From: a virus
DNA length: 38,428 nucleotides
Virus record (IMG/VR): IMGVR_UViG_3300007770_001202
Location: 1 to 38,428 of that record
Direction: 5' to 3' (one strand)
The position numbers and the translations under genes were made by a program. Positions 1 to 38,428 of the stretch are shown piece by piece. Under the pieces are notes generated by a model. The model had not been told where the DNA came from, searched no databases, and saw only the letters and a program-made list of their open reading frames with translations. Numbering within the stretch: the stretch's first letter is position 1; every line of letters starts with the position of its first letter.

Positions 1-681
1 GACCCCCTTACTGTGAGCCACACCTGCACTCCCCGCAGTACCACTAATATACGTGGCGACGTCTGAGCCGGCTGGAATGCCTGCGCCGCCGGCAGAGGCG
101 GCATTTGAACCCGATGAGTGCAGGAGGAGCTGGTCTGTGCCTGAGTCAATGATAATCATCCCCGGAATATTCTGGGACTCGGCACGGAATTTGAGGTCCA
201 AAGCACCCTCATTGAATATGAAGTGTCCGACAAGTTTCAGAGTGTCCACGCTCTGATCCCACATTAAAAAGTGATTTGCTGTTTCGCCCCGAACTACGAA
301 ATCGACACCATGGTCATTGGTTCCTAATAGCAGCGCGCCGTGTTCCGCGTAGTCAGAATCCCAGTGGAGTCCGGTCGCGGAGGCGTCATGACCGTAGAAG
401 ATGACATCACTGCCTGTGCCTGACTCGCCGATATATAATTCGCCTCCGGACCAAGTCATACTGGCATTTGATGTCAAAGTGTCTGAATCTGACCAATATG
501 CTAGCTCCGTTGCTGTTCCTGAACCGTCAACTGTACCACCCGCTGTGGAGTTTATAGTAATAGATCCATTAGCATTGACTGCTGTCGTTATATTCGTACC
601 AGCATCAATAAAAGGCACGCCGGCAGCTGCCTCGGTCAATGAGCCTGTTAGTATACATCCGTCTGCTTTAAAATCTGCCAT
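1..681 (-). CDS. Tail-fibre-like structural protein, partial
   Basis: The reading frame opens at an ATG at 681, behind an AAGGA ribosome site, and stays open to the window edge, so only the N-terminal 227 residues are visible. The start reads MADFKADGCILTGSLTEAAA. It is followed by Thr/Ser/Gly-rich stretches (TAVNANGSITINSTAGG), then TELAYWSDSDTL and repeated short beta-like blocks (GGELYIGESG, HGALLLGTNDHG). This layout is typical of marine phage tail-fibre or virion decoration proteins with a beta-rich shaft. No catalytic motif is seen. It lies downstream of two small lectin-like genes on the same strand, which suggests a late structural operon. The exact role (fibre or decoration) is inferred. 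Confidence 0.7.
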   Translation of the reverse strand, partial: MADFKADGCILTGSLTEAAAGVPFIDAGTNITTAVNANGSITINSTAGGTVDGSGTATELAYWSDSDTLTSNASMTWSGGELYIGESGTGSDVIFYGHDASATGLHWDSDYAEHGALLLGTNDHGVDFVVRGETANHFLMWDQSVDTLKLVGHFIFNEGALDLKFRAESQNIPGMIIIDSGTDQLLLHSSGSNAASAGGAGIPAGSDVATYISGTAGSAGVAHSKGV

Positions 682-693
682 TTTATATTCCTT

Positions 694-957
694 TTACGTT
701 GTCATTGCCCGGTAGTCAAAATAACACGGAGGTGGTGAGTCGCCCTCTGCTGGTCCTGATGCATTAACAGTAACCTGTGTCGCTGACACTGCTGATATAT
801 ACAGGTTTACATTTTGGGCATTTGCTGATGATGATGATCCGTTAGTTCCAGGCAATAGTACAACTGCGGGAACACTGGAAAATGCTGTACTGAAGGTTAT
901 GACAACAGAGGTGCTACCTCCTGCAATTGTTCCACGGCCGGAAAGTACAACAGCCAT
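694..957 (-). CDS. Small H-type-lectin-like beta domain protein
   Basis: An 87-aa protein whose core (VVITFSTAFSSVPAVVLLPG, NVNLYISAVSATQVTVNAS) has the strand pattern of H-type lectin-like or virion decoration domains. It is a paralogue of the next gene upstream; both share (Q)NVNxYIxAVxxTxVTxxxSxPxxGD. Its ATG overlaps the TGA of that gene (TGATG), which indicates translational coupling. It probably forms part of the adhesive tail or capsid surface. Function is inferred from fold pattern and position only. Confidence 0.65.
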   Translation of the reverse strand: MAVVLSGRGTIAGGSTSVVITFSTAFSSVPAVVLLPGTNGSSSSANAQNVNLYISAVSATQVTVNASGPAEGDSPPPCYFDYRAMTT

Positions 958-1253
958 CAGTCTACCTTTGCGACCTGGAGGTGTATATCACCTGTTATTG
1001 GAGCGCTGGTAGTAATTGTTACTGAAGTCGTAGTCACTGCAGTTATATACACATTAACATTTTGACTGCTGGCTGGTGTTGCAGTCACTGTTGGCGCTGC
1101 GGCATAAATAGAAGTGAAGGTATAAGTGGCACTGTCGGTAGCTGTAAATGTTAAAACTGCCGACTCGACAGTATCTGTACCAATAATAACAGGTGTCCTT
1201 CTAGTCGCTGGATACGTCTTTCTTAGCCTGTTTAAATCATATCGTGAGGGCAT
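957..1253 (-). CDS. Small lectin-like structural protein, paralogue of neighbour
   Basis: A 98-aa protein with a basic N-terminus (YDLNRLRKTYPATRR) followed by a Thr/Val-rich beta domain. Its C-terminal half matches the downstream 87-aa protein. The start ATG at 1253 follows GAGGAG with good spacing. With its paralogue and the fibre gene it makes a three-gene leftward block. Probably a virion surface component; not recognised beyond that. Confidence 0.65.
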   Translation of the reverse strand: MPSRYDLNRLRKTYPATRRTPVIIGTDTVESAVLTFTATDSATYTFTSIYAAAPTVTATPASSQNVNVYITAVTTTSVTITTSAPITGDIHLQVAKVD

Positions 1254-1293
1254 TGGAACTCCTCGAATAATTATTAGACTAATGCAAAGATTA

Positions 1294-2619
1294 TCATAAT
1301 ATCTTACTGGCTATTGTCGCCAGCTCAGAGCGCTGGCCTTTGATAAGCGTTATGTGTCCTGCAATTGGCTCGTCCTTGAACTTCTCTACGGCATATGTCA
1401 GGCCATTGGAAACTGCATCGACGTACGTATTATCAATCTGCTCGATATCTCCTGTTAAGACAATCTTTGTATTCTCACCTGCTCGTGTGATTATCGTCTT
1501 TAGTTCATGGACAGACAGGTTCTGTGCCTCATCTATTATAATAAATGCATTAGCTATAGAGCGACCTCGCAGATATGTTATAGCCTCTATCTCGAAGATA
1601 CCCTTCTGAAAGTATAGCGGAATAATCGACTTACCAGCCTTGTCATAGTCAGAGTTAAATAGGAAACCTAGATTATCCATAATCGGCTTCGTCCATGGGT
1701 CCATCTTCTCCTCCATGGTACCGGGCAAGTATCCTATATCATTGCCAAGAGGCTGGATTGGCCTCGAAATTACAAGCTTATTCTGATCATTAGACTTTTC
1801 TAATACATGGTGCACGCCGGCGGCGACTGCTAGCAGGGTCTTTCCTGTTCCCGCAGGCCCAACCAGAGTAACAAGTTTAATATCTGGATCGAATAGTAGA
1901 TCAAATGCAAACCACTGCTCCTTATTCCTTGAACTTACACCCCAAATATTGGCGAACTGTGGTAAAAGATGAATATTTCCATGCTTGTGCCTGCATATTG
2001 CGGCTGAGGCTGACGGTGAAGACTTTATTACGACAAACTCATTAGGTTTTAAATCGTTAAAATCATCATGATCATCAGGAACCTCAACCTGTTTTTGACT
2101 GTATATTTCGTCGATTTTATCCTGTGACAGGGTCGCCCTTCTTACACCAGTATATAGATGGTTTTTACTAGTAGCAACGCGATGCTTTAGATAATCATCA
2201 CATTGTATTCCTAACACGTCGCACTTAACCCTTAGATTTATATCCTTGGTAATAAGTGTGACACTGTCACCAAACTCCTGTGCTAGGTGAAAGACATCTG
2301 ACAGGATTACATTATCTGCAATGGGATTATCTATAAGTTCCTCTGGAAGTTCGTCGCTTACATCTAGTCGCTTTGTTATTTTTAATCGGCCACCGTTTCT
2401 CAGTTCTACACCATCACTTAAGCTTCCCTGCTTTCTTAGTGTATCAAGGTGACGGCTAACTCGACGAGCGTTCTGGCCGATGTCATCCATTCTAGATTTT
2501 TTTCTATCCAGCTCCTCTAGGACAACTAGAGGTATTACAACTAGATTGTCATCGAATGAAAATAATGATTCCGCATCATATAAAAGTACGTTAGTATCAA
2601 GGCAAAAAACTTTTGTCAA
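1294..2619 (-). CDS. phoH: PIN-domain PhoH family ATPase
   Basis: The N-terminal part (VFCLDTNVLLYD, LVVLEELDRKKS, VTLITKDINLRVK) is a PIN-type nuclease domain. The C-terminal part is the PhoH P-loop ATPase, with Walker A GPAGTGKT, the family motif RPIQPLGNDIGYLPG, Walker B FIIIDEAQN and a LTGDIEQID motif. This two-domain form is the YlaK/PhoH2 type, proposed to act on RNA; PhoH genes are common in marine phages. I favour the TTG at 2619 because it has a strong GGGAGG site 8 nt upstream; an in-frame ATG at 2640 has none. It is divergent from the sigma-like gene, and the shared spacer holds a perfect inverted repeat. Confidence 0.95.
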   Translation of the reverse strand: MTKVFCLDTNVLLYDAESLFSFDDNLVVIPLVVLEELDRKKSRMDDIGQNARRVSRHLDTLRKQGSLSDGVELRNGGRLKITKRLDVSDELPEELIDNPIADNVILSDVFHLAQEFGDSVTLITKDINLRVKCDVLGIQCDDYLKHRVATSKNHLYTGVRRATLSQDKIDEIYSQKQVEVPDDHDDFNDLKPNEFVVIKSSPSASAAICRHKHGNIHLLPQFANIWGVSSRNKEQWFAFDLLFDPDIKLVTLVGPAGTGKTLLAVAAGVHHVLEKSNDQNKLVISRPIQPLGNDIGYLPGTMEEKMDPWTKPIMDNLGFLFNSDYDKAGKSIIPLYFQKGIFEIEAITYLRGRSIANAFIIIDEAQNLSVHELKTIITRAGENTKIVLTGDIEQIDNTYVDAVSNGLTYAVEKFKDEPIAGHITLIKGQRSELATIASKIL

Positions 2620-2681
2620 TTGACGTGCCTCCCTGGACATGTGCTATTGATAATTATCTTTAAAAATTAATACACTTAAAA

Positions 2682-2711
2682 ACCTCTGTTTAAATTTTAA
2701 CTAACAGAGGT
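2682..2711 (+). promoter_or_regulatory. Perfect inverted repeat covering the RBS of the sigma-like gene
   Basis: ACCTCTGTT at 2682-2690 and AACAGAGGT at 2703-2711 are exact reverse complements around a 12-nt AT-rich loop. The right arm contains the AGAGG ribosome site of the plus-strand gene starting at 2719. As RNA it would bury that site; as DNA it could be an operator in the phoH/sigma-like divergent spacer. Confidence 0.6.
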
Positions 2712-2718
2712 CAAATTA

Positions 2719-2973
2719 ATGGATGATGACATACTAAAATGCGGGCAAAACTGCTACAGCTTTCACAATGAGCGCAATATTAAATGCCAAAAAACGAGCT
2801 GTCGCCAGTGGCTTCCGAGTGAAAGAGATCTTAACTGTACAATTTTATCAGCTAGGTCGGGGCCCAAGACCCTGCAGCAGATAGGAGATATATTCGATCT
2901 GACACGAATGCGAGTATGTCAACTAGAAAAATCTATAATCAAGAAAATCCAACTTAAGACAAAGAACATATAA
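2719..2973 (+). CDS. Sigma-70 region-4-like HTH protein with Cys-rich N-terminus
   Basis: An 84-aa protein. The C-terminal half (LQQIGDIFDLTRMRVCQLEK) closely follows the sigma-70 region 4.2 helix-turn-helix, where the family reads LEEIGxxFGVTRERVRQIEK. The N-terminal half carries Cys pairs (CGQNC, KCQKTSC) that could bind zinc. It has no region 2, so it is not a complete sigma factor. It is more likely a transcription regulator or a -35-element-binding adaptor, and an obvious candidate to recognise the unusual GTGTARC boxes further right (inference). It is one of only two plus-strand genes. The AGAGGT ribosome site lies in the 3' arm of a perfect hairpin. The gene ends 6 nt from the tmRNA 3' end, in convergent arrangement. 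Confidence 0.85.
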   Translation: MDDDILKCGQNCYSFHNERNIKCQKTSCRQWLPSERDLNCTILSARSGPKTLQQIGDIFDLTRMRVCQLEKSIIKKIQLKTKNI

Positions 2974-2979
2974 TTGTAC

Positions 2980-3344
2980 TGGTGGACCCGGTGGGAATCG
3001 AACCCACGTCCGAAGCATCTTCAAGGTCAAGTCATTCACAAGTTTAGTCAATCCATTCCCGAATCGACAAGGTAGCCACAAATTTTCCCGTCTCCTATGT
3101 GTCCTCGGAGATCCACCTGTCACCAGGGTAACCATTGTGATTTTTTATTTTCACAGGATCTCTACCTGTTATTCGACATTGGGTATCAAGGTCGTCGAAA
3201 ACCCCGGCATTACGCGGCTAGCGCGTAAGTGCTGTAATTGCTATCGTTGGCAATTATAAATTTGAGATTGAGTTTTAGGTCATCTAGCTCATAAGACCAC
3301 TTGCACTATTACTATCCACTACCCCGTCGAAACCAGTCAGGCCC
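2980..3344 (-). ncRNA. ssrA: tmRNA (one-piece), tag ANDSNYSTYALAA
   Basis: This is transfer-messenger RNA, which rescues stalled ribosomes. The 5' end GGGCCTG (complement of 3338-3344) pairs with CGGGTCC before the discriminator A, and CCA is encoded at 2980-2982. The T arm GTGGG-TTCGATT-CCCAC and the 5' TGGTTTCGACGGGG signature are present. The tag frame begins at GCC 3249-3251 and ends with TAA at 3210-3212, giving ANDSNYSTYALAA. The terminal ALAA is the ClpXP degradation signal of proteobacterial tags. Length is 365 nt, normal for one-piece tmRNA. It is not permuted, unlike alphaproteobacterial and many cyanobacterial forms. Confidence 0.97.
3210..3251 (-). CDS. tmRNA-encoded proteolysis tag
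   Basis: Resume codon GCC followed by 12 further sense codons and TAA, encoding ANDSNYSTYALAA inside the tmRNA. It is translated only after the ribosome switches from a stalled message. It is three residues longer than the E. coli tag ANDENYALAA. Confidence 0.9.
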   Translation of the reverse strand, partial: ANDSNYSTYALAA

Positions 3345-3423
3345 AAACAGTAGCTGTGCGGGGTATCCCACCTGCCTGCCGCACACAGGCACCCACCCAT
3401 TAAATGGGGAACCATTTATCTGA
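3345..3423 (-). other. Structured spacer upstream of tmRNA
   Basis: On the minus strand this spacer folds into CCCAT-TTA-ATGGG followed by TGCCTG-7nt-CAGGCA, then leads directly into the tmRNA 5' end. No T-tract follows, so these are not clear terminators. They may be processing signals of a tmRNA precursor co-transcribed from the upstream histone-like gene. No ORF is supported here. Confidence 0.4.
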
Positions 3424-3609
3424 CTATTCGTCGCGAGCTGCCAGAGATGCCTTGACAAGATCGCCTGACTTATTTTTAAGAAGTCGCAGGCCTTTCCTGA
3501 CCCTGACACCGGCTGATTTATTCCCATTGGCATTCTTGTGAATATCAACCTCTAAGACCTCAACAAGTGTCTTTACTTCAGTCCAAATATCAAGTATTTG
3601 CTCTCTCAT
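3424..3609 (-). CDS. Histone H1-like (Hc1-type) small basic protein
   Basis: A 61-aa protein. The pattern is an acidic/hydrophobic helix (DIWTEVKTLVEVLEVDI) followed by KNANGNKSAGVRVRKGLRLL, then KNKSGDLVKASL. It matches the Hc1/H1-like family found in Bacteroidetes and chlamydiae, where (N)K(A/S)AGxRARK is the hallmark. It probably binds nucleic acid and may help condense phage or host DNA. The start is the ATG at 3609 behind GGAG with 6-nt spacing; the in-frame TTG upstream lacks a site. It lies just upstream of the tmRNA. Confidence 0.65.
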   Translation of the reverse strand: MREQILDIWTEVKTLVEVLEVDIHKNANGNKSAGVRVRKGLRLLKNKSGDLVKASLAARDE

Positions 3610-3662
3610 ATTATACTCCAAATTATTCTAAATTAATGTTTTTTATACACAGTGTAAATATC

Positions 3663-3908
3663 TTATGATGTAATTAATCCATCAAAAGAATTCTTATCGA
3701 CAACACCAGTATCTAATAATTTCTGTACACATTCATTTATGGCAATCATTTGATCACGATTCTCAAGTTCAAGTGATAGCAGTTTTATTATCTGAAGTAT
3801 CTGGTCCTGCTTAACACCGAATTCAGTAATCTCAGACACTATTTGTCGACACTGCAGCATGTCATTTGCGCTTATTTCAGTCTTTGTCTCACCGTAAAAT
3901 TTTGACAT
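3663..3908 (-). CDS. Hypothetical 81-aa helical protein
   Basis: Not recognised. It is mostly helical and acidic, with an LQIIKLLSLELENRD segment that could be a short coiled coil. An AGAAG site precedes the ATG at 3908. Its start lies 2 nt after the stop of the upstream zinc-ribbon-like gene, so the two are likely co-translated. Confidence 0.75.
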   Translation of the reverse strand: MSKFYGETKTEISANDMLQCRQIVSEITEFGVKQDQILQIIKLLSLELENRDQMIAINECVQKLLDTGVVDKNSFDGLITS

Positions 3909-3910
3909 AT

Positions 3911-4399
3911 TTAATCTTCTTCTATTTTTACTGACACGTGATCAGATCTTGAAAACGACTCAATCTTAAAAAGATTTTCCCCAATAATTCTAAGAAGTTT
4001 TCCTTCTACATTATCGTTTAATTCTTCGCGTGTTAAAACTAAAAAACTGTTCCATTTTTGATTTTCAATAATGAACTTGGCCTTTTCCCATGTTGGTAAA
4101 TCAACGTCATAAGATTCCAAGATACCGCAGAGTTTTTCAGATAAAGACGTTTTAATATCCTCTACAGTTAAAATAGAGCGTGTAGAATCTTCATGACCAT
4201 GAATAAACTCGGACTTGCAAATGTCTGTAATTCTGTGTAGTACTCCACAATTATTGCACTTTGCAATTTTAGGCACAACCACATCGTTTGGACCTAAAAC
4301 GGAAAATACAACGAATTTATGAAAAAGTGGATTTTTCATGCGCCTAAATTGTGGCAGCACGCAGTGGCAGCTTATTAAGTGTTTAATGCCTTCAGTCAT
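3911..4399 (-). CDS. Hypothetical protein with Cys motif
   Basis: A 162-aa protein containing HLISCHCVLPQF near residue 7 and a KCNNCGVLHRITDICKSEF segment (about residues 47-65), which resembles a small zinc-binding knuckle. The C-terminal part is acidic and helical. Similar proteins occur in marine phage genomes without known function. There is no convincing ribosome site before its ATG, and it begins 7 nt after the chaperonin-like gene, so coupling is likely. Confidence 0.75.
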   Translation of the reverse strand: MTEGIKHLISCHCVLPQFRRMKNPLFHKFVVFSVLGPNDVVVPKIAKCNNCGVLHRITDICKSEFIHGHEDSTRSILTVEDIKTSLSEKLCGILESYDVDLPTWEKAKFIIENQKWNSFLVLTREELNDNVEGKLLRIIGENLFKIESFSRSDHVSVKIEED

Positions 4400-4406
4400 A
4401 AAATAA

Positions 4407-5693
4407 TTAGTCGCCTATAATAGCAATTTCTATAGAATTTATGCAGTCTATAAATTTATTAGACATTGTATTAGAGGCATAAATAAGTGATGATGGGACT
4501 ATTTCGCAGTCGTCTATCGAAAGTAACGATATTATATCATCACTTAATTTTTGTACCTGGACTGCCCCATATCCTGACACCGTCCTAATAATATTGAGAC
4601 CCAAATCAATCTCATCTAGCAGTATCTTCTGTCGTGATATTGTGCCACACTTGACTGATATATTTACACACTTTCCTGTCAATGACCGTGCTCTCTTCTT
4701 CAGCAGTCTTGACACCTCAGTATGCGATTCTTGTATCCTTTTAGACAGGTGAAATAAGTGTAAATCAACATTTTTCTGAGTTGACTGATTTACTATTGAA
4801 ACACTGCCAGGACCACATATTATCTTCTCTACTTTAACTAAATCATCAATAGATTTATGTGCTATTAAATCCCCCTTAAGCGGAGTAACTATATCGCACC
4901 CAATGACCTTAGAGACATCAACAACTGAATTTATTGTTTCTATATCATCAACACCAAATGAAATAGGTAAAATATCTAGTGTTCCCCTGTCTACATTTAC
5001 CTTTATGGTGTTAATAACATCTGAACTAAATCCTCGAGCAAATATGGCAACAGGAATATTTTGAGAAGATGCCTCCTGCAGTATTCCGTCAATTTCCCCT
5101 AGTGATTCTATAACACCATCTATGCAAAGACACCGACACCAATTTCTCTCCCATTTCTGCTGTCCTATAAACGGACCTATAGGAAGTATAAATGAAAAAT
5201 TATAACTGTCCTTTAATTCAATAATTGTTTTATCAATTTTATTAGGCTCAACAAAAATCTTCCCATTTAATCCTGCCACCTTAATAGCATTATAAATTAT
5301 AGATTTAGCCTCATAGGAAATTTTTAAATAATCTAATATCATTGGTAACATATCATAAGATATGTCATAATGACCAATATCACCAACGTCGATTGAGAAT
5401 GATGATGTATTAATTTTTTTATCTATTAAATTAATCGTGCTGTTAGCTGACCCTGGACATACCCTCTCTGCCTCATACACATGTTCAAGTAATATTCCAG
5501 AAAGCATTGATGTTAGACCTGAATCTTCAGAGTAGAGCTCATTTAAAAATGAAAATATTTTTGATGAAATAAAAAAGTCATTACCAGCAGATCTTAGAGT
5601 AAGATAATCTTTTTTCTTGTTACCTAAAATCTCAATTATTTCTTTTAGGGTTTTTTGAATTTCTTCTCTATCACTAGTCTTTATAAAATTCAT
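4407..5693 (-). CDS. Divergent GroEL-like chaperonin subunit
   Basis: A 428-aa protein that follows GroEL through most of its length. Apical-domain matches are PVAIFARGFSSDVINTIKVN and RGTLDILPISFG (GroEL: LLIIAEDVEGEALATLVVN, RGTLNVVAVKAPGFGD), then IGCDIVTPLKGDL. The intermediate and C-terminal equatorial parts match in KKRARSLTGKCVNISVKCGT and DLGLNIIRTVSGYGAVQV (GroEL: RLAKLAGGVAVIKVGAAT, ALHATRAAVEEG..GGG). The ATP-binding DGTTT motif is replaced by DSGLTS, and the C-terminus is about 100 residues shorter than GroEL. Phage chaperonins are known in a few large phages; whether this one forms rings or hydrolyses ATP is open. The start sits 4 nt after tRNA-Asn. Confidence 0.75.
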   Translation of the reverse strand: MNFIKTSDREEIQKTLKEIIEILGNKKKDYLTLRSAGNDFFISSKIFSFLNELYSEDSGLTSMLSGILLEHVYEAERVCPGSANSTINLIDKKINTSSFSIDVGDIGHYDISYDMLPMILDYLKISYEAKSIIYNAIKVAGLNGKIFVEPNKIDKTIIELKDSYNFSFILPIGPFIGQQKWERNWCRCLCIDGVIESLGEIDGILQEASSQNIPVAIFARGFSSDVINTIKVNVDRGTLDILPISFGVDDIETINSVVDVSKVIGCDIVTPLKGDLIAHKSIDDLVKVEKIICGPGSVSIVNQSTQKNVDLHLFHLSKRIQESHTEVSRLLKKRARSLTGKCVNISVKCGTISRQKILLDEIDLGLNIIRTVSGYGAVQVQKLSDDIISLLSIDDCEIVPSSLIYASNTMSNKFIDCINSIEIAIIGD

Positions 5694-5697
5694 AAAA

Positions 5698-5773
5698 TGG
5701 CTCCCCGGGACGGACTCGAACCGCCGACAAGGTGGTTAACAGCCACCCGCTCTACCAACTGAGCTACCGGGGA
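5698..5773 (-). tRNA. tRNA-Asn(GTT)
   Basis: Acceptor TCCCCGG pairs with CCGGGGA, discriminator G, CCA encoded at 5698-5700. D arm GCTC/GAGC; anticodon stem GGTGG-CTGTTAA-CCACC gives anticodon GTT; T arm GGCGG-TTCGAGT-CCGTC. It lies between tilS and the chaperonin-like gene, and its 3' GGGGAG is positioned like a ribosome site for the latter. Confidence 0.97.
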
Positions 5774-5805
5774 TCATATCTTCCACCGTATAAATTATAC
5801 ATGAT

Positions 5806-6417
5806 CTAATCAACTAGTTTTTGCATTTCAAAAATCTTTTTCTTAATAACCTTATTGATACCTGGATTCACAAACTTAACCTTTGAGATGATCTCATGTC
5901 TAATAAAATTACGCATAAACGAGATATCGCTATTGCTTGGATCATGAATATACGGAACGCACTTTCTGTCGCACCATTCCAGTAATGAGTCCTTTGTTGT
6001 CAATAAAAATGGTCGTAAAAATTGATCGCGTTTAAGCGGTATCATCATTGGATTTCCATGAAATGATGTAAAAACCCAGTTCTCTACCGCGTCATCTAAG
6101 TGATGACAAGTAATAATAGGTAAGTCGGTTACACTATTAAAAAATTTATACCTTTCAACTCTCCAAAAATTCTCTAGTGATTCACCTGACTCCGGCTCGG
6201 CTTGTAATTTGCCAAGCTTAAGCTCAATATCATATTTACTACAATAGGCCGAAACTATTTCCTCAGCGCATGATGAAGATGGTGTATTGTGATTAAAGTG
6301 AAGCGCAGTTACCTTTTTTCTTCCTCGTCTAATAAAGTCTAATGCTGCCATAGAGTCAGGGCCTCCAGACACTGCAATTGCTACATTTATTGGAATTTTA
6401 ATGGCTGAGCGGATCAT
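5806..6417 (-). CDS. tilS: Minimal tRNA(Ile)-lysidine synthase
   Basis: A 203-aa N-type ATP pyrophosphatase. The PP-loop AVSGGPDSMAALDF lies at about residues 14-27. Other TilS signatures are ALHFNHNTP, ESLENFWRVERYKFF, ITCHHLDDAVEN and IHDPSNSDISFMRNFIRHEI. TilS converts C34 of tRNA-Ile(CAU) to lysidine, which lets it read AUA. Only the catalytic domain is present; E. coli TilS has extra C-terminal domains. The gene begins 8 nt after the 3' end of a CAU-anticodon tRNA with no ribosome site, and is followed by tRNA-Asn, so it appears embedded in a tRNA operon. Confidence 0.93.
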   Translation of the reverse strand: MIRSAIKIPINVAIAVSGGPDSMAALDFIRRGRKKVTALHFNHNTPSSSCAEEIVSAYCSKYDIELKLGKLQAEPESGESLENFWRVERYKFFNSVTDLPIITCHHLDDAVENWVFTSFHGNPMMIPLKRDQFLRPFLLTTKDSLLEWCDRKCVPYIHDPSNSDISFMRNFIRHEIISKVKFVNPGINKVIKKKIFEMQKLVD

Positions 6418-6425
6418 AAAAAAAC

Positions 6426-6502
6426 TGGTAGGGCGCCGGGGACTTGAACCCCGAACCTGCCGGTTATGAGCCGGATGCTCTGACCGATTGAGCTAGCGCC
6501 CT
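6426..6502 (-). tRNA. tRNA with CAT anticodon: probable Ile2, or elongator Met
   Basis: Acceptor AGGGCGC pairs with GCGCCCT, discriminator A, CCA encoded at 6426-6428. Anticodon loop CTCATAA gives CAT; T arm CGGGG-TTCAAGT-CCCCG. Pair 1-72 is A-U and the anticodon stem lacks the three G-C pairs of initiator tRNA, so it is not tRNA-fMet. Sequence alone does not separate elongator Met from Ile2; the adjacent tilS gene argues for Ile2. Confidence 0.93.
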
Positions 6503-6554
6503 ATACAATTTATTATATCCAGAGTGCTAGCTTTTTATAAGTCGTAAACTAATT

Positions 6555-6968
6555 TTACCAGGTATCTTCTTGGCCGACCCAGTCTTTAAATTCTTCCTTA
6601 CCACCTCTAGATGCCCAGTCAGAATCAATACATAATTTAGAACTGATGCCACCACGAGCATTAAAAAGCATTACTATTCTTAATCTATGCGGATCATAGA
6701 CACTTAGTAAATCATCATAAATCACATTTATTAATCTCTCATATGATAAAATCTTATCCCTGAACTGAAAGAAATAACCCTTAAGTGACTTAAGCTCTAT
6801 GACCTTTTTATTGGGATAAAATGTGATATATGCGCTTGCAAAGTCAGGCTGACCTTTTACACCTTCAAATGTAATCTCTGGATTCTTTATTTTGATCTCA
6901 TAAGGTTGATCAGTCGGATTTGAAATAGACTTCAAAAAAGTAGGGTCTGACCAGCTTTTACTTTTCAC
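6555..6968 (-). CDS. QueF-like T-fold protein lacking the catalytic cysteine
   Basis: A 137-aa protein aligned with type I QueF (preQ0 reductase). It keeps KGQPDFASAYITFYPNK, the hallmark ELKSLKGYFFQFRD (QueF: ESKSLKLYLFSFR), INVIYDDLL and LFNARGGISS. In QueF the first block starts CPVTGQPDF, with Cys as the nucleophile that attacks the nitrile of preQ0. Here the same place reads EGVKGQPDF, so the Cys is absent. It may bind a 7-deazaguanine without reducing it, or use another mechanism. It is encoded 3 nt after the PrkA gene; start GTG at 6968 with AGAAGG very close, so the true start is uncertain. Confidence 0.8.
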   Translation of the reverse strand: MKSKSWSDPTFLKSISNPTDQPYEIKIKNPEITFEGVKGQPDFASAYITFYPNKKVIELKSLKGYFFQFRDKILSYERLINVIYDDLLSVYDPHRLRIVMLFNARGGISSKLCIDSDWASRGGKEEFKDWVGQEDTW

Positions 6969-6971
6969 CTT

Positions 6972-8903
6972 CTAATTGTCTCGCCAGAGATGATTAGCTG
7001 CATACTTCAGGACTTCCTCAGCGGAGTCCTCATTATATCCGTAATCATCGACTAATGTCGAGATCATGTCGCCATACTTCTTCTGCTGTTTCCTATCCCT
7101 TGTCTTGGATTTTGTTACAATCCTAGCAATTTCTCGAACCGATGACATCAGCTTGCTCTCTATAGCCTCCCTCAGGGGCCCATAGACGTCCCACCTGACC
7201 TTCTTACCCCTTCTTAATAGGGTAAACATATAACTGGTCACGTCGTTCCTGAAACCTTCCCTGGCAGACCCTGTGATTCCTATCTGTTCTTCGATGGACT
7301 GCATGAATTTTTCGTCTGGCTCCATCTCCTCATTCGTGATCTTATCCTTAATGACCTGCTTGTTGACAAATGCCTCGGCATGATCGAGGTAGTTATTGAA
7401 AAGTGACTCGGCCTGCTCTTCATAAGCCGTGACGAATGCCTTAGTAATCTCCTTTTCAAGGATGTGAAGGTACTCCTCATGAATAATCTTCTGAAGCATC
7501 TCGAGATATCGATTTCTATCTTCCTCAGAGACGACCTGTTCCTTAACCTGCTTGACCAGTGCCTCGCGGACTGATATTGGTGTAATCATGCTCTTCTCGG
7601 TATCGGATAGCGCGCAGTCAATGGCCTTCATTATAAACCGCGTAGAAATACCTGTCATTCCCTCATCACGGGCTTCCTCACGAAGGTCCTTAATATCAAT
7701 CTTCTTAACACGACCTTTTTCTACAATAGCATCACCGTTATAAATCTTCATCTTAGTAAGAATATCACACTTCTGTGATTCCCTGAGTCGTGACATTACA
7801 GAAAACATTGATGCAATTTTTATTGAGTGCGGTGCAATATGTGCCTTAAAATCTGAACCTGCCAGTATCTTCTTATAGATCTTAATCTCCTCATCCAGCT
7901 CCAGACAGTATGGAACATTTACCTTGACAATACGATCCATTACGGCTTCGTTCGTGTGATCTGACTTAAACCTATTCCACTCTGACTCATTGCAGTGTGA
8001 AAGAATAGCGCCGTCAAAATATATCATTGCATTCTTGCCAGGAGATGGGACAGACTTTTCCTGCGTGGCGGTTAGAATTGTGTGCAAGAATTCTGTCTCG
8101 TTTTTAAAGATCTCTACAAACTCTACAATTCCCCTGTTGCCTACATTAAATGCACCATTAAGTGAAAGTGCACGGGGGTCATCCTCAGGATATAGGTCCA
8201 ATTTTGAGATGTCCTCGGTGCCAATTAGTATTGATGTGTCCTGGGTATTTGCGTCAATTGGAGGGACAACACCGATTCCTCTGCGACCCCTAATTGAGAA
8301 TGATGAAGTAGTAACAGGAAAATCTTCATACTTGTTATTAAACTCTTCCTTTAGTCTGTGTCGACAGACAGGACATAGGTCACCCTCAATTTTAACGCCT
8401 AGAATTTCCTCAAATTTTTCCCTAAGACTTCGAGGTAGCAAGTGAAGAGGTTCCTCTCTAATAGGGCAGCCATCGAGATGATAAATTTCACCTTGGTGTT
8501 CGAGTGCCTGCTTTGTCCTTTCCATGAGCGCCGATTTACCGGCACCGACTGGACCCATAAGAAGAAGTACCTGTCTAGATTCTTCACCCTTTAAACTAGC
8601 AGACTTAAGAAATCTCATAATCTTTGCTATGGCATTTTCCATCCCAAAGAAGTGAGACGAATAATAGCTATATACCGGTATTTTATTACCTTCGAACAAT
8701 GTCCTGCATCTTGGGTCCGACGGATCCATACGATTAACACCATGAGACACAACTGCATCATATAATCGCCGGTGAGCCAGCTGAACAATTTCTGGATTAT
8801 CCTTTACTAACCCTAAATAATCGAGAAAACTTCCGCTAAACCTTTTATCGGCCTTAGTTTTTCTCTGTTTCTCAATTATGCTAAGAAAGTCTTTGTTAGG
8901 CAT
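6972..8903 (-). CDS. prkA: PrkA family serine protein kinase / AAA ATPase
   Basis: A 643-aa protein, the normal length for PrkA (YeaG). The N-terminal AAA domain has Walker A GPVGAGKS (about residue 118) after SYYSSHFFGMENAIAKIMRF. The middle has a Cys pair region (CPVCRHRL), and NRGIVEFVEIFKNETEFLHT is family-typical. The C-terminal region is the helical PrkA domain. PrkA works with YeaH and SpoVR in stress, stationary-phase or sporulation physiology of bacteria; here all three lie in one operon. GAGGAA precedes the ATG at 8903. The set is complete and intact, which argues for function during infection. Confidence 0.95.
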   Translation of the reverse strand: MPNKDFLSIIEKQRKTKADKRFSGSFLDYLGLVKDNPEIVQLAHRRLYDAVVSHGVNRMDPSDPRCRTLFEGNKIPVYSYYSSHFFGMENAIAKIMRFLKSASLKGEESRQVLLLMGPVGAGKSALMERTKQALEHQGEIYHLDGCPIREEPLHLLPRSLREKFEEILGVKIEGDLCPVCRHRLKEEFNNKYEDFPVTTSSFSIRGRRGIGVVPPIDANTQDTSILIGTEDISKLDLYPEDDPRALSLNGAFNVGNRGIVEFVEIFKNETEFLHTILTATQEKSVPSPGKNAMIYFDGAILSHCNESEWNRFKSDHTNEAVMDRIVKVNVPYCLELDEEIKIYKKILAGSDFKAHIAPHSIKIASMFSVMSRLRESQKCDILTKMKIYNGDAIVEKGRVKKIDIKDLREEARDEGMTGISTRFIMKAIDCALSDTEKSMITPISVREALVKQVKEQVVSEEDRNRYLEMLQKIIHEEYLHILEKEITKAFVTAYEEQAESLFNNYLDHAEAFVNKQVIKDKITNEEMEPDEKFMQSIEEQIGITGSAREGFRNDVTSYMFTLLRRGKKVRWDVYGPLREAIESKLMSSVREIARIVTKSKTRDRKQQKKYGDMISTLVDDYGYNEDSAEEVLKYAANHLWRDN

Positions 8904-8960
8904 TGTAGTAGTTCCTCATATCAATAATTATTCTACACCCATTTAGGTATTTTTAAAATT

Positions 8961-10274
8961 TTAAATTTCCCATGGATCATCCTCAATAATGGTGAAAAAC
9001 TTAACTGGATCGCCCCACAGGTTAGTAATATTCCTGCATACTTCTTCGGCATACTCTAAATCAAGTTCTCTTCCGTCAAATTCATGTTTTATAATAAGGC
9101 AGTTATCTTCTTTAATTACTTCCTCTACATATACTTTAGGTACGCTATTTAAGCCAACATTATTAACCAAATCATCCCTAATTAATTTCCATCCATCATG
9201 ATCTGACACCTCATCAATAGTGTATGCATCACGCTTAAGAGAATAACTGAATAGGTTCATATCGCGGCAGAGCTCTTCATCTAAAAGTTCCCTAATAAAT
9301 GATTCATCATTATGTACTTCACGTGCAAAGAAACATTCCTCTAGCCCCTTTTCTTTTTGAACCTTTTGAAAAATATTAAATCCAAGATGATAGGGGTTAA
9401 TTCTTCCAATATGTGGCCTTATGACCTGATTGTGACTTTTTAAAAATGAAAAGTGATAGTCTTGTGGTAAATTTAATTCATTTAATATTTTGTAGTGCCA
9501 AAAAGAGGCCCAGCCCTCATTCATTATTTTAGTTCGAGCCTGAGGTATGAAATAATTTGTTTCATCAACTACAATTTGAATAATATCCTTTTCCCATTCT
9601 TTTAGATATCGTGAATTATCCTTAATAAATAGGAGAATATCATAGTCCTTTTCAAGTGGAAATTTTTCTATGTCAAAATCAGCATACTTTCCTGTGTTAT
9701 CATTGTTTATAAGTTTTATATACTTTGATTTTAAATCGCTGTGGGTGTGTTTAGGTGCATGAGGAAAACGGCGACACTGGTACTTTATACTATGCGCTGC
9801 ATCTAAAATACGTTCGACTCCATCAACACCAATTCCTGGGTCAGCAACATAATCCCTAATACGCAGCGCTGCATTTCTAAATTTAGCGATGATATTGTCA
9901 GGATCTGTGTGCATAAAATTAATATTATTCTTAAAAAAATCAGAGTGACCTACGCAGTGAGCCATTGTAAGAACGTGCATTGCAGAGTCATTCTCTCTCA
10001 TTAGGTACGAAATACTAGGATTAGAATTTATGATCATCTCGTACGGAAGACCTTCCATTCCTGCATTGTATCTAAAGTGAGTCTGCTCAAAACTCTTTCC
10101 AAAGCTCCAGTGATGATAATGTGTTGGCAATCCGACGTATGCCATATTACCGATCATATCATAGTAGTCACACATTTCATAGTCGATAGGGTGCCAGTCC
10201 AGACCATATGACTCCGCCAATTTACATATCTTCTTATCCCACTTCTCCAATTCACCGAAGGACCAGTCAGTCAT
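8961..10274 (-). CDS. spoVR: SpoVR family protein
   Basis: A 437-aa protein with the SpoVR (YcgB) signatures: WSFGELEKWDKKICKLAESY at the start, then YYDMIGNMAYVGLPTHYHHW, HFRYNAGMEGLPYEMIINSN, TMAHCVGHSDFFKNNINF and NEGWASFWHYKILNEL. The start ATG at 10274 has GGAG with 6-nt spacing and overlaps the stop of the YeaH gene by 8 nt, so the two are translationally coupled. The biochemical activity of the family is not well defined; it is functionally linked to PrkA and YeaH in many bacteria. Confidence 0.95.
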   Translation of the reverse strand: MTDWSFGELEKWDKKICKLAESYGLDWHPIDYEMCDYYDMIGNMAYVGLPTHYHHWSFGKSFEQTHFRYNAGMEGLPYEMIINSNPSISYLMRENDSAMHVLTMAHCVGHSDFFKNNINFMHTDPDNIIAKFRNAALRIRDYVADPGIGVDGVERILDAAHSIKYQCRRFPHAPKHTHSDLKSKYIKLINNDNTGKYADFDIEKFPLEKDYDILLFIKDNSRYLKEWEKDIIQIVVDETNYFIPQARTKIMNEGWASFWHYKILNELNLPQDYHFSFLKSHNQVIRPHIGRINPYHLGFNIFQKVQKEKGLEECFFAREVHNDESFIRELLDEELCRDMNLFSYSLKRDAYTIDEVSDHDGWKLIRDDLVNNVGLNSVPKVYVEEVIKEDNCLIIKHEFDGRELDLEYAEEVCRNITNLWGDPVKFFTIIEDDPWEI

Positions 10275-11439
10275 TTTTAACTCCAAAAATCTTCTTAAAT
10301 GATATCCATATATCTGATGGTAAATTAATTTTAAGAAGTTTAAAGGCCTTGGAAACTAATGGCTTATAATTTTTATACGTTTCACTAAACTCACTACCAA
10401 ATGACTCCTCTTCAGGGGTTATCTCGCAAAATGAGTATACCTGGCATTTTTCAATTAATTTTTTAGTCTCAAGAAGACACTTTTCATGATCCTCCTGCCA
10501 ATTATCACCATCTGAACAGTGAAAACCATATATGTTCCACATACTAGTGTGAAATCTCTTTTCTACTATATCATTCATTAGTTCTAAGGCTGGCGATATT
10601 AATGTACCTCCAGATGGTGACCTAGAAAAAAATTCTTCTTCTGAAACTTCTTTGGCGCTTATAGTGTGAGAAATAAATACAATTTCTATATTATCATATT
10701 TGTAACGTAAAAACTGATATACTAAAAAGTAAAAGCTTCTTGCTAAATACTTTTTCTGTGTTGACATGCTACCTGACACATCCATTATAAAAAAGACGAC
10801 TGCACTACTATTTTCTTTTGGCTTAGATTTATAGTGTTTATACTTTAAATCATCATCATGAAATGGAAATCGTTCACCAGACTCCTCGTCATATGTGCCA
10901 TTTCTTTTTGCCGATAATTTTCTTTTAATTCTACTTTTAATGGTTAGTTTTTTAGAAAGTCTATTTCTGAGACCTTGAGTCCTATGGCCACGCCATTTAG
11001 GCTTCTTTTCTGTAACGAATCTAAATTTTTTCTTCTCAAGCTCCGGTAGTTCTAAATTTTCAAACAGGTACTCAGCCAATTCTTCAAGGGTTAGTTCTAC
11101 CTCATAAAATTCTTCACCCCGCTCATTTCCTGGCTTACGACCTGGTCCGCCTTGCGCCTTTCTACGAGCCTGTCCAACCTTTTGACCCTTTTTAATATTT
11201 TTTCCAGGAGCTGATGCTACCTGTTTATTGTGAGATCCATCGCCGTATATAAAGCGAAATTCTTTAATGCCCTTTACAGGTATTAGTATTTTTTTCTTAC
11301 CATCCTTACCGATAATAGACTCATCTGCAACGATATGTTGAATTCCATCTTTTATGGCTTTATTGATTTTTTGTTTATGCCGTCTTCTATCTGTGGCTGA
11401 TCGATCAGACGTTGATTTGTGCTCTCTGAATCCGGACAT
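10267..11439 (-). CDS. yeaH: YeaH/DUF444 family protein (vWA-like)
   Basis: A 390-aa protein. It has a basic N-terminus (TSDRSATDRRRHKQKINKAI), the YeaH block EFRFIYGDGSHNKQVASAPG and a Gly-rich charged linker. A C-terminal von Willebrand A-like fold follows, with the metal-site motif FFIMDVSGSMSTQKKYLA, then SGGTLISPAL. This is the usual partner of PrkA and SpoVR. It is the first gene of the three in transcription order and overlaps spoVR. The ATG at 11439 has AGGA only one base upstream, so the exact start is less certain. Confidence 0.93.
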   Translation of the reverse strand: MSGFREHKSTSDRSATDRRRHKQKINKAIKDGIQHIVADESIIGKDGKKKILIPVKGIKEFRFIYGDGSHNKQVASAPGKNIKKGQKVGQARRKAQGGPGRKPGNERGEEFYEVELTLEELAEYLFENLELPELEKKKFRFVTEKKPKWRGHRTQGLRNRLSKKLTIKSRIKRKLSAKRNGTYDEESGERFPFHDDDLKYKHYKSKPKENSSAVVFFIMDVSGSMSTQKKYLARSFYFLVYQFLRYKYDNIEIVFISHTISAKEVSEEEFFSRSPSGGTLISPALELMNDIVEKRFHTSMWNIYGFHCSDGDNWQEDHEKCLLETKKLIEKCQVYSFCEITPEEESFGSEFSETYKNYKPLVSKAFKLLKINLPSDIWISFKKIFGVKND

Positions 11440-11442
11440 ATC

Positions 11443-11916
11443 CTATTGTACCAAGAGGGAGAAGAAATTTTTAGCTAAGAGACCTGCAACTGATCCACAA
11501 ATAATCCATAGGAGCTTAGTGACGTTATTTTTCCACTGGGTTAACCTATCAATCTCAATTAGTAAGTCGGTCTTTTTATCGGTCCACTTTTCTATATCCT
11601 TTTCTCTCGAATCAATCCAAAGTGACATCTCCTTGTGCCTGTCTACAATAGGTTCTAGGGTTTCGTCAAAACGGTCAAGATTAGCTAGTTTCATCTCAAC
11701 ATCTCTTGCCTTGGTAAGGAGACCAACCTCTGGATCGTATACTGTATCTGTTATCTTAGCCAGCGACTCTTTCATTTCTTCCTGGGTATTTTTTATACAC
11801 TTAATCTCCAGCATTAATTTATCAAACCCACCATTAAGGGCAGCAGCTGAAGACAGTATATTTTCTATTGCGACTAGCTTATTATTAATAGGATCGTCGG
11901 ATGGATTATTTGGCAT
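11443..11916 (-). CDS. Coiled-coil protein with C-terminal membrane anchor
   Basis: A 157-aa protein. A long charged helical region (KLMLEIKCIKNTQEEMKESL to KTDLLIEIDRLTQW) is followed by one hydrophobic segment, KLLWIICGSVAGLLA, at the C-terminus. This is a cytoplasmic coiled coil tethered to the inner membrane, as seen in spanin-like or holin-associated phage proteins, but no family is recognised. The ATG at 11916 has AAAGGGG with 6-nt spacing; an upstream in-frame TTG is less likely. It ends 4 nt before yeaH. Confidence 0.8.
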   Translation of the reverse strand: MPNNPSDDPINNKLVAIENILSSAAALNGGFDKLMLEIKCIKNTQEEMKESLAKITDTVYDPEVGLLTKARDVEMKLANLDRFDETLEPIVDRHKEMSLWIDSREKDIEKWTDKKTDLLIEIDRLTQWKNNVTKLLWIICGSVAGLLAKNFFSLLVQ

Positions 11917-11949
11917 GTCAAACCCCTTTTGCTTAGACAATATTAATTA

Positions 11950-12453
11950 TCAGGCAGAGTCTATTTCGACATTTTTCATATTTGTAATTAAATCAGAGCT
12001 TGACTGAATTTTTCCACCACCTACACCAAAAATGATTTCGCATCCAACTTTTAAGCATGTAGAATGCTCAGGAACATTTGTAAAATCAGTTCGATCTCCA
12101 CCTTTTGTAAAAAAGCTTGGCCTGAGTATCTCGATAGCGCCTACTACTGTTTGACTTCCATCATCCCAGGTAGTTACGATATCAACACCAGCGATTCCAT
12201 TAATTATTTCCATGCGCTCACCTATAGGCATGAAGGCATAACCCTTTTTTCTTAGCAAGAATCCATCATCATTTACTACAATAGCTACAATTCCATTATT
12301 GGAGCTAGCCAGATTAACTGTTTCTTGAATGCATCTGAGGTGGCCGACATGTAAGGGATCAAAGCCCCCAGATGTTAGATATATTTCTTTATTAGTATAT
12401 AGATTATTACTTTTTAAGTAAGAGGAAACTTGATCTATATTTTTAATAATCAT
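11950..12453 (-). CDS. Cytidylyltransferase-like nucleotidyltransferase
   Basis: A 167-aa protein with the nucleotidyltransferase HxGH signature in LTSGGFDPLHVGHLRCIQ. It then has FLLRKKGYAFMPIGERMEII and a C-terminal GGGKIQSSSDLI in place of the usual GxSTTxII. It most resembles the HldE/RfaE C-terminal (ADP-heptose) and glycerol-phosphate cytidylyltransferase groups. In a phage it may supply a nucleotide-activated sugar or polyol for surface or DNA modification. The substrate cannot be told from sequence. Confidence 0.88.
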   Translation of the reverse strand: MIIKNIDQVSSYLKSNNLYTNKEIYLTSGGFDPLHVGHLRCIQETVNLASSNNGIVAIVVNDDGFLLRKKGYAFMPIGERMEIINGIAGVDIVTTWDDGSQTVVGAIEILRPSFFTKGGDRTDFTNVPEHSTCLKVGCEIIFGVGGGKIQSSSDLITNMKNVEIDSA

Positions 12454-12524
12454 TAATTACTAGTTCTCTATTGTATTAGCTATTAGAAAAATACTAGAGA
12501 CAGTAATTTTGTTTAATTTTTTTG

Positions 12525-13028
12525 TCAAATATAGCTCTCCACATCGATTTTTAGCTTAGAGCTTAAAAATTTTATTAAAAATTTTCTATTAGGTGCGATA
12601 GGTTTATTAATGGGAAACATCTTCGCCTCATGAGTAAGCATATTTCCTTTTCTTTGATTACATTTTTGACAAGCTGTAACAATGTTTATCCAAGATTTTT
12701 CACCACCCCTAGATCTAGGAATTACATGATCTAGGGTTAACTTTTCACTATGAAATTTTCTTGCACAGTACTGGCATGTATAGTCATCCCTCAGGAGAAT
12801 ATTTTTTCTAGTACATGAAAAGCTTGAATATTCTAATTTAATAAACTGCTTTAAAACAATAACTGCAGGTACTTTCCAGGATTCCTTTGCGGATCGTATA
12901 AGTTTTTCATATGACTCAATTACGTATGCTTTTCCTGTTATAACTAAAGATATTGCATCTTGCCATGATATTATTTCTATAGGCTTGTAGGCCGAGTCAA
13001 GCTTTAAAGTCATGGTATTTATTGTCAT
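12525..13028 (-). CDS. HNH endonuclease
   Basis: A 167-aa protein. The HNH core is RDDYTCQYCARKFHSEKLTLDHVIPRSRGG, with the second metal knuckle CQKCNQRKGNMLTHEAKM. The N-terminal part (LDSAYKPIEIISWQDAISLV) is typical of the free-standing 'restriction-like HNH' proteins of bacteria and phages, rather than intron-homing enzymes. No intron is visible nearby. Two close ATGs (13028 and 13013) are possible; neither has a strong ribosome site. Confidence 0.92.
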   Translation of the reverse strand: MTINTMTLKLDSAYKPIEIISWQDAISLVITGKAYVIESYEKLIRSAKESWKVPAVIVLKQFIKLEYSSFSCTRKNILLRDDYTCQYCARKFHSEKLTLDHVIPRSRGGEKSWINIVTACQKCNQRKGNMLTHEAKMFPINKPIAPNRKFLIKFLSSKLKIDVESYI

Positions 13029-13090
13029 AAATAGAAGTCATCCACCGCTAAAGGTTGCAACAATAAATATTTTAAATTTAAAAATTAATG

Positions 13091-13681
13091 TTAAGGATTA
13101 ACTCCTGACTTTAGAACAATTTGGCATATATGTTCCAATCTTTCAACATGTTCAAAAGCATTCCATGGATTAGTTCCTACAGCACACACTCCATGATTAG
13201 TCTGGCCGACAATATCATATTCTATAGACCCATCAATCAGGCCTAATTTTGTCGATGTATTGTCTGCCAGCTCCTGTGATATTGCAGGAACAGCTGGCAC
13301 GTTTTTTCCGACCCGGGTATATCGATATATTTCAGGAAATGCACTTGCCATTACTTGTAAATCCCAACCAGCATACATAGCAGCCACTATATTGGTTGCA
13401 TGAACATGTAGCACACATCGTGTATTATCAGCATCTTTGAGTAGTTGCCAGTGCATTTCTATTTCACCAGATGGATTTAAATTTGGCTTAAATCTAAGGG
13501 AGCCATTTACTATGTTAATTTTTTTAATCGATTCAGGATAAATAATATTTTTTCGCACTCCTGACGGTGTTATATAGATTTTACTATCTCTGCTTCGACG
13601 TAAGGAGCAGTTTCCATCCCTCGTTGTTATCCAACCTCGTGAATAACACTCTCTCATGACATCACCAATCGCAGTTATCAT
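13091..13681 (-). CDS. Class II aldolase/adducin family protein
   Basis: A 196-aa protein. The sequence has GWITTRDGNCSLRR near the start, YITPSGVRK, EIEMHWQLLKD, the zinc motif HVHAT and the third ligand in TNHGVCAVG. This matches fuculose-phosphate aldolase / ribulose-phosphate epimerase-type class II aldolases. AAGGA lies 8 nt before the ATG at 13681. It is divergent from the trypsin-like lipoprotein, with only 31 nt between the two starts. A sugar-phosphate role beside the nucleotidyltransferase is plausible, but the substrate is unknown. Confidence 0.9.
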   Translation of the reverse strand: MITAIGDVMRECYSRGWITTRDGNCSLRRSRDSKIYITPSGVRKNIIYPESIKKINIVNGSLRFKPNLNPSGEIEMHWQLLKDADNTRCVLHVHATNIVAAMYAGWDLQVMASAFPEIYRYTRVGKNVPAVPAISQELADNTSTKLGLIDGSIEYDIVGQTNHGVCAVGTNPWNAFEHVERLEHICQIVLKSGVNP

Positions 13682-13712
13682 AGATAAATTCCTTGTTTAT
13701 ATAGTTATTTGT
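13682..13712. promoter_or_regulatory. Divergent promoter spacer between aldolase and protease genes
   Basis: A 31-nt AT-rich spacer. The plus strand reads TTTATATAGTTATTTGT up to the lipoprotein ATG. The minus strand reads ACTATATAAAC, then AAGGA, before the aldolase ATG. Back-to-back -10-like elements overlap, so the two promoters probably exclude each other. Confidence 0.4.
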
Positions 13713-14429
13713 ATGGGCATCATTAGAAACCTAAAATTACTTTTAACCTTATTAGTGGTAGTGTCTATTTTAGGTTGTAATTTTCAAAATGAAAACATGC
13801 AAGCTAGTAGCATAATTTCATATGATTCATTTGTACATGTCCGAATAAGTAATGTAAATTTAACCGATAATTTATCTAGTAATAGTGAGAGACAGGTATT
13901 TGGATCTGGAATTATTGTAAAAAGTGATCGAAATGAAACATTAATACTAACTGCCGGTCATGTGTGCTCAACTTATGAAATAAGTGACGGTGTTGCTAAC
14001 AGTGAATTTATCATGTCATTTATAACAGTAAAAAATTGGGATAATATAACTTTTCCTGCTGAAATCATTGCAGTCGATTTTGAAAATGACCTCTGCATAT
14101 TAATGTCAGCACCAACTAATTTGTCGAGTGTAAAGTTAAGTAGAATTCATCCAGATGTTGGCGATAGAGTTTTTAATATATCAGCTCCATATGCCATGTT
14201 TGGTAATAAGTTTATCCTAACATTTGAGGGAATATATTCAGGTGAAATTAGGTATGAAAACGAGCAAATCTATACTATACCAGCTGCACCAGGATCTAGT
14301 GGATCTCCTGTACTAAATGAACGTGGACACTTAATTGGAATGATACATTCAGCAACGAGTATAATGGAAAATGTTGCAATAGGGCCTCGGACAGATATAG
14401 TCCTAGACTTTATTGAAAAATATAATTAA
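13713..14429 (+). CDS. Trypsin-like serine protease lipoprotein
   Basis: A 238-aa protein. The start chosen gives a classic lipoprotein signal (NLKLLLTLLVVVSILGC, lipobox ILGC at about residues 20-23), so the mature protein is predicted to be lipid-anchored in the host envelope. The triad is complete: His in LTAGHVC, Asp in DFENDLCIL, Ser in APGSSGSPVLN. It is one of only two plus-strand genes, set against leftward genes on both sides, like a lysogenic-conversion 'moron'. The promoter must lie in a 31-nt divergent spacer; TATAGT ends 7 nt before the ATG, so the mRNA may be nearly leaderless. Possible roles are exclusion of other phages or envelope remodelling (inference). Confidence 0.9.
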   Translation: MGIIRNLKLLLTLLVVVSILGCNFQNENMQASSIISYDSFVHVRISNVNLTDNLSSNSERQVFGSGIIVKSDRNETLILTAGHVCSTYEISDGVANSEFIMSFITVKNWDNITFPAEIIAVDFENDLCILMSAPTNLSSVKLSRIHPDVGDRVFNISAPYAMFGNKFILTFEGIYSGEIRYENEQIYTIPAAPGSSGSPVLNERGHLIGMIHSATSIMENVAIGPRTDIVLDFIEKYN

Positions 14430-14635
14430 AGTCTTTTTATTTCGTCGACCAGAAGAGTCAATTCTGCACTGTTGAATGTATTCTTTAAGCGTGCAGCCTC
14501 ATGAACTATTAAAAGTCGCCTATCAGCTGCCTCTTTTAACAGTGTAGCCTCTTCTACGGCTTCAGATGTGTCTTCATCTGCCTCCCCGCGAAGAAAATTT
14601 CTAGTCATAGATCGAAAATCAATTTTATCAGACAT
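14426..14635 (-). CDS. Hypothetical 69-aa acidic helical protein
   Basis: Not recognised. It is charged and helical (EDTSEAVEEATLLKEAADRR, FNSAELTLLVDEIKRL) with MTRNFLRGEADE near the N-terminus. The start at 14635 has GGAG about 11 nt upstream. It converges with the lipoprotein gene (4-nt overlap of the two 3' ends). Confidence 0.65.
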   Translation of the reverse strand: MSDKIDFRSMTRNFLRGEADEDTSEAVEEATLLKEAADRRLLIVHEAARLKNTFNSAELTLLVDEIKRL

Positions 14636-14680
14636 GGTTTTAAATGCTCCATCTATAACTAGGATGGAATTGGGCATTTG

Positions 14681-14851
14681 TTACATGTTTGAGTCAACAG
14701 TATCAATTTCTACGTCAGCCGTCTCAAACAAGCTCTTAATTTTTCCACCGAACTGAACTGATATTGCAATACAGACAATAGCAATGGCCACAAGTATAAT
14801 AACATACTCAGTCATGCCCTGTCCACGTTGATCTTTTATTAAATTTATCAT
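14681..14851 (-). CDS. Flp/type IVb pilin-like peptide
   Basis: A 56-aa protein with the layout of Flp-family prepilins. A short basic leader (INLIKDQRGQG) is followed by MTEYVIILVAIAIVCIAISV, with Gly before the mature end and Glu close behind, then VQFGGKIKSLF and an acidic tail. Bacterial Flp pilins share RGQGMTEYxxI...FGxxIxxLF. In a phage it may decorate or interfere with host pili, or simply be a one-helix membrane protein. No prepilin peptidase is present in the window. Confidence 0.7.
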   Translation of the reverse strand: MINLIKDQRGQGMTEYVIILVAIAIVCIAISVQFGGKIKSLFETADVEIDTVDSNM

Positions 14852-14906
14852 AAAAATAAGTAAAAGGGAACAACTAAATTGTTTATTAATCGAATTAATT
14901 TAACAA

Positions 14907-15545
14907 TTATGCAACATCTTTAGGTTCTGGTGGCTCATTAGCTTCCAGGGCAGCATTTAATGCCTTCCAGTGTTCACTACTAATGTGTGCAGGTATTGTA
15001 CTGTCTGGAGACAGCGCATGAATCGCAGAAATATATTTTTCCCATGATGACCTCTTTAATCCACCCGATGAAACATTATGTAACATGTCAGCCAATTTAA
15101 CCCTAAGGGCTAATGGGTTTTTACGTAAAGTAAGAAGATAGTCAGTATAATTTGCACCAGCTTCATGCGTTAAAGCAAGCACGGCATCAATAATTTTATC
15201 CTTATCAATGCTTTCATCTTCTGTTTCTTTAATCCATGCTTTAAGTTCATCTTCAGTTGCTGTCCCTTTTCTAGGGGCATCTTCAAAGGTGTCATGAAAT
15301 AGGCCAACTAAACATGCATGCTTATCATTTCCATAATACTTGCTAATAATTTGTGCAACTGCTATGGGATGAGTATGGTAAGGTTCACCAGTTCTTCTAG
15401 TCTGTGCTGAATGTGCGATCATTGCGGTTGCTATTGACTGCATACGATCTTTTGGGTCAAGGCCTGGACAGACATCATGAATTTCTTCAGGAGTCATCTC
15501 CTGCAATATCCTTTTAATGTACTCTCGCAATAGCTTGTTTGTCAT
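14907..15545 (-). CDS. SpoT/MESH1-like HD hydrolase with N-terminal packaging-type tag
   Basis: A 212-aa protein. HD-domain motifs of (p)ppGpp hydrolases are RRTGEPYHTHPIAVAQII, VGLFHDTFEDAP and ALRVKLADMLHNV. There is no synthetase domain. The N-terminus, NKLLREYIKRILQE, matches the tag seen on at least six other proteins up to 22.7 kb, which suggests capsid packaging and injection. Predicted to degrade alarmone or a related nucleotide and so blunt the stringent response. GAGAAG precedes the ATG at 15545, just inside the end of the upstream gene (start 2 nt past its stop). Confidence 0.85.
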   Translation of the reverse strand: MTNKLLREYIKRILQEMTPEEIHDVCPGLDPKDRMQSIATAMIAHSAQTRRTGEPYHTHPIAVAQIISKYYGNDKHACLVGLFHDTFEDAPRKGTATEDELKAWIKETEDESIDKDKIIDAVLALTHEAGANYTDYLLTLRKNPLALRVKLADMLHNVSSGGLKRSSWEKYISAIHALSPDSTIPAHISSEHWKALNAALEANEPPEPKDVA

Positions 15546-15546
15546 G

Positions 15547-15858
15547 TCAAAACTTCTCAAATATAATTACAACCCTAAGATCGGCATGTCCGCTAGTTCC
15601 TTGAAGCTTTACTTTTATATTGTGCTTCTTAGATTCCCAAATTCTATTTTTTTGTGTCTCCCTAAAGTCATGGACACCTTCCTGCGTCATTGCTGATATT
15701 GCAATGCCACATCGATGTATAACATAGCTTGGATCTGGTGCAAACTCTGGTGTAGGATTAGGAAATTCAGGCCAAACATGAATATGTGGCCGTTTTGGCA
15801 TCCTGTAAAAACCTAGACCGAATAGGCATTCTTCGGCTCTGACTTTAGGTTGCTCCAT
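15547..15858 (-). CDS. Hypothetical 103-aa protein
   Basis: Not recognised. It has a Pro/His-rich N-terminal half (KRPHIHVWPEFPNPTPEFAP) and a beta-like C-terminus (NIKVKLQGTSGHADLRVVII). It directly precedes the HD hydrolase, with stop and start 1 nt apart, so they are co-translated and may act together. Confidence 0.7.
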   Translation of the reverse strand: MEQPKVRAEECLFGLGFYRMPKRPHIHVWPEFPNPTPEFAPDPSYVIHRCGIAISAMTQEGVHDFRETQKNRIWESKKHNIKVKLQGTSGHADLRVVIIFEKF

Positions 15859-15881
15859 AAAATTAATTATTTTAAAATAAA

Positions 15882-16253
15882 TTAATTCGTGACAACAAAA
15901 ATAGCCGGTGTGTAGTAATTAGGTGCAAAACTATTAGCAATTGGACTAATATGCCTGCTATTTAATGATAAGTTATCATCACAAAAAGACATATTTTGAT
16001 CAGAGAGAAGATCGCCCATACTATCATTCGAATTTAAAGGTAATATTGTTATTTCTTTTAAAATACTGCTATTCATAATTTCATAGGGCGCAGAAGCGAA
16101 GTTTGGATAAAATTCATGTGCTAAATCTTGTTTCTCATCTGCTCCCTTGGCATGCAAGTCGGTACTATAAAGCGTGCTAGATGCCACATAAAATGAAAAT
16201 GACAGGGAAAATACAAAAAAGAATGCAACTATGAAGTTGGTACTCTTAAACAT
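15882..16253 (-). CDS. Secreted or membrane-anchored hypothetical protein
   Basis: A 123-aa protein with an N-terminal hydrophobic signal (STNFIVAFFFVFSLSFSFYV), predicted to be exported or anchored in the inner membrane. The remaining 100 residues are polar and contain no recognised domain. It lies between the metallopeptidase-like gene and the 103-aa gene. Confidence 0.65.
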   Translation of the reverse strand: MFKSTNFIVAFFFVFSLSFSFYVASSTLYSTDLHAKGADEKQDLAHEFYPNFASAPYEIMNSSILKEITILPLNSNDSMGDLLSDQNMSFCDDNLSLNSRHISPIANSFAPNYYTPAIFVVTN

Positions 16254-16269
16254 TTTAAAACTTAGCTCC

Positions 16270-16671
16270 TCACTGACGAGGTGTGTAGATAATATCTGGT
16301 GGGAATAGATATGAAAATGCCTTTAACATTTCAGCGGCGCCACTTGAAGCCTGATCCTCCAGGTATCCACCCACGTCAGTATGGGGATATGTATCCAGCT
16401 CACCCGTTAACATCTGCCTAAAGTGCACTAACTCATGCGCACAAGACCTTAAAATATCTGGAAGTGCCCTTCCCCGCCCCAAAACCTTTATCATGTGTTC
16501 ACTAGGATTAAACATTGCTGTTGTCCTAATGCCGGCATCATTTCTGTCACCTACAATGACAATGGCTCTGGGGCAGGGAATTTTAATATAGTCTAGGGCA
16601 AAAACTATAAAAGAATGGAGCAAGTCCTGCTCCATCCTATTCAAGTCGACACATCTTTCAATGATTAACAT
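16270..16671 (-). CDS. Zinc metallopeptidase-like protein (HExxH)
   Basis: A 133-aa protein with HELVHFRQMLTGEL (HExxH) at about residues 79-92. It is followed by VGGYLEDQASSGAAEMLKAF, where Glu could be the third zinc ligand. The N-terminal part (ALDYIKIPCPRAIVIVGDR) is beta-like. The arrangement resembles small SprT/IrrE-type phage peptidases, but the family is not certain. No signal peptide, so it acts in the cytoplasm or in the virion. Confidence 0.75.
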   Translation of the reverse strand: MLIIERCVDLNRMEQDLLHSFIVFALDYIKIPCPRAIVIVGDRNDAGIRTTAMFNPSEHMIKVLGRGRALPDILRSCAHELVHFRQMLTGELDTYPHTDVGGYLEDQASSGAAEMLKAFSYLFPPDIIYTPRQ

Positions 16672-16688
16672 GTCGAGTAGTTAACTCT

Positions 16689-16811
16689 CTAGCAACCGCT
16701 AGAAAGAAGGACCCATGCGGCAGCGCCAAGAGCGGCTCCACCAGCTACGAGTTGAACCGGTCGGCTCCACGAAAGTGGATTTAACTTAGAAAGTAATTCC
16801 TTAAGATTCAT
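16689..16811 (-). CDS. 40-aa membrane microprotein
   Basis: Begins MNLKELLSKLNPLSWSRPV and continues into a small-residue hydrophobic helix (AGGAALGAAAWVLL), ending SSGC. AGGAG lies 7 nt before the ATG. A single-pass membrane peptide is predicted, perhaps a holin accessory. Not recognised. Confidence 0.7.
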   Translation of the reverse strand: MNLKELLSKLNPLSWSRPVQLVAGGAALGAAAWVLLSSGC

Positions 16812-16831
16812 TTTAATTCTCCTGTTAGTTT

Positions 16832-17842
16832 TTATTTAATGCCGGCAATTGCAAGCCAGCTGGATTCTGAAATTTCATCAGAATCATTAAGTATTAGTTT
16901 AGATTCCTCTTCATCCCCATGTTCAGCAATTTCCTCAGTTTCTTCAGTGCTAACTTCAATATCTTCTTGAGGTATTTGAGGCTGAGAAATAACTTTTAAT
17001 ACTTCTTTATCATCTATCGTAGTGCCGGCGCTTAATGTTACGAATAGATTATCTAGAGTTTCATTTGTTTCTTCATCATTTAACCATGACATATAAGCAG
17101 CCTCAGATCCTGCCTCACCTTTAAGACTGTTGACAATCATGCCAGATGTCTGAATTGTATCCTGCTCAAGCATAATCTCAGCCAACGATCTCATCGCCGA
17201 CATAGGTTTGTGAGGCGCAAGGTGATCCTCCGGTGAGAACCTTGTCTCCGATGCCAGTGACCTAGACATGTCAGCAATGCCCTCATCGATTGCAGCAACT
17301 GGCATTATCTCCTGTTCCTCTGTGGTCTCTATACCTGATTGCCTCTTAGCCTGGTCGACAGGGGCTACAAGGTTTTCCGCCCTATCTCCACCACCAGCCC
17401 ATGCATCGTGCGTCGCGTCACTGGCGTCCTCAGGTCGAAGGTGTGCCAACACATCCTTGAGGGGATCCCTCTTGGAGCCATCAGCACGCGACTCAGTCAT
17501 GTCATCTGACTCCTCATACTCGAAGCGCTTCCATTTCATTAGGCGGCGAGCCCGATTATGCCAGATATCAGCCGCATCTTTAACAGCGCGTAGATCTTGC
17601 TCTGTCTTAGCTCCGGACAACATTCCCTGGAGACGCTCCACATAGTTAGCAAGGTCAGCATGATCGACAGGAAGCCTGGCAATCGCGGCTTCAGCCTTTT
17701 CTCTCATTCCCTCCAGCTTCTCGGGATCGTCAAAGGCCTCAGCATCGGATGACATATCCGCGCCCTTGGCGGCATACTCTGATAGTGAGACTGCCTCCTC
17801 AAGGATGATATTCTTTAGCGACTCTAGGGATATCTTTGCCAT
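16832..17842 (-). CDS. Tagged acidic head-associated protein (336 aa)
   Basis: The N-terminus ISLESLKNIILEEA fits the shared tag with an I-L-E cleavage-type site. A second similar element, MRSLAEIMLEQD, appears near residue 220. The rest is helical, very acidic at the C-terminus (IEVSTEETEEIAEHGDEEES) and has no recognised enzyme motif. The composition is like scaffold or internal-head proteins. AGGA precedes the ATG; it starts 3 nt after the stop of the next tagged gene. Confidence 0.75.
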   Translation of the reverse strand: MAKISLESLKNIILEEAVSLSEYAAKGADMSSDAEAFDDPEKLEGMREKAEAAIARLPVDHADLANYVERLQGMLSGAKTEQDLRAVKDAADIWHNRARRLMKWKRFEYEESDDMTESRADGSKRDPLKDVLAHLRPEDASDATHDAWAGGGDRAENLVAPVDQAKRQSGIETTEEQEIMPVAAIDEGIADMSRSLASETRFSPEDHLAPHKPMSAMRSLAEIMLEQDTIQTSGMIVNSLKGEAGSEAAYMSWLNDEETNETLDNLFVTLSAGTTIDDKEVLKVISQPQIPQEDIEVSTEETEEIAEHGDEEESKLILNDSDEISESSWLAIAGIK

Positions 17843-17845
17843 AAC

Positions 17846-18193
17846 TCAGTCCTGAACTAGTTCTGCGGCCTCTGCCATGATTAGATTGCGAAGTTCGTCA
17901 CGCGCAATGGATTCCCCGAGACGATCAGCGGCCGCATCGGCTTTTGCCATGATTACTTTTGCTGCTGCTGGCTTTTCGCCCAGAAGCTTAATAAAGTCAA
18001 CAATGGAGGTTTTTAGCCCTGCATTCCACCTATTTGGCAGATCCTTAAGAAGTTGCGTCAACTCACCCTTGGCCCATGCTAGCATGTCCATATCTGATAT
18101 CGCTTCAGCTCCAGCTTCAGCCCCTCCATCCTCATTAAGCCTCTCGGCCTCTTCACGAACAATCTGCCTAATGGCTCCAACTGTTACTTTCAT
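17846..18193 (-). CDS. Tagged protein (115 aa)
   Basis: Starts MKVTVGAIRQIVREEAERL, the shared N-terminal tag. The body is helical (LAWAKGELTQLLKDLPNRW, AAAKVIMAKADAAADRL) and ends with another tag-like helix, ARDELRNLIMAEAAEL. AGGAGA precedes the ATG at 18193. Predicted small internal-head protein; no enzyme motif. Confidence 0.75.
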   Translation of the reverse strand: MKVTVGAIRQIVREEAERLNEDGGAEAGAEAISDMDMLAWAKGELTQLLKDLPNRWNAGLKTSIVDFIKLLGEKPAAAKVIMAKADAAADRLGESIARDELRNLIMAEAAELVQD

Positions 18194-18249
18194 GGTATAA
18201 ATCTCCTACACGTGTGCGTAATGACACACTATAAGTATTAACGACGACC

Positions 18250-18281
18250 TAAAAAATAAACTACTACTCGACAGTATCGAG
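18250..18281 (-). terminator. Possible intrinsic terminator
   Basis: Minus strand CTCGA-TACTG-TCGAG hairpin followed by TAGTAGTTTATTTTTT. The T-tract begins late, so strength is uncertain. It would end transcription after the 112-aa tagged gene, inside the 132-nt spacer 18194-18325, which holds no other gene. Confidence 0.4.
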
Positions 18282-18325
18282 AATTAAATTGCCTATTATC
18301 TCATAGTAGAGGCTATCTGATTAAA

Positions 18326-18664
18326 CTATCCCTTACCAGGATTTTTAGCCGCATCCGACAGTTCTATTTCTGGATACTTTTTATCGACAGCTGCAATAAC
18401 TGCATCTAGGAGTTCGGTAACAGAACCCTTAAACCAGCTAGGAGGATTTCCCAGTTTATAGTGGTTGGCATATCCAACGGCTGCGATGGCCTGCTTTTCA
18501 CTATTTATTGGAAAATGATCCTCATCGTCAAGGACTTTCGAGCTCTCAGCTGGAAAGACAACATCACCGCGATTTCTAACAGCAGCTTTTGGATCCTTCC
18601 TTTCAACAATCGAGTTGATTTCGTTGATGATAAAATTCCTAAGGTGTCCTCGCGTAATTTTCAT
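18326..18664 (-). CDS. Tagged protein (112 aa)
   Basis: Begins MKITRGHLRNFIINEINSIV, with an I-N-E site in the tag. The body contains EKQAIAAVGYANHYKLGNPP and a C-terminal helix VTELLDAVIAAVDKKY. AGGAGG lies 7 nt before the ATG at 18664. Unrecognised; probably a head-delivered protein like its neighbours. Confidence 0.75.
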   Translation of the reverse strand: MKITRGHLRNFIINEINSIVERKDPKAAVRNRGDVVFPAESSKVLDDEDHFPINSEKQAIAAVGYANHYKLGNPPSWFKGSVTELLDAVIAAVDKKYPEIELSDAAKNPGKG

Positions 18665-18804
18665 TTTGACGCCTCCTATCAATATATATCCACCACCGGA
18701 TCAAAATTAACCTATTAGAGCCATCGTGAGACCCCCTAGGACGTCCCCTGTTACACTTCGCCTATTAACACCAATAGGTAAGGTGGCCTACGGGTTGGAT
18801 GGCC

Positions 18805-18936
18805 TTAGGTGTCCTCCTGCACAATGTCATTTTCACTGGGAATTTCATCGGCAGCCGTCTCAATTGCGGCGACGAGGCCGATAAATGTCAGCGCAGCAAC
18901 CATGATCGCGAATATAAGGTGATTCTGACCTCTCAT
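18805..18936 (-). CDS. 43-aa membrane microprotein
   Basis: Begins MRGQNHLIFAIMVAALTFIG with a single hydrophobic helix, then an acidic tail (ETAADEIPSENDIVQEDT). GGAGG with 5-nt spacing precedes the ATG. Predicted one-pass membrane protein with the tail outside or in the periplasm; function unknown. Confidence 0.7.
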   Translation of the reverse strand: MRGQNHLIFAIMVAALTFIGLVAAIETAADEIPSENDIVQEDT

Positions 18937-18977
18937 ATCGACCTCCTATAATAGATATGTGCCGATCAGAAAATAGA

Positions 18978-19009
18978 AAGGGGCCACCCCAGAAATGAGG
19001 CGACCCCTT
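18978..19009 (-). terminator. Strong intrinsic terminator-like hairpin
   Basis: On the minus strand AAGGGGTCGCCTC pairs through its length (with G-U pairs) to GGGGTGGCCCCTT around ATTTCT, followed by TCTATTTTC. It lies between the 79-aa and 43-aa membrane protein genes and should end transcription of the former. Confidence 0.65.
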
Positions 19010-19028
19010 GGAATTCAAGTTCTTGAAA

Positions 19029-19268
19029 CTAAGTCTGTTCTGAGTTCTTATCTAGTGTGGCGACAAGTACCCAGAGAGCAACCAGGCCTACCAGGCCCTC
19101 AGACCCCAACTGCTTGGTGACATCAACAACACTTCCGACGACGTCCACCTGAACGAATGGGACGGTAGCCCCAAACAGCACCTGCAGGACGACTCCCAGT
19201 GCTAACAATGATATGCTCAACGACGTGAGCGACTTGAGTAGGCCTCCGGCCTTATTCAAAATTTCCAT
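19029..19268 (-). CDS. Two-helix membrane protein, holin-like
   Basis: A 79-aa protein. Two hydrophobic segments (LTSLSISLLALGVVLQVLFG and LVGLVALWVLVATL) are separated by a polar loop, and the tail is charged (DKNSEQT). The size and topology fit a small holin, but many phage membrane peptides look alike and no lysin lies beside it. GGAAGG precedes the ATG. Confidence 0.7.
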   Translation of the reverse strand: MEILNKAGGLLKSLTSLSISLLALGVVLQVLFGATVPFVQVDVVGSVVDVTKQLGSEGLVGLVALWVLVATLDKNSEQT

Positions 19269-19386
19269 AACTATTTATCCTTCCGTTATGAGATCGTGTG
19301 ACCCCAAATAACAGTCAATAACTATTATTAGGCGGCTGAGAGGTCTTGATTTTCAACCCCTCCCGTCGATGGCAGTGGATTGGATT

Positions 19387-19406
19387 AAATCCCAACGGGA
19401 TTTTTT
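19387..19406 (+). terminator. Plus-oriented intrinsic terminator with no plus-strand gene
   Basis: AAATCCC-AAC-GGGATTT followed by a run of six T on the plus strand. All genes around it point left, so it would stop antisense transcripts or end a short plus-strand RNA. The 190-nt spacer 19320-19510 around it also contains two TTTTTTCGCG copies and a GC-rich palindrome (GCCGGCCGCCGGC), but no supported ORF. Confidence 0.55.
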
Positions 19407-19510
19407 CGCGATTGGTTTTTTTTGTCAGTGCTCGCATTTTTTCGCGGGGGCCCGAGAGATGCGTTCGCCTACACCGCCGGCCGCCGGCTTGCGTCGTCCC
19501 GGCGTTGAGC

Positions 19511-19846
19511 CTAGGAGAAACTACTTCCACATCCACGCGTAGTTTTTGCATTGGGATTTATAAAGACAAACCCACGTGACATGGTGGTGATAGTATAGTC
19601 TACAGTGGTGCCCTTTAACATTCCAGCGGTGTGCGGATCGACAACCACCAATAGGTCATCATCGGTGGATGCAATATCCTCATCGTCAATGTCCTCTAAT
19701 GCATCGATGAAGTCCATATTATAGGAGTAACCAGAGCAACCACCACCGACAACAGCCAGCCGAACGCCTAGCGCCGACTCCTCAGAGATGGCAGTCATCA
19801 TAGCCTCTATGGCGACAGGTGTCAGTTCAATTCCAGCTATGTCCAT
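19511..19846 (-). CDS. A-type Fe-S carrier (IscA/ErpA/HesB-like)
   Basis: A 111-aa protein with the family order: LTPVAIEAMMTAI, GVRLAVVGGGCSGYSYNMDF, LLVVVDPHTAGMLKGTTVDY, RGFVFINPNAKTTRGCGSSF. IscA proteins bind iron or a cluster through three Cys, C-x(~64)-CGC. Here the last motif reads RGCGSSF, so the first Cys of the CGC pair is Arg, and only two of the three remain. AGGAG precedes the ATG. HesB/IscA genes are frequent in marine phages; they may support Fe-S enzymes or virion assembly. Cluster binding by this variant is uncertain. Confidence 0.9.
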   Translation of the reverse strand: MDIAGIELTPVAIEAMMTAISEESALGVRLAVVGGGCSGYSYNMDFIDALEDIDDEDIASTDDDLLVVVDPHTAGMLKGTTVDYTITTMSRGFVFINPNAKTTRGCGSSFS

Positions 19847-19857
19847 AGAATAATCTC

Positions 19858-21780
19858 CTATTGCTTTAGAGAGTCAATTCCTCGATTGATACGCTCTTCC
19901 ATTGATGACCCCTTCATTAACTTATCTTCAAGTTTAGCAAGGTCATCATAAGCCTCCTCAGGACCAATTTCGTCTAGCCAGTTTTTAAGAAGAGCATCAT
20001 CAGGAATTCCCATAGCTTGATCCTCCATCCACTTGGCCAGTCGTTTACGACTACTATCATCATTATACACAAGTCGACGAAGTTTTAATAGTATTATTTC
20101 GGAACTCATGCTACTAAGTAGTTTCTTAAGAATATCATCGGATTCTTTTCGAAGTTGTTCTAGTCGTTCCATGGAGCGGTGCTGGTCCTCAGCAGGATGG
20201 ATGAAGTCACTAACAGGCTCCTCAATGTCAAGAAGCTCAGCCGCAATCTCATCTCGTTGTCCGATATCCTGTCCAGCGTTATCTAATCTATTGAGAAGAT
20301 CATTTTTCTGCTCCTCATCCTCAACTTTTAGAATACGAGCAAATAGTGCACCAACATCATTGCTAGCAGCCTCTCTACTGCTTCCTGCCGTGGCAGCCTC
20401 GCGGACCAGCCGCCGAAACTGTCCGACGGTCATCAGGACTGACTCGTTGGTGGTGTAAGACTGCCACACACCCTCAACATCGTTTGGATCGAGGTAATCA
20501 GTCGGGACTCCAAAGTACTTCCAGTGGGTGAAAATGTTGTGGGCATCGATATCAATATTAGGGATATCAATATTAGGGTTTTCTAGTTCTTTACCCGGTT
20601 CTTTTTTGTTAATATATTTATCAATCTCAGCCTTGATAGCTTCAACGGCGACATCACGTGGGGGTCCACTCGGCGGTGGGTTGATTTCAGTATTAGTCTC
20701 CATGTCGACATACTCCGGGACCTTTCCGGCAGTCCTAGCTGCCCCCATGATCCTCCTAAGTCGCGGGTTATCCAGCGCACCATTAACGCCACCGTACTTG
20801 TTGCCAATATACTCGGAGAATTTATTCACATCATACTTAGATCCACCTTCGTACTTGGTGTCCAGGTTAACGCCCCAGCTAATCCTGCTGGTGTCACCTT
20901 TGTTAACACCGGTGTCATGCTTTTCAATATTGCCGAACATTCCCGCCTCCATGGCCTCCTTGACCATGTCACGGAATTGTCCGACGGTCATCAGGACTGT
21001 CTCATCCTGTCTCTTACCCATTCCACTTTGTGTTGGCATTAGTATCTCCTCAGGATCATCTTCTGGTTGTGCACCATCAGCCTTGAACTTAATTCGCTTC
21101 CAGTCAGCAAGATGAATTATACCAAGATCCTCGTGTCGATCTAAATTCAAATCAGCAAGCCACTCCGAAGACGAAAGGTCCCCACCCGGCTTGTCCTGCT
21201 CTTTATCTAGTTTATAGGCGAAGAGAAGACTAAGGCTATCATCAGGCGTGACACCAAATTTATTTTTAAAAGCGCCAAGCATGTCGTCGATTTCAGGCTT
21301 AAGTGTGTTTACAAGCCAATCTTTCAGCTTCTCGACCGGACGACCCGGATGGTCGTCCTGGAACAGCCCCATTACTCTAACAAAGTAATCTGACGTCAGT
21401 TGTTCTTCTGGTTGCTCGATGTCTGGCCAGCGCCAGGCAGCAATAGTGCGAGCCTCCTCGGAGCGATTGATAACAGCCTCGACCAGGTTCTGTCCCTCAT
21501 CGACACGGGCACCGGCGGCAGAGCCGACTCCAATAATGGTCAGCTGTGCTGGTGTCAAAGTCTTGAGAAATGCGGCCAACTCGCCATCGTCGAGCGCTCC
21601 GGCCAGGTCCTTGGCGAAATCCTGGACATCCTTATCCTGGCCCCACTCGAGTGTTCGAAGTACGGCAGCAGTTGATTTCCCAAGGCCACCGACCGGCTCC
21701 AGTGGTATCAGGCCGTCCTCATCGAGCGACTCGATCTCCGCCAGTATCATGTCCCTAAGTGTCTGTCTGGTAACGTTCAT
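19858..21780 (-). CDS. 640-aa protein with three copies of the packaging-type tag
   Basis: The N-terminus MNVTRQTLRDMILAEIESL carries the shared tag (L-A-E). Two further copies appear inside, VLMTVGQFRDMVKEAMEAG from about residue 262 and VLMTVGQFRRLVREAATAG from about residue 448, encoded by a nearly identical 21-nt stretch. The protein therefore looks like three once-separate tagged units joined in one frame. Segment 1 is helical, segment 2 contains DTSRISWGVNLDTKYEGGSK and a Pro-rich linker, and segment 3 is helical and charged. No enzyme motif. Its ATG overlaps the upstream TGA (ATGA). Likely an internal-head or injected protein. Confidence 0.75.
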   Translation of the reverse strand: MNVTRQTLRDMILAEIESLDEDGLIPLEPVGGLGKSTAAVLRTLEWGQDKDVQDFAKDLAGALDDGELAAFLKTLTPAQLTIIGVGSAAGARVDEGQNLVEAVINRSEEARTIAAWRWPDIEQPEEQLTSDYFVRVMGLFQDDHPGRPVEKLKDWLVNTLKPEIDDMLGAFKNKFGVTPDDSLSLLFAYKLDKEQDKPGGDLSSSEWLADLNLDRHEDLGIIHLADWKRIKFKADGAQPEDDPEEILMPTQSGMGKRQDETVLMTVGQFRDMVKEAMEAGMFGNIEKHDTGVNKGDTSRISWGVNLDTKYEGGSKYDVNKFSEYIGNKYGGVNGALDNPRLRRIMGAARTAGKVPEYVDMETNTEINPPPSGPPRDVAVEAIKAEIDKYINKKEPGKELENPNIDIPNIDIDAHNIFTHWKYFGVPTDYLDPNDVEGVWQSYTTNESVLMTVGQFRRLVREAATAGSSREAASNDVGALFARILKVEDEEQKNDLLNRLDNAGQDIGQRDEIAAELLDIEEPVSDFIHPAEDQHRSMERLEQLRKESDDILKKLLSSMSSEIILLKLRRLVYNDDSSRKRLAKWMEDQAMGIPDDALLKNWLDEIGPEEAYDDLAKLEDKLMKGSSMEERINRGIDSLKQ

Positions 21781-22355
21781 TTCTTCCCCTTTTTTCGCTT
21801 CTTTCTAGGTTTGACCATATGACTACCTTCACCGCCACCGTGCGGCCCCTCGCCTCCCTTAAACTTGGAACCCTGGGGAACGGTTGGCTTCCCGGTAGCA
21901 ACTATGTGCGCTGACTGGCATGCGGCCCACTTGCCCTTGCCGGCCCAGTCGAACTTTCCGGCCTTGATGGCCTTCTCGCAGCTGTCGCCACTGTCTCGTA
22001 GTGCTGCCACGGAGCCTGCTGAGGCGTGGTAGGCCTTCTTCTTCTTTTTCTTCCGCTTTTTGCGTTTCTTCCGCTTCTTCCGCTTCTTCTCGTCTAGCTC
22101 TTTATCGACGCCCTCATCGGACTTGGGATTCAGGTCCTCGGGTGCGTAGTCCAGGGCCAGGGTGTCCGACGTGCTCTTGTGCCGCTTGACCCATGTCCTG
22201 GTACCGTCCTTGTTGTCTCGCCAGTATCCCTCCACTGACTCCGGCTCCTCTATGCGATATCCACCACGGGCCGGCTTGACCAGGGGCTTCTTCTTTCCCT
22301 CTGCTGCTATCTCTTCCGAGATTATCTTTCTTAGCCGGCGTAGAGTCAGTCTCAT
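21777..22355 (-). CDS. Tagged, lysine-rich basic protein
   Basis: A 192-aa protein. The N-terminus MRLTLRRLRKIISEEIAAEG is the shared tag (I-S-E). A nearly pure Lys/Arg block lies at about residues 93-109, and a second basic tail (PRKKRKKGKK) closes the protein. Between them, a domain with SCEKAIKAGKFDWAGKGKWA is seen. The charge predicts tight DNA binding, fitting a core protein packed with the genome. The ATG at 22355 is just after the stop of the next tagged gene. Confidence 0.78.
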   Translation of the reverse strand: MRLTLRRLRKIISEEIAAEGKKKPLVKPARGGYRIEEPESVEGYWRDNKDGTRTWVKRHKSTSDTLALDYAPEDLNPKSDEGVDKELDEKKRKKRKKRKKRKKKKKKAYHASAGSVAALRDSGDSCEKAIKAGKFDWAGKGKWAACQSAHIVATGKPTVPQGSKFKGGEGPHGGGEGSHMVKPRKKRKKGKK

Positions 22356-22357
22356 GG

Positions 22358-22663
22358 TTAGAATCCCGTCCAATTGCCATATCCCCCGCGGGTGTCATCG
22401 CGGCTACCCCTATACTCTTCGGCGAGCGGTTTCCCATCGGTACCCTCTCCGGCGGTGTAGACTGCCATTTCGGTGGATGTATCTACGACGTTGACATCGG
22501 ACTCCCATCCTGGCTCGCCTGCTATCTTATCGGCGTATGCCTCGGCTTCGGCCTGTGTCTCAAATCCCTCGTTGCCTACCTTGAATCGATCGGCAGGGTT
22601 TCTACGGCTCTCACTGAGCTCTTCACGGATAATCTGTCTTAACTGTGATGCTGTTAGTTTCAT
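22358..22663 (-). CDS. Tagged protein (101 aa)
   Basis: Begins MKLTASQLRQIIREELSESR, the clearest copy of the tag (I-R-E). The body has FETQAEAEAYADKIAGEPGW, an SPOR/lysine-rich-repeat-like pattern, and a Gly/Tyr-rich end (RGGYGNWTGF). The ATG at 22663 is preceded by GGA about 10 nt upstream; longer reading upstream lacks protein-like composition. Confidence 0.75.
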   Translation of the reverse strand: MKLTASQLRQIIREELSESRRNPADRFKVGNEGFETQAEAEAYADKIAGEPGWESDVNVVDTSTEMAVYTAGEGTDGKPLAEEYRGSRDDTRGGYGNWTGF

Positions 22664-22677
22664 TATCTGTTTCCGTC

Positions 22678-22812
22678 CTATAGGATTATGGCACCAAGCC
22701 CGAGGCCCGCAACGAATGTTAAGGTTAGGAGGGTGTAGACCTCCCTGGATGACTGGAGCTGAATGACCTGGCGGGCTAGGACCCACGTGTCGCTGAGTAG
22801 TCTACGAACCAT
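22678..22812 (-). CDS. 44-aa membrane microprotein
   Basis: Begins MVRRLLSDTWVLARQVIQLQ and ends in a hydrophobic helix (LTLTFVAGLGLGAIIL). AGGAAAG precedes the ATG. Predicted tail-anchored membrane peptide; the first gene of the leftward structural run. Confidence 0.68.
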   Translation of the reverse strand: MVRRLLSDTWVLARQVIQLQSSREVYTLLTLTFVAGLGLGAIIL

Positions 22813-23086
22813 GCTGCTCTTTCCTAACATTAGATGTGCCTCTGTACGCGCGTGTACATACTAAATATTAGAGAGAAACTCAAAATTTCCCGAGAAAAAT
22901 TTTTAGAAGTAGGCGTTTTAGGTTTTTAGAAAAGTTTTCGGAAACGATTTTAAAAATGCACGTAGATTGTGAGGGACCCTGGCGCCCTCCAGCGGGCCCT
23001 ATAAGCCCCACACACATGGGCCCTTGTGGGGGCTCTTGTGGGGGCCGTTTGGGCAGCCCTTTGAGGGGCCCTTGGCCAGGGCCTTC
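22813..23086. other. 274-nt intergenic boundary region
   Basis: No gene is supported. The left part (22860-22950) is AT-rich. The right part is GC-rich, with repeated TGTGGGGGC and GGGCCC blocks that can form several hairpins and may end transcription coming from the small-gene region. The minus strand next to 22813 probably carries the promoter of the tagged-protein operon, but it lacks the GTGTARC layout used further right. Confidence 0.5.
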
Positions 23087-23368
23087 CTAGCGCTGGTTGG
23101 CGGGCTGCGCCCAGACCTCTCCCCGGTCGGCGGCGTTCTGATTGCACATCAGCTGGTAGCCATCCAGCTCGTAGGACTCGCCCCCGTCGAAGGTGACGTA
23201 GACGGTGCCGTCGGACCGGCGGGGGATGCAGGTGATGGTGCACCACTGGGTCCGGGAGGCGTCGCGGGACCAGGCCAGGACGCGCTGTCCGCGGGTCCAG
23301 ACGCCGTACCACTGCAGACTGTCGCGACGGGTTGTGGGGTTCTGGTCGCGGGGGATGGTGTAGGACAT
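23087..23368 (-). CDS. Hypothetical 93-aa early protein
   Basis: Begins MSYTIPRDQNPTTRRDSLQW; beta-rich body (TQWCTITCIPRRSDGTVYVTF, GGESYELDGYQLM). The ATG at 23368 follows GGAGA and lies downstream of a hairpin-leader promoter. Not recognised; last gene of the small-gene region in transcription order. Confidence 0.75.
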   Translation of the reverse strand: MSYTIPRDQNPTTRRDSLQWYGVWTRGQRVLAWSRDASRTQWCTITCIPRRSDGTVYVTFDGGESYELDGYQLMCNQNAADRGEVWAQPANQR

Positions 23369-23397
23369 TCTGAGTCTCCGCGGGGGGTTCATCCCCC

Positions 23398-23436
23398 CAT
23401 TGATGTTATAATACCACTCAGCGCTGTTCGCTACAC
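23398..23436 (-). promoter_or_regulatory. Early-type promoter 1
   Basis: GTGTAGC box 23430-23436, 16 nt, TATTAT at 23408-23413, 6 nt, AATG. The predicted RNA starts with a GGGGGG-ATGAA-CCCCCC hairpin. The box supplies the GTG-TAG end of the 93-aa gene upstream. Confidence 0.8.
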
Positions 23437-23712
23437 GAGGTCCTGGGCGGGGAGGAAGTGAGCCTCGACGACGCACCGGACGAACCAGCGCTTCTTGGCG
23501 GCGGAGTACCGGACCCGCTTGTCACCGAACTCGTAGTTGGGACCGGTGACCGGGCTCTGCGCGAAGAGGATCAGCTCGTCCACGGTCAGGCCCATGCGAG
23601 TGACGGTGTCGGCGAAGCGCTGCATCGCGACCGGGTTGGGGGTGCTGACACCCATGATGCTCTGGTGAGGGAGGACCCGCTGGATGCGGACGGCTGAAGG
23701 GTCAGTGACCAT
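23431..23712 (-). CDS. Hypothetical 93-aa early protein
   Basis: Not recognised. It has MQRFADTVTRMGLTVDELIL (helical) and KRVRYSAAKKRWFVRCVVEA (basic, beta). GGAGAC precedes the ATG, and it follows the stop of the 39-aa membrane peptide by 12 nt. It ends LV-stop inside the next promoter's -35 box. Confidence 0.75.
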   Translation of the reverse strand: MVTDPSAVRIQRVLPHQSIMGVSTPNPVAMQRFADTVTRMGLTVDELILFAQSPVTGPNYEFGDKRVRYSAAKKRWFVRCVVEAHFLPAQDLV

Positions 23713-23724
23713 TACTGTTGTCTC

Positions 23725-23844
23725 CTAGTAGCGACGGTTGTTGCGGCGGCGCAGGTACAGGGCGTCCTCGATGAAGTTGGCCATGCCTACGATGGCGCAG
23801 CCGATGAGGATTCCGATGATGCCGCCTGTGATGAGTCCTGTCAT
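23725..23844 (-). CDS. 39-aa membrane microprotein
   Basis: Begins MTGLITGGIIGILIGCAIVG, a Gly/Ile-rich membrane helix, and ends in a basic tail (LYLRRRNNRRY). GGAGA precedes the ATG. First gene after promoter 2. Predicted inner-membrane peptide with a positively charged cytoplasmic end. Confidence 0.7.
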   Translation of the reverse strand: MTGLITGGIIGILIGCAIVGMANFIEDALYLRRRNNRRY

Positions 23845-23873
23845 GTGATCTGTCTCCGAGGGGGTGCTCCCCT

Positions 23874-23912
23874 CATTAGCTACATTATATCTAGTCGGCA
23901 GCCTCGCTACAC
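23874..23912 (-). promoter_or_regulatory. Early-type promoter 2
   Basis: GTGTAGC 23906-23912, TATAAT 23884-23889, then AATG. Leader hairpin GGGG-AGCA-CCCC. The box gives the GTG-TAG end of the 82-aa gene. Confidence 0.8.
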
Positions 23913-24155
23913 GATACCAATGCCACCGTTGTTTATGACCTGGGCCCGGATGAAGTTGGTCGCCTCCTCACGGGCCTGGGGGTCGACGGTGGTCCGGGTC
24001 TCGAACTCCTCCAGGAGGGCGGTGCCCCGGGCGATGGTGGAGGCGAGGTTGGCGACGTCGAGGTCGCCGTCCTGGGCACGGGCATTGGCCTGGAGCTCCT
24101 CGCAGAGTTCGATGGTGGAGAGTTCGGTGACGGGGGTGATGTTCGAGTTGGCCAT
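23907..24155 (-). CDS. Hypothetical 82-aa helical early protein
   Basis: Begins MANSNITPVTELSTIELCEE; mostly helical and acidic, ending in NFIRAQVINNGGIGIV. GGAGAAAA lies before the ATG at 24155, downstream of promoter 3. Longer reading upstream runs through the promoter and is not real. Confidence 0.75.
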   Translation of the reverse strand: MANSNITPVTELSTIELCEELQANARAQDGDLDVANLASTIARGTALLEEFETRTTVDPQAREEATNFIRAQVINNGGIGIV

Positions 24156-24184
24156 GATGCTTTTCTCCGGGGGGTTCATCCCCC

Positions 24185-24223
24185 CATTGATGTTATAATA
24201 CCACTTGGCGTGGCTCGCTACAC
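24185..24223 (-). promoter_or_regulatory. Early-type promoter 3
   Basis: GTGTAGC 24217-24223, TATTAT 24195-24200, AATG. Leader hairpin GGGGGG-ATGAA-CCCCCC. The box gives the GTG-TAG end of the 77-aa gene. Confidence 0.8.
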
Positions 24224-24451
24224 GAGGAAATCGAATTCGTTGATGTAGCCGAAGTCGGCCAGGCGCCACTCCTCGTTGTCCAGGGTGACACCCCAGAACT
24301 CGGGCTCAACCTCACCCCACTCATCGGCCGTCGTGGCTGCTGGATGGTAGCTGGTGATGGTGCCAGGCTTGCCGTAGAAGACGACCCGGTCTCCGATGCA
24401 AAAGCCGTCGATCCACCGCCGGCCGTCGGGTGATGTGGGAAGCGCCGACAC
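24218..24451 (-). CDS. Hypothetical SH3/KOW-like 77-aa protein
   Basis: Contains FCIGDRVVFYGKPGTITSYH and EFWGVTLDNEEWRLADFGYI, the pattern of small SH3-like barrels. GTG start at 24451, one base after the stop of the preceding gene, so the two are co-translated. Function unknown. Confidence 0.75.
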   Translation of the reverse strand: MSALPTSPDGRRWIDGFCIGDRVVFYGKPGTITSYHPAATTADEWGEVEPEFWGVTLDNEEWRLADFGYINEFDFLV

Positions 24452-24452
24452 C

Positions 24453-24695
24453 CTAGCAGTCCGCCTGGACCAGCTGGGTCGGTCGACAGTTGTAGATGCG
24501 TCCGATGACGTCCTCCACCATGATGTAGGTGTGATGGTCGAGGTTACCCTGCAGGACCTCGCGGACGATGCCGGTGAAGCCTGGGACCAGTTTCCAGTGC
24601 TCGGCCCGGGGGCCGAACCGCTGCAGGTGTCGGAAGGCCGGGGCGGTCATGCGGACGATGTCCCCGACCTCGAAGTCGGTGTTGGGATGTGCCAT
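24453..24695 (-). CDS. Hypothetical SH3/KOW-like 80-aa protein
   Basis: Begins MAHPNTDFEVGDIVRMTAPA and continues LVPGFTGIVREVLQGN, again a KOW/SH3-like barrel pattern. Its ATG overlaps the end of the 53-aa gene (TAGCATG arrangement). Similar in style to the 77-aa neighbour and the GDLV genes at the right end. Confidence 0.75.
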   Translation of the reverse strand: MAHPNTDFEVGDIVRMTAPAFRHLQRFGPRAEHWKLVPGFTGIVREVLQGNLDHHTYIMVEDVIGRIYNCRPTQLVQADC

Positions 24696-24696
24696 G

Positions 24697-24858
24697 CTAG
24701 TTGGTCTCCGTGACGACCCAGGCCTTCAGGGCGCTGGGGGTGTACTTGAGGAGGAGGTAGACCGCGGTGTCCGGGTCGTCAGCCTTGACGTTTCGGTAGT
24801 TGGTCTTGATCGGCCCACCCTGGAAGGAGTAGGTGAATGCGATGCGGTAGTTGTTCAT
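24697..24858 (-). CDS. Hypothetical 53-aa protein
   Basis: Begins MNNYRIAFTYSFQGGPIKTN and ends SALKAWVVTETN; short beta-helix protein. AGGA precedes the ATG. First gene behind promoter 4. Unrecognised. Confidence 0.7.
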   Translation of the reverse strand: MNNYRIAFTYSFQGGPIKTNYRNVKADDPDTAVYLLLKYTPSALKAWVVTETN

Positions 24859-24902
24859 GTTGAAGTCCTAGGAACTGTGGTTGTCACCGGGGGCTCATCC
24901 CC

Positions 24903-24941
24903 CATTAGCTACATTATAACCCACCGGCGTCCCCGCTACAC
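24903..24941 (-). promoter_or_regulatory. Early-type promoter 4
   Basis: GTGTAGC 24935-24941, TATAAT 24913-24918, AATG. Leader hairpin GGGGG-ATGAG-CCCCC. The box gives the GTG-TAG end of the 97-aa gene. Confidence 0.8.
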
Positions 24942-25229
24942 GGGATTCCCATCAAGGTCGGTGAGGACGGTGCAGTTCTCGAGGAGCGCCCGGGCTCGGC
25001 TCAGGCTCTTCAGTGCCCGCTCCAGCTCGTTCAGGGCACCGCCCAGGTCAGTGCCTAGGGGGGAGTTGCCCTGGGTGTAGAATGGAGGAGACATGTCAGC
25101 CGAAGCCTCGTACATCCCCTCAACGTCGAGGGCCACACCCTCGAGGAGCCTCACGGCATTGGTAAGTCGGAGCTGGTTGGTTGGGATCCGCATCCCTGCC
25201 CAGCATGCCATCCTCTGTCGATCGTCCAT
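24936..25229 (-). CDS. Hypothetical 97-aa helical protein
   Basis: Helical throughout (NQLRLTNAVRLLEGVALDVE, LNELERALKSLSRARALLEN). The ATG at 25229 follows AGGAGG and comes 1 nt after the stop of the 109-aa gene. Its helical layout resembles that gene, so the two may be partners or distant paralogues. Confidence 0.75.
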   Translation of the reverse strand: MDDRQRMACWAGMRIPTNQLRLTNAVRLLEGVALDVEGMYEASADMSPPFYTQGNSPLGTDLGGALNELERALKSLSRARALLENCTVLTDLDGNPV

Positions 25230-25230
25230 A

Positions 25231-25560
25231 CTACCAGGCCTCCTGGTTGCCGCGGCCGAAGAGGTCCGCCCCCACCGGGACGACCGGCACCTCACCCCCG
25301 GGGTCCTGGACAAAGTCCAGGCTGGTGAGCACGTCCTGCAGGCAGTCAACCGCCTCACGCACATCGAACAGGGCGCCGTAGAGGTCCTGCTGCAGGGTCA
25401 CGTTCCCGCGGACGACGGTCTCGGGACATGCCTTGGCATCATCATGAAGTGTCCGAATGTCATCGTTGAGTTGCCCGACGACCTCGAGGGCGGCATTAAC
25501 GCGCTGCTTCATATTCGGGACGCGGATGGTGCGAATGACTGGGATTCGGATGTCGCTCAT
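25231..25560 (-). CDS. Hypothetical 109-aa helical protein
   Basis: Begins MSDIRIPVIRTIRVPNMKQR; two helical blocks (VNAALEVVGQLNDDIRTLHD, DVREAVDCLQDVLTSLDFV) then VPVVPVGADLFGRGNQEAW. It starts 1 nt after the stop of the 56-aa gene, so the run 56 aa - 109 aa - 97 aa is one unit behind promoter 5. Confidence 0.75.
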   Translation of the reverse strand: MSDIRIPVIRTIRVPNMKQRVNAALEVVGQLNDDIRTLHDDAKACPETVVRGNVTLQQDLYGALFDVREAVDCLQDVLTSLDFVQDPGGEVPVVPVGADLFGRGNQEAW

Positions 25561-25561
25561 G

Positions 25562-25732
25562 CTAGTTGGACTCCAGGGTCGAGATGGTGTAGGGACTGTG
25601 GTCCTTGAGTCGGTTGAGATTGGACTCGAGGAGCCGGACAGCCTCGCTGGCGAACTCGAGGGTGAGGAATGGGACGGCGGCCCAGACTGGGAGGCCGTCG
25701 CGCTGGCCGTTCTTGAGGATGATGTAGGTCAT
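25562..25732 (-). CDS. Hypothetical 56-aa protein
   Basis: Begins MTYIILKNGQRDGLPVWAAV, then a helix (EFASEAVRLLESNLNRLKDH) and a polar end. GGAG precedes the ATG at 25732. First gene behind promoter 5. Another frame of the same DNA gives a longer but Pro/Arg-rich, unlikely product. Confidence 0.7.
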   Translation of the reverse strand: MTYIILKNGQRDGLPVWAAVPFLTLEFASEAVRLLESNLNRLKDHSPYTISTLESN

Positions 25733-25758
25733 GTGTTTTCTCCAGGGGGTTCATCCCC

Positions 25759-25797
25759 CATTAGCTACATTATAACTCGTCAGCGTCCCCGCTACAC
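25759..25797 (-). promoter_or_regulatory. Early-type promoter 5
   Basis: GTGTAGC 25791-25797, TATAAT 25769-25774, AATG. Leader hairpin GGGGG-ATGAA-CCCCC. The upstream gene ends (TGA) 4 nt before the box. Confidence 0.8.
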
Positions 25798-25801
25798 GGG
25801 A

Positions 25802-25945
25802 TCAGTGAGCCTCGATCGGAGCCGGAGCCTCCACGGTGGTGCCGTGGTCGAGGCGGCGAGCCCGCTTGGCCGGGCAATCGCCCGACAGCTGCATCAGGGC
25901 GATCATCACGCCGTTGGTGTCACCGATGGTCCGGAAGTACTCCAT
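25802..25945 (-). CDS. Hypothetical 47-aa protein
   Basis: Begins MEYFRTIGDTNGVMIALMQL and ends with an Ala/Pro-rich tail (TTVEAPAPIEAH). The frame is open further upstream to the end of the 114-aa gene, and GTG codons there are alternative starts, so the N-terminus is uncertain. Unrecognised. Confidence 0.5.
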   Translation of the reverse strand: MEYFRTIGDTNGVMIALMQLSGDCPAKRARRLDHGTTVEAPAPIEAH

Positions 25946-26018
25946 GTTCGCCGCCACCTGGGCCCGGTGCTCCGGGCTCACAGCGTGACGGATGAAGCAG
26001 TGGCAGTTGAGGTCGGTC

Positions 26019-26363
26019 TTAGGCCGCCTCCACGGACGCGGCGAACTCAGCCTCGATCTCGGCCTCGATGGCGTCGATGCGGCTCTTGAGGGCGAAGGCC
26101 TGGGACTGGAGCTTGTTGAGGCGGATGGCCCGCTTCTCGACTCGGCTCATCTCGCGGGCCAGGGCGACCAGCGGGGTGGCGGACTTGTTGGACGCCACGA
26201 TCTTCCCGACGTCGCCGCCGAACGTGAAGCCGTCGGTGTCGTGGGTGCGGACCAGGCGCCAGCGCTTGCCGTCGTGCTTGGTCTGGAAGTGACCGAACTG
26301 CCAGGTCTTGCGGACGGTGGGCTCGGTGGTCTCGGTGCTGTCAGTGTTTTCGGAGTTTGCCAT
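26019..26363 (-). CDS. Hypothetical protein, paralogue of the gene at 31896-32204
   Basis: A 114-aa protein. The shared core is W-FG-F-T-HDGK-WRLVR followed by VASNKSATPLVALARE and SRVEKR, then a coiled-coil end (LKSRIDAIEAEIEAEFAA). The paralogue has the same core and a similar helical tail. The small N-terminal domain may bind nucleic acid or protein and the tail may dimerise (inference). The ATG at 26363 is preceded by AAAGGAA. First gene behind promoter 6. Confidence 0.8.
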   Translation of the reverse strand: MANSENTDSTETTEPTVRKTWQFGHFQTKHDGKRWRLVRTHDTDGFTFGGDVGKIVASNKSATPLVALAREMSRVEKRAIRLNKLQSQAFALKSRIDAIEAEIEAEFAASVEAA

Positions 26364-26402
26364 GAGTGAAGTTCCTTTCGAGAACGGGTGGGGTTCATCC
26401 CC

Positions 26403-26441
26403 TATTAAGTACATTATATCTTGTCGGCGGCCGCGTTACAC
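26403..26441 (-). promoter_or_regulatory. Early-type promoter 6
   Basis: GTGTAAC 26435-26441, TATAAT 26413-26418, AATAGGGG start region. Leader hairpin GGGG-ATGAA-CCCC. Confidence 0.78.
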
Positions 26442-26454
26442 GCGGAGGGTGGGA

Positions 26455-26470
26455 GGGGACCGAAGTCCCC
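26455..26470 (-). terminator. UUCG-capped hairpin
   Basis: Minus strand GGGGAC-TTCG-GTCCCC directly after the 23-aa gene; flanking GGGA/TCCC extends the stem past a one-base bulge. Extremely stable UUCG tetraloop, but no T-tract follows, so it may be an RNA 3'-end protector rather than an intrinsic terminator. Confidence 0.5.
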
Positions 26471-26484
26471 GTCCCAGGGTCAAT

Positions 26485-26556
26485 CTAGCAGGTGGCAGTA
26501 GCCAGGGCGCCCAGGCAGAGGTTGACGATCGAGTAGGTTACGAGAAAAGCTGTCAT
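26485..26556 (-). CDS. 23-aa membrane micropeptide
   Basis: Begins MTAFLVTYSIVNLCLGALAT and is hydrophobic to its end. AAAGGA precedes the ATG with good spacing, it has its own promoter (7) and a downstream hairpin, so a dedicated transcript is likely despite the small size. Confidence 0.55.
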   Translation of the reverse strand: MTAFLVTYSIVNLCLGALATATC

Positions 26557-26592
26557 TGTGAAGTCCTTTCAGGACGGGTGGGGTTCATCCCC

Positions 26593-26631
26593 TATTAAGT
26601 ACATTATAACCCAGGGCCGGGTCGGTTACAC
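26593..26631 (-). promoter_or_regulatory. Early-type promoter 7
   Basis: GTGTAAC 26625-26631, TATAAT 26603-26608, AATAGGGG start region. Leader hairpin GGGG-ATGAA-CCCC; nearly identical to promoter 6. Confidence 0.8.
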
Positions 26632-26641
26632 GTGACCTGGG

Positions 26642-27100
26642 CTAAAGCCCCATCAGTCGGTCCTGGATGGCGAACAGGACTCCATCGGTCCTCTCCCAGG
26701 TCAGGAGCTCCTGCTCCGCCTGCTGCTTCTTCTCCATTGCGGCGAAGTGCTCGCGGTCCAGGCGGTCGCGCCAGGCGTCCTCCTCCTGCCGAAGGTCAGC
26801 TTCCCTGGACAGGCGGTCGATCATGCCCTCGATCTCCTCGAGGCGCATCTGGGAGTACCTCATCCACCTGGGGCGGATGCCATTCAGCTCCTTGTACCAG
26901 TCGCTGTACTGGGACGCCGCACCGCAGTGCAGGTACTCGTAGACGTTGGCGTACTCGTCCGCCAGGGACTCGCACGGCATCATCAGCAACTGCCAGCCCT
27001 CGGCCTCGGCCTGGGCCTTGAGCTCGGCGTTCCGAGCCCGGATGAAACCCAGGACGTCGGTGTTGGCGATGAGGGCGAGCTCGCGGTCAGAGTGGTTCAT
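26642..27100 (-). CDS. Hypothetical 152-aa helical protein
   Basis: Begins MNHSDRELALIANTDVLGFI; long charged helices follow (ARNAELKAQAEAEGWQLLMM, LEEIEGMIDRLSREADLRQE, MEKKQQAEQELLTWERTDG), so it is probably a coiled coil. Start at 27100 behind GGAGAG and promoter 8; reading further upstream passes through the promoter. Unrecognised. Confidence 0.78.
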   Translation of the reverse strand: MNHSDRELALIANTDVLGFIRARNAELKAQAEAEGWQLLMMPCESLADEYANVYEYLHCGAASQYSDWYKELNGIRPRWMRYSQMRLEEIEGMIDRLSREADLRQEEDAWRDRLDREHFAAMEKKQQAEQELLTWERTDGVLFAIQDRLMGL

Positions 27101-27132
27101 GTTTCTCTCCAGGGGGTTGGGGGTGCATCCCC

Positions 27133-27171
27133 CATTAGCTACATTATAACCCAGGGTCGGGTCCATTACAC
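27133..27171 (-). promoter_or_regulatory. Early-type promoter 8
   Basis: GTGTAAT 27165-27171, TATAAT 27143-27148, AATG. Leader hairpin GGGGG-ATGCA-CCCCC. The box gives the GTG-TAA end of the 78-aa gene. Confidence 0.8.
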
Positions 27172-27402
27172 GCGCCAGGAACCGGACACCCAGGTCAGGA
27201 TGCCGGACTGGGAGATGGCGCCCTTGATGTCGCCGATGCTCTCGGCCTGCCCCCAGGGGGTCCGTCGGACCAGCTTGAGGGCGGTGACCATGTTGACGAC
27301 CTGGGCGGTGTCGATGCCCACGGCAACGATCTCCACGCACATGCTGAGGTTTCGGTGGCGCCTCTCGACGCGGGCGGTAATGTCTGTGATGTCGTGTGTC
27401 AT
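27166..27402 (-). CDS. Hypothetical 78-aa protein on a leaderless mRNA
   Basis: Begins MTHDITDITARVERRHRNLS and continues MCVEIVAVGIDTAQVVNMVT. The ATG at 27402 coincides with the AATG start region of promoter 9, so the predicted mRNA has at most about one nucleotide before the start codon and no ribosome site. Unrecognised product; ends V-stop inside promoter 8. Confidence 0.75.
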   Translation of the reverse strand: MTHDITDITARVERRHRNLSMCVEIVAVGIDTAQVVNMVTALKLVRRTPWGQAESIGDIKGAISQSGILTWVSGSWRV

Positions 27403-27438
27403 TGATAGTATAATACCACTCAGCACTGTTCGCTACAC
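27400..27438 (-). promoter_or_regulatory. Early-type promoter 9 (leaderless)
   Basis: GTGTAGC 27432-27438, TATTAT 27410-27415, 6 nt, then AATG, whose ATG is the start codon of the 78-aa gene. No hairpin. Confidence 0.78.
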
Positions 27439-27444
27439 GAGGTC

Positions 27445-27519
27445 CTACTCGTCGGTGGCAGGAAGAAGCTTGTCACAGATGTACAGGAATGCGGCGAAGC
27501 CGACTAGGAAGGTAAACAC
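27445..27519 (-). CDS. 24-aa membrane micropeptide
   Basis: GTG start at 27519 right after the TAG of the 81-aa gene, behind GAGG. Sequence MFTFLVGFAAFLYICDKLLP then ATDE. Hydrophobic with an acidic end. Translation by coupling is likely; small size keeps confidence moderate. Confidence 0.5.
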   Translation of the reverse strand: MFTFLVGFAAFLYICDKLLPATDE

Positions 27520-27765
27520 CTACGCCTCCCCTCGGGCCGCACGACGTGCTGCCTTGCGCTGTCCCTCGCAGAACAGGATGGAGCCTCGGGCACCCTTGCT
27601 GTTGCTGAAGATGAGACGGCTGTACTTGGGTCCCATGTCAGGGACATCGAGGATGGCCTCGAGCCAGAGGTCGTAGCACTCAGCCACGTGTTCGACGGCG
27701 CCGATGGTGTCTACCTTGGCACACAGCTCGGCCATCAGGGTCTTGGGAATCGTGGGTCGGGACAT
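27520..27765 (-). CDS. Hypothetical 81-aa protein
   Basis: Begins MSRPTIPKTLMAELCAKVDT; helical N-terminal half and a basic tail (GQRKAARRAARGEA). It starts about 10 nt after the 31-aa membrane peptide, with AGGAG upstream. Unrecognised. Confidence 0.75.
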   Translation of the reverse strand: MSRPTIPKTLMAELCAKVDTIGAVEHVAECYDLWLEAILDVPDMGPKYSRLIFSNSKGARGSILFCEGQRKAARRAARGEA

Positions 27766-27775
27766 GTTGGTACTC

Positions 27776-27871
27776 CTAGAAGCAGAAGAGGATGATTGCG
27801 TAGAGGTAGCCGAAGCCACCCAGGAGGAAGGCGCCGCCGATGGCAGCAGGGTCAAATTCGAAGAGGTCCAT
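27776..27871 (-). CDS. 31-aa membrane micropeptide
   Basis: Begins MDLFEFDPAAIGGAFLLGGF and ends YLYAIILFCF. GGTGGAG precedes the ATG; it is the first gene of the transcript from promoter 10. One hydrophobic helix with an acidic N-terminus. Confidence 0.6.
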   Translation of the reverse strand: MDLFEFDPAAIGGAFLLGGFGYLYAIILFCF

Positions 27872-27898
27872 GTGGTCTCCACCAGGGCTGCATTGCCC

Positions 27899-27937
27899 CA
27901 TTAGCTACATTCTATCTGGTTCGGTCGCCCGCTACAC
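27899..27937 (-). promoter_or_regulatory. Early-type promoter 10
   Basis: GTGTAGC 27931-27937, TAGAAT 27909-27914, AATG. Leader hairpin GGGC-AATGCA-GCCC. Here the TAG of the -10 box is the stop codon of the 72-aa gene. Confidence 0.75.
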
Positions 27938-28130
27938 GAACTGCCCACAGGTTGTGGTAGCCGCTGTTCCAGGGCTCGATGTGCTGGGCACGCTCAGGCC
28001 ACCTGACGGTCACCTTGCCGAACCTCTTCGTCCGGACGGTGCCGACCACGGGGTCGGTGCCTGGGAGGTCGCGAGCAGGGTCCCAGATGTGGGTGACTCG
28101 ACTGCCGGGCATAATATACGTTTTGCTCAT
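27912..28130 (-). CDS. Hypothetical SH3-like 72-aa protein on a leaderless mRNA
   Basis: Begins MSKTYIMPGSRVTHIWDPAR; contains VVGTVRTKRFGKVTVRW, KOW/SH3-like. The ATG at 28130 starts at the predicted +1 of promoter 11 with no ribosome site. The stop TAG lies inside the -10 element of promoter 10, so the gene is fully enclosed by promoter elements. Confidence 0.75.
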   Translation of the reverse strand: MSKTYIMPGSRVTHIWDPARDLPGTDPVVGTVRTKRFGKVTVRWPERAQHIEPWNSGYHNLWAVRVAGDRTR

Positions 28131-28165
28131 ATCAGTATAATACCACTACTCACCCATCATTACAC
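28127..28165 (-). promoter_or_regulatory. Early-type promoter 11 (leaderless)
   Basis: GTGTAAT 28159-28165, TATTAT 28137-28142, 6 nt, then ATGAGC, the start of the 72-aa gene. Confidence 0.78.
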
Positions 28166-28235
28166 GAAGCGCCGTGGCCACCAGCAAGCCAAAGGCCAGG
28201 GCGAAAACGACCAGGGCGGCGAAGGGGTCAGTCAC
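28146..28235 (-). CDS. 29-aa membrane micropeptide
   Basis: GTG start at 28235 inside the last codons of the 157-aa gene (8-nt overlap), behind a G-rich site. Reads MTDPFAALVVFALAFGLLVA then a short basic end. It runs through the -35 box of promoter 11. One membrane helix. Confidence 0.5.
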   Translation of the reverse strand: MTDPFAALVVFALAFGLLVATALRVMMGE

Positions 28236-28701
28236 AGGACCCCCACCGGGTGGCGGTCACCTGATAGACGTCGCGTCCGCCCAGGTCACGGAAGGTGGCG
28301 ATCGGATTGGCGATGGTGCCATAGCCCATCGGGTGGAAGCGACCGTACAGGCGCTCCGTCCAGGCGGTCAGCTCCGCCTCCGTCGAGGAGTACACCGTGT
28401 AGGAGTAGCGCCCACCACCGGCTCGGCCGCTGTGGGACTTGTTGACGAACAGGGAGCTGTCGGCATGCTCGAAGTGAGGGTTGCGCCGCATCTCGAGAAA
28501 AGACCGCTCGTGGACCGACTCGGCCTGCATCCGCCTGACCAGCTCCTGGGCGCGGAACTCAGAGACCTCGGCCTTGTGGGTGAAGACCACCCCGCCGTTG
28601 AGGCGGACCTTGACGCGGTTGACAGCCTCAGATGTGAGCATCCCCCGGTGGTTGCGGACCGTCCGGTTGTGGGTGTGCTCGATGTGATAGTGTGTGTTCA
28701 T
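28228..28701 (-). CDS. Hypothetical 157-aa protein
   Basis: Begins MNTHYHIEHTHNRTVRNHRG (His-rich), then VKVRLNGGVVFTHKAEVSEF, SHSGRAGGGRYSYTVYSSTE and VYQVTATRWGSCD. Mixed alpha/beta, unrecognised. AAGGAAG precedes the ATG at 28701; sole full-size gene behind promoter 12. Confidence 0.78.
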   Translation of the reverse strand: MNTHYHIEHTHNRTVRNHRGMLTSEAVNRVKVRLNGGVVFTHKAEVSEFRAQELVRRMQAESVHERSFLEMRRNPHFEHADSSLFVNKSHSGRAGGGRYSYTVYSSTEAELTAWTERLYGRFHPMGYGTIANPIATFRDLGGRDVYQVTATRWGSCD

Positions 28702-28731
28702 GCGCTTCCTTTCAGTCGGGGTCCATTCCCT

Positions 28732-28770
28732 CATTAGCTACATTATAACCCAGGCGACCGTGGGTTACAC
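28732..28770 (-). promoter_or_regulatory. Early-type promoter 12
   Basis: GTGTAAC 28764-28770, TATAAT 28742-28747, AATG. Leader has a weaker GGG-AATGGA-CCC hairpin. Confidence 0.75.
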
Positions 28771-28792
28771 GAGCCGGCGGATTTAATCAGAA

Positions 28793-29011
28793 CTAGTCAC
28801 ACCCGTCGAGGATGGACCGGAGGGCATCGACACGACCCCAGAGGTCAGTGAGTCGCTCTCCATTAAGGGCATTCCACTCAGCCTCTGCCGCCCGGTAGGA
28901 CGTCCACTCCACCAACCCCGCAGGGCTTTCAGGCGGCAGAGGCTTTGTATTCTGCAATGCCAGGGCAGCCTCAGTCAGCTCCTGGATGCTTTCTTCAATA
29001 ACTCGACTCAC
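28793..29011 (-). CDS. Hypothetical 72-aa helical protein
   Basis: GTG start at 29011 overlapping the TGA of the preceding gene. Helical and acidic (VIEESIQELTEAALALQNTK, ERLTDLWGRVDALRSILDG). Similar in layout to the adjacent 79-aa protein; may form a pair. Confidence 0.7.
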   Translation of the reverse strand: MSRVIEESIQELTEAALALQNTKPLPPESPAGLVEWTSYRAAEAEWNALNGERLTDLWGRVDALRSILDGCD

Positions 29012-29247
29012 GCCGAAATTCCCATCAGGGCATCCATGGTTGCAACAATCTTGAGGGCAGCCACCGCATCCTCGTGCTCCCGGGTCTCGAAGACCACCTC
29101 GGCGCTTCCGCTGATGGGAAGGGTACAGTGTCGCTCCTCCTCCATCAAGTCCTCGATCAGCTTGTTGACGGCGTTGGCCCGGGCCAGATTCTCTGCCAGG
29201 GCATTGAGTCGGTCATGGGCTGCCTCAAAGGGTGTAAGGTCTCGCAT
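29008..29247 (-). CDS. Hypothetical 79-aa helical protein
   Basis: Begins MRDLTPFEAAHDRLNALAEN; helical N-terminus, beta-like middle (CTLPISGSAEVVFETREHED). I chose the ATG at 29247 because AAAGG lies 9 nt upstream; an ATG at 29256 has the site directly against it. Overlaps the 3' gene by 4 nt. Confidence 0.7.
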   Translation of the reverse strand: MRDLTPFEAAHDRLNALAENLARANAVNKLIEDLMEEERHCTLPISGSAEVVFETREHEDAVAALKIVATMDALMGISA

Positions 29248-29249
29248 CT

Positions 29250-29399
29250 CTACCATCCTTTCCGACCCTTGTGCTTGACATGTCGGGCCGACTTGCCTGA
29301 ACCCTTTCCGGATCCTCGGCGTGCTTTGTTGGCGTGCTTTCCAGCCCCGCCCCGTTGAAAGGCGGCTACGGCTATCCAGTTTCTAGTTTTAGTTCGCAT
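29250..29399 (-). CDS. 49-aa highly basic protein
   Basis: Begins MRTKTRNWIAVAAFQRGGAG, followed by a Lys/Arg/Gly/His-rich tail (KSARHVKHKGRKGW). Likely binds nucleic acid. GGAGG precedes the ATG, on a short leader from promoter 13. Its end overlaps the ribosome site of the next gene. Confidence 0.7.
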   Translation of the reverse strand: MRTKTRNWIAVAAFQRGGAGKHANKARRGSGKGSGKSARHVKHKGRKGW

Positions 29400-29414
29400 G
29401 TTACCGCCTCCTCT

Positions 29415-29453
29415 CATTAGATAAATAATACCACGCGCAGAACTTGTTTACAC
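29415..29453 (-). promoter_or_regulatory. Early-type promoter 13
   Basis: GTGTAAA 29447-29453, TATTAT 29425-29430, then AATGAGAGGAGG. Short leader with an immediate ribosome site and no hairpin. Confidence 0.72.
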
Positions 29454-29495
29454 GCGTGCAGAAAGGAAAGTTTCTAAATGGAAATATTCCCACAC

Positions 29496-29544
29496 GTGCA
29501 AAGAAAAGAAAGTCCCGCATGTGCAAAGAAAAGAAAGTCCCGCA
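29496..29544. repeat. Two direct copies of a 24-nt purine-rich element
   Basis: Copies at 29496-29519 and 29521-29544, each running GTGCAAAGAAAAGAAAGTCC plus CGCA. The region 29454-29705 holds no supported gene. On the minus strand each copy is a pyrimidine tract suited to transcript ends. Confidence 0.7.
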
Positions 29545-29549
29545 CGGGA
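29525..29549 (-). terminator. Hairpin plus pyrimidine tract
   Basis: Minus strand TCCC-GTGC-GGGA followed by CTTTCTTTTCTTT. Second of two terminator-like hairpins after the 74-aa gene at 29706-29930. Confidence 0.45.
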
Positions 29550-29550
29550 A

Positions 29551-29584
29551 TGAAAAGATGCTGGGGTTCCCATACTTCCCCAGC
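29551..29584 (-). terminator. Intrinsic terminator-like hairpin
   Basis: Minus strand GCTGGGG pairs with CCCCAGC (29560-29584), followed by ATCTTTTCATT. Best placed to end transcription from promoter 14. Confidence 0.6.
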
Positions 29585-29705
29585 TAGACACGGCCTGCGA
29601 CTCCGGCTCGTACGTCCGCTTGTCACGCTTACGCAACCGCTATGATCTAGATCAGCACCTGATTCGGCGCTCCTAGCGGTCCGTGTCCCCCACGAATTTC
29701 AAAGA

Positions 29706-29930
29706 TCAGGCCCCTTCTTCAGCAGTCCGCTGGATCGCTGCACGACGACTCACATCGTAGAGAATGCTTCTCAGTTCATCGATGTTGAACTCGTTAATCC
29801 GAAGCGTGAAGGAATTCCCGAAGCGAATTGTCGCCATTCCGAGGGAATCCGCTTCGACCTCGATCTGAAGCGGGCCGTGATTCTCGGTGTTCAGAGTATC
29901 TGTCGTGGTGAAGAGCGTCTTGTAAGTCAT
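29706..29930 (-). CDS. Hypothetical 74-aa protein
   Basis: Begins MTYKTLFTTTDTLNTENHGP; beta-rich (LQIEVEADSLGMATIRFGNS) then a helix (NIDELRSILYDVSRRAAIQR). GGAG precedes the ATG at 29930. Has its own promoter (14) and terminators. Unrecognised. Confidence 0.75.
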   Translation of the reverse strand: MTYKTLFTTTDTLNTENHGPLQIEVEADSLGMATIRFGNSFTLRINEFNIDELRSILYDVSRRAAIQRTAEEGA

Positions 29931-29957
29931 GCGTTTTCTCCCGGGGAACCATTCCCC

Positions 29958-29996
29958 CATTAGCTACATTATATCCCAGCGCTACGCTGGTTACAC
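29958..29996 (-). promoter_or_regulatory. Early-type promoter 14
   Basis: GTGTAAC 29990-29996, TATAAT 29968-29973, AATG. Leader hairpin GGGGAA-TGG-TTCCCC. Confidence 0.8.
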
Positions 29997-30000
29997 GAGC

Positions 30001-30231
30001 TTAGTGCGTCCAGGTTGGCATGCCGTCAGCGAGGTTGGGCTCAGGATCCCTGGGCACTACACGAATGCATGCCTCAGAGTTGATGTTGTACTTCCCCGGC
30101 CAGCCGTCCACGGTGATGGTCAGGTCCATAGCCCAGGAGTCCACCGCAGTGACCTCGCCGGTCTCGTTCTGATGTGTCCCGTAAAGGATGAAAACTTTAT
30201 CGCCTACCTTGAACATTCCACTGTCCTCCAT
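30001..30231 (-). CDS. KOW/SH3-like 76-aa protein with two possible starts
   Basis: Contains MFKVGDKVFILYGTHQNETG and EVTAVDSWAMDLTITVDGW, a KOW-like barrel. The first ATG (30231) lies at the predicted +1 of promoter 15, so it could be leaderless. The in-frame ATG five codons later has GGAGG 8 nt upstream and fits the MxxVGD start of related proteins. Both products may be made. Confidence 0.75.
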   Translation of the reverse strand: MEDSGMFKVGDKVFILYGTHQNETGEVTAVDSWAMDLTITVDGWPGKYNINSEACIRVVPRDPEPNLADGMPTWTH

Positions 30232-30267
30232 TAATAATATAATATCACGCTCTTTGACAACTTACAC
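30229..30267 (-). promoter_or_regulatory. Early-type promoter 15
   Basis: GTGTAAG 30261-30267, TATTAT 30239-30244, 6 nt, AATGGAGG. The AATG is a start codon and GGAGG is a ribosome site for a second start. The box gives the GTG-TAA end of the 74-aa gene. Confidence 0.75.
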
Positions 30268-30486
30268 GTACAAGCCGACAGTATTCGGGTCCCAACCACC
30301 GTTGACCCAGACGTCGTCGACCTGCCCACCACTGGGCGCTCGAGGGGTCGGATCGTTCTGCTCCACGTGGTTGATGGACAGGTGCGGGTTCCGCTTCAGG
30401 AAGATGGCCACGTCGACTGGCCAACGCTCCTCTAGCAGGATCTCGCCGGTCTGGAAGTGGATGACGTCATGAAGCTTGTTGCGCAT
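30262..30486 (-). CDS. Hypothetical 74-aa protein
   Basis: Begins MRNKLHDVIHFQTGEILLEE; ends VNGGWDPNTVGLYV with the final Val-stop in promoter 15. The ATG overlaps the TGA of the 91-aa gene (TGATG). Unrecognised. Confidence 0.75.
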   Translation of the reverse strand: MRNKLHDVIHFQTGEILLEERWPVDVAIFLKRNPHLSINHVEQNDPTPRAPSGGQVDDVWVNGGWDPNTVGLYV

Positions 30487-30761
30487 CAGTACTCGTCTCC
30501 CTGATTAACGCGGAGGTATGCGTCCGCAGCCGCTCGGGTGATCTCGCCCTTATCGACGAGGCGGTCCAGCTGGCCGCGGATGTCATCGGGGTCATCATCT
30601 TCCAGGTCGTGGGTGATGGTGACATACCCCTCGTCGTGAGCACGAAACTCCACGGTCTCTGGGGGTCCGAGCTTACGGACCAGAAAGATCAGGTCGGGCT
30701 CAGTCAGGGTGATGAATGAGCCGTCGGCCCACTGCATGAAAACTCGGTCTTCGCCGGACAT
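30486..30761 (-). CDS. Hypothetical 91-aa acidic protein
   Basis: Beta-like N-terminal half (VFMQWADGSFITLTEPDLIF) and an acidic helical C-terminus (DLEDDDPDDIRGQLDRLVDK). GGAGG precedes the ATG at 30761. First gene behind promoter 16, coupled to the 74-aa gene. An acidic surface suggests a DNA-mimic or protein-binding role, but this is only composition. Confidence 0.75.
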   Translation of the reverse strand: MSGEDRVFMQWADGSFITLTEPDLIFLVRKLGPPETVEFRAHDEGYVTITHDLEDDDPDDIRGQLDRLVDKGEITRAAADAYLRVNQGDEY

Positions 30762-30789
30762 GGCTTACCTCCGTAGGACTGCATCGTCC

Positions 30790-30828
30790 CATTGATAGTA
30801 TTATATCAACGGGCGCAGTTCGCTACAC
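30790..30828 (-). promoter_or_regulatory. Early-type promoter 16
   Basis: GTGTAGC 30822-30828, TATAAT 30800-30805, AATG. Leader hairpin GGAC-GATGCA-GTCC. The box gives the GTG-TAG end of the 57-aa gene. Confidence 0.8.
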
Positions 30829-30996
30829 GCACTCCGTCGCGTTCCCGTTGATCCAGTGCCCGAAGGAATCGGGGATCAGCTGCCGGAGCTTGGCAATCGC
30901 CTCGCGCTCGGTCCGTGCCACAATGACGCGGGTACCTCGGACAATGCCCTTCCAGTACCGCTCCGGTCGCTCGTAGTGAACTTGATATCTTAGCAT
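30823..30996 (-). CDS. Hypothetical 57-aa basic protein
   Basis: Begins MLRYQVHYERPERYWKGIVR; contains VIVARTEREAIAKLRQLIPD and ends NATECV with stop in promoter 16. AGGAGG precedes the ATG. Starts 8 nt after the stop of the 94-aa gene. Confidence 0.72.
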   Translation of the reverse strand: MLRYQVHYERPERYWKGIVRGTRVIVARTEREAIAKLRQLIPDSFGHWINGNATECV

Positions 30997-31004
30997 GGTG
31001 CCTC

Positions 31005-31289
31005 CTAGGCTGCGTTCAGCATGTTGAGTGGGACATCCCAGGTCATGGCGAAGGGTGCTGAGCCGACCTTGACCAGGGCCTTCTTCTGCTTGACCCGCTC
31101 GATGATGCCGGTGAACGTTCCCTTGCGGCCGGTCCAGGTGACGCGGTCTCCGCTCTTGAACAGGTAGCGCTTTCGCTGGGACTCGCGGCGTCGTTGAGCC
31201 TTGAGCTCGGCAACGACCTCCGAGTTGATCCGGAGAAGCTGGTCCTCACGAAAGGTGGGAAGCCGGCTGAGGATGTCTTCAAGTGTCAT
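31005..31289 (-). CDS. KOW/SH3-like 94-aa basic protein
   Basis: A helical N-terminus (DILSRLPTFREDQLLRINSE) and Arg-rich linker lead into a KOW-like motif, FKSGDRVTWTGRKGTFTGII. The basic charge and KOW fold suggest RNA, ribosome or RNA-polymerase binding. First gene behind promoter 17; GGAG precedes the ATG. Confidence 0.78.
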   Translation of the reverse strand: MTLEDILSRLPTFREDQLLRINSEVVAELKAQRRRESQRKRYLFKSGDRVTWTGRKGTFTGIIERVKQKKALVKVGSAPFAMTWDVPLNMLNAA

Positions 31290-31315
31290 GCGTTTTCTCC
31301 AGGGGGTCCATCCCC

Positions 31316-31354
31316 CATTAAGATAATAATACCACCTGACGTGGCTGGTTACAC
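31316..31354 (-). promoter_or_regulatory. Early-type promoter 17
   Basis: GTGTAAC 31348-31354, TATTAT 31326-31331, AATG. Leader hairpin GGGGG-ATGGA-CCCCC. The box gives the GTG-TAA end of the 62-aa gene. Confidence 0.8.
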
Positions 31355-31537
31355 GACGATGTGAATCAGCTCTACCAGTCGCTTCTCAGCCTCATGTCGT
31401 GCTGCCATCCAGTCAGACATGACCTCATGCTCCTCCGCTCGAGTCTCGACCCGCTCCAGGAGGTCACGAAACTTCGCGTCGATGGTGTCGACCTCCTCGA
31501 GGAAGCCTGACAGGTCTGGATTGGGAGCAACGGTCAC
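31349..31537 (-). CDS. Hypothetical 62-aa helical protein
   Basis: GTG start at 31537 sharing a base with the previous stop. Helical and acidic (FLEEVDTIDAKFRDLLERVE, ARHEAEKRLVELIHIVV), coiled-coil-like. The stop lies in promoter 17. Confidence 0.72.
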   Translation of the reverse strand: MTVAPNPDLSGFLEEVDTIDAKFRDLLERVETRAEEHEVMSDWMAARHEAEKRLVELIHIVV

Positions 31538-31896
31538 TAGGTGGCCTTGTCGTAGTTCAGGTTGACCAGGACCATGGCGCGGAACAGATCGTCCAGGTAC
31601 TCAGGTCCGCCGTAGTCGGCGCGCCCAGGGCACGGAACATCGATGCCCTGGCTGAGCAGGGACTGGATCAGGTGCTTCATGCCGGCGGCGTGGCTGCCGA
31701 CGCTCATCAGGCCTGACATGAAGTTGACGCAGCCTCCCATGATCTGGAAGTGCCGGCCAGCCGAGTTCCCACGTGGGAAACTGACTCGAATGTCAGCCTC
31801 GGGGTGCTGGTACGTCAGCGCTCCTCGAGTGAGGGTGAAGTCCGACTTCTCGAACCCCAGCCCTCGGAGGAAGGCCGCGCGAGCGCGGGCCGACAC
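31537..31896 (-). CDS. Hypothetical 119-aa protein
   Basis: GTG start at 31896 sharing a base with the stop of the upstream gene. Contains ALTYQHPEADIRVSFPRGNS, FQIMGGCVNFMSGLMSVGSH and YGGPEYLDDLFRAMVLVNLN. Unrecognised mixed alpha/beta protein; middle of a three-gene unit from promoter 18. Confidence 0.75.
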   Translation of the reverse strand: MSARARAAFLRGLGFEKSDFTLTRGALTYQHPEADIRVSFPRGNSAGRHFQIMGGCVNFMSGLMSVGSHAAGMKHLIQSLLSQGIDVPCPGRADYGGPEYLDDLFRAMVLVNLNYDKAT

Positions 31897-32204
31897 TAGG
31901 CCGACACCTCAGCAGCAGCCTCGGCCTCGACCGCATCGGTCAGGTCGTTGAGCTGGGCGGAGAGCAGGGTGATCTGCCGGCGAAGCTTGGTGATCTTGAG
32001 ATCCCGCTTCTCGACCCGGGAGAGCTCCCGTGCCAGGGCGACCAGGGGGGTGGCGGACTTGTTCGAAGCCACGACCTTGGAGCCGTCGGCGTCGGTGCCG
32101 TCAGCGTTCTTGACCCGGACGAGTCGCCACTTCTTGCCGTCGTGACGGGTGCCGAAGTTGCCGAAGTTCCAGGACTTGCGTTCTGCGTTCTTGAGATTTG
32201 CCAT
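31896..32204 (-). CDS. Hypothetical protein, paralogue of the gene at 26019-26363
   Basis: A 102-aa protein beginning MANLKNAERKSWNFGNFGTR and then HDGKKWRLVRVKNADG, KVVASNKSATPLVALARE, SRVEKRDLKITKLRRQITLL. It shares the WxFGxFxTxHDGKxWRLVR and SNKSATPLVALAR cores with its paralogue and has a coiled-coil tail. GGAGG precedes the ATG at 32204. First gene of the unit from promoter 18. Confidence 0.8.
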   Translation of the reverse strand: MANLKNAERKSWNFGNFGTRHDGKKWRLVRVKNADGTDADGSKVVASNKSATPLVALARELSRVEKRDLKITKLRRQITLLSAQLNDLTDAVEAEAAAEVSA

Positions 32205-32246
32205 GTGTGAAGAGCCTCCTTGACTCAGATGGTGACTCCATGTCTC

Positions 32247-32285
32247 CATCTTTTTAATTATACCCCGACTTGGGGCCGGCTACAC
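32247..32285 (-). promoter_or_regulatory. Early-type promoter 18
   Basis: GTGTAGC 32279-32285, TATAAT 32257-32262. The leader differs: no GGGG, instead GATGG...CCATC pairing over a 13-nt loop. Confidence 0.72.
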
Positions 32286-32324
32286 GAGCCGCGTTTTCTT
32301 TTTCCGTGTCGAGGCACCTTGCCT

Positions 32325-32363
32325 CAACTCCTATATAATACCCCAGGCGCGGGTGGGTTACAC
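32325..32363 (-). promoter_or_regulatory. Early-type promoter 19, no clear gene before next promoter
   Basis: GTGTAAC 32357-32363, TATTAT 32335-32340. Leader begins with the perfect hairpin GAGGCA-AGG-TGCCTC. Only about 40 nt separate it from promoter 18, so it either doubles promoter 18 or drives a relic; a 15-codon TTG frame ends in the next box. Confidence 0.7.
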
Positions 32364-32369
32364 GCGCGA

Positions 32370-32537
32370 CTAGTTATAGATCCGCTTGATAAGCTTCCGC
32401 TTCCCGTTGGGAATCTGCTTCCAGATCGTGCCGCTCCAGACGTTGATGCACTCGGCGTGGAACAGGCTGGTGGGTCCGATCTTGAACCGCTTCCCGTTCT
32501 TGTCCACCCCGGTGACGATGTAGATCAGTTCAGTCAC
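32370..32537 (-). CDS. Hypothetical 55-aa basic protein
   Basis: GTG start at 32537 inside the last codons of the 72-aa gene (8-nt overlap). Sequence has ELIYIVTGVDKNGKRFKIGP and a basic end (PNGKRKLIKRIYN). Unrecognised, beta-like. Confidence 0.65.
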   Translation of the reverse strand: MTELIYIVTGVDKNGKRFKIGPTSLFHAECINVWSGTIWKQIPNGKRKLIKRIYN

Positions 32538-32748
32538 CCGCGAACTCCACGAACTGGGAGTCGGCGTAGACCAGCTCCTCGAAGTGACCAGGGATAACCT
32601 CCTCGATCCCGACGAAGCCGGGGGAGGGATCCAGCCCGCACTCGAGCGAGACGTCCTCCAGGACCTCGGTGATCTCGACCACCCGCGATCCGTTGTACTC
32701 AGTGTCGACCATCACTCGATCGCCGACCTTGAAGACCTGAAATGCCAT
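32530..32748 (-). CDS. KOW/SH3-like 72-aa protein
   Basis: Begins MAFQVFKVGDRVMVDTEYNG, then SRVVEITEVLEDVSLECGLD. This is a small KOW-like barrel with an acidic end. GGAGGA precedes the ATG at 32748. First gene behind promoter 20; same general type as the GDLV genes at the right end. Confidence 0.77.
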   Translation of the reverse strand: MAFQVFKVGDRVMVDTEYNGSRVVEITEVLEDVSLECGLDPSPGFVGIEEVIPGHFEELVYADSQFVEFAGD

Positions 32749-32775
32749 GTTGTTTCCTCCGGGACTCCATTGCCC

Positions 32776-32814
32776 CAACTCCTATATAATATCCCAGGCA
32801 CACGTGCGTTACAC
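32776..32814 (-). promoter_or_regulatory. Early-type promoter 20
   Basis: GTGTAAC 32808-32814, TATTAT 32786-32791, then GTTGGGGC. The -10 and downstream bases match promoter 19. Leader has a GGG...CCC hairpin. Confidence 0.77.
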
Positions 32815-32817
32815 GTG

Positions 32818-33051
32818 CTAGCCGAAGTCGAGCAGGTCCTGCACGGTGCAGCCGATGGCCTCGGCCCTGGCGAGCAGCAGCTGGTCGTCGTCCATGCGGT
32901 CAGCCTGCAGCTGGACCAGGGCGTCGAGGATGTGCTCCCTCTCGCCGAACTCGCTGAGAAGGTACTGGACCTCTTCCTCAGTCATGTCGTAGATGGAACC
33001 TGGGTCGATGGTGAACAGGTCTGCGATCTCTGCAATGCGCTGTGGCGTCAT
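32818..33051 (-). CDS. Hypothetical 77-aa acidic protein
   Basis: Begins MTPQRIAEIADLFTIDPGSI, then DMTEEEVQYLLSEFGEREHI. Acidic and helical. AGGAGA precedes the ATG at 33051. Single-gene transcript from promoter 21. Unrecognised. Confidence 0.75.
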   Translation of the reverse strand: MTPQRIAEIADLFTIDPGSIYDMTEEEVQYLLSEFGEREHILDALVQLQADRMDDDQLLLARAEAIGCTVQDLLDFG

Positions 33052-33079
33052 GTGCGTGTCTCCTAGAGGGTGTATCCCC

Positions 33080-33118
33080 CATTAGCTACATTATAACCCA
33101 GGCACCCCCAGGCTACAC
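33080..33118 (-). promoter_or_regulatory. Early-type promoter 21
   Basis: GTGTAGC 33112-33118, TATAAT 33090-33095, AATGGGGG. Leader hairpin is weaker (GGG with CCC). Confidence 0.77.
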
Positions 33119-33262
33119 GAGCTCGAAAACAAAAGAAAACCCGCACCTGGGAAAGAAAAGAAGATCCAGGGAGCCCGGGCGTGTAATGAAAGAAAGTTTT
33201 GGATCCGCGGTCCGTCACGTGTAAGGAAGCGCAGGGTGTGGTATATTGGTCAGGCTGGGAGC
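33119..33262 (-). terminator. Non-coding spacer with hairpin and pyrimidine tracts
   Basis: No gene is supported. On the minus strand GATCCA (33200-33205 side) can pair with TGGATC (33163-33168 side), followed by TTCTTTTCTTT, and a second tract TTTTCTTTTGTTTTC follows CCC-AGGTGC-GGG. Likely end of the transcript from promoter 22. Confidence 0.4.
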
Positions 33263-33556
33263 TTACAGGTTATCCAGGCTGCCCGTATCGAACGGGTCCA
33301 CCGGAACGCCTGAGGCACTGTCCAGGGCGGCCGCCCTTCGAGCGCTCAGCTCGTTGGTCGTCATCCTCGGACCCAGCCCGATCAGCGCCGCAGCGCTCCC
33401 GCTGTGTAGCGGCTGGTCCATCCCATCCCAGAGCACCCAGGCTCCGAGGTGTCTGTCCCGCATCAGGACAATACCCTTCCTTCCGGTCACCCGCTCCTCA
33501 ACCCGTGTCCCGGTGTCGAAGTCCTTCTCAAGGTCATTCAGCGTTCTCTCAATCAA
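33263..33556 (-). CDS. Hypothetical 97-aa protein
   Basis: TTG start at 33556, GGAGG 9 nt upstream. Contains FDTGTRVEERVTGRKGIVLM and HLGAWVLWDGMDQPLHSGSA, KOW/SH3-like, then an Ala/Arg helical end. Single-gene transcript from promoter 22. Confidence 0.75.
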   Translation of the reverse strand: MIERTLNDLEKDFDTGTRVEERVTGRKGIVLMRDRHLGAWVLWDGMDQPLHSGSAAALIGLGPRMTTNELSARRAAALDSASGVPVDPFDTGSLDNL

Positions 33557-33570
33557 GGTGTGATTCCTCC

Positions 33571-33609
33571 ATTCAAGTACATTATACCTGGCGATGGTGC
33601 TCGCTACAC
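33571..33609 (-). promoter_or_regulatory. Early-type promoter 22
   Basis: GTGTAGC 33603-33609, TATAAT 33581-33586, then GAATGGAGG. Short leader with the ribosome site almost at the RNA start and no hairpin. Confidence 0.75.
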
Positions 33610-33612
33610 GAC

Positions 33613-33933
33613 CTAGGGGTCCTCTTCCTCGTCCAGGTCATTGGGGCGCCAGACTCTGACCAGGGCGCCGATAGGCAACCACAGCAGGACGTAGGCGGCA
33701 AACAGGATGGCCCAGCCGTCCAGGGCAACAGTCATGTCCTGTAGCGGTCGGGGCACTGCACCCTGCAGCAGGTCAACAGCTCGGCCGATGGCCAGACCGG
33801 AACCCACAGCGAGTACCAGCCCGACCACCAGCGTCACCAAAACACCAAGGGCGTTTCCTACGACCTGGCCCAGCAGCCTGAAGACATCAGTCATCTTGGC
33901 GCTAGTAACTTCTTTTTTTTGATCATCACTCAT
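33613..33933 (-). CDS. Two-helix membrane protein
   Basis: A 106-aa protein with hydrophobic segments GNALGVLVTLVVGLVLAVGS and GWAILFAAYVLLWLPIGALV and an acidic C-terminus (DLDEEEDP). Predicted inner-membrane protein, possibly a holin or antiholin or an exclusion protein. No ribosome site; TACTAT lies 6 nt before the ATG, so this mRNA too may be leaderless, though its -35 region does not match GTGTARC. Confidence 0.75.
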   Translation of the reverse strand: MSDDQKKEVTSAKMTDVFRLLGQVVGNALGVLVTLVVGLVLAVGSGLAIGRAVDLLQGAVPRPLQDMTVALDGWAILFAAYVLLWLPIGALVRVWRPNDLDEEEDP

Positions 33934-33993
33934 GTATTAATAGTATCCCGGAAAGAAAGAGTGTTCATTAAAAAGAAAGTCTCTCGAGAAAAG

Positions 33994-34045
33994 AAATCCT
34001 AAAAGGAAATCCTAAAAGGAAATCCTAAAAGGAAAGTCTAAAAGG
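33994..34045. repeat. Four tandem 13-nt repeats
   Basis: AAATCCTAAAAGG occurs at 33994-34006, 34007-34019 and 34020-34032, with a variant AAAGTCTAAAAGG at 34033-34045. The last unit contains the stop codon of the 62-aa gene, so the array grew into its 3' end. No gene lies in 33934-34037. Confidence 0.85.
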
Positions 34046-34226
34046 AATTTCCCTCGTCTCCCTCCGGCCTAGGCTCGTGGTGAAGCTTAACTCGGAACGA
34101 CACCTCAGCGCGGTGTTCCCCATGCCAGATCAACACCTTATTCCCGTCGCGACGGACGTCGTCCAGGGAATTAAAGGCATCCCGCAGCGAGCGGTAGATC
34201 TCGTCGATGACGTCATCCCTTGTCAC
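34038..34226 (-). CDS. Hypothetical 62-aa protein
   Basis: GTG start at 34226 behind GGAGATG, 15 nt after the tRNA-Ser 3' end. Reads VIDEIYRSLRDAFNSLDDVR then NKVLIWHGEHRAEVSFRVKL: a helix followed by a beta hairpin. Unrecognised. Its stop lies in a tandem repeat array. Confidence 0.7.
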   Translation of the reverse strand: MTRDDVIDEIYRSLRDAFNSLDDVRRDGNKVLIWHGEHRAEVSFRVKLHHEPRPEGDEGNSF

Positions 34227-34241
34227 GGCTCATCTCCGGCG

Positions 34242-34329
34242 TGGCGGAGGGGGTGGGATTCGAACCCACGGTGGCTCGCGCCACGGCGGTTTTCAAGACC
34301 GCTACCTTCGTCCACTCGGTCACCCCTCC
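34242..34329 (-). tRNA. tRNA-Ser(TGA)
   Basis: Acceptor GGAGGGG pairs with CCCCTCC, discriminator G, CCA encoded at 34242-34244. Anticodon stem-loop GCGGT-CTTGAAAA-CCGC gives TGA. The long variable arm is typical of Ser; T arm GTGGG-TTCGAAT-CCCAC. Its 5' end overlaps the last codons and stop (TGA) of the gene at 34320. Confidence 0.97.
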
Positions 34330-34607
34330 CTCCCGATCACAATCAGCTCCGAGGCCAGCCACCTCTCCTCCCGGCCCTCCCGGAGTAGCCAGACTTCCTG
34401 GGTCTCCGTCTCGTCCATCAGCCTGATCTGGTGAACACGGACCACGATCCCTGGTGTTGCCGGACCCATCGGCTTGAATCCCGGCTGGATGACGCCCCGA
34501 GGTGGATGCCAGCCCACTGCCAGGTCGCCAGGGTGGAAGACGTCGATGTCCGGATACGTGGCCACTGATAATGGTACCGCCCGTCGTCGAGGATGTACAA
34601 TGTCCAT
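34320..34607 (-). CDS. SH3-like 95-aa protein ending inside tRNA-Ser
   Basis: Core VFHPGDLAVGWHPPRGVIQP, then PGIVVRVHQIRLMDETETQE and RWLASELIVI. It is typical of the small barrel proteins that dominate the right end of the window. The chosen ATG (34607) gives MDIVHPRRRAVPLSVATYPD; reading further upstream to 34679 enters low-quality sequence. No strong ribosome site, so the start is uncertain. The stop codon overlaps the tRNA acceptor stem by about 10 nt. Confidence 0.65.
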   Translation of the reverse strand: MDIVHPRRRAVPLSVATYPDIDVFHPGDLAVGWHPPRGVIQPGFKPMGPATPGIVVRVHQIRLMDETETQEVWLLREGREERWLASELIVIGREG

Positions 34608-34799
34608 TCTTCGTGTACAATGGGTCCGTCTTGGGGTTAAGCGCCAGCAAAAGACCCAAAGATAAAAAAAGACCCCCATCGCTCCTAAGATAAGAAAGTC
34701 CTAGTCCCACTCCCTCTCCTCCACTATCCACCACAATCCTCCACCGTATGACACGTATCCACTGTCACGCGCACGTAGGGCCCAGTCGCAGTGGCCAAG

Positions 34800-35039
34800 T
34801 CATCCACCGTAGGAATCCCAGTCAGGACTGCCGATCGCTGGGTACAGCCAAGTACAGCCAATGGGCGTCACCACGCCGCAGTCCAGGACCACCACGAAGC
34901 CCCCATACTTGGTGTATTCTGAGGCGTCGAGCGACAGCACCAGGACAGGGCGGACTGGGTGGAAGTGGTCGTGCTTTGCGTCCGGTGGGTCGATGTCTGT
35001 GTGTAGCATGTCCCCTATGTGGATGTCCTCTATCAGCAT
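34800..35039 (-). CDS. GDLL-family small protein A
   Basis: A 79-aa protein beginning MLIEDIHIGDMLHTDIDPPD, with VRPVLVLSLDASEYTKYGGF and VVVLDCGVVTPIGCTWLYPA. It is a close paralogue of the next two genes (IxVGDLLxxDID..., LVLxxSLE, VLDCGV). Small beta barrel of unknown role. AAGGAAG lies upstream of the ATG. Confidence 0.78.
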   Translation of the reverse strand: MLIEDIHIGDMLHTDIDPPDAKHDHFHPVRPVLVLSLDASEYTKYGGFVVVLDCGVVTPIGCTWLYPAIGSPDWDSYGG

Positions 35040-35060
35040 CTCTCTTCTCTCTCTGCTTCC

Positions 35061-35363
35061 TTAGGGGTTTTCTTTATTAGCCGGCGTGGAACTGCCCTCG
35101 AGATCGGGGTCATCCATTCCGTCGAAGTACAGGTCAGCGGACTGGTCGCCTGGCCAGAGCCAGACACAGCTGATGGAGGTTCGGACGCCACAGTCGAGCA
35201 CAGTCACGTAGCCAGCCTCCCCACTCCCCTCAGCGGTCTCCAACGACACTACCAGAACCAACCTCTCGTCACGAACACCTTCCTCGATATCCGTATATCG
35301 GATGTTCGGTGGATCGATGTCTGTCCGAAGCAGGTCACCTACGTTGATGTCCGCTCTCAGCAT
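35061..35363 (-). CDS. GDLL-family small protein B
   Basis: A 100-aa protein beginning MLRADINVGDLLRTDIDPPN, then VLVVSLETAEGSGEAGYVTV and LDCGVRTSISCVWLWPGDQ, with a longer acidic tail than its paralogues. The ATG overlaps the end of the 68-aa gene by 7 nt, coupling them. Confidence 0.78.
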   Translation of the reverse strand: MLRADINVGDLLRTDIDPPNIRYTDIEEGVRDERLVLVVSLETAEGSGEAGYVTVLDCGVRTSISCVWLWPGDQSADLYFDGMDDPDLEGSSTPANKENP

Positions 35364-35563
35364 GCGTCTTCTTCAATCGGCCAGACCTGTGTGTCGCGAA
35401 CATGACGCACCACTCCCCTGTCCAGGATGCTGACGTTCGGACCACCATGCTCGGCGGGGATGGGGATGACGTCCAGGACCAGCACCGGTCGCGATATCAT
35501 GACACCGCTCTCTATACTATCCCGGTGAAGCAGGTCACCGACCTTGATCTCCATTAGCAGCAT
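35357..35563 (-). CDS. GDLL-family small protein C
   Basis: A 68-aa protein, MLLMEIKVGDLLHRDSIESG then VLVLDVIPIPAEHGGPNVSI and LDRGVVRHVRDTQVWPIEED. Third member of the tandem family. A second ATG at 35554 overlaps the TAA of the previous gene (TAATG) and may be the true start. Confidence 0.75.
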   Translation of the reverse strand: MLLMEIKVGDLLHRDSIESGVMISRPVLVLDVIPIPAEHGGPNVSILDRGVVRHVRDTQVWPIEEDAC

Positions 35564-35814
35564 CTCTCGTCCCCTCGCTTCTGGTTGACATGGTGCCTGT
35601 GACACAGCCGCTCAGTCGGGGCCAGGTAGGTGGAGCCGGTCAGGACTAGCAGGTCATCTCCTCCCCACCGGTCCATACCATTCAGCGGCTGATTGTACAG
35701 CACCATGAACCTCCGCTCGATGATCTCTTCCCCATCGGTGATGGGCTCCAGCTCCGAGGTGATGATCCCGAATGTATCGTATGGCTCGTTGTGGACCAGG
35801 TCGCCGACTTTCAT
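35554..35814 (-). CDS. GDLV-family small protein
   Basis: An 86-aa protein, MKVGDLVHNEPYDTFGIITS then RRFMVLYNQPLNGMDRWGGD and a basic Cys/His-containing end (LCHRHHVNQKRGDERCC). SH3-like start shared with its neighbours. Overlaps the upstream 49-aa gene by 4 nt (ATGA). Confidence 0.77.
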   Translation of the reverse strand: MKVGDLVHNEPYDTFGIITSELEPITDGEEIIERRFMVLYNQPLNGMDRWGGDDLLVLTGSTYLAPTERLCHRHHVNQKRGDERCC

Positions 35815-35960
35815 CGGACCACCTCTACTCTGCTAAGAATAATCCGATCATGTCTACCGTCTGCCCACAAGACAACCGGGTCTAGACCAGTCCAGCCTAC
35901 AATGATGCCCGTCATCCGGGATTCAGAGTTTAGATTCTTCACCAAGTCACCGATCTTCAT
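35811..35960 (-). CDS. GDLV-family small protein
   Basis: A 49-aa protein: MKIGDLVKNLNSESRMTGII, VGWTGLDPVVLWADGRHDRI, ILSRVEVVR. The minimal form of the family. Its first 14 nt overlap the end of the previous gene, with NEDR-stop and MKIGD read from the same bases. Confidence 0.75.
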   Translation of the reverse strand: MKIGDLVKNLNSESRMTGIIVGWTGLDPVVLWADGRHDRIILSRVEVVR

Positions 35961-36138
35961 TGATCACCTCCAGCCTCTCTTCGTGAATCTGAATGATCTT
36001 GCCGCGTAGTACTAGAAGCCACCATCCCCTGACAGTCAAGGGAAACCGATGCGGATCCTGTTTTATCAGGACGCCAACATCACCCTTGAACTGAGGGTAG
36101 CCTTCTTCGCAGAGCTTCACCAGGTCACCGATCTTCAT
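35947..36138 (-). CDS. GDLV-family small protein
   Basis: A 63-aa protein: MKIGDLVKLCEEGYPQFKGD, VGVLIKQDPHRFPLTVRGWW, ending LEVINEDR. Both its start and its end lie in 14-nt overlaps with neighbours. SH3-like barrel predicted; role unknown. Confidence 0.77.
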   Translation of the reverse strand: MKIGDLVKLCEEGYPQFKGDVGVLIKQDPHRFPLTVRGWWLLVLRGKIIQIHEERLEVINEDR

Positions 36139-36331
36139 TAACAACCTCCAGGTCATCTACATTCATGGTCCAGACGCCATCTTCACATAGGACCTCAGCC
36201 GCCTGGTAGTAGTCAACCAGGTGAACGAGGTTATCATCCACATCATAGACGTGCAGCACCACACCGAATTCCTCAGGGTGACGCCTGCTCGCCGACTGGA
36301 ATCCCAGTTTAACCAGGTCACCGGTCTTCAT
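36125..36331 (-). CDS. GDLV-family small protein
   Basis: A 68-aa protein: MKTGDLVKLGFQSASRRHPE, EFGVVLHVYDVDDNLVHLVD, ending DLEVVNEDR. It overlaps by 14 nt with the HD hydrolase gene upstream and with the next GDLV gene downstream. Confidence 0.77.
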   Translation of the reverse strand: MKTGDLVKLGFQSASRRHPEEFGVVLHVYDVDDNLVHLVDYYQAAEVLCEDGVWTMNVDDLEVVNEDR

Positions 36332-36848
36332 AGTAATGTCCAAGGAGATGAAGGGTATTGCCTAGGAGAGTCTTGTCTCCCTCCTGCAGGACACCGAGGA
36401 GCAACAGCTTCTCGGCCATATAGACCTTGGCGAAGTCAGGATCGTTTGCCCTGATATCGACTGAGTTGCTGATGAGGTCGGCCAGCTTGATGGTCTTCGC
36501 CCTTGGCGAGGCCTTGGCTGTGTGTGCTCGATCCTTGGCCTTACGGACCTGTCGGGTGCCGTCGGCCGGGGTGCTAACATCGGTCAGGTCAGAGACCAGG
36601 GCGGCGACATCGTCTCCGAACTCAGCCCGGATATCATCGATAGTGTGGTCAGTATCCTCCACTACGTCGTGAAGTAGGGCAGCGGCCAACATGGCATCGT
36701 CGTGCTCCACCCCACTCACGATCCCCATCACCTCGCTGGGATGGTGGATGTATGGGATTGCGGTGTACTTCCGGACTTGTCCCTCGTGCGCGCGGGTTGC
36801 GAACTCAAACGCCCTTTGAACAATCTCACTGCGGTTAGTCATCCTCAT
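36318..36848 (-). CDS. SpoT/MESH1-like HD hydrolase (second copy)
   Basis: A 176-aa protein. HD motifs are RKYTAIPYIHHPSEV, AAALLHDVVEDTDHTIDD and KTIKLADLISNS, as in single-domain (p)ppGpp hydrolases. It lacks the N-terminal tag of the copy at 14907, so it would be made in the cell after infection. Its start shares 14 nt with the upstream gene's end and its own end (YEDR-stop) shares 14 nt with the next start, so it sits in the GDLV overlap chain. Substrate (alarmone or other nucleotide) is inferred. Confidence 0.87.
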   Translation of the reverse strand: MRMTNRSEIVQRAFEFATRAHEGQVRKYTAIPYIHHPSEVMGIVSGVEHDDAMLAAALLHDVVEDTDHTIDDIRAEFGDDVAALVSDLTDVSTPADGTRQVRKAKDRAHTAKASPRAKTIKLADLISNSVDIRANDPDFAKVYMAEKLLLLGVLQEGDKTLLGNTLHLLGHYYEDR

Positions 36849-37053
36849 TGATAATCCTCCAGTTGGTGTACTCAAGTCGAGTCACCCAGGTTCGACCGTC
36901 CTCATTCAAGATCCTCATCCGATCTGTCACCTGTCCCGGTCCAAGGACCCCAGGTGGAATTATCTCCAGGACTACTGCGGTCCCGCCGTGTGCCTCAATC
37001 AGGTCTCCCACTTTGATATGGTCACCGAGCATCATGGTCCTAGTGGTCTTCAC
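36835..37053 (-). CDS. GDLV-family small protein
   Basis: A 72-aa protein with GTG start in the 14-nt overlap. Sequence MLGDHIKVGDLIEAHGGTAV, VLEIIPPGVLGPGQVTDRMR, ending WRIINEDD. An internal start nearer the VGD motif is possible. SH3-like. Confidence 0.75.
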   Translation of the reverse strand: MKTTRTMMLGDHIKVGDLIEAHGGTAVVLEIIPPGVLGPGQVTDRMRILNEDGRTWVTRLEYTNWRIINEDD

Positions 37054-37261
37054 TGATTACATCCAAAGCATTATGCCTCACTAGTCGTTTGCTGCCGTTA
37101 TCCATCAGCAACCAGGCACACATAACTGGCTCCATGCGCATCAGGTCAACCTTCAGAGAGGCGACCTCAGTCACAAGGGCTCGCCTGCCAACCAGTCCAC
37201 CTGCATCGCAGGAGCTGTTGACGCGAACCATGTCACCAGGTTGGGGCTTTGACCTCTTCAT
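37040..37261 (-). CDS. GDMV-family small protein on a leaderless mRNA
   Basis: A 73-aa protein: MKRSKPQPGDMVRVNSSCDA, GGLVGRRALVTEVASLKVDL, ending ALDVISEDH. The ATG at 37261 coincides with the AATG region of promoter 23, so translation of the whole chain probably begins on a leaderless message. Confidence 0.78.
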   Translation of the reverse strand: MKRSKPQPGDMVRVNSSCDAGGLVGRRALVTEVASLKVDLMRMEPVMCAWLLMDNGSKRLVRHNALDVISEDH

Positions 37262-37297
37262 TAAGGTTATTCTATCACCCGGATGGGTGCGTTACAC
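37259..37297 (-). promoter_or_regulatory. Early-type promoter 23 (leaderless)
   Basis: GTGTAAC 37291-37297, TAGAAT 37269-37274, 6 nt, AATG whose ATG starts the 73-aa gene. Drives the overlapping GDLV/HD chain. Confidence 0.75.
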
Positions 37298-37327
37298 GTG
37301 TGTCGGGGGATATCATATAGCAATACT

Positions 37328-37897
37328 TTACTTCAAGGGGCGAGCTACCACCGGAGCTGTCGACTCGAGTCCGCGGTCACCCCATCCACCCCGCAGCCAT
37401 GTCGGGTACATCATGTGTCCGGCCCGCATGGTGTGCATAAATCCCAGGGCATGCCCGAGCTCGTGTTCCACGATACGTTCCAGGGGTGCCGACTTCAGGA
37501 ATATCTTTGCCCAAGCAATCTCCTGGGTATCTTCGTCCAGGGAAAAGTGGGTTTCGGCCATTAAGTCACCATCAGTGAACATCTGTTGATTTCCAACGTG
37601 GATAGTGATAAACCCCTCAGGATATTCAACCTGACATTTTCCCAGGGGATCATCGGTCGAGACAGCGCTAAAGAACGAATGGCCGTGCTGCTTCCACCAC
37701 TTCACCGCTTCGGCAACAGCTCCAACGGTGACTGGAGCTCCGGAGCAGACCACCACCGTGGGAGTGTACTTCCACTTCCCAATTCGAGCTGGTATCGTGC
37801 TGTCGCTGACAGGTAGTTTGTGAATGCCGGTGACCGTAGGGTTCGATCCCACCAATAGTGGTGCAAGCAGCAGTAGTACCAGAGCTAACCTCTTCAC
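37328..37897 (-). CDS. Secreted metzincin-type zinc protease
   Basis: A 189-aa protein. The N-terminus from the GTG at 37897 is a textbook signal peptide (MKRLALVLLLLAPLLVGSNP); an in-frame TTG at 37918 is an alternative. The zinc motif is EHELGHALGFMHT (HExxHxxGxxH), followed by a Met-turn in AGHMMYPTW. This is the matrixin/metzincin pattern. There is no propeptide cysteine switch in view. It would be exported to the host periplasm or outside. Phage metzincins are uncommon; target unknown. Confidence 0.88.
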   Translation of the reverse strand: MKRLALVLLLLAPLLVGSNPTVTGIHKLPVSDSTIPARIGKWKYTPTVVVCSGAPVTVGAVAEAVKWWKQHGHSFFSAVSTDDPLGKCQVEYPEGFITIHVGNQQMFTDGDLMAETHFSLDEDTQEIAWAKIFLKSAPLERIVEHELGHALGFMHTMRAGHMMYPTWLRGGWGDRGLESTAPVVARPLK

Positions 37898-37914
37898 ACC
37901 TATAAGTATGTGTG

Positions 37915-38178
37915 TCAATCAGCATTTGGTATATCCTCTCGGCGAATCTTTTTCAGCCACCCGACATTAATATCCTCGAGCTCACCGCCCACCAGGACCT
38001 GGACTCGAGTGATCCAGGCTGCTCCTGTCGGCTCATAGGGTTTCATCACCACCCCGATCCTGGCATCCTGGATTAGTTTACCTCGGCCACTCTTACGACC
38101 GGCAATCTGGACCATATCTCCAGGCCTGAAGGAGCCGGGTGATACTTCTGTGGATTTAAGGTCGCTGGACAACAACAA
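37915..38178 (-). CDS. GDMV-family small protein
   Basis: Core FRPGDMVQIAGRKSGRGKLI and IGVVMKPYEPTGAAWITRVQ, then DINVGWLKKI. SH3-like. AAGGAGG lies just upstream of three in-frame TTG codons (38178 to 38172); the third has the best spacing. It overlaps the upstream gene's 3' end by about 20 nt. Confidence 0.72.
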   Translation of the reverse strand: MLLSSDLKSTEVSPGSFRPGDMVQIAGRKSGRGKLIQDARIGVVMKPYEPTGAAWITRVQVLVGGELEDINVGWLKKIRREDIPNAD

Positions 38179-38374
38179 CCTCCTTCACAAGCAACGTTTC
38201 AGTACCGGCCTCACTTAAGACGCGGACGCAGCCGTCACCCACCCAGGTGATCACCATCCGACTACCACTGGATCGATTGACACGATCAGCGAGCCTCCAC
38301 CGGCACAGGTCACCGACCTGGATGGGCTGGCCCAGGCAATCGAGTGTAGCATCATCAGACACGTCGTCGTTCAT
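38156..38374 (-). CDS. GDL-family small protein
   Basis: A 72-aa protein: acidic start (MNDDVSDDATLDCLGQPIQV), then GDLCRWRLADRVNRSSGSRM and VITWVGDGCVRVLSEAGTET. SH3-like barrel of the same general type. AAAGG lies before the ATG at 38374. Confidence 0.75.
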   Translation of the reverse strand: MNDDVSDDATLDCLGQPIQVGDLCRWRLADRVNRSSGSRMVITWVGDGCVRVLSEAGTETLLVKEVVVVQRP

Positions 38375-38428
38375 GATCGCCTTTCTGGATGATTGTCAGC
38401 CTGTCCAAAGGATTTGAGACGAATAGCT
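38355..38428 (-). CDS. C-terminal end of a further small gene, partial
   Basis: An open frame enters from the right edge and reads LFVSNPLDRLTIIQKGDHER before stopping at 38355-38357, overlapping the next start by 20 nt, as in the rest of this chain. Another frame ending at 38371 is also open, so the call is tentative. Confidence 0.35.
   Translation of the reverse strand, partial: LFVSNPLDRLTIIQKGDHERRRV

Follow-up and report, generated by a model that had tools for sequence, protein, structure and literature searches.

What reads a promoter whose -10 hexamer is of ordinary sigma70 type but whose -35 slot holds GTGTA? The window (the whole 38,428-nt stretch of DNA analyzed here) raises this question repeatedly: a scan with the pattern GTGTARN-N16-TAKWAT recovers exactly 23 matches on the minus strand, with the first base of the box running from 37297 down to 23436. 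The plus strand and the DNA left of 23.4 kb contain no match, and a reversed control pattern scanned over the window finds nothing. When the right 16.4 kb is shuffled (first order), the pattern turns up 0.007 times per shuffle. The distance from GTGTA to TAKWAT is 18 nt in all 23 copies, and the other spacings from 12 to 24 nt yield zero or one site each. An earlier note on this DNA had reported 23 minus-strand copies of fixed geometry with none in the left 23 kb, and both observations are borne out; its description of the copies as near-identical goes too far, as conservation is confined to the boxes and the spacers vary between copies.

Refined over the 23 sites, the consensus is CGTGTARCS-N15-G-N-TATWAT, an extended -10 promoter. 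The core of the box is CGTGTA, because a C precedes it in every copy; the R of GTGTAR is A in 12 copies and G in 11, and the next base is C in 19. A G at -14, the extended -10 position two bases upstream of the -10 hexamer, is invariant, the hexamers are TATAAT (12), TATTAT (9) and TAGAAT (2), and 6 nt beyond them lies AATG or a near form (A 19, A 20, T 21, and G 19 of 23), as had been noted for most copies. In a sigma70-type promoter a -35 element lies about 17 bp upstream of a -10 TATAAT, and the array has this arrangement, with TATWAT or TAGAAT at every site and the box in exact -35 register (-36 to -30, centered at about -33; hexamer register at 17 bp). The departure is from the -35 consensus TTGACA, in place of which all 23 sites have GTGTAR; no TTGAC at 17–19 nt spacing occurs in the window. 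The proposal of a promoter with sigma70 geometry and a non-standard -35 box is supported.

An SD and a small ORF follow almost every array site at a distance of about 16–50 nt, and 15 of the 23 leaders carry a 5' G-run/C-run hairpin. Of the 23 leaders, 16 fold at -6 kcal/mol or better; windows drawn at random from the array do so in 39% of cases and shuffled leaders in 17%. The transcript predicted for about two thirds of the copies begins with a GC hairpin, followed by a ribosome site and a start codon. The GC content shifts from 34–50% to 54–63% where the array begins. The promoter rows in the table are matches of the minus-strand pattern scan; the hairpin and ORF entries come from inspection of the leaders and ORFs downstream.

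Table. Array promoters and the candidate reader of their -35 box in the window.
Feature	Coordinates	Strand	Sequence or description	Leader and ORF
Array promoter 1	37269..37297	-	GTGTAAC-N16-TAGAAT	
Array promoter 2	33581..33609	-	GTGTAGC-N16-TATAAT	
Array promoter 3	33090..33118	-	GTGTAGC-N16-TATAAT	5' hairpin leader; ORF 32818-33051
Array promoter 4	32786..32814	-	GTGTAAC-N16-TATTAT	hairpin leader; ORF 32530-32748
Array promoter 5	32335..32363	-	GTGTAAC-N16-TATTAT	tandem with promoter 6
Array promoter 6	32257..32285	-	GTGTAGC-N16-TATAAT	ORF 31896-32204
Array promoter 7	31326..31354	-	GTGTAAC-N16-TATTAT	hairpin leader; ORF 31005-31289
Array promoter 8	30800..30828	-	GTGTAGC-N16-TATAAT	ORF 30486-30761
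Array promoter 9	30239..30267	-	GTGTAAG-N16-TATTAT	ORF 30001-30216
Array promoter 10	29968..29996	-	GTGTAAC-N16-TATAAT	hairpin leader; ORF 29706-29930
Array promoter 11	29425..29453	-	GTGTAAA-N16-TATTAT	ORF 29250-29399
Array promoter 12	28742..28770	-	GTGTAAC-N16-TATAAT	ORF 28228-28701
Array promoter 13	28137..28165	-	GTGTAAT-N16-TATTAT	
Array promoter 14	27909..27937	-	GTGTAGC-N16-TAGAAT	hairpin leader
Array promoter 15	27410..27438	-	GTGTAGC-N16-TATTAT	
Array promoter 16	27143..27171	-	GTGTAAT-N16-TATAAT	hairpin leader; ORF 26642-27100
Array promoter 17	26603..26631	-	GTGTAAC-N16-TATAAT	hairpin leader
Array promoter 18	26413..26441	-	GTGTAAC-N16-TATAAT	hairpin leader; ORF 26019-26363
Array promoter 19	25769..25797	-	GTGTAGC-N16-TATAAT	hairpin leader; ORF 25562-25732
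Array promoter 20	24913..24941	-	GTGTAGC-N16-TATAAT	hairpin leader; ORF 24697-24858
Array promoter 21	24195..24223	-	GTGTAGC-N16-TATTAT	hairpin leader; ORF 23907-24155
Array promoter 22	23884..23912	-	GTGTAGC-N16-TATAAT	hairpin leader; ORF 23725-23844
Array promoter 23	23408..23436	-	GTGTAGC-N16-TATTAT	hairpin leader; ORF 23087-23368
r4, candidate -35 box reader	2719..2973	+	84 aa; Pfam Sigma70_r4 E 8.6e-8; kept in clade	

The window is a fragment of a clade of marine T4-like jumbo phages with genomes of about 240–290 kb, whose members were reached via PrkA; an exact IMG/VR scan with a long window consensus found nothing, the pattern being too strict, and a near-identity DNA search of the right half of the window against cultured phages gave no match. 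The earlier note had named absence of the motif from related phages as evidence against it, and the motif was found again in these relatives, as one-strand arrays at the same spacing (e.g. 20 sites in the first 18 kb of G005, 24 in 60 kb of G058, 13 in G060, and 17 in G063). The -35 slot contains GTGTA or GTGCA (GTGYA) in the relatives and an ordinary TTGACA, in the same register, in a sister clade. Ten GTGYA records have 23, 25, 10, 10, 24, 15, 19, 8, 7, and 5 GTGYA sites at 18 nt and, in the same order, 0, 4, 0, 0, 1, 1, 1, 3, 1, and 1 TTGAC sites (17–19 nt), whereas six TTGAC records have 0–1 GTGYA and 8–18 TTGAC sites; the records G059 and G067, the left end of G071, and the greater part of G073 lay outside the comparison. 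A phage-encoded multisubunit RNA polymerase was considered and rejected, with no RpoB match among 11 records.

The best candidate for the reader of the box is the small region-4-like protein, here r4, that the earlier note had singled out. Its N-terminus has a Cys/His motif (C12, H16, C23, C28, C40), followed by a sigma70 region 4.2 helix-turn-helix (TLQQIGDIFDLTRMRVCQLEK) homologous to that of RpoD; hmmsearch against solved RpoD/SigA gives 1e-7 to 1e-5, over region 4.2 only, and r4 lacks the remainder of a complete sigma, in which regions 2, 3, and 4 share one polypeptide. Of the four RpoD positions that contact the -35, r4 keeps two (TRERIRQIE in RpoD, TRMRICQIE in r4). The structure model is of low confidence (mean pLDDT 66.5), and Foldseek places it weakly among sigma chains (best E 0.31). 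Every GTGYA record with coverage of the r4 locus has a class A recognition helix, TRMR[IV]CQ[IL]EK, while in the TTGAC clade the helices are of class B or C, or no r4 was found; a simpler rule, that every TTGAC phage lacks r4, was dropped, as class B, a divergent form, occurs in seven of them and class C in G040. These correspondences suggest that r4 reads GTGYA, but on the PrkA tree the GTGYA/TTGAC change amounts to a single evolutionary switch, and common descent by itself could account for the association of box and r4. We also dropped the assignment of r4 as a late gene from an upstream TAAATATG motif, which reads CATATTTA towards the divergent PhoH gene.

At least six relatives encode a sigma without region 4.2. 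In G027, G075, G071, and L397 (a MAG phage) the protein ends just after region 4.1, and in G009 and G058 it is a shorter sigma-2 protein without a recognizable region 3; sigmas of bacterial origin in those MAGs are full length. The truncated sigma covers Pfam Sigma70_r4 positions 4–18 and r4 positions 19–49, corresponding on E. coli RpoD to residues 344–567 and 569–601, respectively. By sequence, two proteins of one genome jointly cover sigma regions 2 to 4 in G027, G075, and G071, and the pairs in G009 and G058 do so minus a recognizable region 3. In G027 and G075 an array-type promoter lies about 200 nt upstream of the sigma open frame. A 4.2 domain hidden by a frameshift downstream of the truncated sigma was sought by a six-frame HMM search, which was negative; the six-frame search also exposed a small protein, A3. 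Of the two pieces, only r4 is seen in the window, and the sigma partner was not found, at the sensitivity used, in most class A records, among them the near-complete G005 (235 kb). The truncated sigma and r4 suggest a split sigma factor, and the sigmas without region 4.2 in six relatives point to this rather than to a classical activator; the earlier proposal of a phage activator or region-4-like adaptor acting like MotA is partly supported, with r4 as the best candidate for the adaptor and a MotA-type account as one option only.

The explanation that we favor, and judge reasonably probable, is that the array is a phage promoter block read by host core RNA polymerase, with the GTGYA box recognized by r4 as a separately supplied region 4.2. 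The block, most likely early or delayed-early, would occupy an end of the jumbo T4-like genome, with one promoter for each small gene or short operon; the terminal location among small ORFs is only suggestive of the early class. Sigma regions 2 and 3 would recognize the -10 hexamer together with the G at -14, and r4 the box in the -35 slot. In several relatives a phage protein with regions 2 to 4.1 would form the split sigma factor together with r4, and in the phage of the window the partner would be either a sigma whose gene lies outside these 38 kb or the host sigma after displacement of its region 4. The array with its geometry and conservation, the change of box between the clades, the r4 class that accompanies it, and the truncated sigmas are observed; the transcription timing, the start sites, r4-DNA binding, and r4-sigma association are inferred. 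Against this account, true early promoters would have to work before any r4 has been synthesized, unless the protein is injected, and G027 and G075, although their r4 is of class A, have a box (TTCTGTAAAA) displaced upstream by about 2 bp, with A3 adjoining the sigma gene.

An unmodified host holoenzyme might instead read these as ordinary early promoters, if the host primary sigma tolerates or prefers GTGYA or if the extended -10 makes the -35 nearly irrelevant, with r4 acting elsewhere. The strong conservation of TATAAT and the extended -10 G is in keeping with this, as is the expectation that early genes should need no phage factor. The array is also like T4 early promoters, which are strong UP/-35/TGn/-10 promoters before many small early genes. 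T4 early promoters use host sigma70 with extra phage-specific conserved positions (PMC2988021); they match host elements well (PMC2988021), whereas the array lacks a TTGACA match. An irrelevant -35 would not keep CGTGTA in 23 of 23 copies, close TTGACA relatives have a different r4 or none was found, and sigmas truncated at 4.1 need a 4.2 from some source. Outside the phage contigs, four bacterial MAGs with r4-bearing contigs have the pattern at the level of the reversed control; these bins were dropped as a guide to the host, since they belong to four unrelated groups and the binning is uninformative. We regard a host-only reading as unlikely, though by no means negligible.

Quite improbable, in our estimate, is that these are middle-type promoters at which a separate activator binds GTGYA in MotA fashion while host sigma70 with a remodeled region 4 reads the -10. 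A host -10 with a phage box in place of the -35 is the architecture of T4 middle promoters, where a MotA box centered at -30 is used with MotA and AsiA in sigma appropriation (PMC2988021, PMC6755090), and one array ORF has a sub-threshold MotA_activ match (E 0.081) that is not meaningful alone. Here, in contrast, the box is in exact -35 register, spaced as TTGACA is in the sister clade, and its candidate reader, r4, is a sigma region 4.2 domain in its own right. The window proteins scanned include no significant MotA or AsiA match. It is also possible, but unlikely, that A3 completes the sigma in the sigma-bearing relatives, in which case r4 would be a regulator apart from it and the association of r4 with the box a phylogenetic coincidence. 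A3 could supply the missing domain in G027, G075, G071, and L397, where its ORF begins 1–17 nt past the sigma stop codon and has a helix-turn-helix-like pattern, and the divergent box of G027 and G075 fits such a role. However, no similarity of A3 to region 4 was detectable in Pfam, PHROGs, or a fold search (Foldseek gave no placement; the model has low confidence, mean pLDDT 67.3), and A3 was not found in G000, G005, G009, G058, or G060, all of which have GTGYA arrays.

Two-subunit sigma factors have a precedent in SigO-RsoA of B. subtilis, where the function is divided between two polypeptides and region 4 is apart from region 2 as whole domains. The predicted split with r4 differs in cutting region 4 itself, at the 4.1/4.2 boundary, and in the RpoD origin of the pieces. 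HTH-only and RpoD-like sigmas have been described in T4-like group 2 jumbo phages by Iyer et al. 2021 (PMC7824862), and r4 is very probably of their minimal single-HTH kind; in the accessible text of that paper the two types appear as alternatives, with no promoter box and no partner truncation at 4.1. A free-standing phage sigma piece redirecting host RNA polymerase, as proposed for r4, is not known in this form from earlier work.

For the clade as a whole, we consider it slightly short of an even chance that the early program is run by a sigma70 split inside region 4 into a phage protein with regions 2 to 4.1 and a zinc-type 4.2 protein, whose changed specificity matches the clade-specific GTGYA box before dozens of small genes. 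If so, promoter specificity would have been altered in nature through exchange of a single sigma element, the helix that reads the -35, carried on a free-standing subunit, and the box would have changed to match at dozens of promoters in sister phages; the co-evolution of sigma region 4.2 and the -35 box would become directly testable. The system would also provide a defined promoter/sigma pair for orthogonal expression, and a promising role for the unexplained single-HTH 'minimal sigma factors' of jumbo phages.

Scanning both strands of the window for GTGTARN-N16-TAKWAT gave exactly 23 matches, all on the minus strand within the array interval listed in the table, with none elsewhere, so that the earlier note's reading of 23 fixed-geometry copies and an empty left 23 kb is borne out. 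The array is beyond chance, as shuffled sequence yields 0.007 matches per shuffle and no spacing other than 18 nt between GTGTA and the -10 box is used. The position table has CGTGTA invariant at 23 of 23 sites, followed by R and then mostly C; G at -14 is likewise invariant, the -10 box is TATWAT or TAGAAT, and AATG lies 6 nt past it. GC content rises from 34–50% (positions 1–22000) to 54–63% (22000–38428), a jump coinciding with the array start.

At the 5' end of the predicted array transcripts there is often a short GC hairpin, AATGGGGGATGAACCCCC, after which come GGAG and a start codon. Of the 23 leaders, 16 reach -6 kcal/mol or better on folding; random array windows do so in 39% of cases and shuffled leaders in 17%. 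Such hairpins possibly act in mRNA stability or translation control. Leaders of the related phage G005 have no G-run/C-run hairpin, and several carry a small hairpin around the Shine-Dalgarno sequence (GCCTGGGGAGGC). The proteins encoded downstream are, where tested, small, and most lack a significant Pfam or PHROG match, the exception being an HD-domain phosphohydrolase.

The window's phage is a member of a T4-like jumbo-phage clade. The left half of the window carries genes for PhoH, PrkA, SpoVR, DUF444, a GroEL-like protein and a tmRNA; among the IMG/VR records with a related PrkA are some of 236 to 293 kb, the G005 terminase is T4-like (nearest, Flavobacterium phage immuto, 41%), every large relative checked encodes a gp55-like late sigma, and the regions ahead of genes are enriched in late-promoter-like motifs (CATATTTA, ACTATTTA). 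No RpoB match was found in the 11 records searched. The PrkA-centred loci L019, L020, L022 and L026, from records lacking the region-4-like protein (r4), yielded no tmRNA.

GTGYA arrays recur in related phages, where the earlier note had proposed looking: G005 has 20 sites on a single strand within its first 18 kb, the stretches read contain 24 in G058 (60 kb), 13 in G060 and 17 in G063, and smaller sets occur in G009, G015, G020, G023 and G025. The consensus lines of the window, G058, G063 and G016, taken together, place GTGTA, GTGCA or TTGAC in the -35 slot depending on the phage; G027 and G075 have TGTAAAA as the box, about 2 bp further upstream. In the four bacterial metagenome-assembled genomes (MAGs) searched, the GTGYA pattern stayed at reversed-control level, phage contigs excepted. 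Two r4-bearing contigs binned into MAGs of unrelated bacterial groups, PBIO01000025.1 (101 kb, locus L317) and NHDW01000006.1 (306 kb, locus L316), are probably phage; the former has a GTGYA array.

Features and array consensus sequences in the window and in related phage records
Feature	Location	Description
Array, window	23408-37297 (-)	ctCGTGTAaCg....G.TATaAT
Array, G058		CGTGcAAAa....tGTATAAT
Array, G063		cGTGcAa....GTGGTATAAT
Array, G075		TTCTGTAAAAAA....aTaTGGTATAAT
Array, G016		CTTGAC....gtgTATAAT
Leaders, window	23408-33609	short G-run/C-run hairpin at predicted transcript start, immediately ahead of ribosome site
r4, window	2719-2973 (+)	region-4-like protein; putative zinc or Fe-S site, also in homologues
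PhoH/r4 intergenic region, window	2640-2719	homologous regions in relatives
tmRNA, window	2980-3344	phage-encoded, beside r4; tag ANDSNYSTYALAA
PrkA, SpoVR, DUF444 genes, window	6972-11439	adjacent; conserved through clade
Post-sigma ORF (L303/L311, L304/L310, L313, L397)	G027:220240-220515 (+); G075:257498-257773 (+); G071:8105-8395 (-)	helix-turn-helix-like

Homologues of r4 (77 to 96 aa) have an N-terminal motif in which four Cys are invariant and one His nearly so, the basis of the putative metal site, followed by a region 4.2 helix-turn-helix, to which similarity to solved sigma factors is limited. The recognition helix, TRMR[IV]CQ[IL]EK, departs from RpoD TRERIRQIE at two positions, E585 and R588, which make -35 element contacts in sigma70. 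This form (class A) is present in every GTGYA record covering the locus; the TTGACA records G042, G046 and G048 have class B (VSFPRISQIE), G040 has class C, and none was found in G011, G016, G032 and G033. Because the TTGACA phages fall, with support, into a single clade next to the G005 group on the PrkA tree, the association of box and r4 class is a single evolutionary change; it favours r4-box pairing without proving it. Sigma region 4 in complex with WhiB is among the weak fold matches of r4. In several relatives the late-promoter-like CATATTTA drives PhoH, divergent from r4, and a TGTACA palindrome upstream of r4, which might be an autoregulatory site, recurs in G012, G021, G023, G027, G060 and G075.

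A phage-sigma profile search found partners in G009, G027, G058 (two), G071 and G075, and none in G005; L397 is a further one, from the MAG also holding L316. In the long phage sigmas, regions 1.2, 2 and 3 are present and the protein terminates shortly after region 4.1 (LTPREEKVLRLRFGID..., then the stop codon), and the bacterial sigmas of the same MAGs are full length. Phage sigma and r4 cover positions 4–18 and 19–49 of the Sigma70_r4 profile, and 344–567 and 569–601 of E. coli RpoD, so that, judged by sequence, they may together constitute a split sigma. An array-type promoter lies about 200 nt upstream of the sigma frame in G027 and G075. Another candidate source of the missing helix is the conserved 91–98 aa protein that starts 1–17 nt past the sigma stop in G027, G075, G071 and L397; it has no database match, and no copy was found in G000, G005, G009, G058 and G060, which are GTGYA phages.

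For group 2 jumbo phages, Iyer et al. (2021, PMC7824862) note both minimal single-HTH and RpoD-like sigmas, and in T4 sigma appropriation phage proteins take over the -35 contact (PMC2988021, PMC6755090). The literature searched for split or bipartite phage sigma factors and for the array -35 motif contained no description of this system; subscription papers and preprints lay outside it, so this is no proof of novelty. Most likely, GTGYA in the -35 slot would be read by host core RNA polymerase carrying a sigma to which r4 contributes region 4.2, and sigma regions 2 and 3 would read TATAAT and the -14 G. In the window's phage, regions 2 to 4.1 would come from the host sigma or from an unsequenced phage sigma. 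Since r4 would be needed beforehand, it would either arrive with the virion or be made from another promoter, the array then being delayed-early.

Follow-up and report, generated by a model that had tools for sequence, protein, structure and literature searches.

Several described systems place short repeated signals, or the start of a gene, at the edges of phage genes. In T4-like phages, the promoter-early-stem-loop elements (PeSLs; Arbiol 2010 and Comeau 2014, as cited in PMC4503421) are presented by the citing text as repeats between small genes at which genes are shuffled. The Start Associated Sequences (SASs) of cluster K mycobacteriophages are a conserved repeat with a Shine-Dalgarno core, found before the starts of different gene families; according to the available part of PMC3203893 they are 13 nt long, occupy the position of the ribosome site before the start and, in some cases, carry an inverted-repeat extension upstream. 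Termination–reinitiation gene pairs have a start inside the end of the previous gene and a Shine-Dalgarno site in coding sequence, as excerpts of PMC6728339, PMC10666635 and PMC3887535 describe them. About 45% of prokaryotic overlaps are of 4 nt and about 15% of 1 nt, by the figures excerpted from PMC3887535. Translation of genes with short overlaps is coupled in bacteria and archaea; the final 15 nt of the first gene are enough for it, and a distance between −8 and +10 nt is treated as predicting reinitiation (PMC10666635, in the excerpt available).

The locus described here lies in a 38,428-base IMG/VR virus record, which we call the window and whose coordinates are used throughout. Seven genes, A to G, follow one another on the minus strand from 37261 to 35554, with recomputed overlaps of 14, 14, 14, 14, 14 and 4 nt; we call the overlaps, with the ribosome site before them, joints (Table 1). 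Integron gene cassettes and phage morons are single genes inserted at standard sites. Unlike them, the chain has no integrase or att site that we could see, and no promoter was found inside it. The likeness to PeSLs, as far as the citing text describes these, is one of short repeated regulatory sequences beside many small phage genes, with shuffling there. The PeSL of that text is an intergenic promoter/terminator cassette, whereas the present joint is translational and lies inside coding sequence; looking for an early promoter and a stem-loop in an intergenic gap, we found instead that the joints are coding and that no promoter or terminator is called in the chain on its strand. SASs, unlike the joint, are not described in the available part of PMC3203893 as overlapping genes or as breakpoints of insertions and deletions. 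Set against both PeSLs and SASs as those sources present them, the joint lies in overlapping coding sequences and unites ribosome site, start and stop. It shares with termination–reinitiation pairs the start inside the previous gene's end, yet the coupled overlaps known from the cited excerpts are mostly of 4 or 1 nt and are not a repeated, exchangeable element. A search of open-licence PubMed Central text found no description of the joint.

Table 1. Coordinates of the genes, joints and promoter-like element of the chain and of the genes that follow it (all on the minus strand, listed in the direction of reading).
Feature	Position	Strand	Remarks
Degenerate copy of the record's repeated promoter-like element	37259..37305	-	ends just before gene A; repeat family D3, 62% identity to reference
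Gene A	37040..37261	-	73 aa; divergent family member (..QPGDMVRV.. / ..LDVISEDH)
Joint A/B	37040..37053	-	GTGAAGACCACTAG; stop TAG; 14 nt only with GTG start of B
Gene B	36835..37053	-	72 aa with GTG start; family member; C-terminus WRIINEDD
Joint B/HD	36835..36848	-	ATGAGGATGACTAA; stop TAA; GGAGG upstream
HD-domain phosphohydrolase gene (predicted)	36318..36848	-	176 aa; C-terminus GHYYEDR; unrelated cargo between two joints
Joint HD/D	36318..36331	-	ATGAAGACCGGTGA; 1 mismatch to ATGAAGATCGGTGA
Gene D	36125..36331	-	68 aa; MKTGDLVKLG..LEVVNEDR
Joint D/E	36125..36138	-	exact ATGAAGATCGGTGA; Shine-Dalgarno site CTGGAGGTTGTTA
Gene E	35947..36138	-	63 aa; MKIGDLVKLC..LEVINEDR; predicted five-stranded SH3-like barrel
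Joint E/F	35947..35960	-	exact ATGAAGATCGGTGA; Shine-Dalgarno site CTGGAGGTGATCA
Gene F	35811..35960	-	49 aa; MKIGDLVKNL..VEVVR; without NEDR tail
Joint F/G	35811..35814	-	4-nt type ATGA; Shine-Dalgarno site GAGGTGG in Val-Glu-Val-Val codons
Gene G	35554..35814	-	86 aa; family member
Gene H	35357..35563	-	family member (IKVGDLLHRD); G/H overlap 10 or 1 nt, loose joining
Gene I	35061..35363	-	family member (INVGDLLRTD); 7-nt overlap with H
Gene J	34800..35039	-	family member, paralogue of I, after 21-nt gap; repeat D15, 80% over 69 nt

A preliminary description of this DNA had reported seven genes joined at six junctions, and our recomputation reproduced its coordinates and overlap lengths. It had also assigned five of the junctions to one 14-nt form. 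The length holds at all five (at A/B if B starts at its GTG); the exact sequence does not, being confined to D/E and E/F, which are the two matches to ATGAAGATCGGTGA in the whole record. By direct comparison, B/HD differs from ATGAAGATCGGTGA at 5 positions and A/B at 6. Allowing up to 3 mismatches, the window has six sites like AATGAAGATCGGTGA where 1.28 would be expected by chance, and no shuffle out of 100 had as many. As in translationally coupled genes, each stop in the chain falls at or within a few nucleotides of the downstream start, with overlaps of 14 and 4 nt. Two starts deserve comment. The GTG of gene B has only a weak GGAT upstream, and two ATG codons follow at 37035 and 37032 (MMLGDHIKVGD), either of which would turn the overlap into a gap; joint A/B may thus be unused. 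The HD gene has a second possible start 6 nt downstream, which would give an 8-nt overlap, and the strong GGAGG is spaced to fit the first ATG. The small proteins of the chain (49–86 aa) have in common a Gly-Asp motif near the start, and several have a Leu/Val-Glu-Val-type motif near the end.

We propose that the chain is made of self-chaining gene units, an explanation to which, taken whole, we give a probability of roughly 0.7. The unit would be a gene of ~50–75 codons whose product is a small SH3-like beta-barrel, with Leu-Glu-Val-(Ile/Val) as the last strand. The codons of this strand would be spelled (T)GGAGGT-NNT-, which would double as the Shine-Dalgarno site for a start 6–7 nt farther on in another frame, and the upstream frame would continue through ATGAAAGTCGGTGA to a TGA in the next gene's Gly-Asp codons, which would produce both the overlap of 14 nt and a tail, N-E-(S/D)-R. 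Because such a unit would begin with the common start and finish with the ribosome site for the next gene, reading frames would survive recombination between any two joints: whole genes would be added or removed, with start site, stop and frame right on both sides. Unrelated genes, such as the HD hydrolase, could fill the slot. The operon would be read from one promoter, its genes probably coupled in translation.

The barrel is a prediction. The model of the gene E protein (pLDDT 87.8, pTM 0.72) has strands at residues 6–9, 21–28, 38–43, 48–52 and 56–58, as in an SH3-like small barrel, with Leu-Glu-Val forming the fifth and last strand and the NEDR tail lying outside the fold at lower confidence. 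Among its neighbours in the PDB are YorP (TM 0.76) and PetP (0.77), scored by query length, with E values of 0.004–0.008, and also HspQ and KOW domains; all share the fold with gene E and are too distant in sequence for a family assignment. Against KOW (PF00467) gene E scores 16.2 bits, below the curated cut-off of 22.3, and one of 57 family members matches KOW at E ≤ 0.01. None of the window's small proteins could be assigned to a Pfam or PHROG family. The members have diverged strongly, with a mean column identity of 19%.

The anatomy of the joint can be read directly from the alignment. Aligned joints give the consensus TGGAGGTGATCA-RTGAAAGTCGGTGATTTGGT, conserved over about 32 nt, in which the Leu-Glu-Val codons of the last strand spell TGGAGGT, a Shine-Dalgarno site 6–7 nt before the next start. 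Among the matches listed, 379 joints have a 4-nt Shine-Dalgarno core, and 360 of them keep that spacing; no recognisable core is present in 82 of 461 14-nt joints. The codons themselves carry the mark of this second duty. The joint Glu is encoded by GAG in 353 of 365 cases, as against 563 of the 1294 Glu codons elsewhere in the same proteins; where no 14-, 4- or 1-nt overlap is called, GAG accounts for 60 of 84, lower than at joints and still not basal (all among the matches listed). The bias is selection on DNA made visible through codon choice.

What of the tail? It is frequent, with N/S-E-S-R in most 14-nt joints and N-E-D-R also occurring, and one might take it for a functional peptide signal of the family. 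We find that scarcely credible. Among the matches listed, 341 of 348 genes with an xE(S/D/G/N/R)(R/G/S) tail have a 14-nt overlap, so that the tail is nearly confined to it, and in most of the other 7 the downstream frame is short or broken. Gene F, at a 4-nt joint, lacks the tail, and unrelated proteins at joints share it. Since the tail tracks the overlap and is predicted to lie outside the fold, it is best read as the joint translated rather than as a protein motif.

The 14 nt arise because the next gene's Gly-Asp codons (GGTGAY, for example GGTGAC) supply the first TGA stop in the upstream frame. When the next gene is unrelated, its start keeps its distance to the Shine-Dalgarno codons and the overlap becomes 8, 11, 14, 17 or 20 nt. 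Among the matches listed, the overlap is 8 nt in 7, 11 nt in 15, 14 nt in 26, 17 nt in 4, 20 nt in 3 and 4 nt in 30 of 122 cases with a non-family next gene; this count leaves out 392 of 934 genes with no candidate that has a Shine-Dalgarno core, and its filters pass family variants (MKVGN, MKVGS), so that by eye the 26 cases at 14 nt comprise 12 unrelated genes and 14 variants. What is kept is the geometry from Shine-Dalgarno site to start, and the 14-nt length is a by-product. It could be argued that the 14-nt overlap was itself selected as an optimum for termination–reinitiation that fixes stoichiometry, gene turnover being incidental; that short overlaps couple translation, and that 15 nt are enough, would suit this idea (PMC10666635, as excerpted). 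We consider it improbable in view of the coexisting 4-nt and 1-nt joints, of the drift from 8 to 20 nt before unrelated genes while the start position holds, and of the value of −14 itself, which lies outside the −8 to +10 nt range of the same excerpt. Coupling of the chain genes by termination–reinitiation is plausible and compatible with the anatomy; since 14 nt exceeds that range, it is just as possible that the upstream ribosome opens the site and translation begins there anew. We set aside, by reasoning, a programmed +1 frameshift at CGG-TGA-C, which would yield fused barrels: there is no slippery site, and the Shine-Dalgarno site lies too far upstream.

Does the joint occur elsewhere? 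The preliminary description had suggested a search for the element genome-wide and in relatives; within the record the yield was the two exact copies, and beyond it the joint is common in uncultured viral contigs, though not with a fixed length of 14 nt. The viral loci were picked from IMG/VR by start patterns, so the frequencies that follow apply to these loci and not to viruses at large. A first scan, with the joint pattern, gave at least 119 stretches and at least 194 sites. Among the matches listed, 45 or more open codons precede the site in the frame of a 14-nt overlap at 124 of the 194 sites, in the 4-nt frame at 41 and in the gene's own frame at 9. A second scan, a stronger test than the count within the window and one in which the preceding A and the GGT codon were both optional, yielded at least 174 distinct family starts; 80 of its 119 rows were read directly and the other loci deduced from locus numbering. 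Among the matches listed, the upstream gene ends 14 nt inside at 70 of the 174 starts, 4 nt inside at 46 and 1 nt inside at 8, with other overlap lengths at 11 and no upstream gene callable at 39. Pooling the loci of both scans gave at least 934 distinct family-like open reading frames, whose overlap with the next frame of at least 30 codons, among the matches listed, is 14 nt in 461, 4 nt in 146, 1 nt in 25 and otherwise in 302. The frequency of 4-nt joints means that the 14-nt form is not required. The longest chains among the matches listed have ten genes, and one (L029) has nine successive overlaps, all of 14 nt.

Cultured phages gave a different picture. Searches of isolate phages by tblastn with family proteins and by blastn with a 2.4-kb array found no match, and megablast of positions 30000–38428 of the window against phages found no close relative. 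The family thus did not turn up in cultured phages by the searches made, and would be missed by isolate work. In cellular genomes (the whole species collection) the first joint pattern matched 43 stretches, once each, and arrays are present in only a few contigs (L352, L361/L383 from one record, L363, L372, L382 and L385). Most of the array-bearing cellular contigs come from metagenome bins and may be viral. L385 (CP070664.1, listed as a WOR-3 chromosome, 2.8 Mb, bacterial) holds two chained family genes, which are there either as a provirus or through a binning error.

Genes come and go at the joint. The preliminary description had proposed a universal joint for the addition of genes, and this is borne out by near-identical contigs that differ by whole genes there and by unrelated genes between joints. 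In the clearest pair, L013 and L017, flanks of ~100% identity surround a 176-nt difference: in L013 two copies of ATGAAAGTCGGTGATTTGGT enclose a 59-aa gene that L017 lacks, its neighbours there meeting at a 14-nt joint. Point changes near the event mark the two as distinct strains. For a systematic count, 40-nt flanks outside the joint at 1712 family starts in 288 loci were mapped in the other loci. Among the matches listed, 8 distinct insertions or deletions (11 in total) span a family start, as against 2 (3 in total), 0, 0 and 1 (1 in total) at control positions shifted by +45, +90, −45 and −90 nt. Collinear pair-positions numbered 278 at the start and 343–379 at the shifts. Seven of the 8 run from joint to joint (L326/L066 does not on its left), and two of the 8 share the short locus L336. 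Starts are so closely packed in the arrays that an earlier, looser count of events within ±30 nt (24 of 50) gave way to the shifted-position control. The joint of the short form is a hybrid in L261/L015 and in L020/L058, so that the crossover there falls among the first 4–7 bases of the start. In L080/L011 an unrelated 156-aa gene is present or absent exactly between the ribosome site and the MKIGD start. Gain and loss are indistinguishable in these pairs. Both marks of repeat-mediated shuffling are therefore found, the element beside different genes and presence/absence breakpoints at the element, and we infer that the exchange proceeds by recombination between joints through short homology of about 14–32 nt. 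Two further pairs of near-identical contigs, L006/L086 and L106/L114, differ by genes whose borders are a different repeated ribosome site with its start, GGAGA(A/G)TAAAGAATGAA; such joints may not be limited to the MKVGD family.

Since the contigs were assembled from metagenomes and the joint is a short repeat, the presence/absence pairs might be artefacts of assembly across repeats. This we hold to be very unlikely. The words used in assembly are usually longer than the repeat of about 20 nt, L013 and L017 have point changes near the event, and events recur in several pairs. A more serious competitor is ordinary tandem duplication of one ancestral overlapping pair, with the overlap inherited and the joint playing no role in gene exchange. 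Genes D, E and F are indeed paralogues with near-identical joints (repeat D14), and the chains consist mostly of family members. Yet the joint is conserved over about 32 nt in proteins of 19% mean column identity, unrelated genes sit in the slots, and breakpoints fall at joints and not in mid-gene, so we judge duplication unlikely as the explanation.

The HD hydrolase is the cargo gene of the window. Its predicted product is an HD-domain phosphohydrolase, with 72.3 bits to Pfam HD_4 (gathering cut-off 27.2) and a match to PHROG 990, metal-dependent phosphohydrolase, at 1.2e-43. The preliminary description had supposed that the ends of this gene adapted to the overlap, and had named as a counter-indication HD homologues that end in EDR whatever their neighbours. 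Among 61 viral relatives with 59 readable C-termini (183 phage records were left out), EDR and ESR endings are absent from all 59, and none of the relatives lies next to a joint; a joint-like start lies near them at one locus only, 2.4 kb distant. The native relatives end a few residues past the same helix. The counter-indication did not appear, and the supposition is supported in part; adaptation as such is not needed, the last residues being the joint read in frame. The relatives are at most ~63% identical and located elsewhere, and no before/after pair for the HD insertion was found among them. Elsewhere in the window (14907–15560, minus strand) there is a second HD_4-type protein, at 24.6 bits just below the Pfam cut-off of 27.2.

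The HD gene has company. Among the matches listed, 158 genes that pass the non-family filter, as some family variants also do, have a 14-nt joint at their end, and in 47 of them the start too lies within an upstream family gene. Pfam was run on ten such genes, and six match: PMM/HAD hydrolase, AhpC/TSA, GIY-YIG, DUF3310, SWIM (exactly at the Pfam cut-off) and Clp protease; the other four match nothing. The window's HD gene belongs with these unrelated cargo genes at joints. It is tempting to go further and see in the ~32-nt coding-embedded joint a general landing site for single genes in a group of uncultured phages, an integron-like array without an integrase, in which the last strand of the barrels would be the docking site and genes with joint ends would be expressed and coupled in translation as soon as they arrive; we offer this tentatively, as a possibility somewhat short of an even bet.

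How the many small genes of unknown function enter and leave phage genomes is an open question, and if self-chaining units are the right reading, the answer would here be readable in the sequence: where a gene enters, why it is expressed at once and why reading frames survive. The same reading would account for a protein family of great diversity in which the ends answer to signals at the level of DNA and not to protein function alone. It would also supply a ready-made way of extending an operon by further genes that need no promoter of their own.

The promoter of the chain is probably the degenerate element just before gene A, which, going by its sequence and position, would be the only one. 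From 34.7 to 37.25 kb no copy of family D3 is listed. A scan with a generic sigma-70 consensus called no promoter at 37259–37305 or elsewhere in the chain on its strand, and no terminator was called in the chain on that strand. Many copies of the repeated promoter-like element (CGTGTAGC/CGTGTAAC, ~17 nt, TATAATGTAGCTAATGGGG) stand before many small genes at 23398–33611 on the minus strand; it is a candidate for a promoter specific to the phage and could also be a shuffling element in its own right.

The record has other features of interest, all on the minus strand. ARAGORN places a tmRNA gene with the tag ANDSNYSTYALAA at 2980–3344. At 5806–6502, a PP-loop ATPase (TilS-like, Pfam ATP_bind_3) adjoins a tRNA with anticodon CAT, a pair that may make and modify an AUA-reading tRNA-Ile. 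Genes for PrkA, SpoVR and DUF444 (YeaH-type) stand in a row at 6972–11439 in this virus record.
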